The position numbers and the translations under genes were made by a program. 64,000 bases of DNA from Dioscorea cayenensis subsp. rotundata (Eukaryota > Streptophyta > Magnoliopsida > Dioscoreales > Dioscoreaceae). Shown here in pieces: positions 1 to 64,000 of the stretch. The stretch is taken from contig NC_052473.1 of the NCBI RefSeq assembly GCF_009730915.1, forward strand, positions 18,000,100-18,064,099. Direction: 5' to 3'. Positions within the stretch are counted from its first letter, which is position 1; every line of letters starts with the position of its first letter. Below the pieces are notes generated by a model. It saw only the letters and a program-made list of their open reading frames with translations, was not told the DNA's origin and did no database searches.

Positions 1-28
1 TCGACAACTTCCACGTTGCTGATGGTAC

Positions 29-1764
29 CTGCAAGTTCATGTAGGAGTCCACAGAAACTAGATAACCTGAAAAAAAAAACGTAGGTAACCAAACAACATT
101 ATATAAATGTACACTTGTAGTCATTAGACACATTAGAAACTCTATTGATGATGATGATCAGAAGGCAACCTTTGTATTCCATTCCCCACTTCAGTTTCAC
201 AATCACAGACTTCCCAGTCAAATTGTTCAGGAAAGGTTTTGGATTTACAGGAACAGTCTGAAAATACAATTCAGTGTCATCAGAAACTAAGCAAAACAGA
301 AAGGATGATGAAGTTGGATAATGTACCCCGCGGTGTGAGAGAAAATATGATATGATCAATCATAATCTGCATCTATTGCAAGAAGAATGAATTGATAACA
401 TGCAATCTACAGACCGGACGACTTATGCTCAGCACTATGATTTGTGTACATCGCAGTCAAAACTGAATTTCTAGCTAATGGTTTGACTGGAGAAGAAGGC
501 CAAGACTAGGTCAAAATTATCACAATTGATTTCTAACCACATGCTGCCCATTGGGCATCAAATATTCAAATGTTCACATTGATTATTTTCATTAAGAATC
601 AATATTAAAATGATGATGAGAGCTAGCATTGTGAAATCAAATTAAAATTGACAGATTTTTGTACAAAGTCATTAACTTCAATCAAAGGCATTATAAGAAA
701 TAAAAAACTAAAAACATTACCTGCAAAATATAAAGGTTATGAACAGGTATCCAACCTCATATAGATTTTATTTTTGAACCTGGTGGACTAGTGGCCCATG
801 TTTTAGATGTAAGCACCACGAAAACCGATAACCCAAGGGCCAAATCAATATGCTTCCTAGTTATCACACAATGTTCTCCTTCTTCAATACATATTGGTAT
901 AAACAAACTGCTATGTTTGTGTGAGTTATCACACAATGTTTTTCCTTGCTCGATACATATTGGTATAAAACTAGTGGTAAAATTAAAGAGAACACAATAG
1001 AAAGCTGATAATATAAAATGAATGTGTCACTCAAGAAATAAATAAATAAAATAGAAATAACCAATGAACTTCCTACTCCAAAATTTCCATTGTGCCTTTA
1101 AAAATCATTTAGTGCATAATCCATACTGATGCCAAGCTAAATGAAGTAAACAAAAAGATAAAATCATGACCAATCCATCAATAAACACTTTTTTTCTTTT
1201 TTTTTTCAAAAGATAACCTAAAGATATTGCCAAAATTACAGACCACACTACTTTAGTAAGTTGGTTATTTGATTCAATCTGCAAATATAAATAAAAGAGT
1301 AGTCTTGAGCCTAAATTTCATGATTCCCCTGAGACTCTACCCTAACAAACTTTTGAGAATTCATATAACACCAAAAAGAAATGTTTTTTCAATCCACGAG
1401 ATGCACAAAAAGTGCTTTTTTTCACAAATTATACTACAAAAAGGACCGCAAAGAGAGAACACATTCAAATCTACCCAAAAAAATAAAAAAACCAAGCTGA
1501 GAACTTTCCATCAGAAAGGTAAACAAATGCTTCAAACAATAGTTCTAGCAAAAAGATCAAAGCATATAAATCATATATTAGTTAACAAAAATACAAATAG
1601 AGCCACAAATCAAAGCAAATAGAAACAATACTCGCATTTTCGAAAAAAATCTAGGGTTTCACATTAAATTAGGGTTAAATCCTCAACATCCATTCAGAGA
1701 GCATAGACCCAAACAATAGCGAGAAACCTAAAGAGGAGAAAGAGGGAGAGGAACTCACCGCCAT
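29..1764 (-). CDS. SmF: Small nuclear ribonucleoprotein SmF, 5' part (gene runs off the left edge)
   Basis: SmF is one of the seven Sm proteins that form the ring around U1, U2, U4 and U5 snRNAs in the spliceosome. Three exons are visible. Exon 1 (1764-1759) codes only Met-Ala and is followed by GTGAGT. Exon 2 (257-170) codes [20 protein letters not shown] and then the Sm1 motif with [10 protein letters not shown]. Exon 3 (66-29) codes [12 protein letters not shown] and ends at a GT donor. Phases match: two bases of a Gly codon in exon 3 complete the G ending exon 2. About 44 of the family's usual ~86-88 residues are present; the Sm2 motif must lie beyond base 1. The first intron is about 1.5 kb, long for so small a gene. 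The near-identity to plant SmF makes the identification secure. Confidence 0.93.
862..978. repeat. Two-copy imperfect tandem repeat inside SmF intron 1
   Basis: The block beginning GTTATCACACAATGTT and ending ACATATTGGTATAAA occurs twice, at about 862-905 and 927-969. The rest of the intron (258-861 and 979-1758) is plain AT-rich sequence in which I see nothing else. Confidence 0.7.
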
Positions 1765-1935
1765 TGGAAAGCAAACCCAAGCTTCGAAGATAACCCACGA
1801 GAAAGAGCGATGGAGAAAGAGCTCTAGGGTTTAGCGAGAGCCTTTAACGGGTTGGATAGATAACGGGCCGGATCCGTTTCATCTAAACCCGACCCGATAA
1901 ATCATCCGATCCGAATCCAATACTGAACCCGCTAA
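1765..1935 (-). promoter_or_regulatory. SmF leader and promoter-proximal region
   Basis: Upstream of the SmF start lies a purine-rich leader with an AACCCTA-type telo-box (about 1826-1832, seen as CTAGGGTTT on plus). Beyond it is a cluster of ACCCGACCCG/GGGTCGGATCC motifs (1861-1955). No clear TATA box is seen, as is common for housekeeping genes. The transcription start is not determinable here. Confidence 0.45.
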
Positions 1936-1955
1936 GCTAAACGGGTCGGATCCGG

Positions 1956-3430
1956 TTCTTTTTAAATTGATTTTTTGACTTTTACATAATTAAGATTGCT
2001 TTCCTATTATTTTTATTAATGATAAAAAAAAATTGTTTTTTTAATTATGAGATTTCTTGTAATATGGATGAGATCTTTTGTACAACTTGTGAAATTATAT
2101 GAGCCCATGTGGAGCTAACTTGTATGAGCAAACATACTTGATAAAAACTAATTAATTAATCATGTACCAAAACTTAGCATTGTTGTCATTTGTATTAATT
2201 GTGTTCTCATGGTTTTCTTTTTAGATTCTTATTCCATGGATGAGAGGAGCTTCAACTTCAACATTTTCATGCCATAATTAATTACTCCCAAACATCTTTG
2301 TCTTTGAAATGTAGCTAACTTAGACATATTCCTTTGGTTTAAATTGATTAAATACTAATTATCATATCATATAATTTACTACGATAAAACAAATAAATCT
2401 TAAATTATTTAAAAAAAAGTCAAAAAAAAAATCTTCATTAGAACGGCAAAAAACAGTAGATGATATTGGTGATCATTATATACCTAAATAAAAGATTACG
2501 TGACAAAATACAAAAAAATAACAAAACAAAAATAATACTCTCAGAAAATTATTAAAGGTGTACATCAACAGTCCGTGGTTGTACATACAAAGCAATATTA
2601 AGTGTCATAAATTAGATTTATAGTTTTACTAGTAGATCGTTAGTGTTGTTTTTCAATTTTTCAATTTTTTTAAAAAAATAAAGTATTCTCTCCTAATATA
2701 CTTATAAAAAGCCATTATACTAAAGAAGATTTTTTTAAAAAAATATAAATAAATAAAGCTCCAAATTATGTTCTTTCAGAAGGGGACATAAACATAAAAA
2801 ACAAAAAAGAAGAAAATCTATATTAGGGACTGAAACGCAAGTTTATGTCATTGGAGGCTTTGCAATAATTTTCTCAAGGTTTATATAATTATATCAACAT
2901 ATATATATATATATACACAAGGCTACAAGCCAGGAATTGCAACTCTCTACATCAAAGTCTTGACAAAACAGTACATCCAACTAAACAAGTACTTGAAAAG
3001 ACAAAGAAATAGTATTTAATATACAAGACGAAAGGACATATAAATATGTATTAGTAGTTGGTGATTAATAAGATGACAACACATGAATGCAAGGACTTTG
3101 AAGTTTGAAGTATATATGAACACTGCATTGAAGGTTACTACCAAACTGATTGTTAACAAATAATAATAATAATAATAACCTCACTTAGCTGAATACATCC
3201 AACCAACCCCACTAAATGTGGTGGTTTGAACTTTGAGGGTGTGGGCAGGAGAGACGAAAAGGAAACTACTTTGTAGATCACATTCAATCTATACAATTAC
3301 TACAATTGTAACAGCTTGCATTAATTTAGCTTATGGTCACCCAATAAATCCCCATAATTCTTTGGGCCAACCCTTATTAAAGCATCCTTTAAAGACCACA
3401 CTTACTTAGAACATACAAGAGCTCAACAAA
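1956..3430. other. AT-rich intergenic stretch, no gene seen
   Basis: Between the divergent SmF promoter and the 3' end of the Aux/IAA gene I see only AT-rich sequence with short (TA)n tracts (about 2898-2914) and an (AAT)n tract near 3162-3178. Reading both strands gave no conserved coding segment. Confidence 0.6.
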
Positions 3431-3434
3431 CAAA

Positions 3435-3445
3435 TACAACAACAA

Positions 3446-3480
<35 letters not shown>

Positions 3481-3481
3481 G
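3435..3481. repeat. (AAC)n microsatellite
   Basis: A near-perfect ACA/AAC trinucleotide array broken by one CATCAAC unit. It lies just 3' of the Aux/IAA stop codon, probably in its 3' UTR or terminator region. Confidence 0.85.
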
Positions 3482-3507
3482 CACAATGTCTTTATCTCTG
3501 TCACTTA

Positions 3508-4122
3508 TCACTGATCTCTTCCAACTAGTTGTTTTTGACGAGTAGACTTCACTGGAATTATTCGTATTCTCTTTGCAACTCGAACAAAATCTCTGTGAAA
3601 AATTAAAAACAAGTATTCTCAGTTACATTGATATATATATATATATGGAGGAATTGAATGAACTTATTTTAAGCAAGAAATGAACTATACTGACTTCCAA
3701 TTGAGATCTCCAACAAGAAGGAGATCATCTTCCATGTCCTCATAGGCAACAATGTATCCAGGCACAGCATTAGAAAGATTAAGACCTTCGACGAGTCTTT
3801 CTTCGGTCTCGGTATCAACAAACATCCGACGAAGAGCAGCTGCAAGACTCTCATAGCCAGCATGTTTGTGGAGATGAATACGGTGACAAATGGACCTGCC
3901 TTCAAGAACAACTGTCACTGGCGGTACAACGGAAGCCGATAAATCATCGTCTTGACCGGAGAGCTTGAGTAGCTTCCTAGAAGTGCAAGGCATTGCACTT
4001 GCACTAGAAGTGGAGTTATTTTGACGATACAAAGGAAATGGTGAAGAAGTTGAATGTATTCCTCCTCTCTTCTCATTCCATCTTCTTTTGAATGCTTCTT
4101 GTTGTGACTCTAGTCCATTCAT
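3508..4122 (-). CDS. IAA33: Non-canonical Aux/IAA protein, IAA33-like
   Basis: A two-exon gene of 170 residues: exon 1 4122-3695, exon 2 3592-3508, with a 102-bp intron whose splice completes a Lys codon. The C-terminal half is the PB1 (Aux/IAA domain III-IV) fold, running from VTVVLEGRSICHRI to VAKRIRIIPVKS, with the acidic OPCA-like stretch YEDMEDDLLLVGDLNWKDF. Neither the LxLxL repressor motif (domain I) nor the GWPPV degron (domain II) is present. This is the known state of the IAA33 subgroup, so the protein should not be degraded by TIR1/AFB in the usual auxin-dependent way and would act through PB1 dimerisation in the nucleus. Residues around the PB1 start match Arabidopsis IAA33 closely. 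Both exons are intact. A second reading of part of exon 1 on the same strand is a shadow frame. Confidence 0.92.
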
Positions 4123-4600
4123 GGTCTATTCTTCTTCTTCTTCTTCTTCTCCTTCTTCTTCTTGTGTTTGTTTGTGAGAGAGAAGGGAGAGGTAGGAGGT
4201 GGTTGTGAGAAAGTAAGAGTGGTAAAGCTTGGTATGGAGGGGTTTTATAATGAAAGAGATGGAGTAAAGAGTGTGAGTTATGGTTTGTGTGTTGGTTGAA
4301 GGAGAGAACGGACTGGAACTAAAGAAGAGAGAGACATATATATAAATATAGTGAGAAGAAGTTAGGTTTAGGGTTAGGGTTTATATATAAAGTAAAGAGA
4401 GGAAGAGAGTACATATATATATATATATATAAAGAGATAAAGAGAGGAGAGAAGTTAGGGTTAGGGTTAGGGTTTATATAGAGGAAGGAGATACAGAAGA
4501 GTGTTTGGGGGTTGCTTGAGAGTGGGAAAGGGGAGTGTGAGAATGGACTATGGAGAAGTGTGTTTAGGGTTTGATGAAAAGAAGAGAGAGGAGTGTTTTT
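4123..4600 (-). promoter_or_regulatory. IAA33-like leader and promoter with telomere-like repeats
   Basis: Immediately upstream of the start codon is a (TTC)n-type tract (4128-4160, GAA-rich on the coding strand). Further upstream two segments (about 4333-4393 and 4434-4483) repeat each other: each has AGAGA runs, an (AT)n tract and two or three TTAGGG-like units ending in GGGTTTATATA. These look like telo-box clusters multiplied by a local duplication. A (TA)n tract at 4411-4430 could serve as a TATA region. Confidence 0.5.
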
Positions 4601-5568
4601 AGGGTTTGGTTATTGTGAAGCGTGGGTATGCGTGGGAACGACCGCGCTGCGGTCGCCGAACGGCTCGGCGTTTGACTCTCAACAACATGGTCCTTTGTTC
4701 CGTGGGCCCTACTTCTTTCTTTTTGTCTTTTCCTTTTTATTTTTTTTTTATTTTGTTTTTTTAGGTTATTGGATCTTGAAGCTAGTTGGATTCGGGTTTG
4801 GATCCGATTTGGTTTTGGATCCTATTTTTGACCAGGGTTCCTTGAGAGAAGTCATCTATCCTGTTTCAGAACCAAGTTATTCTTTAATCTTTTTCTATCA
4901 CATCTTGATACGTGGTTTTTTAATTATAATATAAAAAATAATCAGGTGAAATGACTTTTCTCTGAGGACCCATCTTATTTTGTCTGAAAAGGGGGAGAAA
5001 TAAATGCTATTATTCAAAGAAAAAAAAAACATATGAATGTTATTTCATATACTAATTTTTATGAAAAGAGAATTTAAAAAATATATATATAATGTTTGTT
5101 TATTATAAAAATAGTTAATATTTATAAAAAATAAATAAATAAATCATATTTATTAAAAAAAAACAATCAAATGGATGGAGACGGAAAACTGGTATGGCAG
5201 AAAAGCTCAAAAATGAATGTCCGGCAAAAACACATCATATTTGTAAGAGTTAAAATCAGATTAATAAGAATTGAAAACATTGATACTTAAATATGTCTAC
5301 AACTTCATGTTACGAAACTTAGGGTTAGGGTTAGTGTTAGGGTATAGAAAATGTGCGCAATTATAAGGATTGTTGTTCGATTCATCAATCCCTAGTGTTC
5401 ACATGTCATTGGCTGTGTTCTCACGCTTATGTTTTCCTTTGACGTGTTCCTTTCTTTGCCATCCCTAGAACAACACAACATTCACCAATGCCCTACACCC
5501 TGCCTATACCTATGCTATATATATATATATATATATATGATTTTAAATAGGCTTGCATGTTACATTTA
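4601..5568. other. Intergenic stretch with a third telomere-like cluster
   Basis: No convincing gene. A short GC-rich patch with an imperfect inverted repeat (CGACCGCGCTGCGGTCGCCG, 4638-4657) stands out from the AT-rich surroundings. At 5319-5343 there is another TTAGGGTTAGGGTTAGTG run. An (AT)n tract occupies 5517-5539. Confidence 0.5.
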
Positions 5569-5960
5569 GGGGGACGTTCATTTTAGGAAAAATGGGGGGA
5601 AGTGAGAGGAAGTGGTCTGACTTCCCCCACTTCTGGTGTTCATTTGTGCTGAAGTGAGAGAAGTGCCACTTCCCCCCACTTCCGACTGAAGTGGATTTTG
5701 AACTAAATCTACTTCAGTATTTTTTTTACTGAAGTGGAGGGAAGTGAGTCAATCTATAAAAACTAACTTATTTTCACTTCTAAAGTCTTTTTTGAACTCA
5801 TAGAACTTTATCCAACACCTAAATCCTTGGGTTCTATTCTCACTTTTCTGACAAATGAACACAAAAGTCCTGGAAGTGATATCACTTCCCCCCAATTCAG
5901 AGAAGTGGCACTTCCCTCACTTCCTGACTTCCCCTCACTTACAGTGAAATGAACGCCCCC
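5569..5960. mobile_element. MITE-like fold-back element, PIF/Harbinger-type ends
   Basis: The ends are inverted: GGGGGACGTTCATTT at the left and AAATGAACGCCCCC at the right, differing by one base. The flanking triplets are TTA and TGA, compatible with a degenerate TWA target duplication of the PIF/Harbinger class. The 392-bp interior has no coding capacity but contains many AAGTG/CACTT motifs on both strands, including GGAAGTGATATCACTTCC. It would fold back on itself over much of its length. Confidence 0.75.
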
Positions 5961-7520
5961 TGAAGCAAGTTCTTGATAAATTATTTCATAGGAAAATAAC
6001 TAAATATTTCATGAATATTTTTATTTAGATCATATAGTGAATTTATTTAAATTTAATTTTATGTTTTTTTTTCTGTGTGGTGTTTTACTGTCTATACCTT
6101 AATAAAATATTGAAAATAAAGTAAGCACTAACAGTGGGGGAGACACAAGGTGCCACATAGTGCAAGTGCGAAAAAGTTGAGCCCACCCAATTGCACCCAT
6201 GTGCAAGGCCAAATGCAAGCTTGATCACATTGACAAAGTGCAAAGTACCGGTAATTTTGTAATTTTATTTGTATTTAATTTTAAAAAATTATAAATAAGT
6301 GATGTTTTGGGAGTTTGCTAAATTTGGAAGGCTTTTTGGAAATTGTCCAAGTTGAAAGAGTCCAATGACCCTATTGCTATCTTTCATTATTTTTTTATAT
6401 ATATATATATATATATATATTTAGACAATTGACTAAAAAGAGATCTAACTTAAGAGTTTATCGAGAGACAAACAGGTACAAAAGTAAATCAATTATGATG
6501 ACTTCTTGATATTATAAAAACTTATTAATTTGGTCATGTGCTACATGAAAAATATAAGTTCTCCACTTACCGACCTAAAAGATTTGTAGAAATTATATTG
6601 CCATGAAATTTTGAAAAGAAGGTATAATTTCTCCCATTAAATTTTATTTTAAACATTATCATAAATAGTTTCTAAAATTTGGATCAATGAATAAACAGTA
6701 TTTCTATAGTACTATATTGTATAGTCAAAGCCTTACGCATATACACCAATATCATGTGACAATTCACTATTCTAAATAGTGGTTGTCTATAGTGATTTGA
6801 AAGTATACCAACTAAAATGCAAATATGCCAAGATTTGACCTATGGTGGATGACCAACTCAATCCACCATCGACACATTCTATAAAATCATTATTTTTATA
6901 TAAGTAATAAATATCAGTTAATTATTATAATATGCACTTATATTATAACTCTGAATTAGTTATCTCTATATATTATAATTTCACTCATTTAATTAATTCA
7001 ACAGCAATAAATATTTTTCAATTTTTTTACTTCCATGTTCATTTGAGACATTGGGGGTTTAATTATTATTGAACTGAAATTTTTATTTAATAACTTTGTA
7101 AAAATTATGTAAATTAATAAAAAGCCATTTTTTTAACAAAGATCACAAGAGATTCATACTGGAACCAATAAATAATATTATTACATAATATAAAAATGTA
7201 CTAGTTATGATGATTTAATAACAGCTTAAAGATAATTTTCTCATTATGTAATTTAAGAAAGAAAAGAACATTACTCCTCTTTATAAGAGATTCATGCCAT
7301 AACCAATAAATAATATCAGGGCCTAGTATATACACACAAACAAACGATGTTACGGGAGCAAAATTTGGAACTCTACATTTTAAATCAATCAACTTATTTG
7401 TTTCCCAAAAAGCTATTACATCTTTATAGAATCCCATAATTTATGACAATTACATAACATGTGGAAAAACATAACTTATTTTATTTTTTAAAAAAACTAA
7501 ATAGTAATAAAATACAAAAT
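5961..7520. other. AT-rich intergenic stretch, no gene seen
   Basis: Contains an (AT)n tract at 6397-6420 and a short less AT-rich patch (6130-6250) with repeated GTGCAA words. No conserved reading frame on either strand; a 78-codon minus-strand frame at 7201-7437 has no protein-like features. Confidence 0.6.
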
Positions 7521-7921
7521 TAAAGAGCTAAAAAAGGGATTTCCACGTGTCAGTGGGCCCGATTGCATCAGTTACCAAATTCATGCTCTGTATTTATTCT
7601 TCCCATGATATCCACCGTTCATGTTGCATCGGGATCAGCTCCATCGTCGATTCTTCCTCTTTTCGATCCCTTTCTCGCTCCGATTTGGAAACCCTCGTGC
7701 TCCTAAACCCTAACCCTAGTTCCTGGTCTACTCTCATGGCGAGCTAGTGCCTGGAGCCTCGAAGGGTCAATCTCCTCACTGGCCATCGCTTCGCGTGCCT
7801 TAGATTGATCAAGGTATCATCTTGGGAGGAGGCGGACAAGGGGAGCTTTTCGCTCTTTCAATTCGTTCCCGGGCATTCGATTCCAAAGTTGTTTTTGGTT
7901 TTTTTGGGATCAAGGCAAGAG
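7521..7921 (+). promoter_or_regulatory. DRM2-like gene promoter and leader
   Basis: A G-box CACGTG (7543-7548, in CCACGTGTCAG) and a GGGCCC element precede a GC-richer leader. The leader carries a telo-box run AAACCCTAACCCTA (7704-7717) and a four-codon upstream reading frame (ATG at 7736, Met-Ala-Ser-stop). Such an uORF could lower translation of the main frame. The start site is inferred. Confidence 0.5.
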
Positions 7922-10900
7922 ATGGTAATTATATTTTGCTGTTTTGATGTTTCTTTGTGGTTTTTGAGCTGAGTTTCTCTGATGATTCGTGTGAATGGTT
8001 TTCGTTTGTGTAGGATTTGATTAGTGATAGCGATGACGGTGATGGCTTTCAATGGGAGAGTGATGAAGATGATGGAGATGCAATACCGCCTTCCAATCCA
8101 CCTCTTCCTCCGGATTCAGCCGCCGGGACTTCAGGGAAGGTGATTGTGGACGAACTTATACTGATTTTTTTTTTTTTGTTTGATTTGACGGCAAGTTTTA
8201 GTAGAAAGCTGTGATCTTTTGAATGTTAAGTTTGTGCTGCTTTCAAGGTATCTGAGGCGAGCTCTTCTCGAAGTGAGTTGGTCTCGCATTTCATGGCGAT
8301 GGGGTTCTCCGAAGATATGGTGGTCAAGGCCATTGAGGAGAATGGTGAGTACTTTGCATTTTCTTGTACGTTGGTTGTATGTTTGTGTTGTTGAGATTGC
8401 TATTGGATCTGCAGGAGAAGGAAATAGTGAAGCTATATTGGAGACGCTGCTTACTCATGCTGTGAGTATCTAGTTATTCCCTTTTTTAATTGAATTGCAT
8501 CAATATTGATGAATGATGTGACCTTACTGTTGTAGATGTTCTACAGGATCCATTCATTTAGTTTTTTTTTACATGTAAAGCTTGCAACATTTTCTGAGAA
8601 GTCCTTGCAATATTTGCTAGCAAACTCTTGTTTCTGTTGGTGGTGGCAATTGTTATTCAATTAACTGAATTTTTTGTCGTTCTTTCTGGAATGCTGGGAG
8701 TTGTTGGCTCAAGTGTGTTTTAGGGGTGACATGGATGATGGAGTTCTTTGGCCACTGTTCTCTTCCTTCCGCTTGGCACCTCTTTATCTATCCTTTAATT
8801 TTGAAAGGAACGACATCAAGTATGGTGTGGTTCTTAATAAATACTTTGGTTCTTAATAGTATATCTGCTTTAGATACAATTTGGACACATGCTGAATCAC
8901 ATGTTTCCCATAACCATAGGTTATTTTAGTTTGTCTAAAAAGATTTTAATTTTATTTATCTCTTTTCCATACCATTCTCTGTCTTAATTTTTTTTTTTCT
9001 GGATTTTCATCCTAATCTTTTTTTTATTTGAATTACGTTATCTTTTTGTTATCTTTTAAAAAATCCATAATTTTTTTATATTTGTTTTTATTTTTATAAA
9101 TTGATTCTTATCTAATCTTTGGATTACTGATTGTTATGATTTTTTTTTCATGTTTTTAGGACCGTTTGCCAATTTAACTTTTAATATGATTTAAATATCT
9201 CATAATTTTTATTTATTTAAAAGCAAACCATTTTATTACCATGTTCTTCACTATTTTCAAAACAATGTGATTCACAAGTCTAAAACGTACATATACTGTA
9301 TGTGTGTGCATCTATTTCAGTCGTGTCTGCAAATTTTTTTTTCATTGTATTGAAGTGTTGAATATTCTGCAATACATGGATACATGACACCCCTAACAAC
9401 TTGATTTTGCATTATTTAAAAAATGTAGCATGTGAACTGAACCATGAATGCAGTTAACCTTGCAGAATTTTATAAATTGATTCTTATCTAATCTTTCGAA
9501 TACTGATTATTATGATTTTTTTTATATGTTTTTAAGACCGTTTGCCAGTTTAACTTTTAATATGATTTAAATATCTCATAATTTCTATTTATCTAAAAGT
9601 GAATCATTTTATTACCATGTTCTTCACTATTTTCAAAACAATGTGATTCACAAGTTTAAACGCACATATACTGTATGTGTGTGCATCTGTTTCTGTCGTG
9701 TCTGCATATCTTTTTTCATTGTATTGAAGTGTTGAATATTCTACAATTCATGGATACTTGACACCCCTAACAACTTGATTTTGCATTATTTTTAAAGTGT
9801 AGCATGTGAACTGAACCATGAATGCAGTTAACCTCGCAGATTTTAATAATATTGATGTTCAAAGTTGGAATTTTTTTTACTTTCTCAGTTTATCTTTCCC
9901 AGATTTTTAATTTTTGTTTATTAAGTTCATTACAATGAGGGCTGTGGGCCTCGATACTGTATTTCTTTTCTCCTTGTTTTGATATTTTCTCGCAAATTGG
10001 TGTACTTGTTGAGAATTGTTTTATAGCTTCCATGAACTATTTGATGTTCTTGTTTAGACTTTGAGATATATGTTGACTGCTCGAGTGTCCAAAAGTTCCT
10101 GATCAGATGAGGAAGACACCATAATTTCTTCCATCTATTTTTCTAAATGTGTAACTAAAAGTTATGTTTTTGTTTTATGCTAAAACGGACTTTGAGACTT
10201 TGAGCGGCCACAACATGACATACATGGGCGCAAATGAAAGATTTTAGGCTTGCTTTATTTTTCCCTGGGAATTTACTATTGCTCTAATTATGCTGTTGAT
10301 CACGCATCACACTATTAAGTGTTATACTTAATAACAGATATTTTTCGCAGGGTATAATGTTTCATTTTTGGATGCCAATATCATATTTGATCACATAATT
10401 TATATCACTTTGCAGGCCATAGAAAAATCTCCCGTGAAAAGGGAACAATCCCCTATAGATTGCACCTTCTCAAGTGATGAAGATGTTTTGGGGGATGATA
10501 TTTCAGATGTGAGCAACTTTGAATATTCCAGTGAAGATGAGGTAAGGGAAACAGAAAGAAAATTTGTGATATTATTACAATTTATGTTTTATGTAGTACA
10601 AATCAGTAAGAAGTTGTGAAGGAGTATAATGTAGTGACTGAATTAATGGAGGTTATGGTTGTGGGAAATTAAAGTTTGGAGGGCTCTGTCCATGTCTTTT
10701 ATCGGAAGAATAATGGTATTAGCTAACATGTGTACAGCAAAAATGCAAGGATTACGTCCTTTTTGTGTTCACATATCTTCCTCTTTCTTCATCTTCTAAA
10801 ACATTTTATATTAATGTTTTCATGAATTCAGTAATTGCCATTTACAGGCATTGAGAAGGGGCATCTATATTTACTAATTCCTTATTTCTACCTTTATTTT

Positions 10901-13095
10901 GTCAATTATCGTTGTGTTGTTTTCTTGTTGGATTTTGGCTAGTCTGAAGTTTTCTTTTACATTTGAGTGATGTTTGACAATATTTGCCATGATGTATTGG
11001 CATGGAAATGGTTCAATGATGTGTCTTCCCTCCTTTCTGTTTGTGAAAGTGTTTGTTGTTGATTGTATATTGATGTTGTTTAATGGCCTTATTTATGGTG
11101 TGTATTTTTTTAATGTTATTTGTACAGGATTATACAGAAGGCACCTCTGATAAGGATAGAAAATTGTCTGTATTAGTAGAGATGGGGTTCCCTGCTGATG
11201 AAGCATTTTCAGCCATTAACAGATGTGGTATCTTATTTTTTTAATTGTTTTTGTTTGTGGTTGATTTTTAAATATTAAACAAAGTTAGAATCATTCATAG
11301 ATTATTCTTTTATGTAAATTGTATTAATGTTATTGGTTTCTTGACTGCCCCACATCAATATACTGTTAGCTGTGAGTGCCACCGGCTTAATGAATTGTCA
11401 TAGTACAAGCTGATTGTTTCTAGACATTGTTGGAAAAGAATATCTTCAGTGAGAGAATTTTATACTCTCTAAAACTCCAAGATGATTTTATATTAGATCA
11501 CATGGTCAATATCTTAGTGCTTTGATGGTATTTGCTGTGACCAATTATTTTTTGAATGACTTGAATGAATTCCTTAAATCACTTTTTGTCTTTTGGCAGG
11601 AGAATAGATGAGCATTATGCTCTCCTGCATTTCTTATTTGTTCTGTAGTCCGTATGTTGCCTTTTTTTCCCTAATCCAGTTTTACTCAGGGCCTAGTGCT
11701 TCTGTTTTGGAAATTGCGGACTCCATCCACGCTGCTCAATTGGCAGCTGATTCTGCTCCCACAGAGGATGACCTTTTTCCAAATTGGTCGGAGAACAAGG
11801 TGATGTTTCTATTGCAAAGGGTTTTTTTTTTTTTGGTGAAAGAACTAACTGAGCTGCTTACTGTATGTTCAATTTGGATATTCCCTTACTGCAGGCAGCA
11901 TCAAGCTATGCATGTGGTTCCTCTGTCAAAAATAAAAGGAAGTTATATGAAATGAAGAAGATGAAACAAAGAGGCAGCTTTCTTGATCGTAAGAAACCAT
12001 GTTTTGGACAAGGTAATTTGGATGAAGGTTTTCGGTCAGGGTTGACTATCCCAAAGCCGATGATAGGTTTCAGCCTTCCAAATCAGAAGATGAAACCTGC
12101 AAATCGGATCCTTCCTGAGGCAGCCATTGGCCCCCCTTACTTCTACTATGAAAATGTGGCCCTGGCACCAAAGGGAGTTTGGGAAACTATTTCACGTTTC
12201 CTTTATGACATTGAGCCCGAGTTTGTTGATTCGAAATTCTTCTGTGCTGCTAACAGAAAGAGGGGATACATCCACAACCTTCCAATTCAGAATAGATTTC
12301 CTCTTCAACCACTTTCCTCCACGAACAGTGCAGGAAGCATTGCCCATGACGAAAAAGTGGTGGCCTTCTTGGGATCCAAGGACTCAACTAAATTGCTTGC
12401 AGACTTGCATTGCGAGTGCGAAACTGACAGAGCGGATAAGAACAGCTCTTGCCAATTCCGACGACCCACCTCCTGAAAGAGTCCAAAGGTTTGTCATGAA
12501 CGAATGTAAGAAATGGAACTTGGTTTGGGTCGGGCTACACAAGGTGGCGCCATTGGAACCAGATGAGATGGAAATGTTATTGGGTTTTCCCAGGGATCAT
12601 ACGAGGGGAGGTGGAATAAGCAGGACAGAGAGATACCGGTCCTTGGGCAATTCATTCCAAGTTGATACTGTGGCTTACCATCTTTCTGTGTTGAAGGACA
12701 TGTTCCCGAATGGTATCAACCTATTATCTTTGTTCTCTGGAATAGGGGGAGCTGAAGTTGCTTTACATAGGCTAGGAATCCATCTGAGGAATGTAGTTTC
12801 AGTTGAGTTATCAGAAATAAACAGGAACATACTCCGTGGCTGGTGGGAGCAAACCAATCAGACGGGGACCTTAATTGATATCGCAGACGTTCAGCAGCTC
12901 AACGGCGACAGACTTGAGCAAATGATAAACATGTTTGGTGGGTTTGATCTGGTGATCGGAGGAAGTCCATGTAATAATCTCGCTGGCAGCAACCGGTACA
13001 GCCGTGATGGACTTGAGGGCAAAGAATCTGCTCTCTTTTATGATTATTTCCGCATCTTGGATCTCGTAAAGAATATTATGGGAAAGAGTTTCTGA
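7922..13095 (+). CDS. DRM2: DRM2-type de novo cytosine-5 DNA methyltransferase, with one frameshift
   Basis: DRM proteins methylate cytosine in all contexts in RNA-directed DNA methylation. Eight exons: 7922-7924, 8014-8139, 8248-8344, 8415-8461, 10416-10541, 11128-11227, 11690-11799, 11895-13095; all introns are GT-AG and phases agree. An acidic N-terminus precedes two UBA domains (about residues 46-90 and 138-180, with MGF motifs; Arabidopsis DRM2 has three). The catalytic domain has the circularly permuted order typical of DRM: GGGISRTERYRSLGNSFQ, then motif I LLSLFSGIGG, then motif IV GGSPCNNLAG with the catalytic Cys at about residue 562. The protein would be 602 residues, normal for the family. 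However the frame breaks near 12313-12315: CCACTTTCC reads correctly only if one T is removed. As written, translation stops at 12474-12476 after 396 residues, before motif I. Assembly error or loss of function are both possible. Confidence 0.9.
9094..9846. repeat. Two-copy 376-bp tandem duplication in DRM2 intron 4
   Basis: The segment starting TTATAAATTGATTCTTATC at 9095 recurs at 9471 and stays alignable to about 9846, with scattered substitutions and small indels. It contains no splice-site-like exon and accounts for much of the ~2-kb intron. The rest of this intron is T-rich sequence without features. Confidence 0.85.
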
Positions 13096-13632
13096 ATCTA
13101 TTTCTTAGAGTAAAAGGATTTGTTGTCCCTATAAAGCATGGTTTCAATTTTTTTCAAGATAAGCAATCCAGAAGGTTTGATTGAAGCTCTCGTTCTTGAG
13201 CCAGATAACATTGTTGTGTTCAAATGCTTTATTTCTCTGAAGCAACCTTTCTAACCAGTTCGGCGAATATCCGCTTTCTTGCTGATTTTAGATCGACATA
13301 AAACTTTAGCTTCACAGATGCAAATGTCTGTTATTTTCGAGCATCTGAACTACCTTAACTTTATTGTTTATTTGGCCACTGTTTGAACATTCATAACCAG
13401 CAATGGCTTCTCAAGCAGTGTTCTTTTTTCCTTGCAAGAATTTGGTCCGGAAAATTTGTTTGTACTTTATTCTTGAAATTGCTAATTCAAGTGAGAGTTC
13501 ACCAAGTTATTTCTATTATGCAGCATTCCTCTCCAAATTACTTCATGCTTGTCCGCCTGGTCATAATGTTTTGTTTTGTTTTGTTTTATGTTGTTTTTAA
13601 TTATTATTATTATTATGATGGTTACACTGCTT
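13096..13632. other. DRM2 3' flank
   Basis: About 540 bases downstream of the DRM2 stop; probable 3' UTR and terminator. It is T-rich with an (ATT)n tract at about 13601-13616. Two overlapping short plus-strand frames here (13383-13643) show no protein-like character. Confidence 0.5.
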
Positions 13633-13828
13633 TAAAAAAATAAAGGTGTGTAAATGCTCCACGGAGTAAGTGATGGAGGTGGGCTCCATTGACATATGGA
13701 TGTTTACAGATAATCACTATTCATACTCTAAAAAAATAAAGGTGTGCATTTGCTCCACGGAGTAAGTGATGGAGGCGGGGTTTGTTAACATATGGATGTT
13801 TACAGATAATCACTACTCATATTTTAAA
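13633..13828. repeat. Two-copy ~97-bp tandem repeat upstream of the PPR gene
   Basis: The unit, recognisable by CTCCACGGAGTAAGTGATGG followed by CATATGGATGTTTACAG, occurs at 13633-13730 and 13731-13828. It ends ~145 bases before the PPR start codon, so it probably lies in that gene's promoter. Confidence 0.85.
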
Positions 13829-13972
13829 AATTTCAGCTACTAATAAACTATTTGGTCATTAGTAATTTGAAAGAATGAGGGCCTTTGGTGAAAAAAAGAC
13901 ATCCAACGCAAAATCCTCCCTTTCAAACCCCTTAATTTGTTTCTTAACGGGTTCGGATCTCTTTCTTCTCAA

Positions 13973-15880
13973 ATGCTGATAGCTTCTCGCTGCTTACGCA
14001 TCAGAAAACCACAGGTACTCTCACCTCCTCTCTCTCACCCCTTCTCCTCCTCCTCCTTCCATCCTTTGATCCATACAAGCACCCTTAGAATCTCCACCGT
14101 CCAAAGAGACATCAGCGCTGATCCCAAGACAGCCTTCACCAACCAAACCATCACCCGGCTCGCCAACAATGGCAGAATCCCTGACGCCCGTCACCTGTTC
14201 GACCAAATGCCTCACAGAGATGTCATCACTTGGACCGCCCTCATCTCCGCCTACATCCGCTGCGGCATGCTCCGTGAGGCTCGTGCTCTCTTCGACCGCC
14301 CTGATGCCCAGAAGAACGTCGTCACTTGGACCGCTCTCCTCTCCGGCTACGTCCGCTCCAAGAGAATCCTTGAAGCTGAGGATATCTTTAAGCGAATGCC
14401 CGAGAAGAATGTTGTTTCTTGGAACACTATGATGTCTGGATATGCTGAGAATGGGCTTGTTGATAAGGCGTGTGAGGTGTTTGATAATATGCCTGAGAGA
14501 AATGTGGTGTCTTGGAACACTATAGTGACGGCATTGTGTCAGTGCGGGAGGGTGGAAGAAGCTTGGGCGATGTTCAGGAGGATGGTACATAGAGATGTTA
14601 TTTCATGGACAGCGATGGTTGCTGGATTTGCGCAGAATGGGAGGGTTGATGATGCACAAAAGCTGTTTGATGAAATGCCGGAGAGAAATGTTGTGTCTTG
14701 GAATGCAATGATTTCTGGTTACACACAGAATTCACAGCTTGACAAAGCTCTTGAGCTTTTTGATAAAATGCCGGAGAGGGATATTCCATCGTGGAACACA
14801 ATGATCACCGGTTTGATACAGAACGGTGAATTGGTAAAGGCGAGGCGTTTGTTTGATCGAATGAATGAGCGGAATGTGATCACATGGACGACGTTGATCA
14901 CAGGGTATGAGCAAGATGGGCAGAATGAGACGGCGGTTAATGTGTTCTTGGAAATGCAACGAGACTGTGTTCGGCCTAACCAAGGGACGTTTGTCAGTGT
15001 TTTAGCTGCCATAAGTAATTTGGCGGCGCTTGCCATCGGCCAACAAGTTCATCAGATCATAAACAAGACTAGTTTTCAGTTCAGTTCTTTCGTAGAATCA
15101 GCTCTGATCAGTATGTACTCGAAATGCGGTGAATTATTCACAGCGAGAGAGTTGTTTGATTTGTCAAGTCATAAGGATTTGGTGTCTTGGAACACAATGA
15201 TCGCCGCATATGCGCATCATGGACATGGTATGGACGCGGTAAAATTGTTCGATGAAATGAAGATGACTTCATTTAAACCAGATGATGTCACTTACGTCGC
15301 TTTGCTCTCAGCATGTAGCCATTCAGGTTTGGTTGATGAGGGGCTTAGAATTTTCAAATCTCTTGTAAGTGACGAGTCAATTAATGTACGAGAAGATCAC
15401 TATGCTTGTTTGGTAGACCTTTGCAGTAGAGCGGGAAGGCTTGAAGAAGCTACAAGGTTTATCAAAGGCCTTAAGAATAAACAATCATCGGCATGTGTAT
15501 GGGGAGCTCTTCTAGGTGGTTGTAATGTACATGGTAATGAAAACATCGGTGAATTAGCTGCGAAAAAATTGTTGGAGATAGAACCAAACAATGCCGGAAC
15601 ATATCTGTTGCTGTCAAATATTTATGCATCTGCGGGGAAATGGAAAGAAGCTGCCAATGTTAGGCTCAGAATGAAAGATAGAGGATTGAAAAAACAACCT
15701 GGTTGCAGTTGGATCGAAATTGGCAATCGTGTTCATGTGTTTACAGTGCGTGATAAATCGCATAATCGATCTGAGTTAATATATAGTTTGGTGCAAGATC
15801 TTCATCACAAGATGAGTGTTTCTGATGATTATGCATTGGATTTTGATGATTTAGTGGTTGTTAATCATCAAGTAGAATGA
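13973..15880 (+). CDS. Mitochondrial PLS-class PPR protein, E subgroup (At2g35030-like)
   Basis: An intronless gene of 635 residues. The reading frame is open from 13937, but the first ATG is at 13973, which I take as the start. The Arg/Ser-rich N-terminus (about 45 residues) looks like a mitochondrial presequence. It is followed by a long run of pentatricopeptide repeats with the P-L-S rhythm: many units contain NVVSWN or DVISWT followed by M..GY and A..LFD.MPERN. The C-terminus has the E and E+ regions (AGTYLLLSNIYASAGKW, then GLKKQPGCSWIEIG), and there is no DYW domain. Proteins of this class bind specific organelle transcripts and act in C-to-U editing or RNA processing with a deaminase partner. 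It matches Arabidopsis At2g35030 in domain order and sequence. The frame is fully intact, unlike several neighbours. Confidence 0.92.
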   Translation: MLIASRCLRIRKPQVLSPPLSHPFSSSSFHPLIHTSTLRISTVQRDISADPKTAFTNQTITRLANNGRIPDARHLFDQMPHRDVITWTALISAYIRCGMLREARALFDRPDAQKNVVTWTALLSGYVRSKRILEAEDIFKRMPEKNVVSWNTMMSGYAENGLVDKACEVFDNMPERNVVSWNTIVTALCQCGRVEEAWAMFRRMVHRDVISWTAMVAGFAQNGRVDDAQKLFDEMPERNVVSWNAMISGYTQNSQLDKALELFDKMPERDIPSWNTMITGLIQNGELVKARRLFDRMNERNVITWTTLITGYEQDGQNETAVNVFLEMQRDCVRPNQGTFVSVLAAISNLAALAIGQQVHQIINKTSFQFSSFVESALISMYSKCGELFTARELFDLSSHKDLVSWNTMIAAYAHHGHGMDAVKLFDEMKMTSFKPDDVTYVALLSACSHSGLVDEGLRIFKSLVSDESINVREDHYACLVDLCSRAGRLEEATRFIKGLKNKQSSACVWGALLGGCNVHGNENIGELAAKKLLEIEPNNAGTYLLLSNIYASAGKWKEAANVRLRMKDRGLKKQPGCSWIEIGNRVHVFTVRDKSHNRSELIYSLVQDLHHKMSVSDDYALDFDDLVVVNHQVE

Positions 15881-15944
15881 GAAAAAATTTCAGGAATAAT
15901 TAATGATACAGATTTAAATGCATCAAGGTTGTATAATGATCGGG

Positions 15945-16505
15945 TTGTTTATTTATTTATTTTTTGAATAATATGGACAAGTTACGCATTTCAACCCAGT
16001 TCTTTAATTTGGAAGAAAAGTGAAATACCAACTATACAATATACAATAATAGATGTGATTATATTTATATTAACTAAAGTGTTTTAAAAATATTTATTAT
16101 TATTATTTTTTCACTATGCATATCAGTTTGAAGAGAAAAAAAAATTTAAATTTTGTAGCAAATTTTATTTTTAATCAAAATTTTGCATGTAATCACGCCT
16201 ATAAATTTATCTAATCTATGATACGATTTATATCGAGATATGTACACTCACAATACATAAATAATTGCAGGTATACCCACATTATCAAAATCCATAATAT
16301 TTTTAAATAATGCCATTTTATGTGCCCACTTTTTCTTCAACTCATTATCAAAATATACATATAAATAAATAAATATGTTATATGTATATATAATAATATA
16401 TTTGAAGGGCAAAAATTTTGTTTCTTCCCGTGAATTGAATCATTATTTCTTATTTACCAATTACCACCTAGCCAACTTTACTACCATTTTCGGGAATAAA
16501 GAACA
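15945..16505. repeat. PPR 3' flank, ancestral copy of the 23.9-25.7 kb repeats
   Basis: This AT-rich segment shares an ordered series of words with 23880-24800 and 25590-25745: TTTAATTTGG, CATATAATCACGCC-like, ATACATAAATAATTG, CCATAAT.TTTTTAAATAAT, and later TATTTGAAG..AAA followed by CGTGAATTGAA and CGGGAATA. It is therefore one arm of a dispersed duplication, not a gene. Confidence 0.65.
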
Positions 16506-17200
16506 TTTGTAATTTGATTTGATTTTATTTTTTACAAATACTATAAATATGGTCAACAGCATGCATCTTCACTTGGCACATGAGATTTAAATAGTAAGTT
16601 GCACCCACAAACGGCGGCCATTATCATCACTTCATCTAGGGAAAAGAAACTCAAAGATAATATAAGTGACGGTTGGAGACCGTCAAAGGCTTAAACGAGC
16701 CATATGAAGAGAGATTCTTGTGGCGATATAGGAAAATATTTGAAGTTTATCCATTCATTCATCAAGGTTTCAAGACTAAAGAAGGTTTTAATATTTATTT
16801 TTATTGCAATGTATACTTTTTGGTTTAGATTTATGTTCTCTTTTCATGGAGCACTAATTTGTGAGATATTTGGGCATAATGAACCCTAGGGATTATTTTG
16901 TATTAAGACGATGTTAATCTTTTTTTGATTGATAGCATTTGAGATCTATTAAATGAGCTTTTGTTGCAATGGTAATATACATGGTGACAACCCAGATCCC
17001 ATGTTGTTTTATATTGTGATGAGTTAGAACTTCACTATGTGGAGAATCTACCTTAATAAAAAAAGATTGTCAGTACGCCTAGAGATAGGGTATTGAGGAG
17101 TATGATATTTTCAAATCTATCACCTTACAATTCTTCCAAGGTTGAAATTTTTCTAAAATACTAATGAAATTATAGAGAATCACATTGGCTTTGTATGGGA
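16506..17200. other. Intergenic, no gene seen
   Basis: AT-rich; a 61-codon plus-strand frame at 16704-16889 is hydrophobic but has no recognisable features and no conserved start context. I regard it as chance. Confidence 0.5.
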
Positions 17201-17237
17201 TTAGGTATTGATTGTCTCAAGAGAGGAATCAATACAA

Positions 17238-17428
17238 CTTAGGAACTTTCGGTCAATGACCTATCAATTGATGGTTTAACATCCTTGTCTAAATTAACAC
17301 TTTCAGGTAATTCATCACTTGAATACCTTTTCAACATGCTTGATTTGCCTCTAAATGTCATCTTCATCATTAATGATCTTAGACAATTAGTTTACTTAAA
17401 TCTCTTCTTCAATCAATTTCTTCTTTAA
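17238..17428 (+). pseudogene. Possible leucine-rich-repeat relic
   Basis: Read from about 17250, the plus strand gives LTSLSKLTLSGN and, 34 residues on, LRQLVYLNLFFNQF, then a stop. Both segments follow the LxxLxxLxLxxN pattern of plant LRRs. There is no open frame on either side. With only two repeat-like segments this could be chance; if real, it is a remnant of an LRR receptor gene. Confidence 0.3.
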
Positions 17429-17429
17429 G

Positions 17430-19110
17430 CTAGATAAAATAACTATAGTTAGTGCTAGTAATTGTTAGTCCATCTACTTTTCTCGAGTTAATTTTATTTA
17501 CTTGGCATAAATCTTACACTTGCGAAATTGAGCGGAATTCCATGTTGCCTTCATATGCAATTAACTATTTATATTGATTTAGAGGTTAGATTGTTTGGAC
17601 ATAAAGATCCCACAAGTATGTTGATAACTCTTTTCGAAACTAACAATTAATCGCCTACTAAACCCTAACGAGATCTCTTTCTAACATAAGTGTTATATTA
17701 CCATGAAATAATGTGATGTTGAAATAATGTATGTAAATACCTGGTTGCACATGAAGTCTTCTATGTGATATCACCATCATCCCTTAAAGTAGTTGTATAC
17801 TTCAATGATTTATACTATCTACAAGAATATGCTAAGATGCATTACTGAACATTGTGTGTTAAGGATTGTCTATACTTGTAGATAAGAATGCTCAAGGGCA
17901 TCCTCACCGTATTGAAGAGAAAACAAAAAAGAATGCTCGTTATTATAGTAGAGAATCTATAGTTTTAGACTTTTCGTTTATATAAAAAGAAAACACAATC
18001 AAAATGACTTGCTTACCAGTAATCTTTGTAGCTGGATGAAAAGCAAGCATTTTTCAACAAGATTTAGTGTTGTCGGGTGTAGGTGTTTGGGGACTTCTAT
18101 TGAAACGAGAGATTACGGAGGAAACCCTCGGATCAACATTCTGACTCTTCGCTTAGAAGCCCATCTTGGCCTCTTTTAGAGTGCCAAGCATATATAATTG
18201 CGAAAAACAATAATTTGAATAGTCATAGCCCATAATTATGGGTATCACCCATAAATCTGAACTTTAATATGAACTAACGAAAACAAATTCTACCTCCATT
18301 AGCAAGAACAACTGATGGATCTAGTCTTTTCTTTAAAGTAGTGGTTTGCCCACCAACATTTCTATAAAGCATAGTCCCTTGAGCAGTCACTCTACTTTTC
18401 CAAACTTACCTTTTAGTTTCTTTCCTTTAAATTGTAACTTTTATTCTCTTTGCTATTTTACCATGTCAGTCCCCCTAAGCCCTTACTCTAAACCCTACAA
18501 AAAATGGACGGACATGGATAGCTTTAAAATAGTAAATTGGACTAAAAAGTCACAATTTAAAATAAGAAACTAAAAGAATAAGTTTGAAAAGGTAGAAGAA
18601 CTATTTAGAGAATTATACCATTATCTTATTTGAGTCAGTCCCGATGGTGTAGGGTTAGGGTTTAGTGTTTAGAAGGATTGATATGACTCAATTAAAATTA
18701 TAGAGGGACTAAAAGGTTATGATTTAAAATAGAAAGATTAAAAGATAAGTGTGAAGAAATAAAGGGACTGTTTAGAGAATTATACTTTTCCATAAAGATA
18801 CAGTCTACAGACCATACATTAAGTGTATTAGTGCATTCGAAAGAATTCAACAAAATTTAAGGAGATCGATACTATCTTCAATTATCCTCATGTGCTTCTA
18901 TATGAAGAAAAAGATAGATTTCATACTTGGTGAACCTCCGTACTTGTCTGTCCCTTTGATAATAATCTGTTTGTTCCTTTGGCAATCCCTTGAAATGGAC
19001 CCATTTCATAATTGGAACTGAATATTAGAGACTTCTTGAAAATTGCATATTTTATTTACTCATTGGAAAGTGGAGTTTTTGGGCTTTTTAGCTGTTGTGA
19101 TTTCTTTCAT
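17430..19110. other. Gene-poor stretch between the two receptor-like relics
   Basis: AT-rich with no open coding segment. A repeated motif (GGACT AAAA..T..TTTAAAATA..A) occurs at about 18538-18572 and 18710-18742, flanking CTAAACCCTAC and AGGGTTTAGTG words, suggesting an old inverted or tandem element too decayed to name. Confidence 0.4.
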
Positions 19111-19114
19111 TGTA

Positions 19115-19490
19115 ATAGACAGTAATCCATAAGCATTAATACATTGTCATCTAAGAGTATGTTGCTAGGCTACAGATCATTGTGTCGTACCCATGTCAAA
19201 TGTATGTGTTGTAAAGCACGTAGCATTTGATACAAAAAAAACCTTGGTACAAAATATTGTACTAACATATAAGAATAGTAGAATGAGTAGATTTCATCTC
19301 CAATACAACAGATCAAAGAGTATGTTGCAATAAGTAAAAGCTTTGTGATAATATATAAAATTTAAACTATCAATAACAGAAAAACTTTAACCTAACAATT
19401 GTTCATAGGCAAAGCTCCGTCACGTTTGTGCTTATCTACCAAATCCAATTCCATCATCTCTTGTGCAATATATACAACAGTAAATGCTCT
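19115..19490 (-). pseudogene. Decayed receptor-kinase catalytic domain relic
   Basis: On the minus strand near 19185-19130 the reading is HNDL, stop, PSNILLDDN, which matches the kinase catalytic loop HRDLKPSNILLDDN with Lys changed to a stop. Just upstream, ALQHIH occupies the position of the ALxYLH helix that precedes this loop in LRR receptor kinases. Still further upstream (about 19482-19440) AFTVVYIAQ resembles a glycine-rich-loop region. The frame is broken by several stops. The match to the loop over about 13 positions is hard to explain by chance, but no full domain survives. Confidence 0.5.
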
Positions 19491-19748
19491 TCAATCTAAA
19501 GGAGGGATTACATCCAGAACATCTATAACCTAAATTATTACAAAATCAGTTGAACTAAATTAAAATAATAATAATAAATGGAATCACAGACAATATATTA
19601 AATTAATTAATTATTCTTTCCATTTTAGTAAAAAATTAAGTAGAAAACTCATATTCTTGTGCTTCTAGTACACTAACAATAGCAACAACTTCATCATCCT
19701 CAGTGTAGCAACACATTGTCATCGAATGCATTCGTGATCTTCCTAACT

Positions 19749-20080
19749 GCCACCCTAACTTCTCCATAACTCTAGTTAAAGGGAAAGGTTTGGTGAGAGT
19801 ATATGAAGCTAGAGAGAATTTGTCTCACAGGTGATGTGGGACTATGGACCTGAGCCACTACATCCAACATCCTCTGGGGTCCACAGCGGATGTGGGACCC
19901 AATATCCTAGCCCATCCAAAGCACAGTCCGGTATCGACGTAGAACCCAGCTCTGATATCATATTACATAGGGACCCACCACCCTAACTTCTCTATAATTC
20001 GAGTTACATGGAAGGTTTGGTGAGAGTATATGAAACTAGAGAGAATTGGTCTCATAGGCAATGTGGGACTATGAACCTGA
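19749..20080 (-). mobile_element. TRIM-like non-autonomous LTR retrotransposon
   Basis: Two direct repeats of ~105 bp (19749-19852 and 19975-20080) share CACCCTAACTTCTC, GGTTTGGTGAGAGTATATGA and TGTGGGACTATG. They flank only ~122 bp of unique sequence. Next to the right-hand repeat the minus strand reads TGATATCAGAGCTGGG (19960-19945), one base from TGGTATCAGAGC, the usual primer-binding site for initiator Met-tRNA in plant LTR elements. Its location just inside the 5' repeat fixes the orientation as minus. No protein is encoded. The element lacks the 5S-like LTR of Cassandra. Confidence 0.7.
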
Positions 20081-20348
20081 TATTCTATACTTGCAGAATA
20101 TTAAGATAGATAAACAACCAGAAATTTGTTTATATTGATTTTGATGCATTAATATCTCCTCTTGAACAACTAAATGATTTTTCAATTGCCTAGGAGTGTG
20201 TATGTGTAAATATATATATCTCATTAAAAAAGGATTAACAAATATAAGGTTGTTCTTTGTGTGCATATTTTCTTTTGTCCTCGTAATCAGTCTTATTAGT
20301 TGTTATGATTAGTGAGGATTTTAATTTAGTTTTCATTAATCACCAAAA

Positions 20349-20664
20349 TAGTATATATACTTTTCTCTATCTTCTCTTTTGGTCCTTCTACTCAAAAATA
20401 CTCCCGACTAGTCCCTTTACTTTTAAAAATGTGCTCACTTAATTAGAAATGCTCCCAACTAGTCCCTTTACTTTTAAAAATGAGCCCACTTAGTCCCCCT
20501 AGTTGGGCCATTTTTAAAAGTAGAGAGACTAGTTTGGAGTATTTCAAATTAAGTGGGCACATTTTCAAAAGTAGAGGGACTAGTCGGGAACATTTCTGAG
20601 TAGAGAAACTCATAAATAAGAGAGAGAAAAGTAGAGGAACCAATAAGGGTATTATATAATTCTA
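20349..20664. mobile_element. Fold-back (MITE-like) element, nearly self-complementary
   Basis: The left half (ACTAGTCCCTTTACTTTT, repeated twice) pairs with the right half (AAAAGTAGAGGGACTAGT and a second copy), and the outer arms TATATACTTTTCTCT...TTGGTCC and GGAACCAATA also pair. The whole ~316 bp forms one imperfect hairpin with internal subrepeats. No coding capacity. Ends are not sharp enough to call a target duplication. Confidence 0.7.
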
Positions 20665-20734
20665 AAACATTAGAGAGTTTTTATTGCCTGACCTTCAAAG
20701 GTTGCTTTTAGTTAATGTTTTTGCTATATATATG

Positions 20735-20812
20735 TGTGTATGAGAACTCATCATTTAGGACCATCCAAATCTAGGAACGTCTAAAGTAGCCATTGGATTA
20801 CTATCCAACGGC

Positions 20813-20861
<49 letters not shown>

Positions 20862-21030
20862 TATAAACAATGTTAAACAGTATCAAACAATGGTATACAT
20901 TAATCATAAATAGTAAATTTACACAGTAAGTTTATATAGTATTTATGCAAACAATAGTCATTGAATCATCATCCAACAGTTGTAAACAAACATCCCTAGT
21001 GAACAGTCATCTATACAGTACCTTTATATA
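20735..21030. mobile_element. Copy 1 of a short non-coding repeat family
   Basis: The order GAGAAC.CATCATTTAGG, CC.AAATCTAGG..CGTCTA, ATCCAACGGCTATTAT, ATAAACAAT, TTATATAGTATTTATG, ATCATCCAAC is shared with 30005-30270. An (ATT)n microsatellite has expanded inside this copy. This is probably a small DNA transposon; its class is not evident. Confidence 0.6.
20813..20861. repeat. (ATT)n microsatellite
   Basis: About 16 uninterrupted TTA/ATT units inside the repeat element that surrounds it; absent from the sister copy near 30.1 kb, so it expanded after the copies separated. Confidence 0.95.
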
Positions 21031-22390
21031 TTCTTTTTATAAGCTTAGAGATCAATTGAATTCTGTTTTGGATCATTCTCTTAGCAGTCAATCTTTGGTT
21101 TTTCTGTAAAAAGCAGAGAAATCAGTAATGCTTGTGAACGACAGTACTCTGGTTTCTATTTTCTATAGCAAGCATTTGACTTGGTGTTGCAGATCATATG
21201 GTTGCATATAGCTCTGGTTCTGGAAATATGACTAAGAAACAACAAGCACAAGGAAAACATGGAGAATAACTAGTGAGGAAGTATGAAGATGTAAAAGCTT
21301 TAAAAAGCTTACTCTTTTTCATGCAAGACACCTTAAGAAAAGTAATTTTTACAGTAATAATGTAATTTCATAGGGAAATTTATACATCACTGCAAAATTA
21401 TGAAGTGATCAAAGTGTTAAGATTTGTGCCTCAATTGTAGCATCACTATCAAGAATCATAGGTTTTACTGGTCTGTAGTCCATAGGTTCATCCTAACTAG
21501 GTGGAATGATCATTGGGTCCCAACTCTCAAAATATATGTTACCATCCAATTCCAGTTTATATACTACTGGAATTAGCATAGAGTAAGACCAAGTATTGTA
21601 AATTATTGTAAATTATTATAAAGTATTTCTTGATCCCCACTGATTTCGAGTTTACTGAGTTATTACAGGGTAGATCTGGCTTGAAAACTCTGAAATTCAG
21701 CCCTTTATTAAGTATATGAGTAGAATATAATTGGATGCATTGCCCTTTATTCATCAAATTTTCACCATTATACAATAAAATTTTTTCTGCATAAGATGGT
21801 GTGTCCTTTTAATATTGATTTCTTATGCAGAAATCAATAGAACTTAATTGAATACAGTGCTTGTGTTGTTGTATTGATTTCTTAAAATTTTAATAATATT
21901 TTAAGATGAGGTTGGAGCCATTTAGTTATAGAGAGTTTAATTAATTAATTAATTAATTCGTGTTTGCAAAAATACAAAGGTAATAGGTAAATGTTTACAA
22001 GTATATCTATTTTATATTGGTTAGAATATTTTCACGTTTTATATGTCGCACTCGTTTGTTGTATGAGTCTTTAAAGAGGTCCTTACTTATTTTGAATATC
22101 AGGCATGGCCCATTTTGGAAGGCCATAAAAGACCCAATTCTAAGCTTCTAAAAAGCTTTCTCTCTTCTTTTGTAAGTCATGTTTGTATTGCATACCAAAT
22201 TAATATTATAATAATAAGCCTTGATGGATGCCACCACAGTGTTCTTTTCGGCCTTATTCGGAGTGAAATACCAACCTCCCCTTTTTTTCCCTGAAAATAA
22301 GACATCTTATTCCATTACATTAACAGCAGCAGGCAAAAGGATGACCAGTTTTATTGAAATCATTATAATGCCAAAGCCATCATGTTTGAT
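21031..22390. other. AT-rich intergenic, no gene seen
   Basis: Only short frames without protein-like character occur on either strand. A (TTAA)n run (about 21938-21957) is the only feature noted. Confidence 0.5.
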
Positions 22391-22393
22391 ACC

Positions 22394-22622
22394 AATGACC
22401 AAATAGTTTATTAGTAGTCAGGTTCCCAATAAAATTTTTCACAAGGGATGAAAGTTCGAATCTTGGGTGAGGGCACATTTTTGGGAGTGTAAATAGTAGT
22501 TATGTGCAGATGGTTCCATCGCCCATGTGTGCACGGATCCCGCTTCCATTTGCTCCATCGAGGTTTATGCACGCCTCTACCTTTTTTAGCAGCTAGACTG
22601 TTTATTTTAGTAAACAAAAAAC
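22394..22622 (+). mobile_element. SINE-like retroposon, copy 1
   Basis: Alignable end to end with 38052-38286. It has a tRNA-like B box (GAAAGTTCGAATCTTG, 22446-22461), the conserved body GAGGGCACATTTTTGGGAG and CATGTGTGCACGG, and a short A-rich end (GTAAACAAAAAA). Target duplications are not visible in this older copy. SINEs are copied by LINE reverse transcriptase and encode nothing. Confidence 0.7.
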
Positions 22623-22838
22623 TATCAGGTTCGAGTAATTAATGATATTATTTTAGAGTTAATTTGAGGAGGAGAACAATGAACAAAAATTTGAATAACA
22701 CAGAGATATTAATGTTGTAAAAGTTCAGATTTCCCACACGGATCTTATGGACCTCAATAAGTCAAGATAATGGCATGTGAGGCGTCACATTAACTCTGCA
22801 TCCCTTTAATCACAAGTGCTTGCCACCTTTTTTTTAAA

Positions 22839-23313
22839 GAGTAATGCTATATAGAGCGAAAAAACCACACAAAACCAGCCACACAACTGATGTGGTTGGT
22901 GATGTGGAATTTCTTTCAAAAAAATAAAAATAAAAAAGGAGAAAATAAAAACTTAATTGTCTCTCTCGTGTGTCCCTCTCCCACTCCTGGCCGCCACTTC
23001 ACTCCCAGTCGCCATTCTCGGCCGCCGCTTCTCTCTCCCGCTATCGCTTCCCTTCCCCGCTCCAGGCCGTCGCTTTCCTCACTCGTGTGGGTCTCTCTCT
23101 CTCTCTCTCTCTCACTCTCTCTCTCTCTCTCTCATGTGGCTCTGTGTTCCAGGTCGCTGCGACCGGCAGCCGCTCCCGATCACAGCTCCCAGCCTTCGCT
23201 TCCCTCCCTCCGCGGCGGCTTGAATGGGGGCCTGGAGTGGGTGAGGAAAGCGACGAATTGGAGAGGGAGGGAAGCGTTGGCCGGGAGCGGCGACCGAGAG
23301 CACTGAGCCACAC

Positions 23314-23359
<46 letters not shown>

Positions 23360-23611
23360 CATACGAGTGAGGAAAGCGGGGCCTGGAGCGGGAGAGGGAA
23401 GCGACAGCCGATAACAGCGACCGGGAGTGAAGCGGCAGCCAAGAGTGGAAGAGGGACACACGAGAGAGAGAGTGTGTGTGTGTGTGATAGAGAGAGACGA
23501 TTGGCTTTTTCACTTTCTCTTTTTTTTTTATTAAAAAAAAATTCCACATCACCAGCCACATCAGTCATGTGGCTGGTTTCGTGTGATTCATCGATCTATA
23601 TAGCATTACTC
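22839..23611. mobile_element. GC-rich palindromic Mutator-like MITE (773 bp) with 9-bp target duplications
   Basis: Ends GAGTAATGCTATATAGA and TCTATATAGCATTACTC are inverted copies. They are flanked by TTTTTTAAA (22830-22838) and TTCTTTAAA (23612-23620), a 9-bp direct duplication with one mismatch, which is the Mutator signature. The arms remain complementary deep into the element: CCACATCACCAGCCACAT-type sequence, a (CT)n tract at 23092-23132 against (GA)n at 23312-23356, and GC-rich stretches such as CTCCAGGCC against GGCCTGGAG. The body is far richer in GC than its surroundings. Six overlapping open frames on both strands follow from the low-stop GC-rich and (CT)n content and are not genes. 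The interior may derive from captured host sequence. Confidence 0.8.
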
Positions 23612-23842
23612 TTCTTTAAAATGAAGCATTATAACAATTTCATGTGGGAGACTTGGTTTTGCTTAAGCTAGTTACGTATATAGAGTTCAATTCCAATATT
23701 CCATTCTAAACTCAATAAGAATTACTATGGACCATTCAAGTTGATTGAAAGAATAGGGGCAGTAGCCTATAAGCTACTTCTGCTAAAGGGAACAAAGATG
23801 CATGATGTTTTCCAAGTATAATGAGGAAAAAAAAAAATTAGG

Positions 23843-24800
23843 TATGATATCTTTATACATGCACCAAGGTTTGTGTTTTAGGATAATATTTATTTATTTA
23901 TTTATTAAAATTATGGTCAAATCATGCATTTAAACCTGGACCTTTAATTTAGGAGGGAAATAAAATGCTAGTTCAACGATGGTAAAGAAGGTACATTATA
24001 GGGAATAAAATACTAGGTCAACGATGGTAAAAAAAGGTACATTATATGTATATTAACTTGTGAGTGTTATAAAATATTTTTATTATTTGTCTTCTACTGT
24101 ATATATGGAAATTTAATAAGAGGAAAAAAGGAAATTATTTTTTTTGTCCAAATTTAATTATAATTATATTTTTGCATATAATCGCGCCAATAAATCTATT
24201 TAAACTATGATGCCATCCAGATAGGTATAGACGCTTACAAAGCATAAATAATTGCATATGTAACCTTGTTCTCAAAGCCCATAATTTTTTTAAATAATAC
24301 TATTCTATTTTCTTTTTTTTCCCAAATATATTTCACATACCATAAATTTGGGAATTATGATATCTTTATACATGCACCAAGGTTTTTGTTTTAGGATCAT
24401 ATTTATTTATGTATTAAAATTATGGTCAAATCACGCATTTAAACCTGGACCTTTAATTTGGGAGGGGAATAAAATACTAGTTCAACGATGGTAAAGAAGG
24501 TACATTATATGTATATTAACTTGTGAGTGTTATAAAATATTTTTATTATTTGTCTTCTACTGTATATATGGAAATTCAATAGGAGGAAAAAAGGAAATTA
24601 TTTTTTGAATCCAAATTTAATTTTAATTGAAATTTTGCATATAATCACGCCAATAAATCTATTTAAACTATGATACCATCCAGATAGGTATAGACGCTCA
24701 CAAAACATAAATAATTGAATATGTAACCTTGTTCTCAAAGCCCATAATTTTTTTAAATAATACTATTCTATTTACTGTTTTTTTCCCAAATACATCTCAC
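23843..24800. repeat. Two-copy ~0.5-kb tandem duplication
   Basis: The unit starts ATGATATCTTTATACATGCACCAAGG at 23844 and again at 24358, and both carry TTCAACGATGGTAAAGAAGG, ATAATC.CGCCAATAAATC and CCATCCAGATAGGTATAGACG. Copy 1 also has an internal short duplication (ACTAG.TCAACGATGG twice, 23967-24032). The unit is homologous to the PPR 3' flank (15945-16345). Confidence 0.85.
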
Positions 24801-24871
24801 CTGGTGACAAACATAGTTTTGGCTGTGATCCTGCACATACAATACTACCACTTGAACTCGGAACTCTTTTA

Positions 24872-25115
24872 GGCTTTGCTTGGTTCAGATGGGAAGGGAG
24901 AGTAAGGAGAGGGGGAGAATTGAGAGTTTGAAAAAAAATATTTATATTTGGTATAATGGAGGAGTGTGAAGGGATAATCTATTTTTTTTTTATTTGATTA
25001 AGAGTGAGGAGTGCTGAGAGATTTATTGGCGTGATCATCTAAACAAAAACTTAGATTCACTCCCCTCCCACTCCCACTCCCACTCCCACTCCAATCTTGT
25101 GAACCAAACACTCCC
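24872..25115. mobile_element. Small MITE (244 bp) with TTGGTTCA-type ends
   Basis: Left end GGCTTTGCTTGGTTCA; the reverse complement of the right end reads GGGAGTGTTTGGTTCA. Subterminal purine-rich (GGGAAGGGAG...) and pyrimidine-rich (CACTCCCACTCCCACTCC) tracts pair. Flanking TTA/TTT suggests a PIF/Harbinger-type TWA target. It is inserted within the duplicated segment homologous to the PPR 3' flank. Confidence 0.6.
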
Positions 25116-25840
25116 TTTAATGAGTATTTTACTAATTTGTCATTTTATATAAAATTGATCATAATATTTTTTTATATATTTCAAAGATTATTTTGTATAA
25201 ACTGATTAATATTAGTAATAATATTATTATACAAATAATAATAATATTTTATAATTAATACTATAATTACCCGATTTTTTATATTTGTTTATATTTATAT
25301 TATTAATATTATTGTAAAAAATATATTATTATTAATCTGCAATTGACATATTAAAAAATAAAACAAATAATAATAATATTATTATTATTATGAAACATAA
25401 AATTAAATTTTAAAAGGACATTATGGTAATTTTTTAAAATTAATAAAGGATACTTTAGTCCTCTCCTAACTACTCATTTCTTACCCAAAAATCAAAAACA
25501 AAAGAGTTAAATTCCCAACCAAAGTAAACTTTCTGCACTAGCATCAAGGGCGGGTGTGACACATTTTTAATTTTTACTCATTAAAAAAAACAACATATAA
25601 ATAAATAAAATATGTTATTTCTATTTATAATAATATATTTGAAGAAAAACAAGTATGTTTTCTTTCCATTCTCGTGAATTGAAATAATGTTTTCTTGTTT
25701 ACCACCAAACCAAATTTAATGCCCTTTCCGGGAATACTGACCATTCCCATTCTACCCCCACCCTAAAATAAAAAAATTCCACATTGGGACATTTTCGGAA
25801 GAATTTAAACCAAAGTTTCTCTCAAGCGCGCGGGGACCTC
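25116..25840. other. AT-rich stretch ending in homology to the PPR 3' flank
   Basis: 25116-25560 is a very AT-rich run with many ATTATTAT words. 25590-25745 matches 16345-16505 (TTATAATAATATATTTGAAG, CGTGAATTGAA, CGGGAATA). The two parts of this homology are separated by the MITE and AT-rich filler. 3' UTR of the next gene probably begins near 25840. Confidence 0.5.
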
Positions 25841-25844
25841 TTAT

Positions 25845-26474
25845 TTATATTCCCATAATGCCCCCATGGCTCATCATCGGCGCCGGCGCCGTCACGGCGG
25901 CGCTATCCACGCCTTTACAGCTCAGCGACTGGATCAGCTTCCACGCCGCCCACCGTCCACCGTCACGCATCTCCGGCGCAGCTGCTCGCCGGCGTAACCT
26001 GCTCCTTATCTCACTCATCTCCATCACCGGCTCCGGCACGTTCACCGACCCAAAGAGAAACCAGTACCATCTCGGCCTCGGCTTCGGCGTCCTCCCCGCA
26101 GGAGCCGAGTCCGACGCCGCCCGCCTCAGCCGCCGATCGAAGCAGTCCAACGCCTCCCACCTCCGCCTCCCGATTCCCTCCACGTGGCTTCGGCTTCTCC
26201 ACAGCGGCGACGTCGGCGCCGGAGCCGGCGGGGTTGGGTTCCTCACGAGCATTCGGCCTTGGACGAAGATGTCATCGGCGGCGCACATCTCCGAAGCCGA
26301 AGCCGAAGCCGCGCCGTGGAAGGTGAAATCGAAGAGGTCTTGAGGTGGAGAAGATCGCATGCAATCGGAGCAATCTTGGCCGTTGATCAAACCCGTCAGG
26401 GAGATGCACGAATCCTCGCCGTCGGATCCCACTAGACAAAGAGCTTCTTCTTCTTCTTCTTTATATGATGCCAT
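25845..26474 (-). CDS. GC-rich single-exon plant protein of unknown function (MCAADD motif)
   Basis: A 209-residue protein from an intronless gene. It begins MASYKEEEEEALCLV. Near residues 46-75 it has DLFDFTFHG, then EMCAADDIFVQGRML, a motif of the type seen in plant proteins of the DUF1645/MAKR-like kind (F.F.G...MCAAD.(I/V)F..G). The rest is Pro- and Arg-rich with WRSRSHVEGIGRRRWEAL and a basic stretch RLRRRAAAPEM. No signal peptide, membrane segment or enzyme motif is visible. Third codon positions are strongly G/C, unlike most genes here but as in many monocot single-exon genes. The opposite strand is open for 161 codons in a shadow frame. I judge the minus strand to be the gene because of the motif, the acidic N-terminus and the upstream TATA-like sequence. 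Function unknown. Confidence 0.75.
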   Translation of the reverse strand: MASYKEEEEEALCLVGSDGEDSCISLTGLINGQDCSDCMRSSPPQDLFDFTFHGAASASASEMCAADDIFVQGRMLVRNPTPPAPAPTSPLWRSRSHVEGIGRRRWEALDCFDRRLRRAASDSAPAGRTPKPRPRWYWFLFGSVNVPEPVMEMSEIRSRLRRRAAAPEMRDGGRWAAWKLIQSLSCKGVDSAAVTAPAPMMSHGGIMGI

Positions 26475-26695
26475 GAATTCTCTTTTTTTTTTTGAGAAAA
26501 CGAGTCTCGAGAGTGTTTATATATATATATATAATATATAAGAATATTAAGGGGTCTATTTGGGAATAATAGTAGAGAGAGAGGGATTTACGGGTGTATT
26601 ATGGGAAGAAATGGAGAGAGAGAGAAGGATTTGCGGGTGTATTATGGGAATATATATATAGAGAGAGAGAGAGAGGAGAGAAAAATGCAAGAGAT
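26475..26695 (-). promoter_or_regulatory. Upstream region of the GC-rich gene, with a short tandem repeat
   Basis: A (TA)n tract at 26519-26538 lies ~45-65 bases upstream of the start codon and may act as the TATA region. Further upstream GGATTTACGGGTGTATTATGG (26583-26602) recurs as GGATTTGCGGGTGTATTATG (26629-26648), each preceded by (GA)n runs. Confidence 0.45.
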
Positions 26696-26699
26696 TTAA

Positions 26700-27930
26700 A
26701 CGTTTTTATTAATTTAAAAATTAATTCATAAATTTTTTTTTGGTAATGGAATTTGATTATTTATATGGAAAATTTTTATCTTTAATAATAAATAAATAAT
26801 TTTAATAATAATAAAAAAAGACACAGAATGCATTATGAAGCTAGTTCCTTGTGATCCAAGGTAAACTACTATGAAGAGGGGATTGGCCATGTCCTAATCT
26901 TATTGTTGGCATTAAAGGGTGCATACTAACTTATGGACATAATAAAAATTAAAGGGCGTTATTTAATTAATATGTTCATCATTTACATTTGCTCAATCCA
27001 ATGCTTATACAGTTATGCCGTGCTCACAAGGGCAATACAAACCACCCATGCACCCTCATATGCTCCACAAGATCGAGAATTGAGTTGTAGGCCCTCGCCA
27101 CATAATTGGGGATGTTGGCATCACTTTCGTCTAATGTGTTTTGAACCCAGTAATAAATATCTTGTAAACTAAACTTTTCATAGTGAGACTAATGCCACAC
27201 TCTTGGGTAAAATTTTGCAAGTGATTAATTTTCTTATTTATAATAACTATTTTGATTAGTACAAATGTTTGAAAAAAATTAATCCTAAATGACTATAATA
27301 TTAGATGAGTTCGATTTAGTTTATGAAATCACGTAAGCTAGTCAATTTTTTTTTAGTCATGTAGTTTTAATATAGTGTCGTGTTGGAATTTGATTATGCA
27401 ATATAATTTTATATTTATATAAATTTAATGATTTGAGATTTTATTATTCACAACCTACAAGATCTCAATTAGACAAGTGTGTATATATAATTGGGCTAGT
27501 GACATTTTAATTTATTGGTACCGGATTTTTTTATATAGGTTGTTTTTATTCTAATCGAAAAGGTGGGTTCAAACTAAGTCTCATGTAGCTAGGGTGAGAA
27601 CACTAGGACGTTGAGTTAATGATTTGGTCCACTTTTATCATAAATAAAAAAATAAATAAATAAAATTAAAGGGGAAAAAAACAATTGGACATGAAATGAG
27701 AAGTATCATATCAAAACATTAGATTGGACTAGAAACCATCATCAATTCATTCATCCATCTTCAACAAACAACATGACTAGAGTTAAGGTGGTGGGGGGCA
27801 TGGACCTAACTTCCTAGTTAGAGGCCATAAAAGGGGTCAACATGCCACAACTCATCCTTTTCTAAAAATAAATAAATAAATACCTGCATCACAACAAAAA
27901 AGGAAATAATCAATGGAATAAAAGTGTTTC

Positions 27931-27962
<32 letters not shown>

Positions 27963-30000
27963 TAATGTTTTATTTTGTAACAATAAAATAGTCTATTCTT
28001 GTTTGATATATAACATGATAAGTTTAAGGGCATTGTCAAACATTGAATCAAGGCGTGTTTAATTAGGAGATGTATTTGAGGATAATGACAGAAGAGAACA
28101 TCCAAAATATTTGGAAATTAAGATGGACATATACTCGTCTTCCTCTTAATATATGGTTTAAAAAATAACAAGTCCTTGTTCAGCACTTTTTTAATTTATT
28201 TTCATGAATTTGTCTAATATATATATATATATATATTATCTTTATAGCCATATTTTAAAAGTGTGCTTAATTTTCCCGTATAAAAGCTTCGAGAAGAATA
28301 AAGTAACGTTTTCATTTACTAAATATATATAATTTAATAATAATAACACTTTTATAGAGTAATACAAACCATTAGTAACATGTTCGTTTTATTTTAAAAA
28401 TATAATTTATTCACTTTATAAAAAACACACACAAACCATGAGTAAAGTTGAAATATCCAACAATCTGGTTATACAACTATTTTAAAAAAAAAAAAAAAAT
28501 CCATACACCACATATAAGTTTATATTAGCTCAAATTTAAGTACAACAAGAATAGTTACTTGTTATTTAATGTGTTTAAACTTGAAAAGACTTAAATTCTT
28601 ACTATAATGCTTTTGATAGTCATATACCTTTATTTTTTATTTAATTTTTCATTATTTTTTTTTTAAACTGCGACATTCTTGTTTGAGGAATTTGCACATA
28701 TGTGGAGCAAGCTTAGCAAGCACGTGTGTCCTCATTTTGTATAAATTTTGGGGGTCGATCTCAAATCATTCTTAAAATAAATACCCTATGTACAAAGGAC
28801 TCGATACTAATAAATCAAAAAATTATTAATTTTTTTAATTAATTATTAAACAAGATGATGATTAAAAAAAAAAATTGCATTTCAATACGAAAGCCTCGAT
28901 TTCCCTCACTCAAATTCTCATTTATGTCTTGAGTTAAAAAAATTATATATTTTTTTAAAGTATAATATTCTAATAAGACTCTATCAAAAAGAAAGCAATA
29001 ATTTCGAGTAGCATGCTCTTAAACACGCGCACCTAGTTTAATTATATATATTGCACCTTGGAAAAGCATGTCACACATGCAATCAATATATATACAACTA
29101 AGTTTAATTAATTATTTGAAAAAAATTATGATTCTAATATTATATAATATTTTAAGTGTCTGTGATAAATCCTCATTACTTCACATGTTAGCCGGTTTTA
29201 TATAATAAATTTAATTTTAAAAAATATTTAAATTATCATAACTAATATATCTTTGTACTTATCTATTAATTTTTTTTAATAATATTTGTCACTTTTATCA
29301 GTATATTTATAAGAAAAAAGACTTACTAAGAGAGTTATTCATTATTAATTTTTATAATGTTTACATTTCTGTTTTTTCTTTCATTAACTCTGATTTTTCA
29401 ACTAATAAAATGCCGACAAGTCAAACTTATCACTCTCAAATCTTGCAAACATATGAAGCTATGAAATTAATAAACAACCAAAAAGACACTCTCAAATGCA
29501 TGACTTAAATTCCCTGTAGACTTTTCTGAATCTGATCTCCCTGATTCCCTGCCTTTCCTCACGCCTCTCCACATGCTCTCTTTATGTATATATATATATG
29601 TAACTGCATGTTGATATATTACTGTTTATGCATCTGTTTTTTCCTATCTCTCTCCTCTCATTCCTCTTCAAATTGTTTTAAATCTAGGACGTTGTTATGA
29701 ACGTCGCTAGATGACTTTTGCTATATATAATCTATATATTACTTTCAACTTAGCTTTAGAAAAAAGCCAAGTTTAGGATTTTAATGTTTTAACTTTGTTT
29801 ACTTTAGAGAAAAAACTTTTTATTTAATACTTAATCATTTACTTCTAAGAATTAGGTATTTCAAGCTTGAAAGTGTTATTTTCTTATTAACAAATATTTA
29901 TTGCTATATATATATTTATGTACAAAGTACCATATATATATATGAACTAAACCCTAAACCCTATTTATTGATTAGTTACCTTGTTTTATTATATATATAT
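26700..30000. other. Long AT-rich intergenic region, no gene seen
   Basis: I found no conserved coding segment. It holds microsatellites: (ATA)n at 27931-27962, (AT)n at 28219-28238 and others, plus two adjacent CTAAACCCTAAACCC telomere-like units at 29947-29962. Short frames at 26933-27172 and 27818-28105 have no protein-like features. Confidence 0.55.
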
Positions 30001-30004
30001 ATAT

Positions 30005-30270
30005 ATATATATATGAGAACCCATCATTTAGGGATGTCCCTAGATTTAAAATTTAGGGATGTCTACAATAGTCATCGGATGATAATCTGATGGCTATTAT
30101 CATTATAAACAATAAAAATCACGTTCTACAGAGTTGTACAGTATTTATGAACAGTAAAAAAAAGTTATACAGTGTTTATATAAACAAACAACGTTGAATG
30201 ATGATCCAACGGCTTAAATTTAAAACACCTCTAGATTTTAAATCTAGGGACTTACCTAGATGATCTTTTT
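30005..30270. mobile_element. Copy 2 of the short repeat family seen at 20735-21030
   Basis: Begins GAGAACCCATCATTTAGGGA and ends around AAATCTAGGGACTTACCTAG, so its ends carry short inverted copies of CTAGATTT..AAATCTAGGGA. It shares the ATCCAACGGCT, ATAAACAAT and GTATTTATG words with copy 1. It lies ~220 bases upstream of the GT31 gene start, so may overlap its promoter. Confidence 0.6.
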
Positions 30271-30486
30271 CCTATATATATACATATATTTACACACTCA
30301 AAATTCTAGATGAAATATATATTATTCAACTAGCCTACTTAATTAATTGATTGCCTTCACACCAAACAAAGAAGCCTCTTTTTTTCTTTATATACAAACA
30401 AAAAACTTAGAACTCCTTTCTGTTTCTACTAAGCAACCATTGATAATTAGACCACCACCATTATTAACACCTTCTTCCTTCCCATC

Positions 30487-31659
30487 ATGAAGAACCCTAA
30501 TCACCCTCCCATGAATTCCATTGGCTTCACAAAGCCCTCTATAGGGACTATCATCTTGCTCTTATTACCCTTCATGCTTCTTGCCCTTATCTTCGTTGTC
30601 ATTTATCCAAATGAGTTCCAACTCCAATCTTTAACCGGCATTGCCCCTGTTATCATCACCCATGCCTCCAATTCTACCTCATTTTTCTCACCGGAAAAAC
30701 CCGCCTTTCGCCTTCTCATTGGCATTTTAACTCTTCCTGATCACTATGAAAGACGGCATCTTCTCCGGCTTGTGTACTCATTAGAGCCACCGGTGAATGC
30801 CGTTATTGATGTTAAGTTCGTCTTTTGTAACCTTACTAAAGATGATCAAAGAGTTTTGGTTGCTTTAGAGATCATTCGTTTTGACGACATTATTATTCTT
30901 GATTGCCCGGAGAACATGAACGATGGCAAGACTTACACTTACTTCTCAAGCTTGCCAATGCTTTTCAATGGCAGCAATGGTGATGACAAGCCTTATGATT
31001 ATGTTATGAAGGCAGATGATGATATTTACTTCAGACTTCCAAGGTAAATATTAACTAAACTTTATTTACTCCATATATATGGTTACATTAGTTATATATT
31101 AACTCTTGGTCTTGAACATGAAACATATATATATATATATATATATATGTTTCATGTTTCAAGACCAAGAGTTAATTTTTCTTGTTTGAAGAACATGATT
31201 CAATTAATGGTGCACTAAATTCATGAGACATTCATTTCACTTGTTTGACATATATATATATATATATAATTAATGAATTAAGTTATCTTTATATATATAT
31301 GATTTCATGTTGGGCACCACTAGGTTCTATGTGCTGATCATTATATTATATATAAGTTTTTTTTTTACTTGCATGCCTAGTGAAAATTTGGAATAATAGT
31401 TATATATGCTCGAAAAATAATATCTACTCATTTTCTCTGATATATAAATAAATATGATTTTTCTCTACGGAATATTAACAATTACCTTTTCTTGTAGATG
31501 TATGGCAGCCATTTTCTCTGATATTTATATATATCTTCTAAGTTTCTAACCCTAACAAGTTTCCTATTCTAGACATATTATATATATATCTATATATATA
31601 TTCAAACTCTATCCCCTAACAAGTAACAAGTTCTCTACTTTCTAACTAGGTGTCTATAT

Positions 31660-31698
<39 letters not shown>

Positions 31699-31774
31699 CA
31701 AACCCTAACCCTATAACAATCTTCCTATTGCTACCAATTTTGAGTAAAAATAAGATTAAATCTCGGTCTAACTC

Positions 31775-31814
<40 letters not shown>

Positions 31815-32558
31815 CAGAAGCTGACAAAGTCGACCCAATACAAACATGTGAAATAAATCAACCCTCTCTCGCAAACCCATGCCCTAACCCCTAACAAGTT
31901 GCTATTTTTTTTTATCACCATCACATGCATGCAAATAATTAAGAACTTCTCAACGTTGAATTCTTAACATATATATATTAGTGTATGCATGCAAAAAATA
32001 ACATCTTTTGAACGTTGAATGCTTGATAGACTAGTGCATGTAAATAATAACAACTTCTCAACGTTGAATGCTTAACAGGCTAGTGCATGCATGCATATAA
32101 GCAATAACACCTTAAATTTGAACGTTGAATGTTTAACAGACTTGTTGAGTCACTGAAAGAAGATGCCAAGGGAGGACATGTACTATGGTTTTGTGATTCC
32201 CTGTGACAGCATGGATCCCTTCCATGACTACATGTCAGGGATGGGCTACATTCTCTCATGGGACTTAGTTCAATGGATTTCTTCATCAAATATACCTCGA
32301 AACAATTCTGTCGGTCCCGAAGACATGATGACCGGCAAATGGATGACTCTCGGCCAAAAGGCGAAGAACCGATTCAATACAAAGCCGGCAATGTATGACT
32401 TCCCTATTCCGGTTCCTATTGATACTTGCTCTCATGAGTTTGTTCCTGATACTATAGCTGTTCATCGTCTTAAGGATAACCCTAAGTGGGCTAGGACTCT
32501 TAAGTACTTCAATGTCACTGATGCTTTGAAGCCTTCTAAGTTGTATCATATCCCTTGA
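30487..32558 (+). CDS. GT31 (Galactosyl_T) glycosyltransferase-like protein, with one frameshift
   Basis: Two exons: 30487-31043 and 32140-32558, with a 1.1-kb intron. The product (324 residues if corrected) is a type II Golgi protein by appearance: short cytosolic tail, a membrane anchor at about residues 17-40 (IGTIILLLLPFMLLALIFVV), then a luminal domain. FRLLIGILTLPDHYERRHLLR resembles the family's opening strand. VMKADDDIYFRL is the DxD metal/nucleotide-sugar motif, split from the rest by the intron. PREDMYYGFVIPC and YMSGMGYILSWDLV in exon 2, and the late VGPEDMMTGKW (E-D-V/M-G type motif), are also characteristic. The acceptor and substrate are not identifiable. Across the splice the frame fails: after LVESLKE one extra base near 32157-32162 (GAAGATG) is needed to explain the loss of frame, otherwise a stop follows within 20 codons. 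No alternative AG rescues it. Confidence 0.85.
31099..31175. repeat. Near-perfect hairpin in the GT31 intron
   Basis: TTAACTCTTGGTCTTGAACA...(TA)n...TGTTTCAAGACCAAGAGTTAA: arms of ~35 bases pair with a single one-base bulge around an (AT)n loop. It would form a stable stem in the nuclear transcript. It could be a small-RNA precursor or a MITE remnant. Confidence 0.85.
31600..31815. repeat. (AT)n tracts in the GT31 intron
   Basis: Long uninterrupted (TA)n tracts at about 31667-31697 and 31780-31811, in an intron otherwise made of AT-rich sequence with CCCTAAC words. Confidence 0.8.
31945..32140 (+). repeat. Four degenerate tandem units running into the GT31 3' splice site
   Basis: The core AACGTTGAAT(G/T)(C/T)TTAACAG occurs at 31952, 32011, 32060 and 32121, spaced 59, 49 and 61 bases, with GTGCATG(CATG) between units. 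The third and fourth units both end in TTAACAG. Only the fourth is followed by sensible coding sequence, so the real acceptor (32138-32139) has at least one decoy upstream. Confidence 0.8.
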
Positions 32559-33160
32559 TTTTATTTTATTTTATTTTTTGTATTATTTACCTGCTTTAAT
32601 TTACTCAATTGATGTTAATTTAATTGTTATTTTCATTGTTAAGAGCTATAAATATTCAGTGGCTGCCTTTGATAGGCAGAGAGTTGAATCTTAATTTGTT
32701 TAATTTATTTTATACCCCCTCAAGATACTCTCTTATATATATATATATGTATGTATTGTTCTTGAAATTTGTAATTTTATACAACTCTCACTGGTGGGAT
32801 GGTTGACCAATATATATAATTAAAACAATAGAATAATTATATTTTTATTGCTAAAACCAAAAAGAAATATATTGTAAACTTCTAAAATATATCTTTATAC
32901 TTAAAAACAATTATAATGATTTCAATTTATATATATATATATATATATATAAGACCACTTGCGCAAATTGTAATTAATTTTTAATGACAAATGAGGTTTA
33001 GAATAGCAATTTTTAAATTTGTTTCTCTAAATATCAAATTAATTGGATTGTGTGTAAATGAGAGAGATTTGCATCAAATGGCATTTCATTCAAATATTGC
33101 TTTAATTTAAAGATTAATTTAGAAACGAATCTTCATAAAAGGTTAACTCTAATCCAAAAT
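32559..33160. other. GT31 3' flank
   Basis: Probable 3' UTR and AT-rich intergenic sequence with an (AT)n tract at 32930-32951. Nothing else seen. Confidence 0.5.
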
Positions 33161-33164
33161 ATCA

Positions 33165-34860
33165 AACTAATTTATCGTGAATATACACTCAAAACTCAAG
33201 AGAGATTCCTTTATTTAAAAGAGATAAATTTAGAAAGGTGTTAATGTGAATACGCTCAAATTCAAGAGTGATTTTTTTACATATAAAAGAGATTTATTTA
33301 GAAAGATACTGAACTTTAAATTCTTGATGAGCCAGAGAATCTTAAATTTGAATAATTAAAATATTTGTTGCTATATATATATATACAAAACCACCATATA
33401 TATATTATGATGAAAAGTTAATTTTAATTTTTTTTTATGATATTACATCGTGAAATAGCATTAAAGTGAAAAAGTAAAATACCATTCTTCAAAACAAGCC
33501 AAATAAAATAAATGAACATAAATATTAATTTTAACCTAATGGTCTTTGGTCTAATAGTACTGATCTCACGTTATAAGGTGGTTTATAAAGACTTTTATTA
33601 CTTAGGTTTGAAATGCGTTGAACATAGTGGTGCTAAATAAAATCCCTTGCTGTGGGACCCTTGACTAATGACTTATCGATTTTATAAAAAAAATTGATTT
33701 TTTATGGGGGTGTATATGCAAATATAAGTCTTGCATAATTATATACATATACATTTCACAAATTAATTAAATTTATAGTATTCTATATTTTTAATACATT
33801 TTTTATAATACCAAAATAAAACAGAATATTTGACCATGCAGGCCTTCAAAGTGGGCCCGCTATTTTGGCCAAGCCCAACATTAAACCCTTTTTTGCCGTT
33901 TTTCAAGAAAGATAAAAAAATTTATTGTAAATACACTCCAAAAACTCAAGAGAGATTTCTACATTTAAAAGTGACAAATTTAGAAAGGTGTTATTGTGAA
34001 TACATTTAAAATTCAAGAGAAATTCTTACATTTAAAAGAGATAAATTTAAAAATATCATAAATTTTAAATTCTTTATATGCCGGAGAATCTTAAATTTGA
34101 AATAATCTAAAGGTGAACTTATGCATATGTGATATGTCCCTCCCCCGGAAGTACTGTTCACTATACAGTTCATATACTGTTCACCTGGGATTTTTATACT
34201 ATTCTTATACTGTACATATACTGTATATCCAGGTTCCAATACTGTTTGGTACTGTTTATATTCATATAAAAAGGGCGTTTGTCGTCTATTATTCAAAAAA
34301 CTTATGCATATGGTATTAATTTCAATTTCTTTAATCACGGTACTTGTGAAAATGACATTAAAGTGAAAAAAATAAAGAGATAGCCCAAAGACCATGAAAT
34401 CAAGATATGACTTATCTTTACTCATTTAATTGTTTAAATTTAATAATTTCTAAAATAAAGAGCACTAATATTTTAAAATAATTACTAATTTATTTCTATA
34501 TTGTATAATAAACAAAAACCAAAATCTATAAATCAATAGTTAATAATGAGTCATATTTAGGAACTGAATCTATTGGATTATATTAATGGTCCCGTGGGAA
34601 CATCTCTTCACAAAATATATGTACACAAATATTGATTTGTTAGAAGGGTGTATAAGCAAATATACTCAATCTTGGATAAGTATATGTACATATAAATTTC
34701 CCAAATTAGAATTTATAGTATTTCGTTTTTTAAATACCTTTCATTTTAAATACGAAAATAAAACAAAACTATTTACTAAGTGGGCCTTTAAACTGGGCCT
34801 ATTTTACGCCCAAGCCCAACATGAGATATATAAATAGGTCTTGGCCCACTTCCTACTCCC
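33165..34860. repeat. Direct duplication of a promoter-containing segment
   Basis: 33165-33900 and 33905-34860 share an ordered set of words: AAACTCAAGAGAGATT, TAAATTTAGAAAGGTGTTA, GAGAATCTTAAATTTGAA, GGGTGTATA.GCAAATATA, ATTTATAGTATT, and finally AAGTGGGCC...GCCCAAGCCCAACAT. Unit 2 has gained a 171-bp retroposon. The duplicated end carries TGGGCC/GGCCCA elements; only unit 2 leads into a leader-like sequence. Confidence 0.75.
34118..34312. mobile_element. Short retroposon with 12-bp target-site duplication
   Basis: CTTATGCATATG stands at 34118-34129 and again at 34301-34312. Between them are 171 bp ending in AAAAAA, as expected for a retroposed sequence. The insert contains several TACTGTTCA/TACTGT words and no clear pol III boxes. 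The homologous unit-1 site near 33345 has no insert, so insertion came after the segment duplication. Confidence 0.7.
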
Positions 34861-35085
34861 GCGCGCGCCCCGCCCGCCCCGCCCGCTGGGGCTTGCGCTA
34901 GGGCACTGAGAAACCATTCAAGCTCTCTCTCGAATTTTAGGGTTTTTCGATCTCTTCCCCTTTGTTCTTAGCCCTTTTCAGCACCCTTGAATCCATTGCT
35001 TCTTATCTTATGTTTCCCCGATCGATCTGCGAGGCGGGATTGGTAGTGTTCTTGGACAATCGCTGAGAAAAAGCTTTGTGAATGG
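34780..35085 (+). promoter_or_regulatory. Housekeeping-type promoter and 5' exon of an unidentified gene
   Basis: Four TGGGCC/GGCCCA site II elements (34781-34851), a TATA-like ATATATAAATA (34825-34835) and a telo-box TAGGGTTTT (34939-34947) are arranged as in plant genes for ribosomal and other growth-related proteins. A GC-rich leader follows and ends GTGAATG|GTTAGATC at about 35080, a plausible donor directly after an ATG. I could not find the coding exons downstream with confidence. The gene may be non-coding, have lost its body, or have small exons I failed to recognise. Confidence 0.5.
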
Positions 35086-38035
35086 TTAGATCTCTGGTGT
35101 TTTTTTTTTTCATTTGTTGATATTTGTTTGTGGATAAATGTATGTGATTTGTTCGAAATTTTTTATTTTTTTTGAGTATCAATTGATCAGAGCGTGCTGC
35201 GGTTTCTTTTAGTGTTCTTAGTGATTATTAGAATGTTAATTATCAGTTACTTGGGAAAAAAAATATCTGATGATTTGGGAAATCTCTAGTTTTGTTGATG
35301 TTTGTTTTAGATTAATTTTTGTGAATTGGTTGAAATTTGTGATGTTTATTGAGTGTGGATTGATAAGATCATGCATGGGATGTCTTTTGTTGTTCTTGGT
35401 GTAGAATGCTGATATTGAAGATAGTTTTACTATATGTTCTCTAGGCGTTCCACTTTGTTAGATGTCTGCCCCTGACACCCTTTCGGCTTAGACTCTTAGC
35501 GGACCAATTGCATCAAGTCTTGAAACTGTCTTCTTTGATGCACTGTGCAAACGATAGATGATGGATTAAATTTATGTTGTAAAAGAATTCTAGGTAGAAC
35601 AATCAGATGTCTCAAAACTCTTTTTTTTATTTTTTAAAGATAAATGGTTATTATTTTGAAGCATATTGGGAAATGAAGAGGTCCAATAGGAATTCATGAA
35701 GAAAAAGTTATGCACATTCAGTTCTCTGTAGTAAAATCAATGTTCTACTTCCCTCCTCACAAAACATGCACTTTAGAGACTGAAATAGACTGAAGCACCA
35801 CCATCCTCTGTTAGGCTGATATGAGGCTCTTCATAGCAAAGCCACGGCAAGGATTTGTATCCAAAGATGCTGGGAAGCCTCCTGTACAGTGCCGTGCACC
35901 GATGTATCTTCTGTTCTGGCTAGTAATCCATGTCCACCTGATTTGCCTGCTTGATTTTGTTGGCACTCACATTTGTACAGCTGAAGATGGTATAAGACTC
36001 TTAGGTCTTTGGTGTTGAGAGCACAAGAGAATAAGGGAACATGGAACAAATTAAGTTACCACAAATGGCTATGATTTTTGCCTTATGATGGTTGCATTAT
36101 TATTTCCATTTAGACCAAACTCAGCTCTGTGGTTGAGCAGTCTTCTTTTACGATTACGAATAACAATGGCTAGAGAAGGAGCATTTTTTGTTATTTATCC
36201 TAAATAATTTTTTTAAGGATAAATATAGCCAATCACATTTATTGTTGGGATCACTGTGCATTATTTTTATTTTAAGCCTTTTTATCTGAATTAATTGGCA
36301 TTAAATTTTGAGTCATCAAAGGCTGTGTTTTATGCTATGATATTTCCCTAATTGTTTTCTTTTTGTTTTCAATACTTATTCAGTTATTTGAAGCCCTGAT
36401 ATATATATATATATATATATATATGTTTCTAAACTAAAATATAATGAATGAGATGATACAGATAATCATAATTTATAATTGTTATGCAAACCACAAAATG
36501 ATTTCAGATTTAAGGGCTTATTAAAATTCCTGTTTTTGTTGTACCACATAATAATTCACCCTGTGAAAACAGCCATCGAGTCTTCCAATGTTTAATATAA
36601 GAAGGTGTGACTATTTGTAGGGTCTCAAAGTTTAGTAGCCCTAATCTTCTCTTATATGGTAGTTTGCATAAATTTATGCTGCCATAGTTTATTGATGGGT
36701 GCTGCTTTGGGGTGCTTGATTGATGTTTCAGTTTTCCCAAAGTTTCTCTTTATTGCATGGTTTTGTTCAAAGACATAATTTAAGGAGGTTAGGGCAACTG
36801 GGTAACAGTTTCAGCCTTTGATTTACCACTAATATTGTGGTGGTTAAATTGTTTATAGAGTTGAATATCTGTAAAATACGTATTCTTTCTAGAATAAGGT
36901 TCAGAAGTCCTAGTGGGAGCAGCAAATTTGGGATATGAATTTGACTTTGGTTCTTTACTTAAACAGAGGATCTTTTCCATTTGCTTGAAATTTTGAAAGC
37001 TAGTTTACTTCATTTTTTATTGTTTTTTTTTCCTCGCTTGTATCATGGCTTGGAGAAGAGTTGTTTGTCCTTATAGTTAGGCCTTATGCTGTTAACTTTT
37101 TTAGATTATGAAGATATTAAAAGTTCAACTTTGTGTGTCCTGATTATGGTCTGAGAGCTAAAGTGCTGTATGTGATCATGGAAGTATATGAATGGAAATC
37201 AATGATGGGGAAATAAATCTCCTTTTATGCCCTCATAATTGATGTGGTGTCATAAGTATCACTAATCACCAATCGCTCCTATGAACTCAACATCTTCTTG
37301 GTAGTGTGTTTTTTATGCTTTGTTTCTTGTCTAGATTTTGAGTCCCAAGTATTTATGAACATTATTCTGATTCACCCATGACCTATGGGCAGATGAAGCC
37401 GGATCCGGTTCTCACTCAAATGGTTAACTCGTTATGGTCCTATTATTACTCGTGAGGGTGGCAAAGCCGGGAAAAAAAAATCAAAACTTGTCTTTGAGCT
37501 CTCTTTTAGGGCTTTCTAGCCATTGTATGTCACATGCTCTACTTTCTTGTCTTAGCAAGCGTGGAAGGTAAGGTCAGAAGTGCTGCTACATTTGCTCTTG
37601 TTTTCCATGGTACATGTATGATCTCGTTGTTGTAGCAATCACCAGCTTCAGAACAAAGTTATTTATTTATTTTCACTTGAAGTTTTTCTTATGATAAAGT
37701 GGGTGTCCACTAACTCCGAAGTTAGTCCTTCCTATTTTTTCGTATAAGATGTGCGACATAGCCATGATACTGGTTTGCCTTAGGATTCAGGAAGATGGTT
37801 ATTATCCATTAATGTCCTCTATGTTAAATACAATTGAAAGACATGGGCTCATCCTAAGGTAGACGCTAGTTTTTGACTATGTAGCACGACCCTTGTTCTT
37901 AGTTAGTTCAACAATATGGCTTAATTTTTTCAAGGTTTAAATGCGTTATGCCGTTATTGGTCCATATATTATGTTGTATAGTGTGTTTTTGCCTTTATTA
38001 AAAACTTGCATTAAACCCTTATACTATGCAGATAA
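35086..38035. other. Possible intron or 3' body of the unidentified gene; no coding exon recognised
   Basis: T-rich, intron-like composition throughout. A less AT-rich island at 35440-35560 (GACACCCTTTCGGC..) and another at 35810-36010 stand out. The second is open on both strands for ~65-70 codons, but neither translation resembles a known family. An (AT)n tract is at 36401-36424. The islands might be exons of a non-coding RNA. Confidence 0.35.
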
Positions 38036-38051
38036 AATTCACTTTGCTCTG

Positions 38052-38286
38052 CCAATGATCAAATGATCTATTGGTATATGGGTCGCCAATAGAGCTCTTC
38101 ACCGAGTGGTGAGAGTTCGATTCTCGACTGAGGGCACATTTTTGGGAGATGTGAGCGGTGGTTGTATGCGGGTGGTTTCAGTGTCCATGTGTGCACGGTC
38201 CCGCCCCCATTTGTTCTACCAAAGGCTTGTATGTACTCGCAGCGGTTTAACTAGCGCTTTCGAGTTGTCTGTTTTTTTGTCAAAAA
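38052..38286 (+). mobile_element. SINE retroposon, copy 2, with 13-bp target-site duplication
   Basis: TCACTTTGCTCTG flanks the element on both sides (38039-38051 and 38287-38299). Inside are a tRNA-like A box (TGGTATATGGG, 38072-38082), a B box (GAGTTCGATTC, 38113-38123, 41 bases on), the shared body, and an A-rich end (GTCAAAAA). This copy defines the boundaries of the family; copy 1 is at 22394-22622. It probably lies in an intron or 3' flank of the unidentified gene. Confidence 0.85.
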
Positions 38287-38499
38287 TCACTTTGCTCTGT
38301 ATGGCTTACATGATACTCACATTGCAATACACACTTTCATATTTTTTTTTTTAAATTAATAAGAATGAGGTGGATATTAAATGCTTACTTTGGTTGCTGA
38401 CATCTTGGGGTTTATTTGGCAAAAGTTGTCTCGAAGAAAATAGATTTTTAAAGATTTTGAATTATTCACTTTATGTTGTTTAAAAAATATTTTTATTTT

Positions 38500-38834
38500 T
38501 TAAATTCGCTTTTCCTCCATCCTCTCCAGTCTCCACTTGTATCTTTATCCATATCTTAATTCTTCACCCCATCTCTTTCTTTCTTCACTTTCTCTTTCTC
38601 TTTCCCTCTTTCTCTCTTGAGTTAAACTTTTTTTATTTTTCCCATTTTCCTAAGCCATGTAATCCATGGATGGAGATAGAGGTAGAGGAGAAGAACATAA
38701 ACAAAGGGGATGGAGAATGGAGGTGGATGTGGAGAAATAGCCATGGAGGTTGAAGAGGAGGACAAAGATGGAGATGGAGTAGGAAAAGAGGCAAAAGGAA
38801 GGAGAGACAGGCGGACTACGGAGATGGAGATATA
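38500..38834. repeat. Pyrimidine tract followed by GGAGAT-rich purine tract
   Basis: 38570-38625 is CTTT/CTC-rich and 38660-38830 is built of GGAGATGGAGA/GGATGGAGA-like words. The two halves could pair imperfectly, recalling a decayed fold-back element. No reading frame of interest. Confidence 0.5.
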
Positions 38835-39283
38835 GGTGTTGTTTAGATCGAACTTTATAGTGACCCTAAAAGCTACTTTATTTCGTAAGTTAAGTCTTTA
38901 TGAGGGTTTTTTATATTGTGTTTGGATGAGAACTTTTTGAATAATTTCAGTGTGAAATAAAGTCTCAAATCGAACTTTATTTTATAAAGTTTGCCAAACA
39001 CTAACTTATGGAAATAAAGTTTGTTTTGATAAAGTTTATTTGGTTAAGTGCATTTTACTAAAATGCCTCGATCAATCTAGTAAAAAGGGTATTTTAGTAA
39101 TTTTTTTGTTGTAAAAGTAATTTTTAAATAAAGCATACTAAACATTTTCACTATTCTGAAGTGTTTACAAAACTAATACATCCAAACAAAAAAATATCGT
39201 AAAGAATTTAACTTATTCTAAAAGTACTTTTTTTTAAAAGTGCTTCTACAAAATTAAAAAAAAGCACCAATCCAAATAACCCC
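38835..39283. mobile_element. MITE (449 bp) with inverted ends and ATA target duplication
   Basis: Left end GGTGTTGTTTAGAT; reverse complement of the right end GGGGTTATTTGGAT. ATA flanks both sides (38832-38834, 39284-39286). The interior is AT-rich with AAAGTACTT/AAAGTGCTT words near the right end and no coding capacity. Probably PIF/Harbinger-derived. Confidence 0.6.
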
Positions 39284-39286
39284 ATA

Positions 39287-40338
39287 CAGTAAGAGTAGAA
39301 AAAAGAAATGAAGAAGGGAAGGTGATGAAGATTGAAGATGGATAAGGACAAAAATAAAAATAAAATTTTATGCGGCTACGTCAAGTCATGCCACATGATG
39401 AAAAAAAATCATTTTTCTAAAGTTATTTTCCATGTGGCAACTCTAGGTAAGTAAACCCGACATGTGTCTATCAGTCTAGGCCTTTAACATTCAGCTCATT
39501 ATTATTAATCTTAAAAAAAAACATAAATACATGGACGTATATCATGTTGGTGTCATGCAGGTGATATGGGCCAAAGTAAACTTTGTCCATATGGTATTAT
39601 TGGTATAAGTGTCTTAATGTATAAATTTCAAACAGAAGGACAAAGTTGCACTGTATGTTATAGTTTAGGGACTAACAATGCACTTAAGCTACTATATTTG
39701 GTATAAGATGTCAATTGATACCTGGGAGTGTGCCCATTCATGTGTGCAGCTAGGGACATGGAGATGCATATTATTGACTAGATTTCATTATGAACATCGT
39801 CCTTGATTTCTCAGGTTAATTTTCAAGTGGCTTAAATAGTTTAACAAGTAAAAGCTGCAAAAACCAATTATCCCTTGAAAATTTTTTTATTGGGTATGAT
39901 ATCTCCTTGTTAAGGAGGAAGTAAATGAATGTGTTGAAACGAAAGCAAAAGAAAATTTTACCAGCATAATCCTCATTCAACCAAAGATGGATATTATGGT
40001 ATTACCTTGTTTTCTTTTGTTGTATTTTTCCTGCAGTCGATTGCATGTATGCATCAAATCCCATACAAAAGCTAGAAATCAATTTAGACAAAAGATACAT
40101 ATTTATTATTATTATTTTTGGTTAAACTTATGATGCAAGTTGGCTTGATTTTTACGTTCTGAATCAATGCAGAGTGGTGAATTATCTTTTCTGTGTGGGT
40201 TATGGTACAACCTGAACGTACGTTCTGAATCTGATGAGCTATACAGGCTACAGATGGAGCCTAGACCAAGCCTCTTTCCAAGTCTCATGCACATCAATGC
40301 ATACTAGATGTGACACAATAAATTGTACAAGCGGATGT

Positions 40339-40384
<46 letters not shown>

Positions 40385-41020
40385 TGAGACACATGACAAC
40401 CCATTTGGGCCTTTGGCTCTACATGCACAGTAAGTACTTAATTTTTTTGCAAAAGAATCACATGTAGTAGTAGTATTATCATTCATTCAATGGAATAGGA
40501 GGAATATATGCCTTCCATCTTTTAACTTTGTATTCCTCGGCTTTCTCAGACCTTTTCGCTCTTTTCTCTTCTCAGTAGATTCGATTCTCTCTTTATGAAC
40601 AGGAGAAATCTGATATCCATTTACACCATCTTACTTCCTCCAATAGACTTACTCCTCCATTATATATTTTTTTAATCTTTCTTGAAAAACTGAAGAGTTT
40701 ATTAGCCTGTATGGATGCGGGAATTAAATACATGATCCTATGGATAGATGGAGAGATTTCTATCACCCTTTTTTAATCTCCAATGTTATTCGGGAAACGG
40801 GCAAAATGCAGTTACTGATCAGAAATTATATTACTTTCTTGGAGTTTTTCAAGGCTTCTTACATCTTCCTCACTCTGTTTGAGGTTTCTTGTGACTTTAG
40901 GTTTACTTGTGGATTGATTTGATTGCATGCAGGTAATAATATCAATAATATCAATAAATAAAAACGTTATCTTTCATTTTTAATGACAGTAAATCCGCAT
41001 TTATTAACTTTCCATATTTA
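39287..41020. other. Intergenic region upstream of the AAA-ATPase gene
   Basis: No gene seen. Includes the (GA)n tract 40339-40381. Short frames at 40234-40486 and 40740-40922 are chance openings, the first within the (GA)n tract. Confidence 0.5.
40339..40381. repeat. (GA)n microsatellite
   Basis: About 21 uninterrupted GA units. Confidence 0.97.
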
Positions 41021-41026
41021 CATCTA

Positions 41027-41028
41027 CG

Positions 41029-41068
<40 letters not shown>

Positions 41069-41102
41069 CAAGTTTTAGACAGGGATTTTGTTCTCTGCCA
41101 AA
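41027..41102 (+). promoter_or_regulatory. (CT)n-(TA)n leader of the AAA-ATPase gene
   Basis: A (TC)n tract (41028-41053) followed by (TA)n (41054-41068) ends ~35 bases before the start codon. CT-rich tracts of this kind are frequent around plant core promoters and 5' UTRs; the start of transcription is not determinable. Confidence 0.5.
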
Positions 41103-42625
41103 ATGAAGGAGTTCTGGACTTCAATAGCATCACTACTGGGCGCCTTAGCTTTCTTCCAAAGCATTCTCCAAGCCGTGTTCCCACCCCAACTCCGTTTCAC
41201 CATTGCTAAGCTCTCTCACCGTCTCTTCCACTGCTTCTCCTCCTACTGCTACTTCGAGATAACTGAAACCGATGGCGTGAACACCAACGAGCTCTACAAC
41301 GCCGTTCAGCTTTACCTTAGCCGCTCTGCCTCCGTGTCAGCTAGCCGGTTGAGCCTTAGCCGAGCTCTCAACTCGTCTTCCTTCACTTACTCCCTCTCTA
41401 ACAACGACCAACTTGTTGACACCTTCAATGGCGCCACCGCCACCTGGGAACACGTCGTCACTCAGCGGCAAAATCCATCCTTTTCCTGGCGTGCCATCCC
41501 TGATGAGAAGCGTGGCTTCACCCTCTCCATCAAGAAGAAGGACAAACCTATTATTCTTCAATGCTATCTCAATCACATCATGCTCACCGCCGCCCAGCTC
41601 CGTCATCTCAACCAAGATCGTCTTCTTTTCACTAACTCCCGTGGCGGTGCTCTTGACTCCCGTGGCCACCCTTGGGAGTCTGTTCCTTTCAAACATCCTA
41701 GCACTTTTGATACTCTGGCTCTTGATCCTGCTCGCAAGCTTGAGATCCTTCTTGATCTTAGAGATTTCGCTGATGGCCAGGCTTTTTATAAGAAGACTGG
41801 AAGAGCTTGGAAACGTGGGTATCTTCTTTATGGACCTCCAGGTACTGGGAAATCTAGCTTTGATTGCTGCCATGGCTAACTTTCTTGGCTATGATATTTA
41901 TGATCTTGAGCTTACTGAGGTTCATTCTAATTCTGAGCTCCGGAAACTCCTCATGAAGACTACTCCTAAATCCATCATTGTCATTGAAGATATTGACTGC
42001 TCTATCAATCTCTCTAACCGGAGTTCTGCTGGGAAGGTGACCGTCCCCTGTTCTGGGCCTGATTCTGTTGTACATGGTGTTGATGATGTTAATTCTTCCA
42101 AGACTATTACTTTATCTGGGCTGCTGAATTTTACTGATGGGTTGTGGTCGTGTTGTGGGAGTGAGAGGATTTTTGTGTTCACGACCAATCATATTGAGAA
42201 GCTTGATCCTGCTCTGTTGAGGTCTGGCAGGATGGATATGCATATCTTCATGAGTTACTGTTCTTTTCCCGCACTTAAGATTTTGATGAAGAATTACTTG
42301 GATTGGGATTTTGATGGTGAAGAGAATGGAGATGAGGATGAGTTGTTGAAGGAGTTGGAAGAGGTGGTTGATGGCGCTGAGATGACTCCTGCTGATATTA
42401 GTGAAGTTCTTATTAAGAACAGGCGATTTGAGAAGCGTCAGGCTGCAAAAGAGCTCTTGCAAGTGCTGAGGAAACAGAGTGTTGGCTAAAAGGAAGAAGA
42501 GTAATGGGAATGAAGTGATGATGGAGGAGGAGCAGGAGAAGAGAGCATTGGAGAGTCCAAAGGAGGATGAAGAGACATTGGTGAACCACAACGAGAAGAA
42601 GAACAATGCCGGTAAGGATAAGTGA
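41103..42625 (+). CDS. AAA-ATPase of the plant BCS1/ASD type, with two frameshifts
   Basis: An intronless gene; the corrected product is 506 residues, normal for the family. The N-terminus has a membrane anchor (LGALAFFQSILQAVFPPQ, about residues 11-28) as in the mitochondrial outer-membrane AAA proteins (AATP1/OM66/ASD). This is followed by the AAA-associated region and a single AAA module: Walker A GPPGTGKS (residues 244-251), Walker B SIIVIEDIDCS, and the sensor/arginine-finger segment VFTTNHIEKLDPALLRSGRMD. The start is the first ATG after the CT leader. At 41859-41861 AGCTTTGATTGC has one T too many: GKSS is followed in the next frame by LIAAMANFLG. A second +1 step between about 42470 and 42482 would replace the early stop at 42487 with a charged tail rich in KRKK and EEE, ending at 42623-42625. 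The second event is less certain because C-termini vary in this family. Confidence 0.85.
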
Positions 42626-45200
42626 TTATTCTTATTAGTGCTTTCTTGATTTATGTTCCTTTTTTTTTGTTTTTATTTGGAATTGCTATAGAATTTGGAA
42701 AAAATGGTTGCATGATTTCCATGACAAGCTTCTGTTTTGTTCTTCTGTTCTCTGCTAACTATGGACCTTTTTCTTTTCATTATAGAATTAACTTTACATC
42801 TGTTTCTGCAACTGCATGTGAGTTTTGCTCAGACATGAAAAGATCAATCACATCGCTGTTGTTTTTTTGCTTTGTGATTCTTGTTTTTGCCTGTGGCTTT
42901 AGGAGAAACAGAGACTGCGTGACATTTTGTCTTATCAGATTTTGGTCATAGTTTTTGATCATTTATATACCTACTTACAATCTATCACAATGGGTTGTAG
43001 CATTGTTTGGTCAATTGATACAATAGTTTCCACATTGTGCCACCAATGAAAAATTCCCATGTCTTGATTATGAACTCAATGAATTTTGCACCCAATATGA
43101 CAAAGAAAGACCCAAATATCTTTTGTCTAGATTAAAATTGATTTAGTTGGCATTGACAGAGATTGATGCATCGCATCCTAATCTTGTCCTTTTTGTACTA
43201 TCAAATTCTTATAACTATTAATACTGATTTTCATGTCCGGTGTCAATCTTTTACTTTGGATGTTTTCTGTTTTAGATCGTATATTTAAAGTATTAGTTAA
43301 AAGTTATGAACATGATCTATAGCTTATATTGCTTGCCCCTGTTTGACTTATTAGCAATGTCACTCACTACCTTCTTTTGGCCTTTTAAGATCTCTTTTGT
43401 TTTTAGGGTGCTTTTTTGTGTGAGGCCTTTTAAAGTGCAGGGCAGTGTGCTTCGCTGTTAGCATCTTCCTAATAAACTTATGAAAGATTAAGTGGGATCC
43501 ATATGAGAAAAAAGTAGAGCATTAATACAAGTGATCCCTATATGATATATAGCTATTCAAAAGAACTTTTGGATTTGATTTTTCAAAATGATTTATTTAA
43601 TCTTCATATCATACTAAGACAAAAGGAGGTGTATTAATAATAAATAGATGGAAATACTGAAAGGGTTAGGCTATGAAAATGGAAATTATAAGGTGAAATT
43701 TTTTATTGAAAACAAGAAGTTGAAATAGATCTTCATTATTTGATTATCCAGACATTTCTTGCCTAAGTCACAGCTTAAACATAAAAAAGGTATCAAATCT
43801 GATTTACTTATCAAGCTGTAGTGAAGGAAATGAAGTTTTGGAAAGGTGGGAAGGGAAAAAGGAAAATGCATGTGAGAATAATAATAATAATAATAATAAT
43901 AGATGATGGTGATGATATTGATGATGATAAATGATGAAGCATGGATGATATCAAAATAGGAAGGAGTGCAAAATCCCTGCAGTCTGCAGCCAGTGCTGAG
44001 AAAGACAAAAGGGTGTAGTCCCTTCCTTTACTAATCAATCAGTGCCCTAATTAAGAGATTCTGTTGTCCTTCCCTCACAGACCACCAGTGTAGTGCACTG
44101 CACTGCAGTATAGCTCATAGAGACTCACTCAATTGAAGGGGACTAATGACTGCACACTGCCTTGCCATTCTTCTTGTTATGCCCACTCTCCCCACCAACC
44201 ACATCTCTCTCTGTGGATTTCTTTTTATATTTTATTATTATTTATTATCTTTTCATAAATCACAGGATGTGTGTGTGAGTGTTTTTTATATTTTTCTATT
44301 TGCATGCAAAGTGCAAACCACTCACATATTTTATTCTAACTAGTCACTTCAGGGGGTTGGTTTATCAGGTCTATGCATTTTTTTTGTTTGTTTGTTTGTT
44401 AGTTTTTTAGTCTTTTTATTATTCTTTTAATCAAAATCTCATTTTTACTTTCTTTTGGGTTCATATTGTGTCATTATTGCTGAGAAATCAAGAGAGGTTT
44501 TTGGTATTGCCAGAGAGTTTAGAAATCATATTCATCTGGTTAAAAGATAAAAATATCTTACTTTATTTTTCATACTGCCTCCAAAAATAAATTAGATGTT
44601 GAGTTTGATTCCTCTTAAGAACTTATGACATCTTTTTCTGGTCAAATGTGACATAATAAGTTAAATGTTAAAGGAGCATGAAATTTCTTTGTTTTTGTTT
44701 TAAACTTATTAGAGTTAATTCTTCATAAACTTTGAATTTAAACATTAGTGATATTTATGATTTAGGTGTTAAGTTTTGTGAAAACTCTTGGCTAGATCAT
44801 ATTTATGAAATTTGATGATGAATATCAAAATCAAAGAAGTATATATATATATATAAATGTATATAAAGATGGAGGGCAGCTTTGAATGTGTTAGTAATCA
44901 TTTCATTCTATCTTTTTCATTCATGGCACTGTCGCCATCATTCTCCATTGGATCCCTCTTTAAGGATCTTTTTTCTTTCAGCCTCTATCCATTCATTATT
45001 ACTCCGTAGAATATTCAATACCTTTTCATTATTTTCTTTTTGGAAACTATATAATATAGTTTTCTATCATTGGAACATTATACCATATGGGCTTCTCTTT
45101 TTCTTTTCTTTTTTTTTTTCTTTTAAAAGAACAAAAATTAACCCTTTTACTTGAGGTTTTGCTTAATTTTGGCCCCCATTCTAAAATTTCAGTTTAAGCC
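42626..45200. other. Intergenic region, no gene seen
   Basis: AT-rich with an (AAT)n tract (43876-43901). A patch at 43960-44200 is less AT-rich and has nested inverted words (CTGCAGTCTGCAG, GTGCACTGCACTGCAG) but no frame or RNA gene I can name. Confidence 0.5.
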
Positions 45201-45224
45201 AATGCTGTTCATAGTCTATAAATA

Positions 45225-45765
45225 TCAGTTTTTTTTTTGCGTATTGTGTAAGCCAAAAGTTAAGTTCTCATTACCCTTTAGAGTGAATGAGGGGGTGTGG
45301 TATATTTAGAAAGCTCGTGCGTATTGTAAAAACCAAAAATTAAACTCACATTATCGTATAGATTGAAGATTTTCAATTTGGTATATTTAAAAAGCTTGTG
45401 CACACTGTGAAAGCCAAAAGTTATATTATCGCAGTGTAGAGTGAGGGTGTGGTATATTTAAAAAGCTCGTGTACATTAGAGTGAGGGTGTGTGGTATATT
45501 TAACTTTTGGCTTTCACAGTGATAGAAATTTACACAGTGTAGAGTGAGGGTGTGGTATATTTAAAAAGCTTGTGTACATTAGAGTGAGGGTGTGTGGTAT
45601 ATTTAAAAAGCTCGTGCACATTGATTGTGGAAGCTAAAAGTTAAATTTCTAACACTGTGAAAGTCAAAAGTTAAATTTCCATCTTATATTGGTTGTGTAA
45701 GCCAAAATTTAAATTTTTATCATTGTTTGGAGTGAGGAAGTGTGGTATATTTTGAAAGCTGATGC
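45225..45765. repeat. Degenerate tandem repeat cluster
   Basis: A unit of roughly 60-70 bases with GAGTGAGGGTGTG(TG)GTATATTTAAAAAGCT(C/T)GTG and AAGCCAAAAGTTAA recurs six or more times with truncations. One stretch near 45502-45525 (TTTGGCTTTCACAGTG) is inverted with respect to the others, so the array contains an internal inversion. Confidence 0.75.
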
Positions 45766-46409
45766 TAGCATAGTCTTGACAAGTAGCTTGTTTACATTAG
45801 TTAATAAAAAAAAAATCAGTTCAATTACAAGTTGGTTCTTTTTTGAAGTCAAGACTTAGATGGTTCAATTGCAAGTTCAAAGGCTGAGTGGTTCTTCATA
45901 TATGTATATATATACTCATTAAATTTCAACTTAATTTAATCATATTTTTACCATATGATTAGCTTGTATTGATCTAGGTTTTATTATGAAACAAGATTAG
46001 GGTGCTAATAAGCAAGATCAATAAACTGATAATTGTTTTTTTATTGTTAGTCAAAATTAGAGTTAAAAACTCAAGAGTGAGGAAGGCTGAAAAATCATAT
46101 ACAGGCAAAATTTATGACATAATAATACAACTTGTTTAATTAATCAGTATTGTTACAATGAGAATCTCATTTATTTTATATGCAAATTCATACAAGGACC
46201 ATGTAGCTCTCCACAAAAATTCATGAGCCACTTAACATCAAAATCAATGAACCAAAGAACAAAATCAAACCAAAAAATTATTTAAAAAAAAAAAAAGAAA
46301 GAAAGGGAAATAAAAATAAACACACCCTCTTTCATATGGAATACATACCTGGCAAAAATTGTAAATCTAGTACTCCATCAAAGATCAAAACACACATCAA
46401 TATAAACAT
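45766..46409. other. Intergenic and 3' flank of the DUF761 gene
   Basis: AT-rich, nothing recognisable; the right half is probably the 3' UTR of the minus-strand gene. Confidence 0.5.
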
Positions 46410-46847
46410 TCAAAAAGACTTGGTCCTCTCCAAATCATCATCACTTGGCTTGCAATACCTGAGCTTCAAAGACACCTCTCTTTCCATCTGAATATGTTTG
46501 TAAAAACTAGCAATAAAAGCTTCAGCTTTAACATTAATATCATCCCCTGAAGATGATGAACTATCGGTTGTTGCTGAGGCGGAGCTAATTGTTCTTGAAA
46601 TCTCCGAAGCCGAACTCGAAGTCCTTGAGACACTTAAAGATGAACCAACTTCATAGAACTCATCTTCATCAGTTGTGTAACAATTGATCAAACTTGGTTG
46701 ATCTTTAAAGCTAATAAGCTTTGCCAAGTTTGGAGATTTCAGAGATGATGAAATGAACCATTTCTTTGCATTGAATGATAACAAAAACATAACCTTTCTT
46801 ATGCCTCTCCTTAATTTCTTGAGCACTTGAACTCCATTTCCTGCCAT
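46410..46847 (-). CDS. DUF761 (cotton-fibre-expressed-type) protein
   Basis: An intronless gene of 145 residues. The C-terminal motif DINVKAEAFIASFYKHIQ followed by MEREVSLKLRYCK (about residues 102-133) is the signature of the DUF761/cotton fibre protein family (PF05553). The N-terminal half is basic and hydrophobic (VQVLKKLRRGIRKVMFLLSF), the middle Ser-rich (SRTSSSASEISRTISSASAT), as usual for the family. The biochemical role of these small plant proteins is not established. The frame is intact. An (AT)n tract at 46900-46923 lies ~55-75 bases upstream of the start and may be the TATA region. Confidence 0.88.
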   Translation of the reverse strand: MAGNGVQVLKKLRRGIRKVMFLLSFNAKKWFISSSLKSPNLAKLISFKDQPSLINCYTTDEDEFYEVGSSLSVSRTSSSASEISRTISSASATTDSSSSSGDDINVKAEAFIASFYKHIQMEREVSLKLRYCKPSDDDLERTKSF

Positions 46848-47629
46848 GATTGTTGTAGTATATATTAAATTAAATGAAAGTTGTGGTTGTGATGGTGGTT
46901 ATATATATATATATATATATATATGATTGGAATTTGAAGAAGTCTTTGCAAGTTACTCGGTTTTAAGAAGTTGCGTGGCAAGTAAGATAGAGTGTAAGTT
47001 TTGGAATAAGAAAATGAATAGAAATATAACAAGTCAATTGATTTATGTTTTCCTTAGTTTGATTGGTCTTCTTTTTTTTTTTTAAGCATGGACTGTCTTT
47101 TTGACTAACTTGCACACAATGAGTTCGTTTGTGAATTCTTCTGCCATTTTTATTTAGTTATTTCCAAAATATGTTTTTTTTTTAAATCTAAAAAATAGTT
47201 TTTGTACGCTTAAATAATTAAGCATTTTAAATTTTAAAAATATATATATCTTAACATATTGATGATTTTTAACAAAAATAAAATCAGTATTGATCTAAAT
47301 CTTTGGAATTATTTTAGGAATTTAAAGTTATATATATATATATATGTTTTTTTTTTCTATTCTTAATAATCAAAATATATAATTATCCATGTCAAATCAA
47401 GTTGGTCAAGTGGCGGCTTTAGACGTAATTGTTTATTTTTTTTCGTACAATTGTTTGGGAGATCAAAAAGATAATGATGGATAAAATACTAGGGGCATAT
47501 ATAACACGTCATTATTATTTATTAAATTGTAAAGAAGTACAAATGATGAAACAGAGACACTTCGGAATTAAAGTTATCTTGGAGATTTTGAGTTTTAAAA
47601 TTTTTTAAGGTAGAAACGCAATTTGAAGT

Positions 47630-47895
47630 TGAAAGTTTTTTTTAATAAAATAGATAAATCATAAATTTATTGAAAAGGAAACAAAATAAATAGTCTATAA
47701 CTAAACGAACAAAAACAAGAAGACAATCACAAAACAGATAGTCACCATGGGTGAAATTAACCAAAACAAACAATAACAACAACAAACACAAAAGAAAACA
47801 GTCGTAAAGGCAAGGTTCACCTTCTGATGTCCAAGGCCTTCATAAACTAAAAGGGAGTGGATCACTTCTAGGCAGAAGGGGGAGTGATAATGTTT
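47630..47895 (-). mobile_element. Possible LINE 3' fragment
   Basis: On the minus strand this segment runs from CTCCCCCTTCTGCCTAGAAG through T-rich sequence to TTCAATAAATTTATGATTT, resembling the 3' end of a plant LINE or an old transcript. It falls in the part of unit A that is missing from unit B, consistent with insertion. No coding sequence remains, and the call is tentative. Confidence 0.3.
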
Positions 47896-48569
47896 TTAAA
47901 TTAATTATTTTTATTCATTAATAATAAATGACTTCTTAAATATCAGTTACAATCATAATTTATTTTTAAACTAAAATTTATAAAATGCATTCTCTCCCAC
48001 ATACATATATCATATACATTATACATACATATGTATATATAGACATACTTGCGCGTTACTTGTACGGATGTAATATACATAAGTGTATTACATGTTAATG
48101 ATTTCTTAAAATATATTGAATGTCAAAATACGGATGCTTTATAATAATAATAATAATATAATGATAAAGGAAAAGTTATCTTATTGTTGAATTTTGAGAT
48201 TATTAAGTTTTGAATCATGCACCATACATATACTACACTACTATATATATATATAGTTTGAATTTTAAAAAAAAAAAATCCTCATTGATTAGAAATGTTT
48301 AGAATCAAAGAAACCTAAACAAACCGAATTACGTTTGATCACATTATTTTTTTATTTTTGAAAAGAAGCCCACATTATGCTTTAAAAAAAAACAGATTAA
48401 GATAAATCCCGAATCTTCAAAATTTAAATAAAAAAACAAATTCCAATATCTCCAACAAAAAAACACAAGTCACTCATCAATCTATGATTCTACTATATGC
48501 ACACCCACACACTGAATATTTTCTCAAACCCTAATTGTCTTTCTTTCATTCTTGTGCAAGTTTGTAGTG

Positions 48570-49850
48570 ATGGTGAAGAAGCTTTTATCCAAGAAACCAA
48601 AAAAAATAAAAAGTGTCATCAATGAAGACGTAGTAACAGAGATCCTTTTGAGGCTGCCAACAAAATCCATCTTCAAGTTCAAGAGCACCTCCAAAACATG
48701 GCTCAAAATCATAAATGATCCATGGTTTGCTAATACTTATAAATCCTCTAATGGTCTTCCAGTTCTTGCAGGTTTATTCCATGTAAATTACAACTATGAA
48801 TTGAAATTTAATCCAGTTAACCACCGTCTCAAGTCACCATCATTGAACCATCTCCCTCTTGATCTGAAAGACCTCTCAGTAACTGACATGCTTTCTTCCA
48901 ATGGATTCTTTCTCTTGTGCACATCAGATGATGAGAAAATAGTGTACAACCCAGTCACCAGAAGAAGATTGATGATACCAAAAATGGAAAGAACCAATGA
49001 TTGGTACCATGCATTTGGCTTGATACATGAAAATGATAATCATATCAAAGTAGTATTTGCTTACAAGCTTGCATCAGATGACATACAAACGGCATTAGAA
49101 ATTCATAGGTTTACACGAGACAATAAATTGGTGGGCAGAGATGAATTGCCACAGCATTGGCCGGAATTGATTGTCAAATGGCAATGCAAGACAAAGGACA
49201 TTGAGTTCAAGGTATATTGTAGCAAGAAGAAAGAGTGGAATTCTAAGATTTTGGTGAGCACGTTTCCAAGACATGTATGTTTTGAGCCGGAACAGCAGGC
49301 TGGTGTTTCGATCGGAGGCGATTTGTATTGGATGACACTGGATGGATCGGTGCTGGATTATAACAGTGAGCGTGAGGCGGCGGAGTTGATCAGTGCACCC
49401 GTGGCAAGCGAAGGATTAAAGGCGAAGTCTCTGCATTGCAGTGCCAATGGGATTCTTGTGTATTGCGCGTGCGACAGGAAAACAGAAGAGGTGGTGATAT
49501 GGGAGCTCATCGATCGGAAAATATGGGCTGCAAAGAAGAGGGTGAAGTTGCATGGTGTGGAACATCTCCATATGGAAATGATTTTGTATGTTTGTCATGA
49601 AATGCAGGCCTTGTTCTTTCAGACAAGGGCGAAGGAGGTGTACAGGTTTGGTGTCAGTGAAGAGAAGTTGGAGCTGATTTGTCGTCTTAGTTTGAATGTT
49701 GATCAGGTGACTCCTTATCTGATGTCTCCATGGCCTGCTGCTTTGATTGGGGATGAAGCATGGCCTTCTTCATCATCATCATCATCTGAGAACAAAAATA
49801 GTGGATCAACGTCTAGGTTGTTAATTCATTACAATAAGATTCATGAGTAG
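48570..49850 (+). CDS. F-box protein, copy A (intact)
   Basis: An intronless gene of 426 residues; the first ATG of the open frame is 48570. A basic N-terminus (MVKKLLSKKPKKIK) leads into the F-box at about residues 17-58 (INEDVVTEILLRLPTKSIFK, then FKSTSKTWLKIINDPWFA). This motif would bind the SKP1 adaptor of an SCF ubiquitin ligase. The remainder resembles the F-box-associated (FBA) type: SNGFFLLCT, KIVYNPVTRRRLMIPKM, AFGLIHE and GGDLYWMTLDGSVLDYN are typical beta-propeller-like strands that would choose the substrate. A Ser run near the C-terminus is coded by a TCA microsatellite. The stop lies 203 bases from the stop of the convergent CBS-PPR gene. Target protein unknown. Confidence 0.88.
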   Translation: MVKKLLSKKPKKIKSVINEDVVTEILLRLPTKSIFKFKSTSKTWLKIINDPWFANTYKSSNGLPVLAGLFHVNYNYELKFNPVNHRLKSPSLNHLPLDLKDLSVTDMLSSNGFFLLCTSDDEKIVYNPVTRRRLMIPKMERTNDWYHAFGLIHENDNHIKVVFAYKLASDDIQTALEIHRFTRDNKLVGRDELPQHWPELIVKWQCKTKDIEFKVYCSKKKEWNSKILVSTFPRHVCFEPEQQAGVSIGGDLYWMTLDGSVLDYNSEREAAELISAPVASEGLKAKSLHCSANGILVYCACDRKTEEVVIWELIDRKIWAAKKRVKLHGVEHLHMEMILYVCHEMQALFFQTRAKEVYRFGVSEEKLELICRLSLNVDQVTPYLMSPWPAALIGDEAWPSSSSSSSENKNSGSTSRLLIHYNKIHE

Positions 49851-50053
49851 TAATGTAACCGTAGAGCAACAAGAATAACAGTTGGGTTTTGTTTTCTAGA
49901 CCTTTGTTAGACCATTTTGTTACTGCAATCTGAAACTCAAGATATATCATCTACTCTCAATGTGCATTGCTTGTGTTCTGTTACATAAATAGCATGATAG
50001 ATCATCAGCCTATAGAGGCCGATGAGATCAAATGGAATGTGTGAAGGTTTTTG

Positions 50054-53000
50054 TTACTTTGTGATTATTTGACCTTGTCTGATTTGTTGCATCAGCAGAT
50101 GATTTGTGGAAATTGTCTTACAATGTTTAGTGAGCTGGCAGAGCTTGTCACGGGTGAAAGTTCCAACTGGCCTGGAGCTTGAACTGTAGGTGGTTTCATA
50201 GACGACGTTGCTGTTTTTCACAATGATGAGCATTTTGTACTTCTTCTCTAAGAGTAGATCGATCGTCCGGCCAATGGATGTCGATGTGGTTACACAAGGC
50301 GGCGGTCCTCTCATCATGGTTGAAAGAGGCGCATCCAACTGCAGAGCCATTCAAAACATCCACTGTTACTATCTACAAAGTAAGACATAGAGATACCATC
50401 TAAATTATCTATCTCATCACAGAAAGCACCCTGAAGTTAAAACCATGGCCGCCAAAACTAAATGCATAAATAAATGACAACATCAGAGGGAGTTAAAACA
50501 TCTATAATTTGGTTTAAAAGTCCTTAAAATTGGTCATTTGTTGTCATGGTGATCCTAGGAAAACCTTTTTATGTTTCCGATATATTTGACCAACACTACA
50601 AATCACAAAGATAGATAATGCAAATATGAATTTCGCACTAGGAGTATAATTAATCATTGGTATTGCCTAGAAGAAACTAGCAAATGCACTAGACATGGAA
50701 ACAAGTAGAAAGACAATAGAGGGAAGAGATGAAGTAGAGAGAATTGTTACTATGTGGAGATATTGATTTACCATTTTACAATCATCACGGTGGAGAATTC
50801 CAACACAGCTGCCCCAGTCATCTATAACAGGAAGCACAGAATCTCTGAAGAAATGCATCACAACCTTTTTCAATGGCAGGCTAGAAAGCAATGGATTAGA
50901 TTCCTCAAAAGGAGTCATGTACTTTTCAATTGGATCATCTAATGTAACCTGAAATAAAGGAATTGATCACCAGTCAACTTCTGAAAAATAGGAAAGAGAG
51001 AAGTAACAAATAGATGGGAAGTTATGAGATTAAAACCTGAGGAAGGATGTATGGAGTAAACAATGAACTGGTGAATCCAGATAAAATCTCCACTTTAAGA
51101 GCAGTCTGCAACACAATGATGAATGATATCATGACCATAATAGTTAAACAAAAAAAAATATATATATTACTCTCAACAAATGCACTCATTTGTCCATAGG
51201 CCTCCTAAAAGCAAGGTCTTGCATCACTCATGCACTTAGTTATTGGCCTTAAACAAGGTTCCAAATGGCTGGAGAGAGCATGGATTACCACCTTATTGTC
51301 AATCTAATTTACTATGAATTAATCAGGAATACACTGCCGCTCAGCTAGTTTTTTTAGTTTGCCACCTTAGTTCCAATTTAACATCCCCTCCACCAATTTC
51401 ATTAATTAAGATGATAGCATACATAATAGATATGGAAAAGGAGCATTAAACAAGCATTGCCAAGAAAGCTAATTTGAGGCATAAACTAAGGGGAAGTAAC
51501 AAGTCAAAGGAAACATGATCAAACCACCATCTATTTGACTGTTGAATCAATGGATTTCCCAAATTTTCTAGCTTGATAAACCACGAGAGAACGTGGAATT
51601 ACCAAGGCCACAATCTTTCTAGACAATAACAAAAGATTCATACGAATTCATCATTATTCTTCATCTGCACATAGCCAATTTCTCAAAGATAATTTATATA
51701 CCATTCCTCCTCTGCTATTCCAAGAAAGGCCATCTCTTTTTCGGATGATATCTAGAAGAATTTTTTTCGAAACATCAACCTGTAAAGAAAAAGAACAGCA
51801 ATCACCAAACAGTCATAACAAAAAAAGAAAAAAGAGTCACGCAGAACTCAAAACTAATTTTGTTATAGTAGAGGGAAGACATGGTTTTTAAATCAGAGTG
51901 CAAAGCAAAGCTCACTATAGGCAATGAAAATATTACAGTAAAAACAGCTCAAGTTGAATTTCATTAGGAATATGCTATTTGACAGTATCAAGTATCAACA
52001 TTAGCTACAAGTGGAAACAATAAGAAACAACAGTGCAATAATTAAATGAAGAAACTTGATGGATATTTAAGTTTCTCAGAGTCAGGCACTAATATGTATC
52101 TTGCAACGAAATCTAAGTTGCACTTAAGTTGTTTGAAAAATTTACAAAAGAAAGAATCCTTATAGGGTGCCTGGCATTGAAGAAACTTCTTCTTACTCAA
52201 CAACAAGGGCTTTTTTTCAGTAACAATTGGTTTTTATACTCAAAAGTATCCAATTTTTACCCTGGTTCAAACTAGCTTACTCATGATCATTGAAAAACTA
52301 AAAGTGGAATTTTAAAAACCATAATGATGGGAAGAATAAATTTTCATCCCACATCTGAGCAATTTTCTGCAATACATCTTAACATATTCTTGTAGATAGT
52401 AGCATTGAAGCATACAGCTGACTTCAGAGAATGATGGTGATATCACATAGAAGTATTCAAATGCAGCTAGGTATTTATACACATTATTTCAACATCACAT
52501 TTGGGGTGTATGAACAAGAGCAATACCTGATTATCATTTATTGCAGCCTCCATCAGGAGCTCATCAGCTTCTTGTTGTGCTGACAGAGAAATCGATCCGA
52601 CAGTATCTGACCACATTTTCACATGAAGCTTCTTGACCATATCAAAATCCCCATTAAGAGCAAAGGTCCGCATCATAGAAAGATAAAGATGAGGCTTTGG
52701 TCGCAGATTATTACTCTCATTTGCCAGCTTTATTATCTCACCAAAAACACATAAGGCACCTTTCAATCTCGAAAAAAAATGGACGGATTAGAAACACTGA
52801 CCACAATTTCGCATGTTATAAATATCTACTTGAATGTGTATACAATTTCATCTTAATAAAGTGCCTACATGTTGTGTGTGTTAAGTGCGTACTTTGTCAA
52901 TGTGAAGGCACATATTCAGAATCCAAAGCATTATAAATCATGCTAAAATCTACCGTAGAAACTTCTTCATCAATGCATACAGATGCTTTATAAAAAAAAC

Positions 53001-55287
53001 TAAGATATTGATTAACCAATAGAAACAGTCAAAGAGAGTATAGAGAGGAAGTACCCTGAATTGAACCACAAGCTAGCATTGCATCAACAATTGCAGTATA
53101 CGCTGTCCGATCAATATACAGATCAGGCAATGATTTCATTTCGACAACAATTTCCTGCACTGAACAAAGATCTTTTTTGCTCCCGAGACCCTACAATTGT
53201 GTTTAGAAATGTAAAATTGAAATGAACCAGATAGTAACAATCCAGATAGTAACAATCCAGAGTCTAAGTTGAAAAAATTAAAGAATGAAAAAGGATTAAG
53301 CAACAAGAAACCTATGAGTGAAACCATAAATTAATGTATGGCAAGTACGCCAATGATCATCCAAGAACAGAAATATGAAAAAGCAATTGCATACAGTCTG
53401 TTTTCTGATTGAAAATTAAAATTAAGTAGGATGGTAAGATTTAAGATAAGATCTTTGAGCACTATAAAATTAATTGACGTTAGACACTGCTAAAATTATA
53501 ACCATATGTTTTTTATAGTAATCACTAAAACATTAAATAAGATTTTCAAGGATGGAAGCTTCAATATAGTCATGCTTATACTTGCAGGGCAAAGATAGGC
53601 CATGTTAATGAGTGATCAAATCAATCTTCCACATAAGTACCTTCAGTAAAGTAGTGTAAGTAACAACATCAGGAAAGAATTCACTGCTGTTAGCTTTTTG
53701 AGCTTCCACCTGCATGAAGATATATTTATGATTCATGATCCATTTGCTTTTCTGTGCCAAAGTAGGATAAATCACATAAGTTAAAACTGGCCTTTCAAAT
53801 ACTTGTTCAAGACCTTCATTTCTGTGATCAACTGAAATGCAGCATCTAGATCTCCAGATTTCACACATGCAAAAACCAATGTATTATAAGTCACTTTATC
53901 AGGCTTCAACCCTTGGCGTAAGATCTCATCTCTTATAGTTAATGCACCTTGAGGGAAATCAGTCTTCAAGTACCCCTGAGCAAATTATAATGATGTATTA
54001 GTATCCATCTGAAACATTTTAAATCAAACACAGAAGTCCTGTAAACTATCTCATCATTGCAAGTTATACAGTAAATAGACTTATTGGCCTCTGGGTCTGA
54101 GGAAGCAAAATAACCTTCATCAATAGGTTGTATAGCAAGACCTGGTCTTCCTCTTTGTTCAGCACAACTCGGTAACGTGCTACAAGCCCATTGGCACGGC
54201 GCATATCGCCTGCCATTAACATATGTCAGAAAAGAAAGATCCAAGAAAAATGTGAAAGGTTTCAAACTTGAGGATAAATCAAAACTTTTTTTTTAGGGAA
54301 AACAAACAAAAGATTTCTTGGAATAACAGGCAGACAAAGAGGAAGCTCCTCTTTAAGGCAAACTCAGAGATATGCTCACCCTGTCAAAGACTAAATTAAT
54401 CACTTCTAGTCTAGTGTATTTCAAACTAGAAGCAACTAGAAACTTGAGCGAGCTTAAAGGCAAGCTTACTTGACTTGAATTTGCATACCTGTAGCTTTAA
54501 GAAGTTTAGAAAATGTGATAGGTTAATTTCATTCTGCTTATGTTATCTTTAATTTTAAATGTGCAATGAAATTGATCCTTGACCGAAGTTTCCTAGGACA
54601 GATACAGACAAGGAAGTGCATTCTGGCATTGAATTCTCAATGCAAATATTAGATGTTTTAAGCAACAAAGTTTTAATTCTTCAGAATGCGATAGACTAAT
54701 ACATATGCAAGGGAAAATCATAAAACAGTTTGTAGGTGACATTTCTATATATATTTTCTGTAAGTGAAGCATAGGTTTTGTAACCTAGTCCAAAATATCA
54801 AAATATCAAGGAACAGTTTTATCCTTATAATAAAAAAATCACTCCTTTCATTCCACCACAACAAAAATAAAAAGCGATTCAGTATAGCACAATAAGAAAA
54901 GTAGATTATCATCAAAATAAGAGAAGAAAGGAGATGCATTGGGTATAGCAATAAATCAATAAGGTCACCATTGCATCTCAAACTAACCTGCCTCAAGTAA
55001 GGCATTTAACAGACCATATATAAGTCGGGCCGATAATTTTGGGCTTCCCACAGCTGTACCATTTTCCACAGACTCGAGAATTTGGAATGCTTCATCAATT
55101 CTTCGAGCCTCACCTAAACCCTTTCAACATCAATAGAAGAATGTTTCATCAGAAAGCTGCATTGTTCAAGATGGACAAATTAAGGATTCGCAGATAACAC
55201 TGTCAACAAATGAGGATTGGTAGAGATTCTTGCTTTCCAAGTGATGGTAACTACCGATAAAGCAACCTATCCATATTAAATTAAAAC

Positions 55288-55323
<36 letters not shown>

Positions 55324-56002
55324 TTGAGAAGAACCCATCAATTCCCTAATTTTTTTTCCAAATAATTTCACACTCAGACCTACATACCATGAACTTAAAT
55401 GTAAAACACAAAAGACAAATGATTGCATCCTCCTTCAATTATTCATCAAAAACCAGAGAAAAAAGAAGAATTTAAGTTATTGAGATACCTTCAAAAGGAT
55501 TCCATAGGATATATCATCTACACCACAACTCTCAGGCTTAGCCATTTCCTCAAACACTTGAATAGAAGACTCAATGTCTCGGCAATGAACACATGCTTCC
55601 ATTACAGCGTTCATCACAACAGTACTCAACTTCCCATACCTCTTCTTCGCTTTCTCTATTTCCCTCAAAATCTAGAGAAAAATCAAAATCACTGAGGAAT
55701 CGAAAATGTATAAATCAGGGGAGAACAAAGAGATTTAACACCTGCCGCAGCTGTCTCCTCCGAGTGAGCTCGATGACCCGAGATGTGAGCCTCCTAAAAT
55801 TGAGATCCTGCGGCGATGGAGAAAGCGACGGCGGCGACTTCGAGGGGGGTTTGAGGCTGCGGAGAGGGGAATGCGAGGCATGAGGACCACGGGAGCGAGT
55901 GGCGCTGGTTCTTCCAGGCCGAACGGAGAAGGAATTCACAAGGTTTTCTAGGGTTTGGAGAAGAGAATGGGATTGGGGCCGGGGATGAAACCCTAGCAGC
56001 AT
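50054..56002 (-). CDS. CBSPPR1: CBS-domain PPR protein (At5g10690/CBSPPR1-like), copy A
   Basis: Twelve exons on the minus strand: 56002-55742, 55671-55489, 55120-54988, 54209-54115, 53975-53814, 53709-53641, 53190-53055, 52759-52527, 51779-51702, 51105-51037, 50948-50772, 50338-50054. All have GT-AG borders and consistent phase, giving 626 residues without a stop. The Arg/Ser-rich N-terminus may be an organelle transit peptide. Exons 2-8 code pentatricopeptide-type helices (VVMNAVMEACVHCRDIESSI, KPDKVTYNTLVFACVKSGDL, VVTYTTLLKGLGSKKDLCSV). Exons 9-12 code a CBS-domain pair (LPVIDDWGSCVGILHRDDC and CVTTSTSIGRTIDLLLEKKY), a module that usually senses adenosyl nucleotides. This fusion matches Arabidopsis At5g10690. 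Its function is not established. Exon 12 uses an acceptor within an 11-base segment that is missing from copy B. Confidence 0.92.
55288..55319. repeat. (CA)n microsatellite in CBS-PPR intron 2
   Basis: About 15 uninterrupted AC units, absent at the same place in unit B. Confidence 0.95.
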
Positions 56003-57534
56003 CGTCGCTTGTCACTACTACTCAGCATCGATCCCGCGAGAGAAGAAGAACGACCACGCGCGAATGGATCAAATGCCTCGAGATTCGCGTTACTTCCTAA
56101 TCTCTAGAAAGAGATCAAACGGTGGGATCTTATTGTTTGTTTTGTTTTTGTCTGTACTTATCCACTTAACAGTGGATGTGGTGTTACTTGTTTTTTTTTC
56201 CAATAAATTATGGTTTATATATATATATATTTTTATAATAATAATAAATAAATAAATCTTGATAAATTCGTGGTTTTATTTCTTTTATAAAAAAATAAAT
56301 AAATTAAGTATTTAAGAATTATGTTTATTAATAAAATTATGGTTTATTCATTTTTTTAAAAAAAATTAAAAATTATAGATATAATTAAAATAAATTCACC
56401 TCAATATTTATTAAAAATAGAATTAGCATTGATCTTAGGCTTTAGAATTATTTTCGAAATTTAAAGTTATAAATATGTCTTTCAGTTCTTATGTTGGTCA
56501 GCTGGCTGAGCTACTGTTGCAATTAGTTAGATTTTTTTAGTGCAAACAATTTTTTTGGGAGATTGAAAACATAACTATGGATAATTTTAGGTGTGTGTAT
56601 TAATCATTTATATTTTAAACCAAAATTTATAAAATAAATTATTTCTATCGTAAGTTATCTGTCACTTGTGGGGACGTAGTATTACAAGTGCATTACATGT
56701 TAATGATTTCTTAGAATATATTGAATGTATGCTTTCGGATGATAATATATATATTAACAAAATGAATGGGTATTATGGAATAAATGTCTCAATGAGAGGA
56801 GAGAGATGATCTCATGGATTCCATTCTGAGATTGTTACAATGGAATCAAGATGTGATCATCCTAACCCACTGGATTACCTCAATTTAATAATTTTTAAAA
56901 TAAATGGCACTCAATCTTTTTTAAAGTAATTACCAATCTATTTCTATATTATATAATTAAAAAATTATAAAATTTATAAACCCAAAAATAAAATTATTTT
57001 TCATAAAAAGAATTTGTTAGTCGACGAGTGAAACCCGTTGACATAATAAAATAATAATAAAATTATTACTTTAAATAATAGATAAATTATGACTTTTTTT
57101 AAGAAAAATCAATAAATATAAAACAAAAAACAAAGCCCAAACAAAAGTAAAAATCCTAAATACAAAAGAAACAAATTATTTAATCGTTTTGATTTTGTAG
57201 ATCATGTGCTATAAAATCCAGGTTATGTATTCTTTGCTCTTGCCTTATGAGATAATTTAAGTTTTGCATCATGCACTATACTTATCCACTTCTATAAATG
57301 TATAAAGTCTAATTTTCTTTTTCATCAAGGATTACAGAATTAAAACTATATATATATATATATATATAGATATATATATGTAACACATGGATTAGAAATT
57401 TGATTAGATGAAGATAAATCCCAAATTGAAATTAAAAAAAAAAAAAATTCCAATATTTCCCATAAAAACAGGCACAATAGTACCAGAAAAACCAAGCTCC
57501 CTCCCATCCAAGCTATAGCTTGCTCAAAGTTAAG
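56003..57534. other. Junction region between units A and B
   Basis: From the 5' side of CBS-PPR copy A (CG-containing leader, 56003-56130) through AT-rich spacer to the 5' side of F-box copy B. 56270-57480 corresponds to 47125-48500 of unit A. (AT)n tracts at 56218-56230 and 57347-57377. No other gene seen. Confidence 0.6.
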
Positions 57535-58792
57535 ATGATGAAGAAAAAGAAGCTTTTATCCAAGAAATCAACAAGTGTTCTCAAGGTTATTACAACGATA
57601 ATGAAGAAGAAGAAGCAGCTTCATACAAGCAATAAACCTGGAAAAAAGAAAAGTGTCATTAATGAAGACATAGTAACAGAAATCCTTCTGAAGCTGCCAG
57701 CAAAATCAATCTTCAAGTTCAAGTGCGTCTCCAAAACATGGCTCAAAGTCATAACTGATCCCTGGTTTGCCAAATTTTTATAAATCCTCCAATGGTCCTC
57801 CAGTTCTCGCAGGTTTTTTCCATGCAGATGACAACTATGACTTGACCTTTAATCCTGTTAATCACCGTCTCAAGTCACCATCATTGAACCATGTCCATAT
57901 CAATCTGCAAAGCATATCTACCATGCCTTATTCCAATGGATTCTTGATTTTGTGTACAGATGGAAAGAAAATTGTCTACAACCCGGTCACCAGAAGAAGA
58001 TTAGTGATACCAAAAATGAGAGAAAAACAAGATGAGTGCCATGCATTTGGCCTGATACATGAAAAAGACAATCATATCAAAGCAGTATTTGCTTACAAGC
58101 TTGAAACAGGCGACATACAAATGGCATTACATATTTATGGGCTTATATACCACAATAAAATAGTGCCCATTGATGAGTTGCAGAAGCGCTGCCCAGGTTT
58201 TCGTGTCAAATGGGGATGTAGGACAAAGCAGATTGAATTCAGGGTATATTGTAGCAAGAAGAATGAGTGGAATTGTAATAAATTGGTGAGTAAGTTCCCA
58301 AGATATGTGTGTTTCGAACCGGAACAGAAGGCTGGTATCTCGATCGGAGGCAATTTGTATTGGATGACACTGGACGGAGCGGTGCTCAGCTATAACAGTG
58401 AGAGTGAAGCAGCGGAGTTGATCAGTGAACCGGTGGTGGGCGCAGGATTACAGGCAAAGTCTATACATTGCAGTGCCAATGGAACTCTTGTGTATTGCGC
58501 AATGGAGAGATTGACAGAAGAGGTGGTGATATGGGAGCTTAGTGACCGGAAAAGATGGGTTGCTAAGGAGAGGGTGAAGTTGCATGGTCCGGAGAAACTT
58601 CCGACCAGTAAAGATTTTGTATGTTTGTCGTGAAATGCAGGCAGTGTTCGTGCAGACACGCAAAGCGGTGTACAGGTTTGGTGTAAGTGAGAAGAAGTTG
58701 GAGCTGATTTGTGATCTTACATTGAATTGTGATCAGGTGACTCCTTATCTGATGTCTCCATGGCCTGCAGCTTTAAATGGAGATGAAGCATG

Positions 58793-58831
<39 letters not shown>

Positions 58832-58898
58832 TGAGAACAAAAGCAGTAAATCAAACACTAGGTGCTTCATTCAATACCGCAAGATTCATGAGTACTAA
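57535..58898 (+). pseudogene. F-box protein, copy B, with two single-base frameshifts
   Basis: A paralogue of copy A with an extended Lys-rich N-terminus. The first ATG is 57535 and the F-box is well preserved (INEDIVTEILLKLPAKSIFK, CVSKTWLKVITDPWFAKF). The frame is lost after DPWFAKF: CCAAATTTTTATAAA has one T more than copy A's pattern, and reading resumes at YKSSNGPPVLAG. A second +1 step near 58608-58614 (AGTAAAGATTTTG) separates HGPEKLPTSK from ILYVCREMQ. Corrected length would be 453 residues. The Ser run is longer than in copy A (about 12 against 7 codons). Apart from the two insertions the frame is clean, so a consensus error or a very young pseudogene are both possible. As written, the product would stop just after the F-box at 57783. 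Confidence 0.85.
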
Positions 58899-59169
58899 TG
58901 TAAATGTGGAACAGCAAGAATAACAGTTAAGTTGGGTTTTGTTTTCTAGACTTTGTTAGACCATTTTATTACCGCAATCTGAAACTTAAGATATATTATC
59001 TACTCTCAATGTGCATTGCTTGTGTTCTGTTACATAAATAGCATGATAGATCATCAGCCTACAGAGGCCGATCAGAAGGAATGGAATGTGTGAATCTTTT
59101 TGTTAGTTTGTGATGATTTGACCTTGTCTAATTTGTTGCATCAGCAGATGATTTGTGGAAATTGTCTTA

Positions 59170-62100
59170 CAATGTTTGGAAAGCAGGAATTGTGAGCTGG
59201 AACAGCTTGTCATGGGTGAAAGTTCCGACTGGGCTCAAGCTTGAACTGTAGGTGGTTTTGTAGATGATGTTGCTGTTTTTGACAATGATGAACATTTTGT
59301 ACTTTTTCTCTAAGAGTAGATCGATCACACGGCCAATGGATGTTGATATGGTTAGACAAGGTGGCACTCCTCTCATCATGGTTGAAAGAGGCGCATCCCA
59401 TTCATAACATCCAGCATTACTATCTACAAAGTAAGACATAGATACCATATAAATCATCTATCTCATCATAAATCGCACCCTGAATGTAAAACCATGGCCA
59501 CCAAAATTAATCGCATAAATAAATGACTACATTAGAGGGGGTTAAAACATCTATAGAGAATCCCGGTTCAATGATTTGGTTTGGAAGTCCTTAAAATTAG
59601 TCATTTGCTTTCATGGTGATCCTAGGAGAACCTTTTTATGTTTTCTATATGTTTGACCAACACCACAAATCACAAAGATATATGATGCTAATGTGAATTT
59701 TGCACTAGGAGTATAATCATGGTATTGCCTAGAAGAAACTAGCAAATGCACTAGGACATGGAAACAAGTAGAAAGACTATAGAGGGAAGAGATGAAGTAG
59801 AGAGAATTATTACTATATGGTGATATTGACTTGCCATTTTACATTCATCACAGTGGAGAATTCCAACACAGCTGCCTCAGTCATCTATAACAGGAACTAC
59901 AGAATCTCTGAAGCAACGCATGACCACCTTTTTCAATGCCAGGCTAGAAGGCAATGGATTAGATTCCTCAAAAGAAGTCAAGTACTTTTCAATTGGATCG
60001 TCTAATGTAACCTGAAAATAGAAGAATTAATCACCAGTCAACTTCTGAAAAATTGGAAAGAGAGAAGTAACCAATAGATGGGAAATTAGGAGATCAAAAC
60101 CTGAGGAAGGATGTATGGAGTAAACGATGACTGGTGAATCCAGATAAAATCTCCGCTTTAATAACAGCCTGCAACACAATGATGAATGATATCATGACCA
60201 TAATAGTTAAATAAATAAACAATTATAACTTTCCACAAATCCACTCATTTGTCTATAGGCCTTGTAAAATCAAGGTCTTGCATCACTCATGAACTTAGTT
60301 ATTGGCCTTAAACAAGGTCCCAAATGACTGGAGAGAGCATGGATTACCATCTAATTGTCAATCTAATTTACTATGAATTAAGCAGGAATACACTGCTTCA
60401 AATGTTTTTGTTCCTGCAGCTGCTCAGCTAGTTTTTTATTTTGCCTAGTTCCAATTTAACATCCCCTCCGCCAATTTCATTAATTAAGATGATAGCATAT
60501 AAAACAGATATGAAAAGGAGCATTAAACAAGCATTGTCAAGAAAGCTAATGAGGCATAAACAAAGGGGAAGTAACAAATCAAAGGAAACATGATCAAACC
60601 GCCATCCGTTTGACTGTTCAATGAATGGATTTCCAAAATTTTCTAGCTGGATAAACCACAAGAGAACATGAAATTCGCAAGGTCACAATCTTTCTTGACA
60701 AAAATAAAAGATTCATATAATTCATCATTATTGTTCATGTTGCACATAGTAAATTACTTATTAAAAACAGATATATATATATATATATATATATACCATT
60801 CCACCTCTGCTGTTCCAGGAAAGACCATTTCTTTTTTGGATAATATCTAAAAGATTTTTTTCCGAAACATCAACATGTTAAGAAACAACCACAATTACAA
60901 AACAATCATCAACAAGAAACCTATGTGTGAAACCATAAATTAGTATATGGCAAGTATGCCAATGATCATCCAAGATCATAAACATGATAACGGAATTGCA
61001 TACAGTCTGTTTTCTGATTGAAAATTAAAATTAAGTAGGATGGAAAGATTTAAGTTAAGATCTTTGGGCACTATTAAATTATTTGATGCTAGACACTGCT
61101 AAAATTATAACCATATGTTTTTAATAGTGATCACTAAAACGTAAATAAGATTTTCAAGGATAGAAGCTTCAATATAGTCATGCTTATACTTGCAGGGTAA
61201 AGATAGGCCATGTTAATGAGTGATCACATCAAGCTTCCGCATAAGTACCTTTAGTAAAGTAGTGTAAGTAACAACATCAGAAAGAATTCATTGCTGTTAG
61301 CTTTTTGAGCTTCCTCCTGCATAAAGATATATTTATGATTCATGATCCATTTGCTTTTCTGTGCCAAAGTAGAATAAATCACATAAGTTAAATGGCCTTC
61401 CAAATACTTTTTCAAGACCTTCATTTCTGTGATCAACTGAAATGCAGCATCTAGATCTCCAGATTTCACACATGCAAAAACCAATGTATTATAAGTCACT
61501 TTATCAGGCTTCAACGCTTGGCGTAAGATCTCATCTCTTATAGTTAATGCACCTTGAGGGGAATCAGTCTTCAAGAACCACTGAGAAAATTATACATCTG
61601 TAACATTTTAAATCAAACACAGAAGTCTTGTAAACTATCTCATCATTGCAGGTGATAATATAGTAAATAGACTTATTGGCCTCTGGGTCTGAGGAAGCAG
61701 AATAACCTTTATCAGTAGGTTGTATAGCAAGACTTGGTCTTCTTTTTTTAGCACAACTTGGTAATGTGCTACAAGGCCATTGGCATGGCACATATCCCCT
61801 ACCATTAAAATATGTTAGAAGAGGAAAATCCAGGAAAAATGTGACAAATTTCAAAATTCAGGATGAATCAAAACTTTCTTTTTAGGGAATGCAGATAAAA
61901 GATTTCTTGGAAAAACAGACGGACAAAGAAGAAGCTCTTCTTTAAGGAAAATTCAAAGATATGCTTAACCTAGCTTAAATTTGCATACCTCTAGCTTTAA
62001 ATTGTTTAGTAAATGTGATAGGCCAATTTCATTCTTTATATTATATCTTTAATTTGAAATGCGCAATGAGATTGATGCCTGACAAAAGGTTCCTTGGACA

Positions 62101-62215
62101 GACACTGACAAGGAAGTGCAGTTTGCCATTGAATTCTCGATGCAAATATGAGATGTTTTAAGCAACATATTTCCTTGAAAATCATAAAATATTCTGTACA
62201 TGAAGTTTATATATG

Positions 62216-62252
<37 letters not shown>

Positions 62253-63723
62253 TTCTGTAGATGAAACATAGGTTTTGCATATAATCACAAGATTTATATT
62301 TCTGTAGATGAACCATAGGTTTTGCATATAATCACAAGAAATCACTGCTTTTATTCCACCATAACAGAAATATAAAATGGTCAATATACCACAATAAGAA
62401 GAGTAGATTATCATCAGAATAACAGAAAAGAAAAAAGATGCATCCGATATAGCAATAAATCAATAAGGTCACCACTGCATCTCAGACCATTTAATAGACC
62501 ATATATAAGTCGGGGTGATAATTTAGGGCTTCCCAGAGCTGTACCATTTTCCAGAGACTCGAGAATATGGAATGCTTCATCAATTCTTCAAGCCTCGCCT
62601 CAACCCTTTCAATATCAATAGAAGGATGTTTCATCAGAAAGCAGCATTGCTCTTGATGGGCAAAGAAGTTGCAGATAATGCGATCAACAAATCAGGATTA
62701 TCTTTCCCTGCAAACATTATGATGACAGGATGCCCAAAGCTAATGATCAAGAATCAAAGTGAACAGTCTTACAGTTTCCCCAATAATAATATAAACAACC
62801 AAATTTCCATTTTTCATGTCATTGCACTCTTCTTTGAAAATGATATATTAAATTTACTTGTCCATATTAAATTTATATATATATATCACTGTTTGAGAAG
62901 AACCCATGTATAATTTACTTAAACAAAGATGTTGTCACTCATTCCCCTTTTTTTTTCCTCCAAACAATTTAACATTCAAACCTCCATACCATAACCTTAA
63001 ATGCAAAACACAAAGGACATATGCTTGTTGTCTCCTCCAATTATTCAAATAAAAAAAAGAAGGTTTAATTACTTTACAGGTCACTCTAATTATGTACTTT
63101 TATATCTTTTTAGTCATTCTAATATTTTTAGGTACAATTAAGTCCTCATATTTGGTCAAGTTGGGTCGATTTAGTCCAAGGCAATATTTTTAGGTACAAT
63201 TCAGTCTTTGCAATTTACACTTGGCCATTTACACCGCGTTACACCACAACTCGCAGGCTTAAACATTTCCTCAAAGACTCGAATAGAAGACTCAATGTCT
63301 CAGCCATGAACACATGTTTCCATGACAGCGTTCATCACAGCAGTACTCAACTTCCCACACCTCTTCTTCACTTTCTCTATTTCCCTCAAAATCTAGAGAA
63401 AAATCAAAATCACTGAGGAATCGAAAATGGATAAATCAGGGGAGAACAAAGAGATTTAACACCTGCCGCAGCTGTCTCCTTCGAGTGAGCTCGATGACCC
63501 GAGATGTGAGCCTCCTAAAATTGAGATCCTGCGGCGACGGCGACAGCGACGGCGACGACTTCGAGGGGGGTTTGAGGCTGCGGAGAGGGGAATGTGAGGC
63601 ATGAGGACCACGGGAGCGAGTGGTGCTGGTACTTCCAGGGCGAAGGGAGAAGGAATTCAAGAGGATTTCTAGGGTTTGGAGAAGAGAATGGGATTGGGAA
63701 CAGGGATGAAACCCTAGCACCAT
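59170..63723 (-). pseudogene. CBS-PPR copy B, decayed
   Basis: Exons matching copy A are found at 63723-63463 (exon 1, intact), 63393-63245 (exon 2, with CGA changed to TGA and its end replaced by an insertion), ~62606-62485 (exon 3, two in-frame TGA and a truncated end), ~61795-61705 (exon 4), ~61575-61420 (exon 5, open), ~61318-61250 (exon 6, one base lost in TTCTTTCTGATG), ~60875-60797 (exon 9), ~60170-60100 (exon 10, one base lost), ~60008-59834 (exon 11, whose donor is GC instead of GT) and ~59408-59190 (exon 12, lacking the 11 bases that hold the acceptor in copy A). Exons 7 and 8 are gone. Stops, deletions and insertions of mixed kinds show a true pseudogene, not assembly noise. A truncated transcript from exon 1 remains possible. 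Confidence 0.92.
63058..63238. mobile_element. Insertion replacing the end of pseudogene exon 2
   Basis: Between TTTAATTACTTTACAGGTCA and the point where homology to copy A resumes (ACACCACAACT.GCAGGCTTA, about 63241) lies ~180 bp with no counterpart in unit A. It carries a direct repeat (AATATTTTTAGGTACAATTA at 63120-63139, AATATTTTTAGGTACAATTC at 63183-63202). Its words TCACTCTAATTATG and TTTAGTCC.AGG resemble small plant DNA elements, but the ends are not defined. Confidence 0.55.
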
Positions 63724-63874
63724 CTTCGCTTGTCACTGCTACGTGTGCGCGCGAACGCGCGAACGGATAAAGACTTTATATAGTAGATCATATGCCTTGA
63801 GATTCGGGTTCTTTCCTGATCTCTATGGAGAGATCAAACGATGGAAAAAAGCATCTTATATATATATAAGTTTC

Positions 63875-64000
63875 ATGTGAATATTTCTGCTATTTTATTT
63901 AATTATTTTCATATTTTTTTTAATGGAAAATTGTATTTAAGAATTGTATGTAATTGAAATAAAATCACCCGGATATTTATAAAATATGAAATCAGTATTG
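63875..64000. repeat. Apparent start of a third duplication unit
   Basis: The last bases contain GAATATTTCTGCTATTTTATTTAATTATTTTC and then AAATAAAATCACC.GGATATTTAT..AAATATGAAATCAGTATTG, matching the beginnings of unit A (about 47130-47290) and unit B (about 56385-56440) in order. The array therefore probably continues to the right of the window. Confidence 0.6.

Follow-up and report, generated by a model that had tools for sequence, protein, structure and literature searches.

A window of 64,000 nucleotides in a plant assembly of 584 Mb and 2249 contigs (G000:C3:18000100-18064099) holds four genes in which conserved reading frames are interrupted by single bases. The question raised by this locus is whether these bases belong to the plant or to the assembly. 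Judged by comparison of sequences, the six extra bases, or at least most of them, are probably assembly consensus errors, with the genes intact in the plant (probability about 0.7). The names GT31, IAA33 and CBS-PPR are those of a first-pass annotation of the window; the matching Pfam families are Galactosyl_T, AUX_IAA and PPR repeats.

Frame changes in the window

Six single-base frameshifts in four genes (DRM2, GT31, the AAA-ATPase and F-box copy B), all of them insertions, had been proposed in the first-pass annotation, and all six were recovered (Table 1). At every site a single-base length change disrupts a conserved frame, and the window has one base more than a same-genome homolog that is in frame there: the paralogs on C16 (DRM2), C8 (AAA) and C11 (GT31), and copy A for F-box copy B. 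The first-pass annotation held this shared direction to be unlikely for random decay; at even odds, the two-sided P for six of six is 0.031. No in-frame stop was found within the pieces of the four broken genes. The spread over genes was uninformative, since, with estimated gene lengths, 39% of simulations spread six random hits over exactly four genes.

Table 1. Positions of the broken genes, their frame changes and the intact F-box comparator in the window
Feature	Position	Strand	Basis
DRM2-like DNA methyltransferase, last large exon, two frames	11895..13092	+	PDB 4onj/7l4c matches to both pieces
DRM2 frame change, TTT run, +1 vs paralog	12313..12315	+	C16 paralog comparison
GT31 (Galactosyl_T-like) exon 1	30487..31043	+	PF01762 positions 25-95, 15.6 bits; C11 paralog homology
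GT31 exon 2, split near start	32140..32558	+	PF01762 positions 142-185, 18.6 bits; C11 paralog
GT31 frame change, +1 vs C11 paralog, base not placeable	32156..32162	+	C11 comparison
Plant AAA-ATPase gene, BCS1-like, split into three frames	41103..42624	+	PF14363, PF00004, PF25568; C8 paralog single-frame
AAA frame change 1, just after Walker A, TTT run	41859..41861	+	Pfam PF00004, C8 paralog
AAA frame change 2, C-terminal tail start, base not placeable	42470..42489	+	C8 paralog
F-box copy A, comparator, single frame	48516..49847	+	PF00646
F-box copy B, three frame pieces	57538..58898	+	comparison with copy A
F-box B frame change 1, AAATTTTT region, T run likely	57769..57778	+	comparison with copy A
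F-box B frame change 2, base not placeable	58578..58613	+	comparison with copy A

The further claim that four of the sites touch T or A runs held in part. T runs of at least 3 were clear at two sites (DRM2 and the first AAA site) and probable at the first F-box site, while at the other three the extra base is not placeable. Such runs make up 5% of these exon bases, a post hoc comparison in which the extra base itself lengthens the run.

The catalytic part of DRM2 matched the plant DRM structures 4onj and 7l4c in two pieces. The piece at 11853-12473 aligned with tobacco DRM (4onj) up to residue ~97-99 and that at 12094-13092 picked it up at residue 98-99; the two adjoin with no residues missing between them. 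The C16 paralog has one open frame and one base fewer at the TTT run. Following the break the window sequence scored 467.9 bits against 4onj, as compared with 455.8 bits for the intact paralog. Ka/Ks against this paralog was 0.03 and 0.05 on the two sides of the break, with Ks near or past saturation, and third positions held most of the differences on both sides (5, 6 and 45 by codon position on one, 31, 20 and 121 on the other). A candidate seventh shift near 8470 was rejected, the site being the end of an exon.

At the first AAA site the PF00004 match reaches position 13 at nt 41858 and resumes with position 14 at 41860, leaving exactly one base between; the C8 paralog has one base fewer. 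The second site, located in a variable tail, seemed weak at first; the shift is supported by the single-frame tail of the C8 paralog, which runs into '...EKRALESPKDD', matched in the window by 'EKRALESPKED', readable only in the next frame after one added base. Bit scores of the window pieces and the paralog were 85.4 and 75.5 for PF14363, 41.6 and 46.6 for PF00004, and 38.0 and 42.6 for PF25568. Ka/Ks for the three segments was 0.19, 0.11 and 0.24 (Ks near or past saturation), and third codon positions predominated among the differences in the first two. To judge from these substitutions, DRM2 and the AAA gene are under purifying selection on either side of each break.

Both GT31 pieces, scored singly and not as a whole gene, lie below the PF01762 curated cut-off of 23. 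The 22 bases at 32141-32162 correspond, by eye, to seven single-frame codons in the C11 paralog; the residue number at the junction is equal and the window has one base more. Alternative splicing was rejected because the downstream frame meets a TGA at 32154, which leaves no acceptor in the correct phase (by eye). No GT31 paralog was found in the C8 and C16 stretches near the AAA and DRM2 paralogs, and a search of the assembly with the exon-2 piece found two loci, the window and C11, both of them broken. The C11 paralog carries one clean extra base (64 vs 63 bases between anchors) and a second change that is +1 in frame with five bases fewer (34 vs 39), hence no clean gain.

F-box copy A is one frame of 444 residues, and copy B is divided among three frames by two +1 changes, with residue spacing equal to that of copy A at both. 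Ka/Ks between the copies was 0.32, 0.50 and 0.46 in the three segments. Over 1937 aligned bases of their noncoding flanks (90% identity), one-base gaps number 8, no obvious excess. Copy B lies in a duplicated unit in which the PPR copy has no counterpart of the stretch at about 51.8-53.3 kb. Because this neighbour is truncated, real decay is possible for F-box B as well, and it may be a true pseudogene, a fair alternative for this gene.

Intact genes and paralogs elsewhere in the assembly

The long PPR gene (13892-15877), F-box copy A and IAA33 (the AUX/IAA piece) had been described as free of breaks, and each proved to be a single open frame, as did the DUF761 gene. The gene at 25848-26516 (minus strand) is in a single frame both in the window and in C16.

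The window PPR protein was used as the query for a control set. By eye, the best 67 of 1170 candidate loci were without frame-split rows, and among the matches listed multiple rows of one gene share the same open frame. These 67 loci (window gene included) have open frames of 515-1058 codons, about 145 kb in all; in four of them the match includes a stop. Relative to this set the breaks in the window are enriched with P 2e-7 if the PPR genes hold no break and 8e-4 if they hold ten, taking an estimated 12.1 kb of window coding sequence and a PPR set biased to intact genes. As its members were the high scorers, the set bounds the break rate only loosely. A uniform rate at the level of the window does not fit the best 67 of 1170 loci, which suggests that breaks are patchy over the assembly.

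Besides the window and C8, 20 places with AAA matches were listed and 19 were examined; an additional stretch, L014 on C1114, gave no AAA match. Outside the window, and guided by homologs, seven clean extra-base shifts were counted, one in GT31 and the others in three AAA paralogs (L031 with three, L023 with one and, by eye, L033 with two). The one missing-base shift belongs to the first gene of L030, where a stop is present too. In L033 the frame moves by a net +2 around Walker A, which can be taken as two separate one-base gains. Together with the window this gives 13 extra bases vs one missing (P 0.0018 at even odds, with sites of the same gene perhaps non-independent). Such shifts were met on C11, C16, C6, C1006 and C1114 and were absent among the best 67 of 1170 PPR loci. 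Single frames were found in L005, L015, L016, L019, L022, L029, the second gene of L030 and the compared exons of L024-L028. The AAA loci sit in tandem clusters, where real pseudogenes occur, as the -1 shift with a stop at L030 and the three stops at L018 illustrate; this weighs against the error reading.

Several rows were excluded from the count: +1 and +2 rows near residues 327-336 of L024, L025, L026, L027, L029 and L030 (introns or divergent sequence); the +1 of L017 and the second C11 GT31 change; rows with weak flanks in L017 (q516), L021 (q26, q42), L032 (q510) and L033 (q130, -1; q155, +1); and rows common to L018 and L020 close to their start (two -1, one +1).

In L031 the three +1 shifts fall at TTTT, TTTTT and AAAA runs within about 54 bases. 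A run of N comes next (either a gap in the scaffold or withheld sequence), no more than about 110 bases from any of the three, so that a poor consensus there would be unsurprising. The aligned residues of L031 and L030 are identical (328/328 in exon 1, 78/78 in exon 2). One-base gaps over the whole alignment of the two loci, which are unpolarisable, number 8 one way and 7 the other, a balance that weighs against the error reading.

Competing explanations

Under assembly error, single bases would have been wrongly retained where error correction failed, some of them beside short A/T runs, and accurate reads would be expected to lack them. The errors would be patchy and not uniform, with the platform, collapsed haplotypes and polishing as candidate sources. 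The sequence comparisons favor assembly error as the better reading in DRM2, in GT31 and in the AAA-ATPase, mainly because of the shared direction, the absence of decay and the breakage of both GT31 loci found. Undecayed coding sequence surrounds the breaks in DRM2 and the AAA gene, and less clearly those in F-box B, with Ka/Ks of 0.32-0.50.

The diagnosis of homopolymer-type consensus error in the first-pass annotation was partly supported, by the shared direction, the lack of stops, the constraint on DRM2 and AAA, and the lean among paralogs. A simple version of it, with a uniform rate, is opposed by the best 67 of 1170 PPR loci, a set biased to intact genes, and by a nanopore study in which deletions outnumber insertions. 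The label itself is only partly apt, since T runs are clear at two sites and probable at one, with the other three not placeable, and since in that study (PMC12007338) the nanopore draft errs more by deletion (900 insertions and 1708 deletions in the first listed draft). The study also reports that many insertion errors come after A or T. The window resembles the long-read indel errors described there in its single-base shifts in conserved genes, some of them at short homopolymers, and differs in having insertions only, where that draft has more deletions. According to PMC9010478, missing conserved families number 595 in D. rotundata vs 53 in D. alata, which would favor assembly error only if the present assembly is that of D. 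rotundata. The main text of PMC7749330 has no occurrence of 'nanopore', 'contigs' or 'polish', and a literature search at the level of listings found no statement on frameshift errors of this assembly.

If the bases are errors, annotation would truncate or split the DRM2, GT31 and AAA genes, false calls of pseudogenes or gene loss may follow, and the patchy, insertion-leaning pattern would be usable as a quality flag.

The insertions could instead be real and recent germline events that made null alleles or young pseudogenes, tolerated through heterozygosity or paralogs. This is possible and rather doubtful. In-frame homologs that could provide tolerance are available for DRM2 (C16), AAA (C8) and F-box (copy A), the best 67 of 1170 PPR loci are unbroken, and F-box B has its damaged duplicate unit. 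As in unitary or duplicate pseudogenes, frames are broken and paralogs exist; unlike them, the pieces have no stops and constraint on DRM2 and AAA is not relaxed, F-box B being less clear. Against real insertion stand the single direction of all six changes, the retention in DRM2 of all conserved residues after the break, and the three L031 shifts crowded beside a run of N in a protein otherwise unchanged where aligned. Breakage at both GT31 loci found is likewise poorly explained by real loss. Should assembly error be wrong, the plant would harbor a cluster of null alleles, and one would affect a gene for a DNA methyltransferase.

As a particular form of assembly error, alleles with nearby variants may have been merged into a sequence carried by neither. 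Frameshifts and indel errors arising in this way are described in PMC8445201, where they likewise appear in the consensus of a diploid, and the present assembly holds an unplaced contig that is allelic-like to a chromosome (L015/L019, 97.7%). A bias to insertions alone is not in itself predicted by such merging and would be left unexplained, and DNA searches of the assembly with DRM2 and AAA did not find a second haplotype of the window. Collapse of haplotypes is an unlikely source of the six changes. More improbable is that all six are real null alleles, linked on a single haplotype of 46 kb, within a wider insertion-biased load (GT31, AAA) kept by heterozygosity. Programmed +1 frameshifting, which would permit translation across the shifts and would suit six changes that are all +1, can practically be dismissed, as the homologs are single-frame at the sites, the shift site is not conserved and no common motif was seen among the six by eye.

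A patch of mixed changes at L018

One patch of L018 was kept outside the count of directions. Its shifts comprise 14 more of +1, three of +2 and one of -1, the last +1 (q529) being weakly flanked, and it has three stops. Aligned with L020, L018 is the longer of the two at 21 gaps in the patch and the shorter at 4; over the next 2.3 kb beside it the lean is reversed, L018 being longer at 3 gaps and shorter at 10. The context of several bases gained in the patch is CAG or CTG, for which a methylation-related effect on base calling may be conjectured.

Duplicated F-box and PPR unit

The two F-box copies were compared in their coding sequences (silent-site divergence, Ks, 0.27-0.38) and in their noncoding flanks (90% identity). 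The coding pair has diverged more than its own flanks, even when silent sites alone are counted, and because coding Ks exceeds flank divergence, gene conversion or a mosaic duplication is suggested. The neighbouring second PPR copy has, at its 3' end, no counterpart of approximately 1.5 kb and is a truncated duplicate.

Coordinates of the features compared
Feature	Sequence	Position	Strand
F-box copy A	window	48516-49847	+
F-box copy B	window	57538-58898	+
Flank, copy A	window	49850-51825	
Flank, copy B	window	58899-60919	
PPR stretch compared with second copy	window	51825-53301	
Site in second PPR copy	window	60910-60919	
Single-frame gene	window	25848-26516	-
Inverted repeat	window	22837-23613	
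L003	G000:C16	17912000-17920000	
Extra-base patch, L018	L018 (G000:C1114)	4742-6515	

Homologous segment on C16

L003 is a homologous segment in which DRM2 and the counterpart of the single-frame gene lie near each other; the PPR gene standing between them in the window had no match in L003. A long, imperfect inverted repeat flanking GA/TC microsatellites was also seen in the window and resembles a foldback element.

AAA-ATPase paralogs

The AAA stretches of L030 and L031 (G000:C16, 22.38 and 21.90 Mb) are almost identical and spaced half a megabase apart, and one terminates at a run of N; they may represent either a recent duplication or one haplotype assembled twice. In L018, short extra bases are densely clustered; several turn CAG into CGAG or CTG into CTCG, and base calling at methylated sites may be their source.
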